A DNA stretch of 22,975 nucleotides from a virus. Below the pieces are notes generated by a model. The model had not been told where the DNA came from. It saw only the letters and a program-made list of their open reading frames with translations, and searched no databases. The first letter of the stretch is position 1, and each line of letters opens with the position of its first letter. Both the position numbers and the translations under genes were made by a program. Of this stretch, positions 1 to 22,975 are shown one piece after another. The stretch covers positions 1 through 22,975 of the IMG/VR virus record IMGVR_UViG_3300042691_014814; one strand, 5' to 3'.

Positions 1-4
1 CATT

Positions 5-112
5 TCATCGGTTTTGATCCGTATAATGAAAGTAAGTATAAATAAGACCGCAAATAAATAAAGGAAAAGCAACATTGCTAACAATAACAATTGCAATTGG
101 TGAAATAATCAT
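5..112 (-). CDS. Small single-membrane-segment protein (35 aa)
   Basis: A 35-codon reading frame that starts at an ATG overlapping the thymidine kinase stop codon (ATGA overlap) and has GGAG six bases before the start. The product is almost entirely one hydrophobic segment (isoleucine, valine, leucine and phenylalanine rich, about residues 2-26) followed by a short polar tail ending in TDQNR. Its stop codon in turn overlaps another ATG at 6-8 that would open a gene running off the window edge. The overlap on both sides and the ribosome site support it as real; the function is unknown. It is one of three tiny membrane proteins in the first 1.3 kb. Confidence 0.5.
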   Translation of the reverse strand: MIISPIAIVIVSNVAFPLFICGLIYTYFHYTDQNR

Positions 113-645
113 TTTGGACTCCAATGTTTAGTACATCTTGCTTCGTAACTATCTACAGCACCTACTAAAATTTGCTCGTTTGTATCAACAGTTCTTTGCG
201 AACGTGTAGCGTCACCACCACACCATGTGCAAACTGCTGATACCTTTGTAACCTTATCTGCTAATGCAAGCAAGTAAGGCATACTACCAAAAGGAACACC
301 CTTAGAGTCAAGGTCTAAACCAGCAACATAAATATCAAATGTATTCCAAGAATTAAGGTCTTGAATTACACTTTCAATATCTTTAGAAAAGAATTGTGCT
401 TCATCCACTCCAATAACATCAACAGTATTACTCTCTAAAAAGCGATAAATATCATGTGGATCTGTAATACAAACACACTTATACTTTAGACCAGAGTGTG
501 ACACAATATCCTGCTCGGAGTATCTGTTGTCAATTGCTGGCTTAAAAGCAACAATTCTTTTCTTAGCATATGATGCACGATTAAGACGATGGATAAGTAA
601 CTCGGATTTACCAGCAAACATACCACCGCAAATAACTTCTAACAT
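109..645 (-). CDS. tdk: Thymidine kinase (type II, Zn-binding)
   Basis: Phosphorylates thymidine to dTMP with ATP in the salvage pathway, feeding dTTP to phage DNA synthesis. The 178-residue length fits type II (Tdk/TK1-like) enzymes. Visible motifs are the P-loop GGMFAGKS at residues 7-14, the DEAQFF segment at 81-86 with the presumed catalytic Glu82, the zinc ligands CTWC at 139-142 and C171/H174, and the thymidine-binding lasso between them. The start at 645 has TAGGAT upstream. It sits downstream of a run of tiny genes and is followed by a four-base overlap with a small membrane protein. With dUTPase and the redoxins in this window it forms a dTTP-supply set. Confidence 0.96.
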   Translation of the reverse strand: MLEVICGGMFAGKSELLIHRLNRASYAKKRIVAFKPAIDNRYSEQDIVSHSGLKYKCVCITDPHDIYRFLESNTVDVIGVDEAQFFSKDIESVIQDLNSWNTFDIYVAGLDLDSKGVPFGSMPYLLALADKVTKVSAVCTWCGGDATRSQRTVDTNEQILVGAVDSYEARCTKHWSPK

Positions 646-654
646 GATAATATC

Positions 655-771
655 CTAGTTTTGATCTGTATTCCTTTCCTCAAACACTTCCATAAGTCGT
701 TGCATCTTCATATCAATGCGAACGAACATAAACACAAGAATAGCACAAATAACCATGTATGCCTCAAACAT
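655..771 (-). CDS. Small single-membrane-segment protein (38 aa)
   Basis: A 38-codon frame whose ATG lies inside the last codons of the upstream 71-residue gene, with GGAG about ten bases before the start. Residues 5-18 (YMVICAILVFMFV and neighbours) form one hydrophobic segment, followed by a charged amphipathic tail rich in Met, Arg and Glu that ends in NTDQN. The pattern is an N-terminal anchor with a cytoplasmic tail. Its last codons, ACAGATCAAAAC, nearly repeat the last codons of the other small membrane gene at 5-112. Its stop lies nine bases before the thymidine kinase start. The function is unknown; reality is supported by the overlap, ribosome site and composition. Confidence 0.5.
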   Translation of the reverse strand: MFEAYMVICAILVFMFVRIDMKMQRLMEVFEERNTDQN

Positions 772-979
772 TTTTACTTACTCTCCATTTAATGTTTTCA
801 ATCTTCTCTATACTATAACCGTTCTGCTCAAGAAGCGCAACATAATCTTCTGGGCACTCTCCAGTAACGGTAGTATAGCCTACTCCTTCTCGTTCAAGAA
901 CGGAAATAAGCAGGTTCATATTGTCCTTCAACTTTCTTAGTCGTATAAAATACTCATCTTGTTTCTTGTCTAACGACAT
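764..979 (-). CDS. Hypothetical protein (71 aa)
   Basis: A small acidic-basic mixed protein with no family I recognise. Residues 1-33 are charged and helix-forming, possibly a short coiled coil (KKQDEYFIRLRKLKDNMNLL), followed by a region predicted by eye to be alpha/beta, with GYTTVTGECPEDY in the middle. There is no signal peptide or membrane segment. The start has AGAGGATCATT just before the ATG. It overlaps the upstream SH3-like gene by 26 bases and the downstream 38-residue membrane gene by 8 bases, so all three are probably translated from one message. Confidence 0.7.
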   Translation of the reverse strand: MSLDKKQDEYFIRLRKLKDNMNLLISVLEREGVGYTTVTGECPEDYVALLEQNGYSIEKIENIKWRVSKNV

Positions 980-1178
980 AATGATCCTCTAAAAGTGTAA
1001 GATACTCTTCGCTTATATCTTGCATAACATCGTTGTCATAAAAAAGACGAACGACATAAACTATCCTATCATTTTGATATCTCTCAAACGATAGGATATA
1101 GCCACTATACCAATCAGTTCCAAAATCGATTTTAACAATATCCCCGATATTGAATTTTGGAACTGGATTGTTTTTCAT
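954..1178 (-). CDS. Small SH3-like barrel protein (74 aa)
   Basis: The N-terminal segment PKFNIGDIVKIDF (residues 7-19) is the typical opening strand of KOW/SH3-like or tudor-like small beta barrels, followed by WYSGYIL and a second strand set through IVYVVRLF. Such barrels bind nucleic acid or protein partners, but no specific role can be assigned. The segment is closely similar to the start of the gene at 1355-1654 (SKFKVGDIVKSEF), so the two are likely paralogs. It lies in the small-gene cluster between a 32-residue membrane protein and a 71-residue unknown. Confidence 0.7.
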   Translation of the reverse strand: MKNNPVPKFNIGDIVKIDFGTDWYSGYILSFERYQNDRIVYVVRLFYDNDVMQDISEEYLTLLEDHYVVRQETR

Positions 1179-1188
1179 GGTTTATAGA

Positions 1189-1287
1189 TTACGGGAACAT
1201 AGCCCAAAAAATAACGAAGGAGAAATAACAAAACACGATAAAAAGAAAGTTATAGAAATGCTCGCGAATTACAGGCCAGTTAAACAT
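1189..1287 (-). CDS. Small single-membrane-segment protein (32 aa)
   Basis: A 32-codon frame with a good ribosome site (CGGAG five bases before the ATG) and a sigma70-like promoter just upstream (about 1306-1336). After ten residues with charges (MFNWPVIREH) the rest is one aromatic hydrophobic helix (FYNFLFIVFCYFSFVIFWAM), so it is probably a single-pass inner-membrane peptide. It fills what would otherwise be a 176-base gap. No family is recognised. Phages often encode tiny membrane proteins such as lysis inhibitors or exclusion factors, but nothing here points to one of these specifically. Confidence 0.45.
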   Translation of the reverse strand: MFNWPVIREHFYNFLFIVFCYFSFVIFWAMFP

Positions 1288-1305
1288 TTCAACTCCGTTT
1301 GCATT

Positions 1306-1336
1306 ATTATAATATCACGATGAAGAATAATTGCAA
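1306..1336 (-). promoter_or_regulatory. Sigma70-like promoter for small-gene cluster
   Basis: On the minus strand TTGCAA (1331-1336) is followed 19 bases later by a perfect TATAAT (1306-1311). The predicted start would lie about ten bases before the ribosome site of the 32-residue membrane gene. The spacer is longer than ideal, so this is a moderate call. Confidence 0.4.
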
Positions 1337-1354
1337 GTACTCTACATTACAAAA

Positions 1355-1654
1355 TCAAGAGGACACGGAAAAGCAATTATCATTTACGTAATCTACGAAC
1401 AACTTAAAGCACTTATCAAAACCACCATGAGGAAAGTACTTTCTATTGCCAAAATAGATATTTTCTCCCAAAGGAGTTACGATAAAACTCTTCTTTCCAT
1501 CATGTCCCAAAATAAGAAGAGTTTCTTCCTTTTTAACTATGTCTCTTGTTACAAGTCTTTCTTCGCCATTAGTCCACTCAGTTCTATCCTTATAAAACTG
1601 AAATTCACTCTTGACAATATCACCGACCTTAAATTTACTCTTCTTCTTGGACAT
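1355..1654 (-). CDS. Small SH3-like barrel protein (99 aa)
   Basis: The start is placed at the ATG at 1652-1654 because CAGGAAAT lies directly upstream and because the protein then begins MSKKKSKFKVGDIVKSEF, the same opening as the 74-residue SH3-like gene downstream. The first strand pattern (KFKVGDIVK) and later strands (ETLLILGHDG, KSFIVTPLGENIYF) fit a KOW/SH3-like barrel with a C-terminal extension. A longer frame running up to 1747 exists, but its extra residues read through the neighbouring 54-residue gene and look non-native. No enzymatic motif is visible. It is probably a binding module; the function is unknown. Confidence 0.65.
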   Translation of the reverse strand: MSKKKSKFKVGDIVKSEFQFYKDRTEWTNGEERLVTRDIVKKEETLLILGHDGKKSFIVTPLGENIYFGNRKYFPHGGFDKCFKLFVDYVNDNCFSVSS

Positions 1655-1799
1655 ATTTCCTGCACTTTTCCTTGTTATACTTTTTTGCTTTATCTGGAAT
1701 AACGGAGGATGATCCACGCCAATCTTGCGTAGAACCTCCATTAGCAAAATGCTTTCTTCGCATTTCGCCTTTAATCATTTTGTAAAGTTCCTTGTCCAT
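1635..1799 (-). CDS. Small basic protein with DWRG motif (54 aa)
   Basis: A 54-codon basic frame that overlaps the downstream SH3-like gene by 20 bases. It contains STQDWRGSSSVIP (about residues 23-35) and ends in a Lys/Glu-rich tail. The DWRG core also occurs in the GMP-reductase-like and lipoprotein products of this window. I list the longer form. A second ATG at 1776-1778 has the better spaced ribosome site (AAGGA ten bases before it), and the promoter at 1807-1835 would start transcription at about 1800, making the long form nearly leaderless. The internal start may therefore be the real one, giving 47 residues. The function is unknown. Confidence 0.55.
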   Translation of the reverse strand: MDKELYKMIKGEMRRKHFANGGSTQDWRGSSSVIPDKAKKYNKEKCRKYVQEEE

Positions 1800-1806
1800 T
1801 TTACAA

Positions 1807-1835
1807 AGTATATCCTATCGGGCTACAAATGTAAA
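1807..1835 (-). promoter_or_regulatory. Sigma70-like promoter
   Basis: On the minus strand TTTACA (1830-1835) is separated by exactly 17 bases from TATACT (1807-1812). Both hexamers match the sigma70 consensus in five of six positions. The predicted start is at about 1800, right at the first ATG of the small DWRG gene. Confidence 0.6.
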
Positions 1836-1854
1836 GTAGTCGATGATACAAAAA

Positions 1855-2046
1855 TTATATCTTCGTATTTATTACCCTTTTAGTTAGTCTATAAAATTTA
1901 TTCATTACTATCCAATATGTATCAACAAATTCATCAGTCTTAGAAAACTTAACTATAACTGGATGAAACTCAAATTGAAAAGTTTTACTAGAAAAAAGAG
2001 AGATTTTAAGGATTGGGTGTTTCATCCCAAGCAGTTTTGAGATCAT
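1855..2046 (-). CDS. Hypothetical protein (63 aa)
   Basis: A basic 63-codon frame that overlaps the 3' end of the 115-residue gene by 41 bases. No family is recognised. It is rich in Phe, Lys and Ile with alternating hydrophobic residues (FQFEFHPVIVKF, TYWIVMNKFYRL) that suggest beta strands. The first ATG has only a weak upstream GGTGGG; a second ATG at 2023-2025 (MKHPILKIS) is about equally likely. The large overlap and lack of a clear ribosome site make this less certain than its neighbours, but without it the stretch 1836-2005 would be empty. Confidence 0.4.
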   Translation of the reverse strand: MISKLLGMKHPILKISLFSSKTFQFEFHPVIVKFSKTDEFVDTYWIVMNKFYRLTKRVINTKI

Positions 2047-2353
2047 TTTCGTATTCCCACCTATAACGTTTTATGTTTAACCAGTATACACGACATATTT
2101 TAGTTTGTATAGTGTGTTTGATGGTTTTAACTCTTTTTTTAGTAGAATTTCCAATATAATCGGTTTCTATTTCATACTCAAATATTGGAAGTTTATCATC
2201 TACAAGTGTGTGAAGTTCTGTTAGTTTTTCAACAATTATACCAATACCTAAAATTTCTGGAGTTTCAAGAGGATGGGCCAGACGAGCAGAAAAACTAGAT
2301 TTTAGTCTTACAAGGTCACTTACCTTAAAATCTACTTTATCTTTATTCTCCAA
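2006..2353 (-). CDS. SH3-like hypothetical protein (115 aa)
   Basis: The N-terminal VDFKVSDLVRLKSSF (residues 7-21) matches the opening strand of the other small SH3-like proteins in this window, followed by IGIIVEK and a long central segment, so it is probably an SH3/KOW-like barrel with an extended C-terminal half rich in aromatic and basic residues (VYWLNIKRYRWEYEN). The only available start is TTG at 2351-2353, inside the end of the 812-residue gene, with AGGA about eleven bases upstream. The first codons overlap that gene by 22 bases. The function is unknown. Confidence 0.6.
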   Translation of the reverse strand: MENKDKVDFKVSDLVRLKSSFSARLAHPLETPEILGIGIIVEKLTELHTLVDDKLPIFEYEIETDYIGNSTKKRVKTIKHTIQTKICRVYWLNIKRYRWEYENDLKTAWDETPNP

Positions 2354-4770
2354 GTCTTATTGTTTCCTACCCCTTCTTTAATTAGTTTGGAAGATGCTGC
2401 TTTCTTGCTTTCTTTTAGATAAGGTTGCAATTCGTTGTTGACTGCTTGCAATGCAATATCATCAAGTGTTTCAGTATCGTTTGCAATCTCTTTTATAAAT
2501 GCAGCAGATAATGCAAGTTCTTCTTCACTTAGTGTAGCATTTAATGTGACAACAAATGTATATCCTACCTTAACAACTTTTCTTGGTGCATCGTATGTAC
2601 CAAATGTTGTAGGAACAACAGCAAATTTCACATCGTATATTGTAGGAATTAAATACTTTGGATTTACTTGCTGCTTAACATCGTTGAATAATGGTAATTG
2701 TTTTTGTAGTTGTTGAATTGTTGTGGTTGCTCTGCTTGTAAAGATACGTTGAAATTCTAATTTCATCTCTTCAATCAATGATTTTAAGTTTACATGCAAA
2801 TTATATTCGGCCATATCTTTGACAAACAATTCTTTAGCATACTCAAAGTTTATTTTTCTTGGTGATTGTTCATCGACCTCAAATGGTGTGTCCTCAAGAC
2901 TTGCAATAAGGTCTTGAATTTGCTCTTGTTTGCTGGCAATAGCGGATTGACCAATAATTCCGTTGTTTTCAAGAATTAGTTCTATTTCTTTTTTATAATC
3001 ATCATATGACATTTGTCCCTCAAATTGGGATAAATCTCTAAAAGCACTTTGGATATCACGAATACTTTCAATTTCATTTTCGTGATAAGTGATGAAAATT
3101 TCAACCATATTTGACTTAACGTTTACAGTTGTTAGTTCTGGCTTAAGAGGAAGATTGGGCCATGTTAGTGACGTATTTTGATAATAATCATTGTCATAAT
3201 CGTGAGATTTAAGAACATTTTCTATGTCAGCAAGCACATTGTTTGCAAATCTGCTTTCTGGTATTGATACCTTGACATATGCCGACATACCATAAATGTA
3301 TGTGTTACCTTCACCATCACACTCAAATTCAAGTCTTGGTACTTCGATGTAGTCTAATTGTCTATTACCATAATCATATGCGTTGTTTAGTTGATCCTCA
3401 AATTCTTCGCAATATTCATCTTCATCATCAGCAGGATTTCTTCTTTCGCCTGCGGGATCTCCCATCCAAATAATGCTTGATTGTCTAAGTTGATTGGTAA
3501 GTTTAACATATTCCATGTTTTTCTCAACTTCGTTGTAAATGCCTGCTTGCGTGTAAGAGGTTTTCATCAACAAAGCAAAGTTAGAACCAATATTTACATC
3601 TCCACCATCTTCGTAAGAACCACCAAATCTTTCAAGTTGTGCGCGTTGTGGTATGATTGGTTCATTAGTTTCTGGATCAATAAACTTATTTCTTTGGCTA
3701 TTAGCAAAATAAGCAAGAGTTTCTTTCTTAAATGCTTCTGGATTTACACCGTACATTTTAGTATCTGGAATAGCGTATTCTGTGTTTGTTGAGGTATCAA
3801 CAACTTTTCTTACTCTTAAACGAGAAGTTGCTTGGGCAGCAAACTTGTCATCTATTCCTCTGTCTGGATCGTTAAACAGATCACCTGTCTGTGGTAATTG
3901 TGCATCTGGAAATGCTTTATCAAATTTCTCTTTGCTAACCATAAACAAAACACCACCACCATTGGCAGAACGTTTTGCTTCTTCAACAGCGCATCTAAAG
4001 AATTGTCCTCCTTGTGCGTGACAGGAGTAGTTCAACAAATCGAAATCGGACATTCTTACAACGTCGATAGGGTGTCTAGAGAAAATAACAACTTTGTCTT
4101 GTGGTTTTTCGTTTCTTATTGTTTCTTCATCACCAAACTTAACAGCATCGATAATGTTATCTAATGTTTCAACATTGCTGGTAAAGAAAGATTGTTTGCC
4201 ACTAATGTTTTTCTTTTTGTCTCCTTGCCACCAATCCATTTCGTTTGGAAAGTATTTTTGTAACAATTTACCAAATGAAAATTGAACTGTTCTTTCTTTT
4301 TGATCACCAAGTTTGCTTGTATATGTAAGAGCAACAACAGGAGAGCCTACTTCTTTATCAACAGTAGGGATTGGATCTCCCTCTTTCCATCGTTGTGGTT
4401 TCTTTTGTTGTTTAACAACTTGCTTATCATTTGCCCACACAACAGAACGTACATTGCTGACATTTGGATTTTTAATGTATTCGCTATACAACTTATCAAA
4501 CATATCAAGCATTAAAATTTTCATCTTGTGAATATCTGGATTACCATAGGGGATAATCATCCTTGTTTTTGGATTTTCTGGTGCTGGTGTTCCAAAGATA
4601 TCGTTAAATGGCATTGTATGATCTTTACCAGACTCAGCCATTTTAATGTCTTTATTTAAGAAATCTATAATATTTTGTTTCATTTCAAGCAAAACATTAT
4701 CGTCATTGGTATCATATTCTTGAATACCATCAACAAAATTTTGCCAATTATAAAGTTCTTTTCTCGACAT
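2332..4770 (-). CDS. Large uncharacterised protein, probably virion-associated (812 aa)
   Basis: The largest gene in the window; I cannot place it in a named family. Visible features are SRHPIDVVRMSDFD at residues 231-244, followed by SCHAQGG with C250 and H251, C260, and GGGVLFMVS at 271-279, which look like a conserved core. An acidic insert lies near 445-465 (ADDEDEYCEEFEDQ). A Gln/Glu-rich helical region covers about 575-700. The C-terminal third contains YTFVVTLNATLSEEEL. There is no signal peptide or membrane segment. Its ATG forms a TAATG overlap with the coiled-coil gene upstream, with GGGGAT seven bases before it. Position behind a HAD protein with a capsid-targeting-like leader suggests late or virion expression; that is inference. 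Confidence 0.85.
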   Translation of the reverse strand: MSRKELYNWQNFVDGIQEYDTNDDNVLLEMKQNIIDFLNKDIKMAESGKDHTMPFNDIFGTPAPENPKTRMIIPYGNPDIHKMKILMLDMFDKLYSEYIKNPNVSNVRSVVWANDKQVVKQQKKPQRWKEGDPIPTVDKEVGSPVVALTYTSKLGDQKERTVQFSFGKLLQKYFPNEMDWWQGDKKKNISGKQSFFTSNVETLDNIIDAVKFGDEETIRNEKPQDKVVIFSRHPIDVVRMSDFDLLNYSCHAQGGQFFRCAVEEAKRSANGGGVLFMVSKEKFDKAFPDAQLPQTGDLFNDPDRGIDDKFAAQATSRLRVRKVVDTSTNTEYAIPDTKMYGVNPEAFKKETLAYFANSQRNKFIDPETNEPIIPQRAQLERFGGSYEDGGDVNIGSNFALLMKTSYTQAGIYNEVEKNMEYVKLTNQLRQSSIIWMGDPAGERRNPADDEDEYCEEFEDQLNNAYDYGNRQLDYIEVPRLEFECDGEGNTYIYGMSAYVKVSIPESRFANNVLADIENVLKSHDYDNDYYQNTSLTWPNLPLKPELTTVNVKSNMVEIFITYHENEIESIRDIQSAFRDLSQFEGQMSYDDYKKEIELILENNGIIGQSAIASKQEQIQDLIASLEDTPFEVDEQSPRKINFEYAKELFVKDMAEYNLHVNLKSLIEEMKLEFQRIFTSRATTTIQQLQKQLPLFNDVKQQVNPKYLIPTIYDVKFAVVPTTFGTYDAPRKVVKVGYTFVVTLNATLSEEELALSAAFIKEIANDTETLDDIALQAVNNELQPYLKESKKAASSKLIKEGVGNNKTWRIKIK

Positions 4771-4973
4771 TATGCATCCCCTATTGGTTTCATATTTCTT
4801 ACAATATAATCATCTATTACAAAGCCTATTTCAGTCATAAGTTGTTTTTCATCTTCAAGTGTTTCATCAATATAATTCCAAAGAAGAACATTCTCGGATT
4901 GCAGTTCTTTAATAACGGCTCTTTGATCTTGAATAATCTTTTTCATTTTATCAATTTCGTCGTCGTTATTCAT
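4770..4973 (-). CDS. Small coiled-coil protein (67 aa)
   Basis: A highly charged 67-residue protein. Residues 5-48 show heptad spacing of Ile, Met, Leu and Val (MKKIIQDQRAVIKELQ, then ENVLLWNYI), which indicates a coiled coil. No other domain fits in the length. It overlaps the end of the HAD gene by eight bases and ends in a TAATG junction with the 812-residue gene, so it is probably translationally coupled to both. It might be an oligomerisation partner of the large protein; the function is unknown. Confidence 0.7.
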   Translation of the reverse strand: MNNDDEIDKMKKIIQDQRAVIKELQSENVLLWNYIDETLEDEKQLMTEIGFVIDDYIVRNMKPIGDA

Positions 4974-5583
4974 CTTTCAATCCACGATATGTATTCTTTA
5001 ATCTTATTTTCATTGATTTAGCAGGTTGTTCATCAACAAATAAGTTTATTTCTGGATATTCGTTTTGCAATTGTGATACTGCTTTTCTATTCTTTCCAGA
5101 ATCATCGAAGAAAGCAATATCATTATATCCTGCTTTAATCTGGGATTCAATCCATTCTTTCTTTTTATTGGGATCAGAATCGCCTAATGTAATAACTTCT
5201 ATTTTATTAGGGTCTAATTGCAACTCTTCAAGAAACGATTTAATTTCTGGATTTGCTGACCCTCCTCTTGCAGTAAGAATAGCAAGTTTTCTGTGTTCTC
5301 CTAAACCAGAACTATAAATTGCCTTAAAAGACCTCATTGCAGTATCAATTGGTGTTGGGTCTTTTAGCGTCCTAAACTCAGAGTAATCCATAACTTCATC
5401 TGGTTGTTTTTCATATACAGCATATTCAGCAGGAGTAATCTTTTTTATTTCCTTTCCATCTTTATCTTTTACAATAACCATAGACGAAGTTGTTAAAAGT
5501 GTATCATCCATATCAAATACACGTAATTTACGTAATTGTGCTTCAATAATATATTTTTTCCAAGTTTCAAGTAACAATTTCAT
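4966..5583 (-). CDS. HAD-superfamily phosphatase-like protein with leader peptide
   Basis: All HAD motifs are visible: FDMDDT at residues 23-28 (D24 nucleophile, D26 acid/base), ILTARGG at 102-108 (T104), Lys in NKKKEW near 141, and FFDDSGKN at 158-165. The layout recalls the 3'-phosphatase domain of polynucleotide kinases, so a nucleic-acid-end or nucleotide phosphatase is plausible but unproven. The first 14 residues, MKLLLETWKKYIIE, are an amphipathic leader ending in I-I-E followed by Ala, like the start of the Nudix gene here and like T4 capsid-targeting peptides. There is no Shine-Dalgarno site; instead ACTATTTAAT lies three bases before the ATG. Confidence 0.85.
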   Translation of the reverse strand: MKLLLETWKKYIIEAQLRKLRVFDMDDTLLTTSSMVIVKDKDGKEIKKITPAEYAVYEKQPDEVMDYSEFRTLKDPTPIDTAMRSFKAIYSSGLGEHRKLAILTARGGSANPEIKSFLEELQLDPNKIEVITLGDSDPNKKKEWIESQIKAGYNDIAFFDDSGKNRKAVSQLQNEYPEINLFVDEQPAKSMKIRLKNTYRGLKDE

Positions 5584-5586
5584 ATC

Positions 5587-5596
5587 ATTAAATAGT
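5587..5596 (-). promoter_or_regulatory. Start-proximal late-type element (ACTATTTAAT)
   Basis: Minus strand ACTATTTAAT, exactly three bases before the HAD gene ATG, with no Shine-Dalgarno site. The same element at the same distance precedes the gene starting at 12305 and, with one change, the Nudix gene starting at 21957. It is probably a phage late promoter -10 element, giving a leaderless or near-leaderless mRNA. Confidence 0.5.
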
Positions 5597-5599
5597 TAT

Positions 5600-5638
5600 T
5601 TATTAAATAAAAACGCCAGAGGGATAGAACCTCTGGCG
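5600..5638 (-). terminator. Rho-independent terminator after hsp20
   Basis: A nine-base-pair perfect stem (CGCCAGAGG with CCTCTGGCG, 5614-5622 and 5630-5638) with a seven-base loop, followed on the minus strand by TTTTTATTT. It sits between the hsp20 stop and the HAD gene and ends the hsp20 unit. Confidence 0.85.
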
Positions 5639-5670
5639 CAAAAACTTACCTCAAGGGGCTTATAAATTAG

Positions 5671-6024
5671 TTAGTGAACGTGGATTGTGTGTGTTGTATC
5701 GGTTGGTTTTTGAGTTGATAGTTTGATCGTCAAAACTCCATCAACATAACTTGCCTCGGTCCCCACAACAGAAAGGGAATTGAGAGGGAAGTAATAGGTA
5801 AATGAACGGCAACGATAACCTTCTGTCATTGGGTATGAAACCACAAGTTCATTAGATTTGGTTACACGAACATTAAATTTAGATTTATCTGCGCCAGCAC
5901 AATCAATAATCGCGGTATAAACACCATCTTTATATGTTGCTTCAACGTTGCCACGCGAACTGATTGGAACTGGGTATGAAACAAATGGTGATGTATCGAA
6001 AAGTCTTTCAAGTGATGTGAGCAT
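5671..6024 (-). CDS. hsp20: Small heat shock protein (Hsp20/alpha-crystallin family)
   Basis: An ATP-independent holdase that keeps unfolded proteins soluble. At 117 residues it is short for the family but holds the alpha-crystallin core: GVYTAIIDCAGADKSKFNVRV (beta2-beta4 region, within residues 34-56), NELVVSY, and the hallmark ASYVDGVLTIKLS near 91-103 (family pattern A-x-x-x-[DN]-G-V-L-x-[IL]). It lacks most of the C-terminal I-x-I tail but ends TIHVH. The start has AAAGGAGAAATTATC before the ATG. It has its own promoter and a 5' hairpin, and is followed by a terminator, so it is a separate transcription unit or the end of one. Small heat shock genes are known in cyanophages and other T4-like phages. 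Confidence 0.9.
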   Translation of the reverse strand: MLTSLERLFDTSPFVSYPVPISSRGNVEATYKDGVYTAIIDCAGADKSKFNVRVTKSNELVVSYPMTEGYRCRSFTYYFPLNSLSVVGTEASYVDGVLTIKLSTQKPTDTTHTIHVH

Positions 6025-6046
6025 GATAATTTCTCCTTTTTGATTG

Positions 6047-6060
6047 CGGGCCTATGCCCG
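6047..6060 (-). other. 5' UTR hairpin of hsp20 mRNA
   Basis: On the minus strand CGGGC ATAG GCCCG forms a five-base GC stem with a four-base loop. It begins about where transcription from the promoter at 6068-6095 would start, and ends 20 bases before the ribosome site. There is no U-run after it, so it is not a terminator; it may protect the 5' end. Confidence 0.4.
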
Positions 6061-6067
6061 TTACAAA

Positions 6068-6095
6068 ATATTAAACATAAAATTTTAATCGTCAA
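6068..6095 (-). promoter_or_regulatory. Sigma70-like promoter of hsp20
   Basis: Minus strand TTGACG (6090-6095), 16-base spacer, TAATAT (6068-6073). The -35 box is identical to that of the groEL promoter at 10658-10685 and the spacer length is the same. The -10 match is only four of six. Confidence 0.45.
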
Positions 6096-6448
6096 GCACT
6101 TCTGTTATAATCATCTTCAATTCTTACAACATCATCAAGTTGCGAGGTTGAAACCTCAACAAGTTCAACGGCTTCTTCTCTTGCCTCAAAACGATGAATA
6201 GTCCCTACTGGCACATGATGAATATCACCTTCTACAAGTTTAGAGACAATCAATTCTTTATTGCCTTTAATTTCATGATGAAGGTAAAGTGTTCCTTTTA
6301 GTACTCTAATTGTTTCTTCTTTTTCATTGTGATATTGAAGAGATAGTTTTGAGTTTGGATTGATATACAAAATTTTACCCACATACTTTGGTGTATGTGC
6401 CCAAATCTCTTCATGACCCCAAGGTTTTGTTACATATTTAACTTGCAT
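6092..6448 (-). CDS. Cupin protein of the mannose-6-phosphate isomerase type II family
   Basis: A single cupin domain resembling the C-terminal isomerase half of ManC/AlgA: KPWGHEEIWAHT at residues 8-19, SLQYHNEKEETIRVLKG with metal-ligand positions H40 and following acidic residues, GDIHHVPVGTIHRFEA near 74-89, and DDVVRIEDDYNR near the end, which mirrors the family's VRxEDxYGR close. In cells this domain interconverts fructose-6-P and mannose-6-P, or works as a sugar epimerase-like cupin. Here it stands alone without the nucleotidyltransferase half, so a role in sugar-nucleotide supply or receptor modification is possible but unproven. The start overlaps the metallopeptidase gene by 11 bases and has a weak ribosome site. 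Confidence 0.85.
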   Translation of the reverse strand: MQVKYVTKPWGHEEIWAHTPKYVGKILYINPNSKLSLQYHNEKEETIRVLKGTLYLHHEIKGNKELIVSKLVEGDIHHVPVGTIHRFEAREEAVELVEVSTSQLDDVVRIEDDYNRSA

Positions 6449-6794
6449 TTTTAAGATAATACCTTTTATATGAATTCAACGCACGATTAGCATAACCCCA
6501 ATACTTTTTCTCGTCAATGAAAATGTTTAAGTTTTTTGCTAATTGAATTCCGTTTTCCCAAGCAGTATATTCTTCCAATAGCATATCTTGGTCAAGTTGT
6601 TTTGTCCAGTTCATATAATGACCAGCCTCATGCAACATGACGTATAGCCTATTGTTTCCCCTTACGTTTGTATTGATCGTAATTAGCGGAAATGATTTTG
6701 ATTTCCAAAAGGCACAAATGCCTCCTTTTTCGTATTGTACAATTACATCATTAGTTTCAAGATAGTCTCGTAGTGTTTCAATATCTGTGTTCAT
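6438..6794 (-). CDS. Zincin-like metallopeptidase (HEAGH) protein
   Basis: Residues 53-59 MLHEAGH carry the HExxH zinc-binding and catalytic motif on a predicted helix, followed by EEYTAWENGIQLA (74-86), where Glu74 or Glu75 would be the third zinc ligand. This arrangement fits the ImmA/IrrE-like (COG2856) or SprT-like small zincins. At 118 residues it has only the catalytic core. ImmA-type peptidases cleave repressors or host regulators; the target here is unknown. The ATG is at the ATGA junction with the AT-hook gene, with AAGGAGG running right up to the start, so translation is probably coupled to that gene. Confidence 0.75.
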   Translation of the reverse strand: MNTDIETLRDYLETNDVIVQYEKGGICAFWKSKSFPLITINTNVRGNNRLYVMLHEAGHYMNWTKQLDQDMLLEEYTAWENGIQLAKNLNIFIDEKKYWGYANRALNSYKRYYLKNAS

Positions 6795-7363
6795 CCTCCT
6801 TCACCCCAAAACATTTTGGATTTCCTTTCGGTTGTTAGAAACATAGCAGAAATTCTATCGTTCTTAATGGAGAAACTATATGGATACAAATCTCCAAGAC
6901 GCTTAAGTTTGTTTTTGCTTTGATTTTTGCTCAAGTAATTGATACACCCAAAAAAGATTTGTTTATCACTATAACCCATAGAACGGAACTTGTCAACGTC
7001 CGTCTTAATATAGCCTACAACTGGATAAACACTTCTTGTGGTTTTAATTGGCAATCTACAAGTTGAGTAAGCACCAAGTTTTGTAGTTTCCTCTCTAGCA
7101 TGAACGATTGAACTCCACTCTGCCATTGGCTCAAAATCACACTCACAAACATCTTGTGTTACTTGAAATGGATTGATCTCGTCAACCTCAAAATATTGAT
7201 CTTGTTGTGTTGTTTCAAGTGTTTGTGTTTCAATGATTTTGGTTTTTGCTTTTCGTCCTCTTGGTTTTGATTGCTTTTTCTCAATAAGTTTAATTTCTTC
7301 TTTTACAACTGGTGTATTAGTCTTTTGCTTATTCTTAGAACCTTTTGGACGACCCCTTGGCAT
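6791..7363 (-). CDS. AT-hook DNA-binding protein
   Basis: The protein begins MPRGRPKGSK, with PRGRPKG at residues 2-8 a textbook AT-hook that inserts into the minor groove of AT-rich DNA; a second weaker hook, KPRGRK, lies at 33-38. A Lys/Gln-rich linker follows to about 65, then a globular C-terminal part (about 70-190) with CECDFEPMAEW and YPVVGYIKTDVDKFRSMGYS that I do not recognise. The ribosome site AAGGAGTTTT precedes the ATG. Binding an AT-rich phage genome, or silencing or compacting DNA, is plausible. It overlaps the metallopeptidase gene by four bases. Confidence 0.75.
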   Translation of the reverse strand: MPRGRPKGSKNKQKTNTPVVKEEIKLIEKKQSKPRGRKAKTKIIETQTLETTQQDQYFEVDEINPFQVTQDVCECDFEPMAEWSSIVHAREETTKLGAYSTCRLPIKTTRSVYPVVGYIKTDVDKFRSMGYSDKQIFFGCINYLSKNQSKNKLKRLGDLYPYSFSIKNDRISAMFLTTERKSKMFWGEGG

Positions 7364-7372
7364 TAAAACTCC

Positions 7373-7558
7373 TTATTGTGTTACGAAAGTTGATGTTAGG
7401 TGATTACCTGCTACTACTGCGACAATTTCAATTTCGTCGCCAAGTAAACGTTTTGCATCTTGAAGTGCTGTCTTTCCTTCGTGTGAACCATAAATTGTTT
7501 TTGTAAATGGTGTTTTGTGGGTTTTGTCAACAATATAACCGATTACAGTCCAAATCAT
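7373..7558 (-). CDS. Hypothetical protein (61 aa)
   Basis: A 61-residue protein with a compact beta-alpha-beta look: TVIGYIVDKTHK, then GKTALQDAKRLLGDEIEIVAVVAGNH. No family is recognised and no catalytic motif is visible. It starts with AAGAGGAGC before the ATG, shares an ATGA overlap with glutaredoxin upstream, and stops ten bases before the AT-hook gene, so it belongs to the same operon. Confidence 0.7.
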   Translation of the reverse strand: MIWTVIGYIVDKTHKTPFTKTIYGSHEGKTALQDAKRLLGDEIEIVAVVAGNHLTSTFVTQ

Positions 7559-7836
7559 TTTTGCTCCTCTTTAGTTTCTGGCATATATCCTTGATCTGTG
7601 AAATACTCAACCAAATCATCGTAACCACCAATTAAAACTGGATCTCCGGAAACTCGATACTCAATTATAATTGGTGTTGTTTTGTGATCCCACAAGTTTT
7701 TAATTCCTTCTAAAACAGGAAGATTTCTATCATAGAAAGAAACAACATATTGAAACCCTGTTTGATTGAGAAGTTTTAGTGCATTAACACAATATTCGCA
7801 ATCGGACAGAACGTGAACCCAATACCATCTACCCAT
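7555..7836 (-). CDS. Glutaredoxin-like protein
   Basis: A small thiol-disulfide oxidoreductase, most likely supplying electrons to ribonucleotide reductase or keeping phage proteins reduced. The thioredoxin fold is visible as VHVLSDCEYCVNAL with the active-site pair C13 and C16, the cis-proline loop TTP at 53-55 followed by the strand IIIEY, and the glutathione-binding GGYDDL at 70-75. The 93-residue length fits glutaredoxins. AAGAGGATAAA precedes the ATG. No ribonucleotide reductase lies in this window. A separate thioredoxin is at 15541-15885. Confidence 0.88.
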   Translation of the reverse strand: MGRWYWVHVLSDCEYCVNALKLLNQTGFQYVVSFYDRNLPVLEGIKNLWDHKTTPIIIEYRVSGDPVLIGGYDDLVEYFTDQGYMPETKEEQK

Positions 7837-7837
7837 T

Positions 7838-8137
7838 TTATCCTCTTAGAAGTTGTTTAGTTTTAATCTTAGAACTTTCAATCTTTTCATAGATCATATC
7901 AACCGATCCAAGAACAACAACGTCCTGTCCTGCCGAACCTTTATTGATTGTAATACGTGAGAATTTCATACCAGTAGGAATATTTGGATTAGAACCCTCA
8001 AAAAGATTTACGTTTGTTGAACGGTCCTCTCGTACCATAATAATATGCTCTGGGCTTACGTAGATTTCACGTACTGAATATCTGTCTTTTGGATGTGTTG
8101 GGACTGATGCTTCTACAATTTCTACTAATTGGATCAT
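7838..8137 (-). CDS. Hypothetical protein (99 aa)
   Basis: An acidic-basic balanced protein with mostly beta-strand pattern: VREIYVSPEHIIMVRED (about residues 22-38), GMKFSRITINKG, and QDVVVLGSVDMIYEKI. This gives the look of a small beta-sheet protein with a C-terminal helix, but I know no named family for it. AGGAGTAAAA lies just before the ATG. It sits one base from glutaredoxin and two from the SH3-like gene, as part of one operon. Confidence 0.75.
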   Translation of the reverse strand: MIQLVEIVEASVPTHPKDRYSVREIYVSPEHIIMVREDRSTNVNLFEGSNPNIPTGMKFSRITINKGSAGQDVVVLGSVDMIYEKIESSKIKTKQLLRG

Positions 8138-8139
8138 TT

Positions 8140-8364
8140 TTACTCCTGTGGATATGGATAAACATCATTTTTATCTACGGACCAATAAGAATTTTCATAC
8201 ATAATCTTGGCCCATCTATCATCAATAGTTTCGACATACCAAGCACAAATAGGTGATTTATAAGTCTTATATTTTCTTGGACATTTGGTATCTGGAGAAT
8301 ATAAAACACAATCGCTAGGTATCCAAACTGGATCTCCAGAATTAATCAGTTTGATCTTCATCAT
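8140..8364 (-). CDS. Small beta-rich hypothetical protein (74 aa)
   Basis: Residues 1-20 (MKIKLINSGDPVWIPSDC) and the later WYVETIDDRWAKIMYENSYW segment suggest a small SH3-like barrel of the type often seen in phage genomes. Two adjacent ATG codons (8364 and 8361) can serve as start. It overlaps the upstream gene by 23 bases and lacks a strong ribosome site, so coupling is likely. Three cysteines are present, but not in a clear zinc-site arrangement. The function is unknown. Confidence 0.65.
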   Translation of the reverse strand: MMKIKLINSGDPVWIPSDCVLYSPDTKCPRKYKTYKSPICAWYVETIDDRWAKIMYENSYWSVDKNDVYPYPQE

Positions 8365-8749
8365 GCTGCTCAGTTAAACCATCAACAGATTGAAGTCTGT
8401 TTTTAAGTTCGTGTAGCATTTGTGAATAATCAACTTGCTGCTCTTTTTGTTCGCTGTCTGGTAAGGTAACTCGTTGTTCACTCTGCTGCAAGTTAATTTT
8501 CATCCAGCCGGTAAGAATAACTTGAATATCATCTAAGCATTGGTCATAACTTGATAGTATTAAACGTAATTTGTGGATTTTATTTAGTGCTTCAAGTGAA
8601 TTTAAGTTATCACCATTAGCAAGCATTTTATCCAGTTCTTTCAATGGTTCCAAGAACTGTAATGCATCATGAATTTTATAATCTAGTAATCGCCAACAAT
8701 CATAAGGAACATCATCAAACTTTGTCGTATAAGAAACTTTTACGTTCAT
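8342..8749 (-). CDS. Helical hypothetical protein (135 aa)
   Basis: A mostly helical acidic protein. Residues 20-80 contain leucine-rich amphipathic stretches (LLDYKIHDALQFLEPLKELDKML and NKIHKLRLILSS, quoted in part), and the C-terminal third is Gln/Glu rich with a further helix (YSQMLHELKNRLQSV). The start is set to the ATG at 8747-8749 with GGTGAT six bases upstream; a TTG one codon earlier is less likely. No family is recognised. It may be a coiled-coil oligomer. Confidence 0.7.
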   Translation of the reverse strand: MNVKVSYTTKFDDVPYDCWRLLDYKIHDALQFLEPLKELDKMLANGDNLNSLEALNKIHKLRLILSSYDQCLDDIQVILTGWMKINLQQSEQRVTLPDSEQKEQQVDYSQMLHELKNRLQSVDGLTEQHDEDQTD

Positions 8750-8758
8750 CAATCACCA

Positions 8759-9031
8759 TTATTGTACTGTTAGTATATCCCATAATTGTTTAACTGCCAA
8801 GGCAATTAGTGCAGTAACTGCTGCCCATGTAACTCTGGAGTGTGTAGCACGCCACTCTTCAAGAGATTTAACTCTTGGAAACAAACCATGATCTGGGTCT
8901 TTGATTTTAGCCAAATCGATGTTTATTTCATCTTGTTTGGCCTTCATGGCATCAACGCTATTTATAACCTTATCAACTTTTTTATCTAATTCAATGATCA
9001 AATCTCTTAAGTCGTCTGTTGAATAGGGCAT
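8759..9031 (-). CDS. Coiled-coil protein with C-terminal membrane anchor (XhlA-like layout)
   Basis: The N-terminal 45 residues are a coiled coil (LIIELDKKVDKVINSVDAMK and on). The linker SLEEWRATHSRV then leads into one membrane segment, WAAVTALIALAVKQLWDIL, near the C-terminus. This layout (coil, then a helix entering the membrane at the tail) matches small phage membrane proteins such as XhlA-type holin partners. Whether it acts in lysis is not shown, as no endolysin or classical holin lies nearby. GGAG stands ten bases before the ATG. It lies between groEL and the 135-residue gene. Confidence 0.7.
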   Translation of the reverse strand: MPYSTDDLRDLIIELDKKVDKVINSVDAMKAKQDEINIDLAKIKDPDHGLFPRVKSLEEWRATHSRVTWAAVTALIALAVKQLWDILTVQ

Positions 9032-9063
9032 AGGCTACACACTCCATAAATTACTAACTAGTG

Positions 9064-10635
9064 CTATCTTTGTACAACAGCATAGTTTGTAGTAATTAGT
9101 GTGCCAACAGCAGAAACGGCGTTCTGTAAAGCACAACGAGTAACTTTTACTGGGTCAATAATACCTTTCTCAAACATATCAACCACTTGTCTGTTTAAGA
9201 AATCGTATCCAACTTTATTGTCCTCTAGGTTACCAATTAAACTGACGATAATATCTGGTGACTCACCAGCATTAGCAGACATTTGACGAATTGGTTCCTC
9301 AAGTGCTTTCAAGACAATTTCAACACCAAACTTTTGTTCTTCGTTATCAATCTGGAAATTGATACCCTCAGTTGCTCTCAACAAAGCAACGCCACCACCG
9401 GCAACGATACCTTCTTGTTGTGCAGAACGTACTGCTTCCAAAGCATCTTCAATTCTGTGTTTCTTTTCAATTAGTTCAATTTCAGTAGAAGCGCCAACAC
9501 GAATAATAGCAATGCCAGAAGCAAGTCTAGTAATTCTTTCTTGGAGGCGTTCACACTCGTAGATTGATTCCGTTTGTGAAAGTTCTGCTTTGATTGCTTC
9601 AATTCTTGCGTCAATCTCTGGTAGTTCTCCCTTGCCACCTACGATTGTGGTTTGAGATTTGGCGATTTCAATTTTCTTTGCTCTACCAAAATCTTTGAGT
9701 TTAACATCACCAATCTTCATACCGCTTTCAGTAGAAACAAAGGTTGCTCCAACAGAAATGGCAAGGTCTTTCATAATGTTGCGTCGTTCTTCTCCGTATC
9801 GTGGTGCTTTAACTGCTGCGACTTTCATTGTGCCACGCATTGCGTTCATAATAAGAGCCGCTAGTGCTTGTCCTTCAATTTCCTCTGCTACAATAACAAA
9901 TGGCTTACCTTCTCTTGCGATAAGTTCAAGAACAGGAAGCATATCTTGAACGGAATCGAACTTACGATCCGTGACAAGAATATAAGGTTCCTCGTACTTA
10001 ACAACTCCACGCTTCTCATCATTTATAAACGCTGTTGCTAAATAGCCGCTATCAAAGCGAAAACCCTCAACTACATCCAAAGAAGTTTCCAAAGAACGCG
10101 CTTCTTCAATAGTAATTGCTCCGTCCTTTCCTGCTTTATCTACTGCTGTTGCAATCAATTTTCCTATTGCTCTATCGTTATTTGCGGAGATTGTAGCAAT
10201 ATGTTCAATATCTTCCTCGGAGGAAATTGGAGAAGAAATTTCTGTAAGACGTTCAACGATCAAAGAAGTTGCTTTTTCCATACCTCTCTTCATTTCTACT
10301 GGAGATACGCCAGAGATAATGTATTTCTGTGCTTCGCGCAATAGGGCACGGGACAATACAATAGAAGTAGTTGTACCATCACCAGCCTGTGTTGCTGTTT
10401 GTTGTGATGCTTGCTTGATTATTTGTGCTCCCAAGTTCTCAAATGGGTCATCAAGGTCAATAAAATTAGCAATCGTTACGCCGTCTTTGGTTACGATTGG
10501 TGCTTTGCCTTTCTCTTGAAGAATTACGTTTCTTCCTCTTGGACCCAAAGTAGAAACTACATTGTCGGCCAATACGTTTGCACCTTTGAGGATCGCTTCA
10601 CTTAAAGCACGACCATCATTAAATTGTTTGCTCAT
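9064..10635 (-). CDS. groEL: GroEL-like chaperonin (60 kDa)
   Basis: An ATP-driven folding chamber subunit. The start is the ATG at 10633-10635 (MSKQFNDGRALSEA) because CGGAG lies five bases upstream; a longer frame adds only seven residues. The 523-residue product has the full chaperonin plan: TLGPRGRNV at 29-37, KDGVT with D51, AGDGTTT with D86, an apical domain with PFVIVAEEIEGQALAAL, IEDALEAVRSA carrying the ATP-hydrolysis Asp near 395, and AGGGVAL. It lacks the Gly-Met-rich tail and ends TTNYAVVQR. No GroES lies in the window, so it either borrows the host's, has one elsewhere, or acts without it as described for the phage EL chaperonin. Confidence 0.98.
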   Translation of the reverse strand: MSKQFNDGRALSEAILKGANVLADNVVSTLGPRGRNVILQEKGKAPIVTKDGVTIANFIDLDDPFENLGAQIIKQASQQTATQAGDGTTTSIVLSRALLREAQKYIISGVSPVEMKRGMEKATSLIVERLTEISSPISSEEDIEHIATISANNDRAIGKLIATAVDKAGKDGAITIEEARSLETSLDVVEGFRFDSGYLATAFINDEKRGVVKYEEPYILVTDRKFDSVQDMLPVLELIAREGKPFVIVAEEIEGQALAALIMNAMRGTMKVAAVKAPRYGEERRNIMKDLAISVGATFVSTESGMKIGDVKLKDFGRAKKIEIAKSQTTIVGGKGELPEIDARIEAIKAELSQTESIYECERLQERITRLASGIAIIRVGASTEIELIEKKHRIEDALEAVRSAQQEGIVAGGGVALLRATEGINFQIDNEEQKFGVEIVLKALEEPIRQMSANAGESPDIIVSLIGNLEDNKVGYDFLNRQVVDMFEKGIIDPVKVTRCALQNAVSAVGTLITTNYAVVQR

Positions 10636-10657
10636 GATAACTCCGTTGTTGAGCAAT

Positions 10658-10685
10658 AATATAACCAGAACAATTAAAACGTCAA
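10658..10685 (-). promoter_or_regulatory. Sigma70-like promoter of groEL
   Basis: Minus strand TTGACG (10680-10685), 16-base spacer, TATATT (10658-10663). It sits exactly between the stop of the 539-residue gene and groEL, and would give a leader of about 16 bases with CGGAG. Confidence 0.6.
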
Positions 10686-12305
10686 TTATTCTTCGTGGAA
10701 TTCTTCAACAATAATTGAAATACTAAGACCACCAGCAAATCTAATATCAAGTGTAGTCTTGTAATTCTTTTCGCCCATCATCGTCAAGAAAGAGAAGTTG
10801 AACCCTGCTTTTGTTGGGGTGTCAAACAAAAATGCTTCTTTTGATGCTAAATTAAGTGAATCACGACCCTTGAATAAAGTGACGCTTGCTGGGCTTCCAT
10901 CTGCAAAAGCAACAACTTTCTTAAACGTAGGATTGAATCCAGATAAACTTACACCAAATGCTGTTAAAGCAAGCATAGGATTGTCATACTTTACCATAAC
11001 TTCGTTTGCTTGTTTAAGATTCTCAAAGTCATTTAGATATGATGACATAAATCTATAACAAGTAGATTTGGAAACTAAGTTACCAAGTTCTTGTTCTATA
11101 CTTTTAACTTTTTGTACTTTTTTGGGAACACCTTCTTTTATATCTACACCATAAGCAGACAAAGAGTTCTTAAATGCTTGTTTGCTGTTTTGATATTCTT
11201 CTCTATATTTCTCTGCCAAAACATCAGCATTTGGAATAGTTCTATCTTTGTATAGTTTAAGAATATTTGTTTCTTCGCTTGTAAATTGGAAGGATTTTGA
11301 TGATAACTCTTTACCTTGGATATTTTTGATATTAAGGAAAGCAGTTGCTCTACCAGATAATGCTTCTTCTTCTTTAAGAGAAATAGCATGAATTAAAGGT
11401 GAATCACCCTCAAATAACTGATTGAGGCCAACTTGTTTAATTTCATCCTCTTCTGCAATAGAAATGATATTACCATTTTCAGCAGATTGTTCCAAGATAT
11501 CTTTTATTTGTTCTATTGAATTAGCATCATATAAATAGATATCGCCGGGACACCATTTGTCTGGTTCAATTTTGGTAATTGATGAAGCAACCTTTCTAAT
11601 CATCTCAAAAAGGTTACCTCTATCAACAACGTTCATGTTAAACGTAAGACAAGTTTTAGCAGCAGAGATAGCATTTAGATAAAGACCAATTTCTTTTTTA
11701 TCTGTTATTTTATTTTCATTAAGATAAGTAATTGCATTTTTGACTAAGCCAGCAGACTTCTTAGCAAAATAAACTGAATTGATTATTTGTACTGGCAAAT
11801 CTAATGCTGTGTCTGCTTTATTTTTAAGTTTGTTTTCTGCTTGCTCTATGCCACTACTGCCAACAAGGAAGAAATAGGAAACCAAACCCTCTTTCATATC
11901 TGGGGTTTCTGTTCCTTGCAGTCCACCTTTGGTAATTTTGGCTGTAAATACACCTTTGCCTAATTGATTGAGAGCATATTTGTTCCCATCAGTCGAAGGA
12001 ATAACGGGGGTCATCCTTGTGCCCTTCTTAAACAAAGCATCTAATTTTTGTTTATCTGCGTTTGCGTCGATTAAGGCTTGAAGGAATTGTTGGCCTTCGG
12101 GTGATTCAATATCAACAGTAAAATATACTGGCTCTTGATCTATGCTTTTTGGTTCAAGGAATAATTGTTCGCCATTTTGTATTTTTTGTACAAATGGTGT
12201 AAAATACTTCATTTTAGAAATATCGTTAGTATCAAGTGTTGCTTCTGCGAGCAACTCAACCTCATGAATAAGGTTGAATAGTTGTTTAATATCGAAGGTA
12301 TTCAT
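10686..12305 (-). CDS. Uncharacterised protein with leader peptide, probably virion-packaged (539 aa)
   Basis: I cannot assign a known family. The N-terminus MNTFDIKQLFNLIHEVELLAE is an amphipathic helix with I-H-E at 13-15 and L-A-E followed by Ala at 19-22, both matching the prohead-protease cleavage pattern I/L-x-E. The middle carries DKWCPGDIYLYD at residues 249-260, a W-x-P-x-D-I-[YW] pattern I associate with uncharacterised phage proteins. The rest is Lys/Glu rich, alternating helices and strands, with no membrane segment. There is no Shine-Dalgarno site; ACTATTTAAT lies three bases before the ATG. Its place between the ClpP-like protease and groEL suggests a late protein. Confidence 0.8.
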   Translation of the reverse strand: MNTFDIKQLFNLIHEVELLAEATLDTNDISKMKYFTPFVQKIQNGEQLFLEPKSIDQEPVYFTVDIESPEGQQFLQALIDANADKQKLDALFKKGTRMTPVIPSTDGNKYALNQLGKGVFTAKITKGGLQGTETPDMKEGLVSYFFLVGSSGIEQAENKLKNKADTALDLPVQIINSVYFAKKSAGLVKNAITYLNENKITDKKEIGLYLNAISAAKTCLTFNMNVVDRGNLFEMIRKVASSITKIEPDKWCPGDIYLYDANSIEQIKDILEQSAENGNIISIAEEDEIKQVGLNQLFEGDSPLIHAISLKEEEALSGRATAFLNIKNIQGKELSSKSFQFTSEETNILKLYKDRTIPNADVLAEKYREEYQNSKQAFKNSLSAYGVDIKEGVPKKVQKVKSIEQELGNLVSKSTCYRFMSSYLNDFENLKQANEVMVKYDNPMLALTAFGVSLSGFNPTFKKVVAFADGSPASVTLFKGRDSLNLASKEAFLFDTPTKAGFNFSFLTMMGEKNYKTTLDIRFAGGLSISIIVEEFHEE

Positions 12306-12308
12306 GTT

Positions 12309-12318
12309 ATTAAATAGT
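12309..12318 (-). promoter_or_regulatory. Start-proximal late-type element (ACTATTTAAT)
   Basis: Minus strand ACTATTTAAT three bases before the ATG of the 539-residue gene, between it and the ClpP stop. The element and its distance to the ATG are identical to those at 5587-5596, and no Shine-Dalgarno site is present. Confidence 0.5.
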
Positions 12319-12322
12319 TAGT

Positions 12323-12997
12323 TTATACGATAATGTCAGCAATTCCAAGTTTAACTGCTTCTTCTGCTGAAAGATATACATTTACTTTCTTATCAATCAT
12401 CTTGCGAAGTTGATTGTAAGACATATTTGTTTCTGTGGATAATGCTCTAAGATATGATTCTTGAATATAACGAATCTCTTCCATTTCATTTTCAAGATTA
12501 TGGAAAGAACCAGCACTACCACCAATAACAGAGTGGATCATGACACGACAATTCTTACCAATCTTACGTTGTCCCTTGGTTCCTGCTGCAAGAACAAGAA
12601 CACCAGCAGACATTACTTTACCAAGACCAAAGGTATGAATTTCGCATACTTCACGCTTAACACGCATATAGTCATATAAAGCAAACATATCGTCTGCATT
12701 ACCACCGGGAGTATTTATCATAAACTCAATTGGCTTGAGTGACTGAACTTCTTCTGTGTGTGTACCATCTTCGTTCACAATCTTCTTTCGCTTTGGCTCG
12801 GACAAAACCAAGATAGCAGAAATAAGATCAGAAATCTTTTCTTCTTCAACAGCACCAAATAGACCAATTGTTCGATGCTCTGGAGGAACTAGAAATTCTG
12901 TTGATTCACCTTCATCGTCGTCATCATCTTCATCGTCATGAACATGCTCTTCAACATCTTCGTTCTTTGACTTACGTTTACTGAAATTCAATGACAT
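12323..12997 (-). CDS. clpP: ClpP-like serine protease (S14 family) with acidic N-terminal extension
   Basis: The ClpP fold is clear: RTIGLFGAV at 42-50, EFMINTPGGNADDMFALYD at 91-109, the nucleophile in GKVMSAGVLVLAAG (S130), and H155 in RVMIHS. The Ser-His spacing of 25 equals that of E. coli ClpP. The third triad position, Asp in E. coli (D-R-F-L-S), aligns with N206 in VNVYLSAEEAVKLG, so the triad appears to be Ser-His-Asn. Residues 13-33 form an acidic extension (EEHVHDDEDDDDDEGE) absent from bacterial ClpP. It could pair with host ClpX/ClpA or serve in head maturation; the acidic scaffold-like gene lies two genes upstream. GAGAGGAACCA precedes the ATG. Confidence 0.92.
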   Translation of the reverse strand: MSLNFSKRKSKNEDVEEHVHDDEDDDDDEGESTEFLVPPEHRTIGLFGAVEEEKISDLISAILVLSEPKRKKIVNEDGTHTEEVQSLKPIEFMINTPGGNADDMFALYDYMRVKREVCEIHTFGLGKVMSAGVLVLAAGTKGQRKIGKNCRVMIHSVIGGSAGSFHNLENEMEEIRYIQESYLRALSTETNMSYNQLRKMIDKKVNVYLSAEEAVKLGIADIIV

Positions 12998-13020
12998 TGG
13001 TTCCTCTCTTTGTCAATTAT

Positions 13021-13049
13021 AGTATAACCAATCTATTACTTGTTGGCAA
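13021..13049 (-). promoter_or_regulatory. Sigma70-like promoter of clpP
   Basis: Minus strand TTGCCA (13044-13049), exactly 17 bases, TATACT (13021-13026). Both boxes match the consensus in five of six positions. The start falls at about 13014, just before the AGAGAGGAA ribosome site of the ClpP-like gene. The -35 box lies inside the last codons of the upstream gene. Confidence 0.65.
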
Positions 13050-13437
13050 GTTCTTCTTTTTGTGCCTTAAACATTTCGTTGATATGCTTGACTGCACCGT
13101 TCCAATTTGTAAAAGGAAGGTACTTTTGTTTGTATGCATCTGGATAGTTGTTTACCAGAGTTACAATAACTTTTTCTCTCCACATCCTAAATGATCTTTC
13201 GTGGATCATAATATAATGTTCAATATCGTTCTCGGACATACCTTTTTCTTTAAGAATTAGTCTTTTACTTTCTAAAACAAATTGAATATCCTGCTCTGCC
13301 AATACAAGAGCAAGCAACAAATCATTTGTTACTTTTTCTACTGCTTTACCCAAAACACCAAATTCCAAAGCAGAAGAAAATACTTTATGGAATAAAATGC
13401 CTGCAACAAACCATAAAATACCAGATAAAATTGTCAT
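13036..13437 (-). CDS. N-terminally membrane-anchored hypothetical protein (133 aa)
   Basis: The start is set to the ATG at 13435-13437, since AAGGAACAGC lies directly upstream; a longer frame to 13479 would run through the terminator hairpin and is rejected. Residues 1-17 (MTILSGILWFVAGILFH) form a membrane anchor, followed by a soluble helical domain with charged stretches (LESKRLILKEKGMSEND) and a Trp/Tyr-rich region near the C-terminus (YLPFTNWNGAV). No family is recognised. It stands just after a terminator, so it may be the first gene of its unit; a possible promoter overlaps that terminator. Confidence 0.7.
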   Translation of the reverse strand: MTILSGILWFVAGILFHKVFSSALEFGVLGKAVEKVTNDLLLALVLAEQDIQFVLESKRLILKEKGMSENDIEHYIMIHERSFRMWREKVIVTLVNNYPDAYKQKYLPFTNWNGAVKHINEMFKAQKEELANK

Positions 13438-13450
13438 GCTGTTCCTTATG

Positions 13451-13485
13451 AAATAAAAGGGCCATGTTATTTCTAACATGGCCCC
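13451..13485 (-). terminator. Rho-independent terminator with GAAA tetraloop
   Basis: An 11-base-pair perfect stem (GGGCCATGTTA with TAACATGGCCC, 13459-13469 and 13474-13484) closed on the minus strand by a GAAA tetraloop and followed by TTTTATTT. It ends the unit containing the acidic scaffold-like gene. Confidence 0.88.
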
Positions 13486-13506
13486 GAATACATGGCAAAT
13501 ATTCTA

Positions 13507-14148
13507 TTAAACTATTCTGCGGATAACACGTTTGAGGACTTCGTTTATTATTTCATCATCAGTTACTAAGTCCACATTGTCGAAAGCCAAAGACTCTTTC
13601 ATTTTGTGCTTTAGATCACCCCCTTTAAGGTTATGAGTCTTTTTGGTGGCTTTCTTGTCTTTTTTATCGTGTTTGGCCTCTTGGAGTTCATCCTCCATTT
13701 CGCCTTCTTCTTCCTCACCTTCCTCATCTTCCATATCGACTTCTTCTTCATCGCTGGCGAGGTCCATATCTAAATCCATATCTTCTTCTTCGTCGGCCTC
13801 TTCGGCACCTTCAAGTTCAGCCATAACTTGTGGTAATACTTCTTTTAATGCATCTCTAAGAACGGCCTTGAAATCATCTGCGCCACCCTCAAAATCTGCT
13901 TCGGTTGATGGTGCTTCTGGTTCCATATCCATATCATCGGCTTCCATGCCTGTTCCCATATCGTCACCTGTATCGGAGGGACCGGCATCGGCTGCTTCAT
14001 CTTCGCCCATATCACCAGTACCTTCAAGACCAGTATATGTTTCATTTAATACACTTTTCTTAAAATTATCAATCTTATCTTGTTTGATATTTGCAAGTTT
14101 CATAAAGTTAGAAACTTGGTTTTCTGTGAGTAATGTTTTCTTTGCCAT
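13507..14148 (-). CDS. Very acidic protein, probable prohead core/scaffold component
   Basis: A 213-residue protein of striking composition: a Lys-bearing helical N-terminus (1-36), a Gly/Asp/Met-rich acidic region (about 42-88), a helix DDFKAVLRDALKEVLPQVMAEL, a long run of Glu and Asp with Met (about 117-157), a Lys-rich patch (HDKKDKKATKKTH) and a C-terminal basic helix ending KRVIRRIV. Five I/L-x-E sites occur (LTE, LNE, LKE, LQE, INE), somewhat more than expected by chance. This recalls T4 prohead core proteins, which are acidic and cut at such sites. GTAGGAG lies ten bases before the ATG and ACTATTTAAT lies farther upstream. Homology is not shown; the role is inferred from composition. 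Confidence 0.7.
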   Translation of the reverse strand: MAKKTLLTENQVSNFMKLANIKQDKIDNFKKSVLNETYTGLEGTGDMGEDEAADAGPSDTGDDMGTGMEADDMDMEPEAPSTEADFEGGADDFKAVLRDALKEVLPQVMAELEGAEEADEEEDMDLDMDLASDEEEVDMEDEEGEEEEGEMEDELQEAKHDKKDKKATKKTHNLKGGDLKHKMKESLAFDNVDLVTDDEIINEVLKRVIRRIV

Positions 14149-14167
14149 GTAATTGAACTCCTACGAA

Positions 14168-14177
14168 ATTAAATAGT
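14168..14177 (-). promoter_or_regulatory. Late-type element (ACTATTTAAT)
   Basis: Minus strand ACTATTTAAT, identical to the elements at 5587 and 12309 but 19 bases before the ATG of the acidic gene, leaving room for a leader with GTAGGAG. Probable late promoter. Confidence 0.45.
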
Positions 14178-14195
14178 AAGTATTTTACAAAAAAC

Positions 14196-14504
14196 CTAAT
14201 TTTCTTTTTCAATAATATCAAAAATATTACTAATATCTTGTTCCGAGAACAAAAACTCTTCTAATTCTTGCGCTTTAGTAATTAGTTTTTGTTTTCTTTC
14301 AAGTCTTGCTCTAGTTCTAATATTACCTCTTTCAAGTCTTTTTTTATTCATCCAAGCGTTAAATTCTGGATCATCATCAAGATAAGCATCGATAACATCC
14401 CTTAAAAAGTCTGCTTGTCGTTTATATCCATCTTGAAAAAGTTTAACAATTAGTTCTGCCTGTTTTTGTCTTTCAATCCAAAACCTAAATCTTTTCCAAT
14501 CCAT
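14196..14504 (-). CDS. Basic helical hypothetical protein (102 aa)
   Basis: A mostly helical basic protein. It opens MDWKRFRFWIERQKQAEL, has YLDDDPEFNAWMNKKRLERG in the middle (residues about 46-65), and ends in an acidic helix (EEFLFSEQDISNIFDIIEKEN, quoted to show charge). No family is recognised. Its ATG forms a TAATG junction with the GMP-reductase-like gene, so it is probably translationally coupled. It may bind nucleic acid given its Arg/Lys clusters, but no motif proves it. Confidence 0.7.
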   Translation of the reverse strand: MDWKRFRFWIERQKQAELIVKLFQDGYKRQADFLRDVIDAYLDDDPEFNAWMNKKRLERGNIRTRARLERKQKLITKAQELEEFLFSEQDISNIFDIIEKEN

Positions 14505-15538
14505 TAGTGATTTCTTTCAAGAATATGTGTTCTACTTTCACCGATACTTGCACCAGATTGTCGAACAAATTGTGCTTTTGCCCAATATTCATTTATAGTT
14601 CTGGCTCCACTATATGAAAATGCAGAACGAATACCGTTTTCAAGTTGTTCAATAATGTCAAATGTTGGACCTTTATATGGTACGGTTGTTGAAATACCTT
14701 CAAGAGAAGATGATTTACCACGCCAATCTATTTGTGCATCTTTGGATGCCATACCACGATATACTTTACGTCTTTCTCCAGTTTCGGACAAAATAATTTT
14801 ACCGGGTGTACAATCAGTTCCCGCAAGAATAGAGCCAATCATTGCAAAGTCTGCTCTTGCTGCAAGTGCTTTTGCTATATCTCCACTATTCTTTATTCCA
14901 CCATCAGCAATAATTGCAACATTGTGTTGGGTTCTGGCGCAATCTATAATTGATTCCAATGAAGGAACACCATGACCAGTTTGTATACGAGTAGAGCAAA
15001 TGCTGCCCCCGCCAATACCAACGCGAATAGAATCAACTCCCCAACCAGCCAAACGATCAAATCCGTCAAGCGTTGCAACATTACCTGCCATGATGTGCGG
15101 TGCCTCGCCAAGTTTACTCCTTAGTTGCTGGGTTGCTCGTTGCATAAGGATATGATCTCCATGTGCAACATCGATACATAGAATTTTTGCTCCTAAAGTA
15201 ACTAGTTGCGTCGCACGTTCAAGGTAATCTCCACTTACACCAATTGCAAAACCAACCTTTTCTCCAGCAACATTTTCTAAAATTGTTTCTGCCATTTGTG
15301 ATTGTTTTTCAATTGTGTTGTATCGATGAACAATACCAAGACCTCCCATGCGAGCCATAGCAATAGCCATTTTTTCTTCACAAATGGTGTCCATAGGTGA
15401 AGCAATAATTGGAAGATTAAATTTAAGATTTCTGTTTTGGTCTAACCAATTACCAATTTCAACTTCTCTTCTTGATTCAATGTCCGAGTATTGTGGAACA
15501 AGTAGAACATCATCATAAGTTAGGGTTTCCTTGAACAT
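14504..15538 (-). CDS. guaC: GMP reductase-type enzyme (IMPDH/GMPR family)
   Basis: A TIM-barrel enzyme that would convert GMP to IMP with NADPH. The full length (344) and absence of CBS domains fit GMP reductase rather than bacterial IMP dehydrogenase (about 490). The active-site loop GGGSICSTRIQTGHGVP has catalytic C181, and its T-R-x-x-T-G-x-G-x-P continuation is the GMP reductase version. Other hallmarks are LIIASPMDT-like NLPIIASPMDT, IADGGIKNSGD (209-219), YRGMAS (260-265), and the E280-G pair before VPYKG. AAGAGGTAATA precedes the ATG. It sits four genes after a purA-like gene, suggesting joint use. An IMP dehydrogenase lacking CBS domains remains the alternative. Confidence 0.87.
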   Translation of the reverse strand: MFKETLTYDDVLLVPQYSDIESRREVEIGNWLDQNRNLKFNLPIIASPMDTICEEKMAIAMARMGGLGIVHRYNTIEKQSQMAETILENVAGEKVGFAIGVSGDYLERATQLVTLGAKILCIDVAHGDHILMQRATQQLRSKLGEAPHIMAGNVATLDGFDRLAGWGVDSIRVGIGGGSICSTRIQTGHGVPSLESIIDCARTQHNVAIIADGGIKNSGDIAKALAARADFAMIGSILAGTDCTPGKIILSETGERRKVYRGMASKDAQIDWRGKSSSLEGISTTVPYKGPTFDIIEQLENGIRSAFSYSGARTINEYWAKAQFVRQSGASIGESRTHILERNH

Positions 15539-15540
15539 TA

Positions 15541-15885
15541 TTACCTCTTATTAAAAGAATCTAAAAAATCTGCCATATCATAAAGTGAATAACCAGAATC
15601 TGGATCTGGGTTTTGTGGATATGGTATTTCTTTTCTACTGTCTTTGTCAACAATAAAAACAGTTGGCACACCAGATACCTTAAAAAACTTAAACATTTTT
15701 CTTGAGTTGTTTGCATTGCACTCAGCAAATTCATAATCATTAAACATCATAGAAAGTTGCTCATATACGGGTTTTAACCCAGAACATAAATGACAAGTGG
15801 GATTATAAAATTTAATTACAATTGGTTTATCACAACTTTTTAATACAGTAGAAAAGTTTTGATCATTTATTTGTTTTATTTTCAT
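15541..15885 (-). CDS. trx: Thioredoxin-like protein
   Basis: A small dithiol oxidoreductase of 114 residues. The active site is NPTCHLCSGLKPV with C31 and C34 (the family norm is CGPC, so the H-L dipeptide is divergent), the cis-proline loop is GVPT at 72-75 followed by strand VFIVD, and the N-terminal strand PIVIKFY is typical. It probably reduces ribonucleotide reductase or other phage proteins. The start overlaps the DUF3310 gene by 23 bases and has only a distant AAAGG, so coupling is likely. The altered CHLC pair would shift the redox potential. Confidence 0.88.
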   Translation of the reverse strand: MKIKQINDQNFSTVLKSCDKPIVIKFYNPTCHLCSGLKPVYEQLSMMFNDYEFAECNANNSRKMFKFFKVSGVPTVFIVDKDSRKEIPYPQNPDPDSGYSLYDMADFLDSFNKR

Positions 15886-16093
15886 ATTGTTGAATTAGCC
15901 TTTCCACATACCATTTTGCTTTTTGCAAATCTTGAAGTGGTTTACCTTTATATTTATATCTTGAAAGATATTTAATAGCATTACCAGCACAGAATTCTTC
16001 ACCCCATCCTAAATCTTCAATATAATCAATTACTTCAATTGAGCCTTGATTGTAATGATCTGGATGATTTACTTGTTCTTTTGGTGTATCCAT
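15863..16093 (-). CDS. DUF3310 family phage protein
   Basis: The protein follows the DUF3310 (SaV-like) pattern closely: VNHPDHYNQGSIEVIDYIED (starting near residue 8), then EEFCAGNAIKYLSRY and DLQKAKWYVERLI. The family is widespread in phages and has no firmly established biochemical role. The start at 16091-16093 is chosen because GAAGGAAAACTA precedes it and because it forms a TAATG junction with the zinc-ribbon gene; a longer frame adds ten residues. Length is 76 residues. Confidence 0.88.
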   Translation of the reverse strand: MDTPKEQVNHPDHYNQGSIEVIDYIEDLGWGEEFCAGNAIKYLSRYKYKGKPLQDLQKAKWYVERLIQQYENKTNK

Positions 16094-16344
16094 TAGTTTT
16101 CCTTCACCAAATCTTCTGCCCATGCTTGAACATCTTGTCTACACTCTGGACAGTATAGTTTTACTTCTTGGCGTTCGTTAAACACCATAACAGTCCAAGT
16201 TTGTGCATGTTCTCTACTCTTTCTGTCAAATGGCTTTGAGCATCCAATACACTTATCACCCATTTTTCCAAAGAGTAATAACTTTTCTTGAAGAACAGGA
16301 TTTTCTCCATTTTTCTCAGCCTCCCTTCTTTGTTTTCTATTCAT
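16093..16344 (-). CDS. Small zinc-ribbon protein (83 aa)
   Basis: Two CxxC pairs, KCIGC (C32, C35) and YCPEC (C65, C68), are separated by 29 residues, forming a likely zinc ribbon. The N-terminus is basic (MNRKQRREAEKNGEN) and the C-terminus helical (DVQAWAEDLVKEN). Similar small zinc proteins are common in phages, though I cannot name this one. It may bind nucleic acid or a host protein. AAGGACTAATCT precedes the ATG; it overlaps the purA-like gene by eight bases. Confidence 0.78.
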   Translation of the reverse strand: MNRKQRREAEKNGENPVLQEKLLLFGKMGDKCIGCSKPFDRKSREHAQTWTVMVFNERQEVKLYCPECRQDVQAWAEDLVKEN

Positions 16345-17380
16345 AGATTAGTCCTTCTACATTGTGTGGGTTTGATGAATAATAAATTTCTTCTAGTGAA
16401 TCGCATTTATCTTTACAAGTTTGTGTAATGAAACTTTGCATATCACTCAAATTACTAAATTCAATCAAAGAACGGTCATAATATAACTTAAAGTGACCCG
16501 TCTGTTCAAGTATATCACACTTATTTACAATTAGATGTGTTGCTCCACCAATTTGTACTGCTTCAACAAGTTTGTCTAGATTAAGCCAATTTACTTTACG
16601 TCTGCGACCTGTTGTTACCCCATATTCTTTTCCTGCATCTGCAATAGAAAGAAGTTTTGGATTCTCAAGTAGACAGGATGGAAACAATGGATCTTCGCCA
16701 GAACGTGTATCATAAATCTTTGCAGAAGCATAAATGTTTCTAATTTTCTTTGGACCAAAGCCAAGAGAACAAGCAGCATATGGCAAAGTCTCCGAGGATG
16801 TTACAAATGGATAATTGCCATAATTGATATCTAAATGAAATCCTTGTGCTCCTTCACACAAAACATTGCCATGCAACTTATCACGAAAGATAAACTTTTG
16901 ATCTAACTTAGAGTCTTGAACAAGTAAACCAGTTCTACCATACTTATCACGATATGCTGGTGCAATACCTTGTGAGGTTGTTCCCATCCTTTCTGCATAA
17001 CGTTGTTTATCTTCTTCAATGTGTTTGCCTGTAACAATATGGCATTTTGGATGTACTTTTACTAATGAAGTATCAATACCTCCTGCTTCAAGTTCTGCAA
17101 TTTCTTTATAAAATGATTCAATATTTAGTACACAATTGGGACCGATAAGAGAAGTAATGTTAAAGAATACGCCACTAGGAACAATATGTGTAGCGAACTT
17201 CCTGCCTTCATGATAAATGGTGTGTCCCGCATTTGATCCTCCTGCCCATCGGGCTACAAAATCATAATAGTTTGTTCCATCTGGGTTTTTCCTATTTGCA
17301 AGGAAATGTGAAACTTTACCTTTGCCTTCATCACCCCATGATGCGCCATAAACTATATCAACATTATTGACTTTATCCAT
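16337..17380 (-). CDS. purA: Adenylosuccinate synthetase, compact form
   Basis: Joins IMP and aspartate with GTP to give adenylosuccinate, the committed step to AMP. The start is the ATG at 17378-17380, directly after AGAGGATAAA; a longer frame runs into the methyltransferase gene. The motifs are GASWGDEGKGK with the catalytic D17, GGSNAGHT with H53, GTTSQGIAPAYRDK (133-146), EGAQG (176-180), DTRSGEDP and TTGRRRKVNWL (246-256). At 347 residues it is much shorter than bacterial PurA (about 430) and near archaeal length. PurZ enzymes that make 2-aminoadenine replace the catalytic Asp with Ser; here Asp is kept, so ordinary PurA chemistry is favoured. Confidence 0.9.
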   Translation of the reverse strand: MDKVNNVDIVYGASWGDEGKGKVSHFLANRKNPDGTNYYDFVARWAGGSNAGHTIYHEGRKFATHIVPSGVFFNITSLIGPNCVLNIESFYKEIAELEAGGIDTSLVKVHPKCHIVTGKHIEEDKQRYAERMGTTSQGIAPAYRDKYGRTGLLVQDSKLDQKFIFRDKLHGNVLCEGAQGFHLDINYGNYPFVTSSETLPYAACSLGFGPKKIRNIYASAKIYDTRSGEDPLFPSCLLENPKLLSIADAGKEYGVTTGRRRKVNWLNLDKLVEAVQIGGATHLIVNKCDILEQTGHFKLYYDRSLIEFSNLSDMQSFITQTCKDKCDSLEEIYYSSNPHNVEGLIYE

Positions 17381-17390
17381 TTTATCCTCT

Positions 17391-17879
17391 TTAGATTTCT
17401 CTGCCTTTACAATCCATCCTACCATACTTTGGTGGGACATACAATGTGTCCCCTCCAAATACCACAACCATTGATGGAAATGGTGCTGAATTTGCAGAAC
17501 CACCAAACTTTAATCTACCTTTAATAAAAAAGATTTGATTTGCTTTAGTGCAATAATCATGGAAAAACTTAGTATCAGTTCTTGCAGCAACAAGCATAAC
17601 GACAGTTGTGTTTGGCTTTTTACTTTCTTTAAGTGCTTTTTCAACCCATACTTTTACATTAGAATAGGGAGGATTTACATATACTGTATTTCCTCCCCAA
17701 TCTTGTGAAAGTCCATCATCTTGTTGTGTAAAAAACTTAGAACATTTAGTGTTTTGTGCAGTTGCACATGGATCAAGAGTAAAATTATAACTTTTATTTA
17801 GACCATCATAAAAGTCCTGCGATGTTGACCACTCATCCTTCTGTGAGGAAAACATTAGATTTTGAGTTTTTGCGTTCAC
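17391..17879 (-). CDS. dam: DNA N6-adenine methyltransferase (phage Dam family)
   Basis: Transfers a methyl group from S-adenosylmethionine to adenine N6 in DNA. The phage Dam family signature is clear: DEWSTSQDFYDGLN at 15-28, the strand FTLDPCA (33-39), and the catalytic NPPYSN at 69-74 followed by VWVEKAL. At 162 residues it is the usual single-domain size. The start is GTG at 17877-17879, with AAAGGAAATATA before it; the first ATG eight codons later lacks a ribosome site. It overlaps the SH3-like gene by 47 bases. It probably protects phage DNA from host restriction. Confidence 0.92.
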   Translation of the reverse strand: MNAKTQNLMFSSQKDEWSTSQDFYDGLNKSYNFTLDPCATAQNTKCSKFFTQQDDGLSQDWGGNTVYVNPPYSNVKVWVEKALKESKKPNTTVVMLVAARTDTKFFHDYCTKANQIFFIKGRLKFGGSANSAPFPSMVVVFGGDTLYVPPKYGRMDCKGREI

Positions 17880-18150
17880 TATATTTCCTTTCTGTGTCAG
17901 TTAAATTTTCAACAAATTCCCAATCATAATAAGTATTTAGTTTATGAGCCCCAAGTGGCAAAACGTGAAAAACTGCATACATATCACTATCATCTTCACA
18001 CATATCTTCGCCATGATTACGGAAATCATAGTAATGATTTATGTAAACACCATATACAATTGTGTTGTCTGGATAAACTTGGAACTTTATTACGTCACCA
18101 ACTTTAACGTCCCGTGGAGCCGAACCCGTTGGAATTTCTATTCGTTTCAT
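17833..18150 (-). CDS. SH3-like barrel hypothetical protein (105 aa)
   Basis: Residues 13-25 DVKVGDVIKFQVY resemble the opening strand of the other small SH3-like proteins here, followed by NTIVYGVYINHYYDF and a later YAVFHVLPLGAH strand. The C-terminus is charged (SERKNSKSN). It is probably a small beta barrel of the KOW/SH3 type; the function is unknown. GAGGAATTAA precedes the ATG, which lies inside the end of the dUTPase gene (47-base overlap), and its end overlaps dam. Confidence 0.65.
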   Translation of the reverse strand: MKRIEIPTGSAPRDVKVGDVIKFQVYPDNTIVYGVYINHYYDFRNHGEDMCEDDSDMYAVFHVLPLGAHKLNTYYDWEFVENLTDTERKYSERKNSKSNVFLTEG

Positions 18151-18529
18151 TTAATTCCTCAACAAATTGAAAATCATCAATTGAAATGCGTTCTGGAATT
18201 GCTTGTGCAATTCTGTCACCTTTATTAAAGGTAAAGGCAAGATTAGAAGTGTTGTGAAGAACAACTTTCCACTCACCACGATAAGATGAGTCAATTACAC
18301 CAGCAAGAACATCAATACCGTTTTTTACAGCAAGTCCGGAACGAGGGGCAACACGCATATAATATTCTGGGTTAAATGATGTAGAAATACCTACAGATAT
18401 TGCTGCTCTTTGTCCGCCAAGAAGAATTCCTTCTTCGGCAGCATAAAGGTCAATTCCAGCATTTCCAAACTCTCTTTGTTTTAGATCGACAAAGTTTTCA
18501 AGTTTTTTGACTTTAAGATTAAGGCTCAT
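18104..18529 (-). CDS. dut: dUTPase (trimeric)
   Basis: Hydrolyses dUTP to dUMP, keeping uracil out of DNA and supplying the dTMP precursor. All five motifs are present: NAGIDLYA (23-30), APRSGLAVKNGI (61-72), AGVIDSSYRGE (76-86) with the catalytic Asp80, KGDRIAQAI (103-111) and NGFGSTGR at the C-terminus (134-141). The 141-residue length is standard. AAAGGAAAAAC precedes the ATG. It overlaps the 96-residue gene upstream and the SH3-like gene downstream. Confidence 0.97.
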   Translation of the reverse strand: MSLNLKVKKLENFVDLKQREFGNAGIDLYAAEEGILLGGQRAAISVGISTSFNPEYYMRVAPRSGLAVKNGIDVLAGVIDSSYRGEWKVVLHNTSNLAFTFNKGDRIAQAIPERISIDDFQFVEELNETNRNSNGFGSTGR

Positions 18530-18809
18530 GTTTTTCCTTTGCTTGTTTCAATTTAACAAGTTCTTCTATACTTTCAAGCCAATCAGTAGAGATTTCTATT
18601 TCTTTATTATCATCTTCAATGGGCCAACCACGCTTTGACCAATCTTCAATCATGGCTCTCCAAGTTTTAATTGGGATTTCAATCTTAACAGATTTATTGG
18701 TTGCCTCAAAATTTACGTTATAGATATCAAGATGCACATTAGAAACATCAAATATCTCTTGATATAGATGATATTGTGAATCATGCGAAATAGTAAACTT
18801 TGTGCTCAT
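18519..18809 (-). CDS. Hypothetical protein (96 aa)
   Basis: The start is the ATG at 18807-18809 (MSTKFTISHDSQYHLYQ), which forms a TAATG junction with the lipoprotein stop and has ACGGAG five bases upstream; a longer in-frame extension is not favoured. Visible pattern: VSNVHLDIYNVNFEA and VKIEIPIKTWRAMIEDW suggest a beta-rich N-terminal half, and the C-terminus is helical and Lys/Glu rich. No family is recognised. It is coupled to the dUTPase gene by an 11-base overlap. Confidence 0.72.
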   Translation of the reverse strand: MSTKFTISHDSQYHLYQEIFDVSNVHLDIYNVNFEATNKSVKIEIPIKTWRAMIEDWSKRGWPIEDDNKEIEISTDWLESIEELVKLKQAKEKHEP

Positions 18810-19678
18810 TACAACTCCGTTATTGTTGTAGCCGAACCTCTCCAATCAATTTGACAAATTGGAGCAAAGTAGTTTTCATTATCAATATTTCTTGTATCTG
18901 TCCAATACAAGTAGCCTCCAACATAAACATTTACAGTAACGTTATTTTCTCCAATATAAGCAGAGCCGGGATAATCATGAACAAATACGGTATATGCTCC
19001 ACCAACTGGATAATCAATATTTATGTTTTCTGGACCTGTGCCGGGAATATCATCAAGGTCTAAAATAGGATCATCATCTGTAACACCTCTTACACCCCAA
19101 TCAAGCATACCTGTGGTGCAATTAGCATAGTAACAATCACTATTAGTTCCAAGAACACCAGAGGGCTTTAGTAAATGCAAATCCATATCATCACCAGAGT
19201 TTGTCCAGAACATTTCAATCCAAAGACCATCTCCCGCATTTGCAGTTAAAGTTGTAACACAAGGCTCGGATACTTGTCCAATATCGTTTGTTACAATAAG
19301 TTGTGCTACATAATCTCCAGCCAAATCTGGTGTGAAATTTCTTACATTTGGAGAAATAGATGAAATAGTAGCAGTAGAACCAGCAGGAGAAGAAAGCAAA
19401 GTCCACTCAAATCCAATAATGCTTTGTCCATTTGTATCGTATGAGGTATTTCCAATCCACTCTGCTGTGCCATAAATTGCATCAACAACTGATGGTGTAA
19501 CCGAACAAACGGCAATAGGCTCACCAATAAATGGAGGACTACTATCACCTGTTTCATCTGGTGCTGTATCTTGTGTATCTCCGCTATCGATGACAACGCT
19601 AGTGTCCGTATCTATTGGATCTTTTGGTTTTACATTTACGTTATTCTCTAATACACAAGCAAATAAAAAAGTAAGCAT
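18809..19678 (-). CDS. Secreted lipoprotein with PKD-like and C-terminal beta domain
   Basis: Begins MLTFLFAC, a very short signal with lipobox L-F-A-C, predicting a lipid-anchored Cys8. An Asp/Thr/Ser-rich linker follows (residues about 20-47, DTDTSVVIDSGDTQD and on), then a PKD/Ig-like domain (about 50-148, with GFEWTLLSSPAGSTA and DLAGDYVAQLIVTN), then a domain with SGDDMDLHLLKPSG, DCYYANC, DDPILDLDDIPGTGPENI and YTVFVHDYP (about 155-275). As I recall, such linkers and this D-L-H-L / G-P-E-N-I domain are common in lipoproteins of Myxococcota and relatives. It ends with DWRGSATTITEL. AAGGGAAAAATC precedes the ATG. Possible roles are superinfection exclusion or host-surface change. Confidence 0.75.
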   Translation of the reverse strand: MLTFLFACVLENNVNVKPKDPIDTDTSVVIDSGDTQDTAPDETGDSSPPFIGEPIAVCSVTPSVVDAIYGTAEWIGNTSYDTNGQSIIGFEWTLLSSPAGSTATISSISPNVRNFTPDLAGDYVAQLIVTNDIGQVSEPCVTTLTANAGDGLWIEMFWTNSGDDMDLHLLKPSGVLGTNSDCYYANCTTGMLDWGVRGVTDDDPILDLDDIPGTGPENINIDYPVGGAYTVFVHDYPGSAYIGENNVTVNVYVGGYLYWTDTRNIDNENYFAPICQIDWRGSATTITEL

Positions 19679-19692
19679 GATTTTTCCCTTAT

Positions 19693-19702
19693 AATAAATA
19701 GT
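19693..19702 (-). promoter_or_regulatory. Late-type element (ACTATTTATT)
   Basis: Minus strand ACTATTTATT just after the uvsE stop and 14 bases before the lipoprotein ATG, with AAGGG between. It shares the core CTATTTA with the elements at 5587, 12309 and 14168. Probable promoter for the lipoprotein gene. Confidence 0.4.
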
Positions 19703-20628
19703 TATGCTGCTTGCTTATGAAGTTGCAAATACTTCATTACAGCGAGTTCTTTCATTTTTGCTTCAATCATAATATCAACATCGTGACCATAAGTGTCAAT
19801 ATATTTGTAAACAAAATCGGAGTGTGCTTGTGCAGGACACCTAATCTTTTGCTCTTCGCAACGGGACTCGGAGTAATGAACAACTGGCTTTACATTACCC
19901 CAAGTAGATACGGCAATAGCAAGTGCATCAGCATGAGGCATTGAATTATTATTAAGTGTATGATGGTGGTAATCAAATACAATTGGAATTGAGGTTCTCT
20001 TATAAATTGAGTTATAGAGTTCTTCAGTTGTGTAAAGCGATGGTTTATCGTCATTTTCAAGTGTGAACCTTCCTTTGATATTATCTGGGAGCAACTCAAA
20101 GTTTCTTAGAAACTGCTCAATTGCAGCAGGCTTATTCTTGTATGTTGCTCCAACATGAATATTGATCTTGTTGTAATGTGTATTAGAAAGTCCCATAAGA
20201 TCCATGATATCTGCATGAACCTTTAGGTCTTTGATTGTATTGGTAGTTACTCGGTCATTTGACGAAGTTAGTTTGTTGAAAGGACCGGGATGAAATGTAA
20301 GTCGTTGGTTATTTGCTTTTGCCCAATCTCCACACTTTTTAAGGATTGTGGAAATTTGTTCAATATTTGGTAGGTTGTAAATGCCATACTCGGATGCCCA
20401 AGGAAACATATCGGAGGACATACGATAGAAATTAAATCCGTTCTGTGTATTCCAAACAAGGATTTTGTACAGGTCTTGCACGTTCAATAGAGCAAGTTCG
20501 GCAGCATAATTGATGCCACGGTCCTTGAACGTCTTTTGGATCATTGTTCTATTGGTTGTAACACGCTTTTTTGCAGGAACGTTAGAAAGTCCAAGATTGA
20601 TGCACGCATAACCAAAGTTTACAGGCAA
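19702..20628 (-). CDS. uvsE: UV-damage endonuclease UvsE/UVDE
   Basis: Cuts DNA 5' to UV photoproducts to start repair. A TIM-barrel enzyme of 308 residues, with family motifs NFGYACINLGLS (4-15), FNFYRMSSDMFPW, QRLTFHPGPFNKL, INIHVGATYKNK, FTLENDDKPSLYT, IPIVFDYHHHTLN and VVHYSESR, which carry the metal ligands of the three-metal site. The only in-frame start near the family N-terminus is TTG at 20626-20628, with GGGG eight bases upstream. The start lies in the U-run of the terminator of the gene before it, and a promoter overlaps that hairpin. The phage thereby brings its own photoproduct repair, useful in sunlit water. Confidence 0.93.
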   Translation of the reverse strand: MPVNFGYACINLGLSNVPAKKRVTTNRTMIQKTFKDRGINYAAELALLNVQDLYKILVWNTQNGFNFYRMSSDMFPWASEYGIYNLPNIEQISTILKKCGDWAKANNQRLTFHPGPFNKLTSSNDRVTTNTIKDLKVHADIMDLMGLSNTHYNKINIHVGATYKNKPAAIEQFLRNFELLPDNIKGRFTLENDDKPSLYTTEELYNSIYKRTSIPIVFDYHHHTLNNNSMPHADALAIAVSTWGNVKPVVHYSESRCEEQKIRCPAQAHSDFVYKYIDTYGHDVDIMIEAKMKELAVMKYLQLHKQAA

Positions 20629-20668
20629 AAGAAAAACCCCGTGAGTACATTTACTATACTACACGGGG
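20627..20668 (-). terminator. Rho-independent terminator upstream of uvsE
   Basis: On the minus strand CCCCGTG, a bulged T, AGTA, a nine-base loop, then TACTCACGGGG form an 11-base-pair stem (20637-20668), followed by TTTTTCTTTT. It ends the unit of the duplicated-leader gene. The uvsE start codon TTG lies at the end of the U-run. Confidence 0.8.
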
Positions 20669-20681
20669 CTTCAGGGGTCAA
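20653..20681 (-). promoter_or_regulatory. Sigma70-like promoter of uvsE, overlapping terminator hairpin
   Basis: Minus strand TTGACC (20676-20681), exactly 17 bases, TATAGT (20653-20658). Both match the consensus in five of six positions. The spacer covers the left arm of the hairpin and the -10 box lies at the edge of its loop, so a transcript from here would contain only the right arm. Confidence 0.6.
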
Positions 20682-20700
20682 GATGTTTGTATAAAAAGTT

Positions 20701-21435
20701 TTATTCTGCTCTAACAGGCAAACCAATATCTTTATCAACACCTAATTCCTTAAATAAAGACATTATTCTATTTGGTGTTTGTTCGTGATATTCACCCGCT
20801 TTCAAGCGTTGATAGTTTTGAGGAGATAGATAATAATATTTATCTTGATAGGCAAAAGAATAAGCACCATTATTGTATCCATGCCCTGTTTTGCCTTTGG
20901 CAAGACTGTTTAAGTCTGGTATTTGTATAAACCCAAGATTTCTTAAATTATCTAATGGTTGTGCAAAACTCATTTCTTTAATAAGTTCTTCTTTGATTAT
21001 TTTACGAAGCATATTTTCAGTAATTTTTGTTGTCTTACTTTCACCAATCATGCTTTTAATAGGTAATCTAGGATTTTCTTTTATTTCCAATTTATCGAAC
21101 AAAGAGTAAATTTGTTTTAATTGTGCTTGTTGTTCACTTTCTGGTAGTTTTTTGCGTGTAAATCCATCTTCATCTTTAGCAAAAAAATCTAAGTAATAGT
21201 ATCTGTTTTTGTGAATAAAAGCAAATTGGTCTTTATCGTTTTTATTAAACAAACTTTTGTGTAGAAACACCATCAATTCACTTGCTGGGTTTGTAACGAT
21301 ATTACGGACTTCTCTAAAACCTAAGTTTAACAAATGTTCTAATGGTGTTACATTTGCCTCTACTTCTGCTTTTCTTGCTAATTCGTCAGTTTCTTCATTT
21401 ATAATTCTACGAAGAACAGATTTTGTAAGTTTCAT
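20701..21435 (-). CDS. Internally duplicated protein with two capsid-targeting-like leaders (244 aa)
   Basis: Two similar halves: residues 1-127 and 135-244. Each opens with an amphipathic leader ending in I-x-E (MKLTKSVLRRIINE; TKITENMLRKIIKE), then L-x-x-L-x-x-L-G-F with following I or V, a strand set ending in a Tyr-Tyr-Tyr-Leu motif (NRYYYLDF; DKYYYLSP), a charged segment, and SLF-[DK]-[KE]-L with a final LP. The halves are diverged but co-linear. No enzyme motif is seen. AAAGGAATTATATT precedes the ATG and GCTATTTATA lies farther upstream. Probably packaged in the head with the DNA; the molecular function is unknown. Confidence 0.75.
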   Translation of the reverse strand: MKLTKSVLRRIINEETDELARKAEVEANVTPLEHLLNLGFREVRNIVTNPASELMVFLHKSLFNKNDKDQFAFIHKNRYYYLDFFAKDEDGFTRKKLPESEQQAQLKQIYSLFDKLEIKENPRLPIKSMIGESKTTKITENMLRKIIKEELIKEMSFAQPLDNLRNLGFIQIPDLNSLAKGKTGHGYNNGAYSFAYQDKYYYLSPQNYQRLKAGEYHEQTPNRIMSLFKELGVDKDIGLPVRAE

Positions 21436-21453
21436 AATATAATTCCTTTACTT

Positions 21454-21957
21454 CTATAAATAGCGAGAATCAAAAATAACGTTCCATTTTTGTTCTAAAG
21501 TATACATAATTCCAGAATGTAATTGGTTTGTATTGTCTTCAAGCCAATCTTGGTCTACCCATTTATAATCATCATTTTCCCAATCTAATATAATTGGTTT
21601 TGACTCAAATTCATCTGTAACTTTTATAATGAAAGTTGTATATTTAAAACCATCTTCATCATCTTGGTAAATAGTTTTATCTATTACATCGTATTTATCC
21701 AATGACAAACCACACTCTTCTTTTAGTTCACGAATAGCAGAATTAAGCGGCGTTTCTCGTCCATCGATGGCACCGCCGGGAATTCCCCAAGTTCTGCCTT
21801 CTGTTACTTTTTCGGAGCGTAGTAATAACAAAACACGCTCACCTGTAGTAAGCAAAACGCCACTTGCCTTCTTTCCCCAATGACCTTTGTTGGTATATTC
21901 TGTTTCCTTTAAGACTTCTTTGATTAAAGAAATTAAATGGCGTTTTGTTAGTTTCAT
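21454..21957 (-). CDS. Nudix hydrolase with leader peptide
   Basis: Contains a perfect Nudix box at residues 62-84 (G62, E68, R76-E77, E80-E81, G83), so it hydrolyses a nucleoside diphosphate linked to another group, such as modified dNTPs, NADH-type cofactors or RNA caps; the substrate is not readable. The start is the ATG at 21955-21957, giving MKLTKRHLISLIKE, which matches the N-terminus of the duplicated gene and ends in I-K-E (residues 12-14) and L-K-E (16-18). A longer frame to 22023 runs into dnaE. There is no Shine-Dalgarno site; ACTATATAAT lies three bases before the ATG. The leader suggests capsid packaging, as for T4 internal proteins. Confidence 0.88.
   Translation of the reverse strand: MKLTKRHLISLIKEVLKETEYTNKGHWGKKASGVLLTTGERVLLLLRSEKVTEGRTWGIPGGAIDGRETPLNSAIRELKEECGLSLDKYDVIDKTIYQDDEDGFKYTTFIIKVTDEFESKPIILDWENDDYKWVDQDWLEDNTNQLHSGIMYTLEQKWNVIFDSRYL
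21455..21464 (-). promoter_or_regulatory. Late-type element (GCTATTTATA)
   Basis: Minus strand GCTATTTATA at the end of the Nudix gene, 19 bases before the ATG of the duplicated-leader gene, with AAAGGAATT between. It shares CTATTTA with four other such elements, although it also encodes the last Nudix codons, so chance cannot be excluded. Confidence 0.35.
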
Positions 21958-21960
21958 ATG

Positions 21961-21970
21961 ATTATATAGT
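21961..21970 (-). promoter_or_regulatory. Start-proximal late-type element (ACTATATAAT)
   Basis: Minus strand ACTATATAAT exactly three bases before the Nudix ATG, right after the dnaE stop, with no Shine-Dalgarno site. It differs by one base from the elements at 5587 and 12309, at identical spacing. Confidence 0.48.
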
Positions 21971-21971
21971 C

Positions 21972-22975
21972 TTATGCTAATAATTTTAGTTGATGTTTCA
22001 AGGAACGAACAGAAAATCCCCAAGTATCGTCGTGATCTGGTTTTCCCATGTATGGTTTGTGTAACATGATTACATCACCATCTTTAATACCCCAACATTT
22101 AATTTGAGTTTCTGTATTTGTATCATCGATGGTATTTACAATCCAATATTCTTTACCAGTTGAAGTTTTACGTTTGATAATTTCTTTTGGAATAAACCAG
22201 ACAAGACCAAGTTCTGGATCAAACTCGGAGATTGGTGGAACCATCTTTTCTTGTAGTCTATTTAGGATCTCTGTTGGTGCAACAAGATTGATTGGATAAA
22301 CACCAGTAAGTTCAGTTAGGTACTGGATCTTTTCCTCTTGCGAGAAATCACCTTCGGGGGCATAAGTCTTGATATTTTCATCAAGGTCTTTTTGCTTACG
22401 AGGACGATCTACAGCAACAGCAGACCAGAAATGCTTACCACCTGTAAATCTCTTGTCGATAAGACAACTCATAGCACCAGAACGACAAAGAACATCAAGT
22501 GCCTTTTTGTTCAGTTTGCTATATGACATTTTATCGTTGAACAAGAATTCTTCAATTGTCTTAAATGGGCGATTATTGGTGATTTGTAGAATTGCAACCT
22601 CGCCAAGTCCTTTGATTGAAGTCAAAGGTTGAATAAGTGTAGAACCATCCTCACTAATTTCCCACTCAGTTCCAGAAGTATTTACATTAAGAGTTTCAAT
22701 ATTAAACCCATGTGACTTAGCAATATTGATTGCTTTTTCCTTGTCTTTGTCGTTTTCTTTGTCAAGGAAACTAGCCATCCACTCAGCCTTATAATAAGTT
22801 GCTAGCCACGCACATTGGTACGATAGAATTGAATAGCAAACGGCGTGAGACTTATTGAAACCGTAACCCGAAAAGTACTCAAAAGTTTCCCAAAGTTTCT
22901 GTGCATCATTGGCCTTAATACCCTTTTCCACACAACCTTCGACAAACTTGTGATGAATTTTGTCTTTTTCCTCAA
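21972..22975 (-). CDS. dnaE: DNA polymerase III alpha subunit (DnaE-type), 3' part
   Basis: The C-terminal part of a family C replicative polymerase; the gene continues beyond the window edge (the frame is open from base 22973). Residues just inside the edge, FVEGCVEKGI and FSGYGFNKSHAVCYSILSYQ, are the hallmark fingers-domain segment of DnaE, followed by YKAEWMASFL. Then come the helix-hairpin-helix region IKGLGEVAILQI, LNKKALDVLCRSGAM, and a C-terminal OB-fold-like part (ELGLVWFIPKEII to CWGIKDGDVIML). It ends without the tau-binding tail of E. coli DnaE. An internal GTG at 22931 is not the true start. A phage family C polymerase is less usual than families A or B. Confidence 0.93.
   Translation of the reverse strand, partial: EEKDKIHHKFVEGCVEKGIKANDAQKLWETFEYFSGYGFNKSHAVCYSILSYQCAWLATYYKAEWMASFLDKENDKDKEKAINIAKSHGFNIETLNVNTSGTEWEISEDGSTLIQPLTSIKGLGEVAILQITNNRPFKTIEEFLFNDKMSYSKLNKKALDVLCRSGAMSCLIDKRFTGGKHFWSAVAVDRPRKQKDLDENIKTYAPEGDFSQEEKIQYLTELTGVYPINLVAPTEILNRLQEKMVPPISEFDPELGLVWFIPKEIIKRKTSTGKEYWIVNTIDDTNTETQIKCWGIKDGDVIMLHKPYMGKPDHDDTWGFSVRSLKHQLKLLA

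Follow-up and report, generated by a model that had tools for sequence, protein, structure and literature searches.

Short N-terminal leaders on several unrelated proteins of an uncultured phage are probably cleavable capsid-targeting peptides of the type used by phage T4, which would load cargo into the head for injection. The stretch of DNA analysed (i.e. the window, G000) is a fragment of 22,975 bases, an IMG/VR virus record with nearly all of its genes on the minus strand, and its sequence points to an uncultured T4-type phage as the source. A first-pass annotation had proposed capsid targeting for five of its proteins. That reading was sustained by a prohead protease in relatives, an L-x-E site in the capsid protein and the many protein bodies that carry leaders; its assumptions of a single leader and of universal amphipathicity did not stand, and trimming and injection are best worded as predictions.

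Relatives were gathered by a scan with the adenylosuccinate-synthetase-like protein of the window (16337-17440, minus strand; Pfam 1.5e-73, GDEGKGK motif kept), yielding 52 related loci. An IMP-dehydrogenase-like gene lies at 14504-15538. Many genes, in a common order, were shared by the window and nine larger records (G001-G008 and G010), of which G010 is 184 kb in length and syntenic with the window. Two contigs matched the window almost exactly, with 99.96% identity over 10.1 kb for L001, which extends ~2.4 kb past the window, and 99.94% identity over 10.8 kb for L002. All counts and p-values take related phages as independent and are therefore inflated.

Leader peptides fall into two classes

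The residue positions given for the I/L-x-E motifs in the first-pass annotation were right for all five proteins (i.e. I12-K13-E14 in the Nudix hydrolase, I12-N13-E14 in the duplicated protein, I12-I13-E14 in the HAD protein, I13-H14-E15 in the 539-aa protein and L34-N35-E36 in the acidic protein). A single leader shared by the five was ruled out by separate profiles for two classes. Class A, with consensus MKLTxxxLRxIIxEE, was found twice in the duplicated protein and in a weaker form in the Nudix hydrolase; class B, with consensus MKLLLExWxxYIxE, was found in the HAD protein and resembles the T4 leader MKTYQEFIAE. The ends of the 539-aa and acidic proteins, which had been regarded as related, matched neither profile. 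Amphipathicity was clear for the Nudix and duplicated proteins, with helical moments of 0.50 and 0.48 as compared to a 95th percentile of 0.43, and was not borne out for the HAD and 539-aa leaders, whose moments of 0.26 and 0.33 were both under this value.

Likeness between short K/I/E-rich starts could arise by chance in an AT-rich genome, I-x-E being common. Indeed, [ILVM]xE alone exhibited just a 1.4-fold N-terminal enrichment in relatives, so that this motif by itself proves little. The class patterns were far more strongly placed, with 27 class A matches starting in the first 8 positions versus 44 everywhere else in relatives (15.6-fold) and 25 class B matches in the first 20 positions versus 20 elsewhere (11.8-fold). 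N-terminal enrichment of class A was absent from a distant contig (G011) and from the isolates Mel-JY01, RM378 (part) and immuto (part).

The class A profile was seeded from 20 relatives, window sequences excluded, and searched against 3,055 proteins. Matches were obtained to the duplicated protein at aa 137-155 (E 5.1e-7) and aa 1-15 (E 0.05) and to the Nudix hydrolase at aa 1-22 (E 3.1e-4); the class B profile matched the HAD protein at E 3.9e-4. Ten rounds of shuffled N-termini gave best E values of 0.41 and 0.64 for the class A and class B profiles, respectively, and zero matches at E<0.06, which argues against a chance origin. Removal of the Nudix ortholog and the homolog of the duplicated protein from the seed left the Nudix leader and the N-terminal leader of the duplicated protein at 0.11 each and the internal leader at 3.7e-7. 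The HAD leader improved to 4.9e-5 once every HAD relative was left out. A further profile, for which S77-protease loci (L117-L196 minus L124 and L125) supplied all of the genes, scored the start of the duplicated protein at 2.1e-4 and the Nudix start at 0.11, the best shuffled score being 0.019. By these profile tests, the HAD and duplicated proteins are firm. Profile support is lowest for the Nudix leader, which scored 0.11 without the ortholog and whose assignment rests also on the ortholog, the neighbours and the promoter.

The presumed cleavage motif was also examined. All 33 class A leaders contained [IL]xE inside residues 10-27, as compared to a mean of 18.8 and a maximum of 27 with shuffled residues, and 58 such sites were observed versus 24 from shuffling. 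Because [ILVM]xE is part of the class B definition, its presence there is no independent test. The exact cut position is ambiguous where several I/L-x-E occur. A degenerate leader pattern at the DNA level retrieved just 9 IMG/VR stretches and was probably too strict, and tblastn of 22-23-residue leaders against a phage collection was insensitive, with a single weak match that pointed to the phage LR756508. In the open-licence papers searched, the class A leader was neither printed nor described.

Leaders occur on unrelated protein bodies

Run over related genomes, as the first-pass annotation had suggested, the leader profile retrieved many unrelated proteins that cluster at the prohead protease. 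By body similarity, 69 leader proteins fell into 37 clusters. The families represented included Nudix, ADP-ribosyltransferase (ART-PolyVal, 4.6e-12), AAA_33 kinase, the polynucleotide-kinase family and DUF3293, the last with a similarity to S-adenosylmethionine lyase (1.7e-5) that is under Pfam's cut-off. LR756508, an uncultured phage of 484 kb, has 814 ORFs, of which 13 start with class A at E<0.01. These genes form 11 body clusters, and 12 of them lie in 152-244 kb, a stretch with protease-like and capsid genes. Recurrence on 37 body clusters, independent of the body, and a leader shared by 13 genes of one phage (0 in shuffles) make a chance likeness scarcely credible; for the two classes, taken as families, it is refuted, a verdict that does not extend to the 539-aa and acidic proteins. 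Four consecutive class A genes are found at LR756508.1:189254-190743, and the next ORF has a further leader inside. A class A leader, MKKLTESHLRRIIREE, is also present on a 296-aa protein with no Pfam match (L112:6112-6999), encoded by an 86-kb contig whose remaining genes are unlike those of the window's group.

The genes for DNA polymerase III alpha and an endonuclease (the latter at 19702-20628) enclose a slot that, in the window and in the nine larger relatives, is filled by one or two class A genes. In the window, the slot contains the Nudix and duplicated proteins; G006 carries a pair of distinct leader genes, and it is the first of these that resembles the second half of the duplicated protein. 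Leaders of slot genes share up to 77% of bases, as compared to 26-39% in the next 200 bases. Position and leader are kept in this slot, and the body varies.

Leader-bearing and neighbouring proteins of the window

Features of the window, with candidate leaders and upstream elements (positions are those of the window; aa, amino acids; nt, nucleotides).
Feature	Position	Strand	Detail
812-aa protein	2332-4770	-	Leader-like N-terminus, nt 4684-4770; candidate cut after E29
HAD / polynucleotide-kinase-phosphatase-like protein, 205 aa	4966-5583	-	Class B leader, aa 1-14 (nt 5542-5583)
Candidate late promoter ACTATTTAAT	5587-5596	-	13 nt before HAD start
539-aa protein	10686-12305	-	I-H-E at aa 13-15, L-A-E at 19-21; no profile match
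Candidate late promoter ACTATTTAAT	12309-12318	-	13 nt before 539-aa start
Acidic protein, 213 aa	13507-14148	-	L-N-E at 34-36; no profile match
Candidate late promoter ACTATTTAAT	14168-14177	-	29 nt before acidic protein start
Duplicated protein, 244 aa	20701-21435	-	Class A leader, aa 1-15 (nt 21391-21435)
Internal class A leader of duplicated protein	20971-21027	-	aa 137-155, seam of two halves
Nudix hydrolase, 167 aa	21454-21957	-	Class A leader, aa 1-18 (nt 21904-21957)
Candidate late promoter ACTATATAAT (1 mismatch)	21961-21970	-	13 nt before Nudix start

The Nudix hydrolase has candidate cuts after E14 (LIKE) and E18 (VLKE), and its Pfam NUDIX match (1.1e-15) covers aa 31-144. In its ortholog (G008:25136-25639), identities amounted to 14/22 in the leader versus 120/145 in the body, and alignment of the window protein with other Nudix genes in the group begins only at about aa 27-34.

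In the duplicated protein, a candidate cut follows E14 of the N-terminal leader. The internal leader, which was absent from the first-pass annotation, has candidate cuts after E149 and E154. The second half exhibits 44% identity to a separate gene of G006 (16244-16600) that starts with a leader, and the protein looks like a fusion of two adjacent cargo genes in which the second leader was kept. Its predicted fold (mean pLDDT 51) was unusable. A second case of an internal leader, G010:72363-73586, combines a class B start with an internal class A leader at 307.

The HAD protein has a candidate cut after E14 and matches a polynucleotide kinase family (phrog_415, 1.5e-7). The motif W-x-x-[FY]-[ILV]-x-E was retained in 8/8 aligned HAD proteins. 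A search of PDB sequences gave no meaningful match to this protein.

The leader-like end of the 812-aa protein had not been listed in the first-pass annotation. Among 10 homologs (18-32% identity), W9 and E29 are invariant and M30 nearly so. Its predicted fold (pLDDT 70) has low confidence at residues 17-29 and, when compared to the PDB, gave no match at E<0.001; two viral matches lacked names. The family has up to three tandem members in relatives, with conserved S-R-x-P-I-D-V and S-C-H motifs. Basic leucine-rich C-termini are conserved in the acidic protein and in homologs of the 812-aa protein (NEVLKRVIRRLV; RKRVIKERLKNWYRKNKG). By analogy with T4 Alt, which is also cut at its C-terminus (PMC9026906), these might serve as another end that binds the core or is cleaved. 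The acidic protein is possibly a core or scaffold protein. The 539-aa gene is flanked by genes for a GroEL-type chaperonin (9064-10635), with 70-81% identity in close relatives, and a ClpP-type protease (12323-12997), both on the minus strand and in a conserved order.

Prohead protease and presumed capsid cleavage site

Capsid targeting of the T4 kind calls for a gp21-like protease, and one was present in the relative G010 and in L124, which is very probably the same phage as the window; the window's own contig carries no S77 protease. The G010 protease (E 8e-29) has H and S motifs that align with those of T4 gp21, and its gene has portal and capsid genes on either side and class A genes in the vicinity. 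L124 encodes a terminase, a portal and the protease (6654-7259) with adjoining class A genes (e.g. MTLTKDVLKRIIKEE). L124 and L125 share 99.88% identity over 7.8 kb, derive from the same two metagenomes that hold L001 and L002, and are the nearest to the window among 80 S77 protease loci in tetranucleotide and codon use. On the shared metagenomes and this nearest composition, L124 is very probably from the window's phage, the two contigs being not physically joined. A search for capsid-protein loci of the same phage in the two metagenomes found none.

Class A genes were present in 47 of the 80 S77 loci from IMG/VR. Matches at these loci were N-terminal in 90 cases versus 3 elsewhere, with a peak at protease-adjacent genes, and class A genes cluster at the terminase as well as at the prohead protease. 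The major capsid protein contains LL[RK]E in 48/49 relatives, aligned with LLRE of T4 gp24 and FLTE of gp23. The cleavage motif of gp21 is L/I-x-E (PMC9026906), and this presumed capsid cut site points, indirectly, to the same specificity for the phage protease.

Small charged proteins resembling core components are the products of several class A genes next to the protease. The leaders could then be handles for assembly of the prohead core only, with the tagged proteins building the head, being destroyed or expelled at maturation and playing no part in the next cell. The constant place of the acidic and 539-aa proteins in relatives, with no variation, would suit such a role. Nudix, HAD and ADP-ribosyltransferase enzymes, however, have no evident assembly role, and slot bodies differ between close relatives as would be expected of accessory cargo. 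A function restricted to assembly is therefore considered unlikely, and capsid targeting of injected cargo remains the preferred reading.

A candidate late-promoter element

The element ACTATTTAAT was scored with up to one mismatch within 50 nt upstream of gene starts. In relatives, it was observed upstream of 14/27 class A genes and 5/23 class B genes as compared to 28/729 other genes, and upstream of 10/10 genes of the acidic family and 7/8 of the 539-aa family; its frequency in shuffled upstream regions was 0.5%. In the window, it precedes four of the five genes highlighted in the first-pass annotation versus 1/34 others (p=3e-4), a count that was not blind, since its occurrence before three of these five had prompted the search. 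The relatives provide a better test, although they are not independent of one another. Only about one class A gene in two and one class B gene in five have the element, and it is missing from leader genes within the head operon. The sole other window gene with the element (one mismatch) encodes a 289-aa protein with a lipoprotein-like start (FLFAC; 18809-19678, minus strand). The T4 late promoter TATAAATA was tried as the upstream element and exhibited no association with gene starts. The common promoter-like element may point to late co-expression of tagged genes and head genes.

An amphipathic helix at the N-terminus can also direct a protein elsewhere, and the window lies in a region of nucleotide metabolism and replication. 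The leaders might then be localisation or oligomerisation tags for a non-head target, such as a replication compartment or a membrane. Against this stand the clustering of class A genes at the prohead protease and terminase, the presence of the protease's I/L-x-E motif in the leaders and the higher frequency of ACTATTTAAT in the structural half of G010 (7/45 versus 8/173, p=0.018), which render a non-head target decidedly improbable.

Proposed function and comparison with known systems

Under the capsid-targeting reading, tagged proteins would be made alongside head proteins late in infection and would bind the prohead core via the leader. The S77 prohead protease would then cut the leaders after I/L-x-E, and the mature enzymes would remain beside the packaged DNA for delivery to the next host. 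The second leader of the duplicated protein may provide an internal cut. From the sequences we infer survival in the virion, injection and a counter-defence role for the tagged proteins; the cargo (i.e. Nudix, ADP-ribosyltransferase, DUF3293 and polynucleotide-kinase-like proteins) would fit early host take-over and counter-defence.

The T4 system, its variable internal proteins (PMC3012670, PMC12373910) and a Nudix/ADP-ribosyltransferase packaging proposal (PMC9503650) are known already. As in T4 IPI, IPII, IPIII and Alt, a short N-terminal leader ending in L/I-x-E is carried by otherwise unrelated proteins, and an S77 protease is encoded among head genes, here in the head loci of relatives. 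The T4 internal proteins are variable cargo with counter-defence roles (PMC3012670, PMC9026906, PMC12373910). IPII and IPIII begin with sequences that fit the class B pattern, which is a consistency check and no blind test because the pattern was defined with knowledge of the T4 leader. Class A, in contrast, has no detectable sequence similarity to MKTYQEFIAE, the cargo includes Nudix, HAD/PNK-like and DUF3293 proteins, a cargo slot is found behind DNA polymerase III alpha, and some leaders are internal to fused proteins.

The same enzyme types, Nudix and ADP-ribosyltransferase, were proposed to be packaged in myovirus virions and injected against NAD-derived signals (PMC9503650); that proposal drew on gene neighbourhood and domain fusion, whereas in the present case the protein itself bears a recognisable, separate tag. 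The Dar proteins of P1, compared by description, are likewise injected defence proteins targeted N-terminally to a myovirus head; the targeting sequence of DarB spans 10-30 residues, with no consensus among Dar N-termini (PMC9024508). Ejection proteins of phiKZ and SPN3US are internal head proteins whose N-terminal propeptides are removed by a prohead protease that belongs to the same superfamily as the S77 enzyme. The propeptide is longer than 100 residues in several SPN3US proteins (PMC5694885), and the phiKZ protease cuts after S/A-x-E, with several cleavage sites in each propeptide (PMC9026906). The present leaders, unlike these, are about 14-29 residues long with I/L-x-E, so that a phiKZ-type long propeptide was rejected.

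There is about an even chance that class A is an as yet undescribed packaging code, widespread in uncultured phages of the T4 type and in huge ones, in which a late promoter plus leader would form a swappable cassette serving a fast-changing arsenal of enzymes, with fusions of two cargoes released at an internal leader. If so, the proteins that a phage injects would become readable from genome sequence with a short profile, including in large groups of uncultured phages in which nearly all such genes are hypothetical. The leader-bearing genes, such as the 13 class A genes of the 484-kb phage, would be a ready list of candidate counter-defence proteins, and the leader itself would be a natural tag to load proteins into phage heads.

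Follow-up and report, generated by a model that had tools for sequence, protein, structure and literature searches.

The 289-aa open reading frame on the minus strand at 18809–19678 of the window (the whole 22,975-base stretch analysed here, an IMG/VR virus record) very probably encodes an exported lipoprotein of host origin, maintained as a settled gene in a group of large phages. Our account of its role, that it is a host-derived envelope lipoprotein altering the surface of the infected cell, likely for the exclusion of other phages, is put forward at somewhat below even confidence. Superinfection exclusion as such, the leading candidate function by analogy with known phage lipoproteins, is the least certain part and is proposed more tentatively still. 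Two elements are new, namely the ultra-short signal peptides of these lipoproteins and the recurrence of the family in large phages. The features of the locus are as follows:

18809–19678, minus strand: lipoprotein coding sequence, 289 aa plus stop (translation; orthologues in eight related phage contigs; dN/dS 0.10–0.39)
19686–19690, minus strand: ribosome-binding site AAGGG, directly before the ATG (sequence reading; a script also finds a Shine-Dalgarno-like site before the same ATG)
19655–19678, minus strand: ultra-short signal peptide MLTFLFA and predicted lipid-accepting Cys8 (translation; short leaders at the same place in relatives)
19526–19654, minus strand: disordered Asp/Thr/Ser-rich linker, residues 9–51 (translation; AlphaFold pLDDT)
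19244–19525, minus strand: PKD/Ig-like domain, residues 52–145, with invariant Cys58 and Cys140 (alignment, profile and structure matches, AlphaFold)
18812–19243, minus strand: C-terminal beta domain, residues 146–289 (DDMDLHL, DCYYANC, LDLDDI, GPEN), a remote DUF2135/YfaP relative (alignment, AlphaFold, hhalign)
19702–20628, minus strand: UV-damage endonuclease UvdE, the upstream gene of the operon (Pfam E 7.6e-63; neighbour conserved in eight phage contigs)
18519–18809, minus strand: small downstream gene whose ATG overlaps the lipoprotein stop (TAATG), followed by dUTPase (sequence reading; neighbour in L001, L002, L063 and L064)

Genomic context and the phage group

The lipoprotein gene begins with ATG 23 bases after the end of uvdE, and its stop codon shares bases with the start codon of the small gene that follows, making it an ordinary member of the operon. 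Eight other viral contigs share the gene order DnaE, UvdE, lipoprotein, dUTPase, PurA (with IMPDH, ClpP and GroEL also in that order where the contigs are long enough), and their lipoproteins are 61–100% identical to that of the window. Purifying selection acts on the gene, with pairwise dN/dS of 0.10–0.39 among related phage copies, although some dS values are near saturation; these values and the shared position in eight contigs argue that the gene is not a chance reading frame. Its GC3 of 0.21 matches that of its phage neighbours, while the bacterial relatives have 55–75% GC, and with the dN/dS values this argues that the gene was not recently acquired.

Nearly all recognisable genes of the window lie on the minus strand. 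They include thymidine kinase, HAD phosphatase, GroEL, ClpP, IMP dehydrogenase, PurA, DNA methyltransferase, dUTPase, UvdE and Nudix genes, together with a DnaE-type polymerase represented by its C-terminal part (names from Pfam or PHROGs matches, some assigned by eye). The longest contig sharing this gene order, the 77.9 kb record of L003, encodes by PHROGs a tail sheath, tail tube, major head protein, baseplate hub, ssDNA-binding protein and UvsX, which places the group among the T4-type myoviruses. These genes, and terminases in four other large viral records with lipoprotein relatives, rule out a bacterial contig mistaken for phage. The INPHARED phage collection held no close DNA relative of the window.

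GroEL, ClpP, IMPDH and PurA lie in one operon of the window (9064–17506), which is an uncommon combination in a T4-type phage, and the presence of both PurA and IMPDH suggests phage control over both purine branches. N-terminal tags such as MKLTKSxLRxIIxEE and MKLLLExWKxYIxE recur on many phage proteins that are otherwise unrelated, both in the window (20701–21435, 21454–22023 and 4966–5583) and on other contigs (L138 8623–9788, L130 7109–7408, L171 4278–5147); these are perhaps capsid-targeting sequences cut by the prohead protease.

Domain architecture

A first reading of the sequence had described a lipobox LFAC and an Asp/Thr/Ser-rich linker followed by a PKD-like domain and a second domain with DMDLHLLKPSG and DDIPGTGPENI, and each of these elements was recovered. 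The protein begins MLTFLFAC (residues 1–8), of which residues 5–8 are the lipobox, and continues with the linker (residues 9–51), for which AlphaFold gives pLDDT below 50 at residues 1–41 and 43–47. The PKD-like domain occupies residues 52–145. Its assignment is secure at the level of the family, where 29 of 32 relatives match PF22352 (best E 1.7e-9) and the KIAA0319L PKD structures (PDB 6nz0) match at E 6.8e-19, whereas the window protein alone matches PF22352 under the Pfam cut-off (E 0.0022). The domain is modelled with pLDDT above 90, and its Foldseek matches are PKD domains of ColG and AAVR. Cys58, Cys140, Cys182 and Cys187 are invariant in all 32 aligned phage and bacterial relatives, as expected for a protein folded outside the cytoplasm, and presumably form disulphides.

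The C-terminal domain (residues 146–289) contains DMDLHLLKPSG and DDIPGTGPENI, nearly invariant across the same 32 relatives, and its AlphaFold model is beta-rich (pLDDT 88.3, pTM 0.87). No Pfam family matched it above cut-off, including the DUF2135/YfaP model PF09906. Alignment with hhalign linked it to DUF2135 with 97% probability (E 9.7e-11), but from a template of only two sequences, and we therefore treat the link as a remote relation and not as family membership. Common to the two is the pattern W..D..DxDLH...P.G...YY..N...G...D...GxGPE...G.Y.V, while the lipoprotein differs in a long insert with DCYYANC and LDLDDIPGT. A TerD-like fold, suggested by a Foldseek name, was rejected (hhalign 0.1%; the TerD profile also served as negative control for DUF2135), as was a plain PPC domain, for which all matches fell under cut-off.

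Foldseek searches of the C-terminal domain against the PDB gave no match with E < 0.001. The best viral Foldseek match was gp180 of Cellulophaga phage phi4:1 (E 4.9e-7; hhalign 93%), which has a similar domain but is a 713-residue protein of another kind lacking a signal peptide, so that the fold is not bound to the cell surface. A search of the literature on YfaP/DUF2135 function yielded nothing useful.

Bacterial relatives and the probable host

A scan of GTDB-species genomes yielded 58 bacterial loci, nearly all in metagenome-assembled genomes (MAGs) named Myxococcota, Myxococcales or Deltaproteobacteria, in agreement with the original prediction that this combination is frequent in Myxococcota. 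Oddly named records (uncultured proteobacterium, Bifidobacterium breve) shared their phylum with a Myxococcales MAG in the grouping of the search tool, and matches in Ectothiorhodospiraceae, Acidobacteria and Bdellovibrio were partial and weaker. When the phylum of one of these loci was searched, 27 of 284 genomes had close relatives. The family is multicopy in bacteria (3 to 11 matches per genome, the weaker ones being the PKD domain alone), and the DNA flanking the nearest cellular copies has 69–73% GC.

The window protein belongs to this Myxococcota family of PKD plus DUF2135-like lipoproteins, having both domains and the invariant C58, C140, D-M-D-L-H, DCYYANC and GPE in the 32-sequence alignment, and grouping with the family in the tree. 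The closest bacterial relatives are 55–58% identical over about 235 residues. Uncharacterised MAG lipoproteins such as L012, L013, L022 and L080–L083 have their domains in the same order and a linker of the same kind, and share the motif after the Cys and the invariant C, D and GPEN positions; identity reaches 58%. They differ in GC content (55–75% versus 38%) and in their signals (12–26 residues, mostly with K or R, versus 7 without). An additional ASPM/HYDIN-like domain precedes the PKD domain in many cellular and some phage copies.

The identity of up to 58% to multicopy Myxococcota proteins supports the host link that had been proposed. The MYXO-CTERM motif (TIGR03901), described as a Myxococcota tag (PMC11980579), was found above cut-off in the records of two phages from the clade to which the window belongs. 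In that of L068 it is internal to a gene at 16099–19674, with thrombospondin-3-like repeats before it and an OmpA-like domain after it, and in that of L132 it lies at 114822–114905. None of 14 control genomes had a match above cut-off, and a search of the window's own phage group found none. Judged from sequence, a Myxococcota host for these phages is supported by the kinship of the lipoproteins and by MYXO-CTERM in the two sister phages. Phage GC is low (about 36%) compared with 55–75% in the known relatives, which makes the exact host less certain.

No match to CRISPR spacers of candidate hosts, proposed as a check on the host, emerged when 379 genomes of the phylum were compared by short DNA matches. 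Such matches occurred in 63 of the 379 genomes, those placed lying in conserved genes (GroEL, ClpP and IMPDH), in the lipoprotein gene or in acidic stretches of low complexity, and none was spacer-like. No phages are known for most Myxococcota, and the lipoprotein family provides a practical marker tying dozens of uncultured large phages to this phylum.

Recurrence of the family among phages

The original prediction considered such a protein unusual in a phage, but a broader scan found relatives on 29 IMG/VR viral contigs of up to 242 kb, mostly with no common neighbour genes within 10 kb of the lipoprotein. One clade comprises 18 phage sequences including that of the window (ultrafast bootstrap 92 and SH-aLRT 80 in a careful tree, SH-aLRT 99 in a quick tree), while the remaining phage sequences occupy three further places; the phage copies branch within the bacterial ones. 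Going by the well-supported branches, the label must switch between phage and bacterium three times or more, and the viral sequences were united in 0 of 200 bootstrap trees. Since the AU test of a single viral group gave p 0.062, one origin of the viral copies is not rejected at the 5% level; the position of the other phage copies, apart on the tree, makes several captures from bacteria likely. The sister bacterial lineage differs between the quick and careful trees.

Closest homologues lying in phages alone had been named as evidence against a host origin. The closest homologues are indeed in phages, but bacterial ones follow at 54–58% identity. Descent from a host gene is supported by Myxococcota kinship and by the nesting of phage copies among bacterial ones, and its value as a clue to the host also by MYXO-CTERM in two sister phages. 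A recent pick-up is at odds with a GC3 of 0.21 against bacterial GC of 55–75%. If phages have captured this one host surface lipoprotein repeatedly, they would seem to need it on the infected cell, which would point to an important surface receptor or sensor.

Ultra-short signal peptides

The length of the leader had gone unremarked in the original prediction. In the window copy only seven residues, none of them K or R, precede the predicted lipid cysteine, whereas reviews describe lipoprotein signal peptides of 16–26 residues with a charged n-region (PMC8689077); the window leader thus lacks the length and positive n-region of the usual signal with its hydrophobic helix. Its lipobox also departs from the consensus [LV][ASTVI][GAS]C by F at position -2, while LIAC in L002 fits, and L003, L063 and L065 have MLAC or FLAC.

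In all close phage relatives 7–10 residues precede the Cys, and K and R are absent from this stretch (MLTFLFAC, MLTFLIAC, MITLLMLAC, MITTLLMLAC, MLTLLLFLAC, MITLLLLLAC). More distant phage leaders include MVLFLLTVAC and MINILYFILAC, and still other phage copies have 12–19 residues. A longer leader from an earlier start is excluded in L002 and L063, where reading back from the ATG meets an in-frame stop after just 3 codons and 1 codon, respectively. The bacterial homologues have 12–26 residues before the Cys, nearly all with R or K. After the Cys, C-[TS]-[DE]-Y-x-[VL]-[NH] is found in most phage and bacterial relatives, and this homology aligns the phage Cys with the cellular lipidation Cys.

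In a survey with a crude regular expression (without SignalP), lipobox leaders in 313 kb of the Myxococcota MAG G010 were mostly 8–18 residues long and included MVMWLVLAC, MLLLTLLAC, MTGMMLLLSC and MIPWLILLAC; other phage lipoproteins had leaders of 9–10 residues, and a small E. coli control of 50 kb gave 15 only. Because candidates of 8–9 residues occur in these bacteria, the usual length rule may itself fail there. The short leader thus probably represents a genuine dialect and not decay, although with a length so far below 16–26 residues export may fail. If uncharged leaders of seven residues are truly exported and lipidated, standard rules of lipoprotein prediction miss some lipoproteins in these bacteria and phages. 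A broader reading, in which large phages of Myxococcota have repeatedly taken over host PKD/DUF2135-like surface lipoproteins for envelope remodelling or exclusion, and phages and hosts both use an uncharged signal dialect of 7–10 residues, far shorter than in reviews, is possible but doubtful.

Other lipoprotein genes were observed on the contigs of relatives. Di-haem cytochrome c peroxidases (CCP_MauG, E 5e-50 to 4e-52) are encoded as lipoproteins in the large phage contigs L127 (19697–20671, minus strand), L130 (5867–6853, plus strand) and L131 (5886–6869, plus strand), with signals of 9–10 residues (MIALLALLAC, MIAILSLLIAC, MIALLSFLIAC). In L135 (8358–9986) a second lipoprotein of 542 aa with HYDIN/ASH-type domains lies directly upstream of the homologue and has the nearly identical leader MINRIFFLYYLAAC, and on the 236 kb phage contig L136 three more lipoprotein-like genes follow the homologue (11062–13503).

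Proposed function and alternatives

We propose that an ancestor of the gene was taken from Myxococcota and that its product would be made during infection alongside the nucleotide-metabolism genes. From the leader and the aligned Cys we infer Sec export by a minimal seven-residue signal peptide and lipidation on Cys8, after which the protein would stay anchored to the envelope of the infected myxobacterium, displayed at the outer membrane on a 40-residue tether. The linker would project the disulphide-stabilised PKD domain and the DUF2135-like binding domain, and likeness to the host paralogues would change or mask the surface, the likeliest benefit being the exclusion of competing phages. Such a change of surface fits best with a lytic phage that keeps a host-type surface lipoprotein under purifying selection, exclusion having known precedents.

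These precedents are Llp of T5 (PMC9586334) and Ltp of TP-J34 (PMC3952083). If our proposal holds, the protein would resemble T5 Llp as an outer-membrane lipoprotein made by a lytic phage during infection, but Llp is a small periplasmic FhuA-binding protein (PMC9586334) and not a known homologue. The Ltp-type lipoproteins of Streptococcus thermophilus phages are likewise phage-encoded and surface-exposed on the host cell, but are different proteins from the lysogeny modules of temperate phages of Gram-positive hosts (PMC3952083). Compared by name, neither Llp nor Ltp appeared among the Pfam, PHROGs or PDB matches of the window protein. The gene showed no linkage to receptor, tail or lysis-cassette genes, its neighbours in the window's group being genes of DNA metabolism.

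The same display could instead serve adhesion or aggregation, the PKD/DUF2135-like module making infected cells adhere to kin, prey or matrix and thereby bringing progeny to new hosts. Myxococcota hosts are probably social or predatory and carry many paralogues, adhesins often contain PKD and Ig-like arrays, and adhesins and S-layer domains appear, weakly, among the Foldseek neighbours of the full model. However, beyond PKD these matches have low TM-scores, no carbohydrate- or protein-binding match exceeded threshold and the gain within a single lytic cycle is unclear, and we consider adhesion unlikely.

Slightly less likely again is that the gene is host cargo with no role in infection, or an auxiliary gene that simply adds to the supply of some useful surface protein of the host. 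Multicopy families in the hosts, and other host-type envelope genes (the di-haem cytochrome c peroxidase lipoproteins) in some relatives' phages, are consistent with this, and the gene may supply more of the same host function; but purifying selection, phage-like codon use and occurrence in many phage lineages indicate that the gene is kept for a reason.

It is improbable that the N-terminus is vestigial and that the product stays and works in the cytoplasm, as seems to be the case for the related domain in phi4:1 gp180 (hhalign probability 93%), a protein lacking a signal peptide. The uncharged seven-residue leader would suit such a role, but all close relatives retain a hydrophobic stretch ending in AC though its residues vary, and the Cys of the phage proteins falls in line with the lipobox of the cellular ones. 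Four further Cys residues never vary, and leaders of 8–10 residues occur on other phage and bacterial lipoproteins. Least probable is a spanin-like aid to lysis or a shield of the envelope until lysis, which a predicted envelope lipoprotein might provide and which a GH46-type enzyme, maybe an endolysin, near the gene in L068 and L129 might favour, as the almost all-beta fold has no coiled-coil or spanin anatomy, known spanins are unlike PKD plus DUF2135-like domains, and neighbours vary among phage lineages, with no lysis cassette in the window's group.

The surroundings of the gene in other phages include further genes of note. In L139 (2407–7911) it is surrounded by a tandem array of some twelve small paralogous genes whose products end in HxDLFR or NLDLFR, and the 171 kb phage contig L131 has an open reading frame (7048–8937) resembling acyl-CoA dehydrogenase by eye. 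In one phage group, that of L068, a GH46 (chitosanase-type) enzyme and a SET-domain protein adjoin the lipoprotein gene (8448–9152 and 9139–9564).
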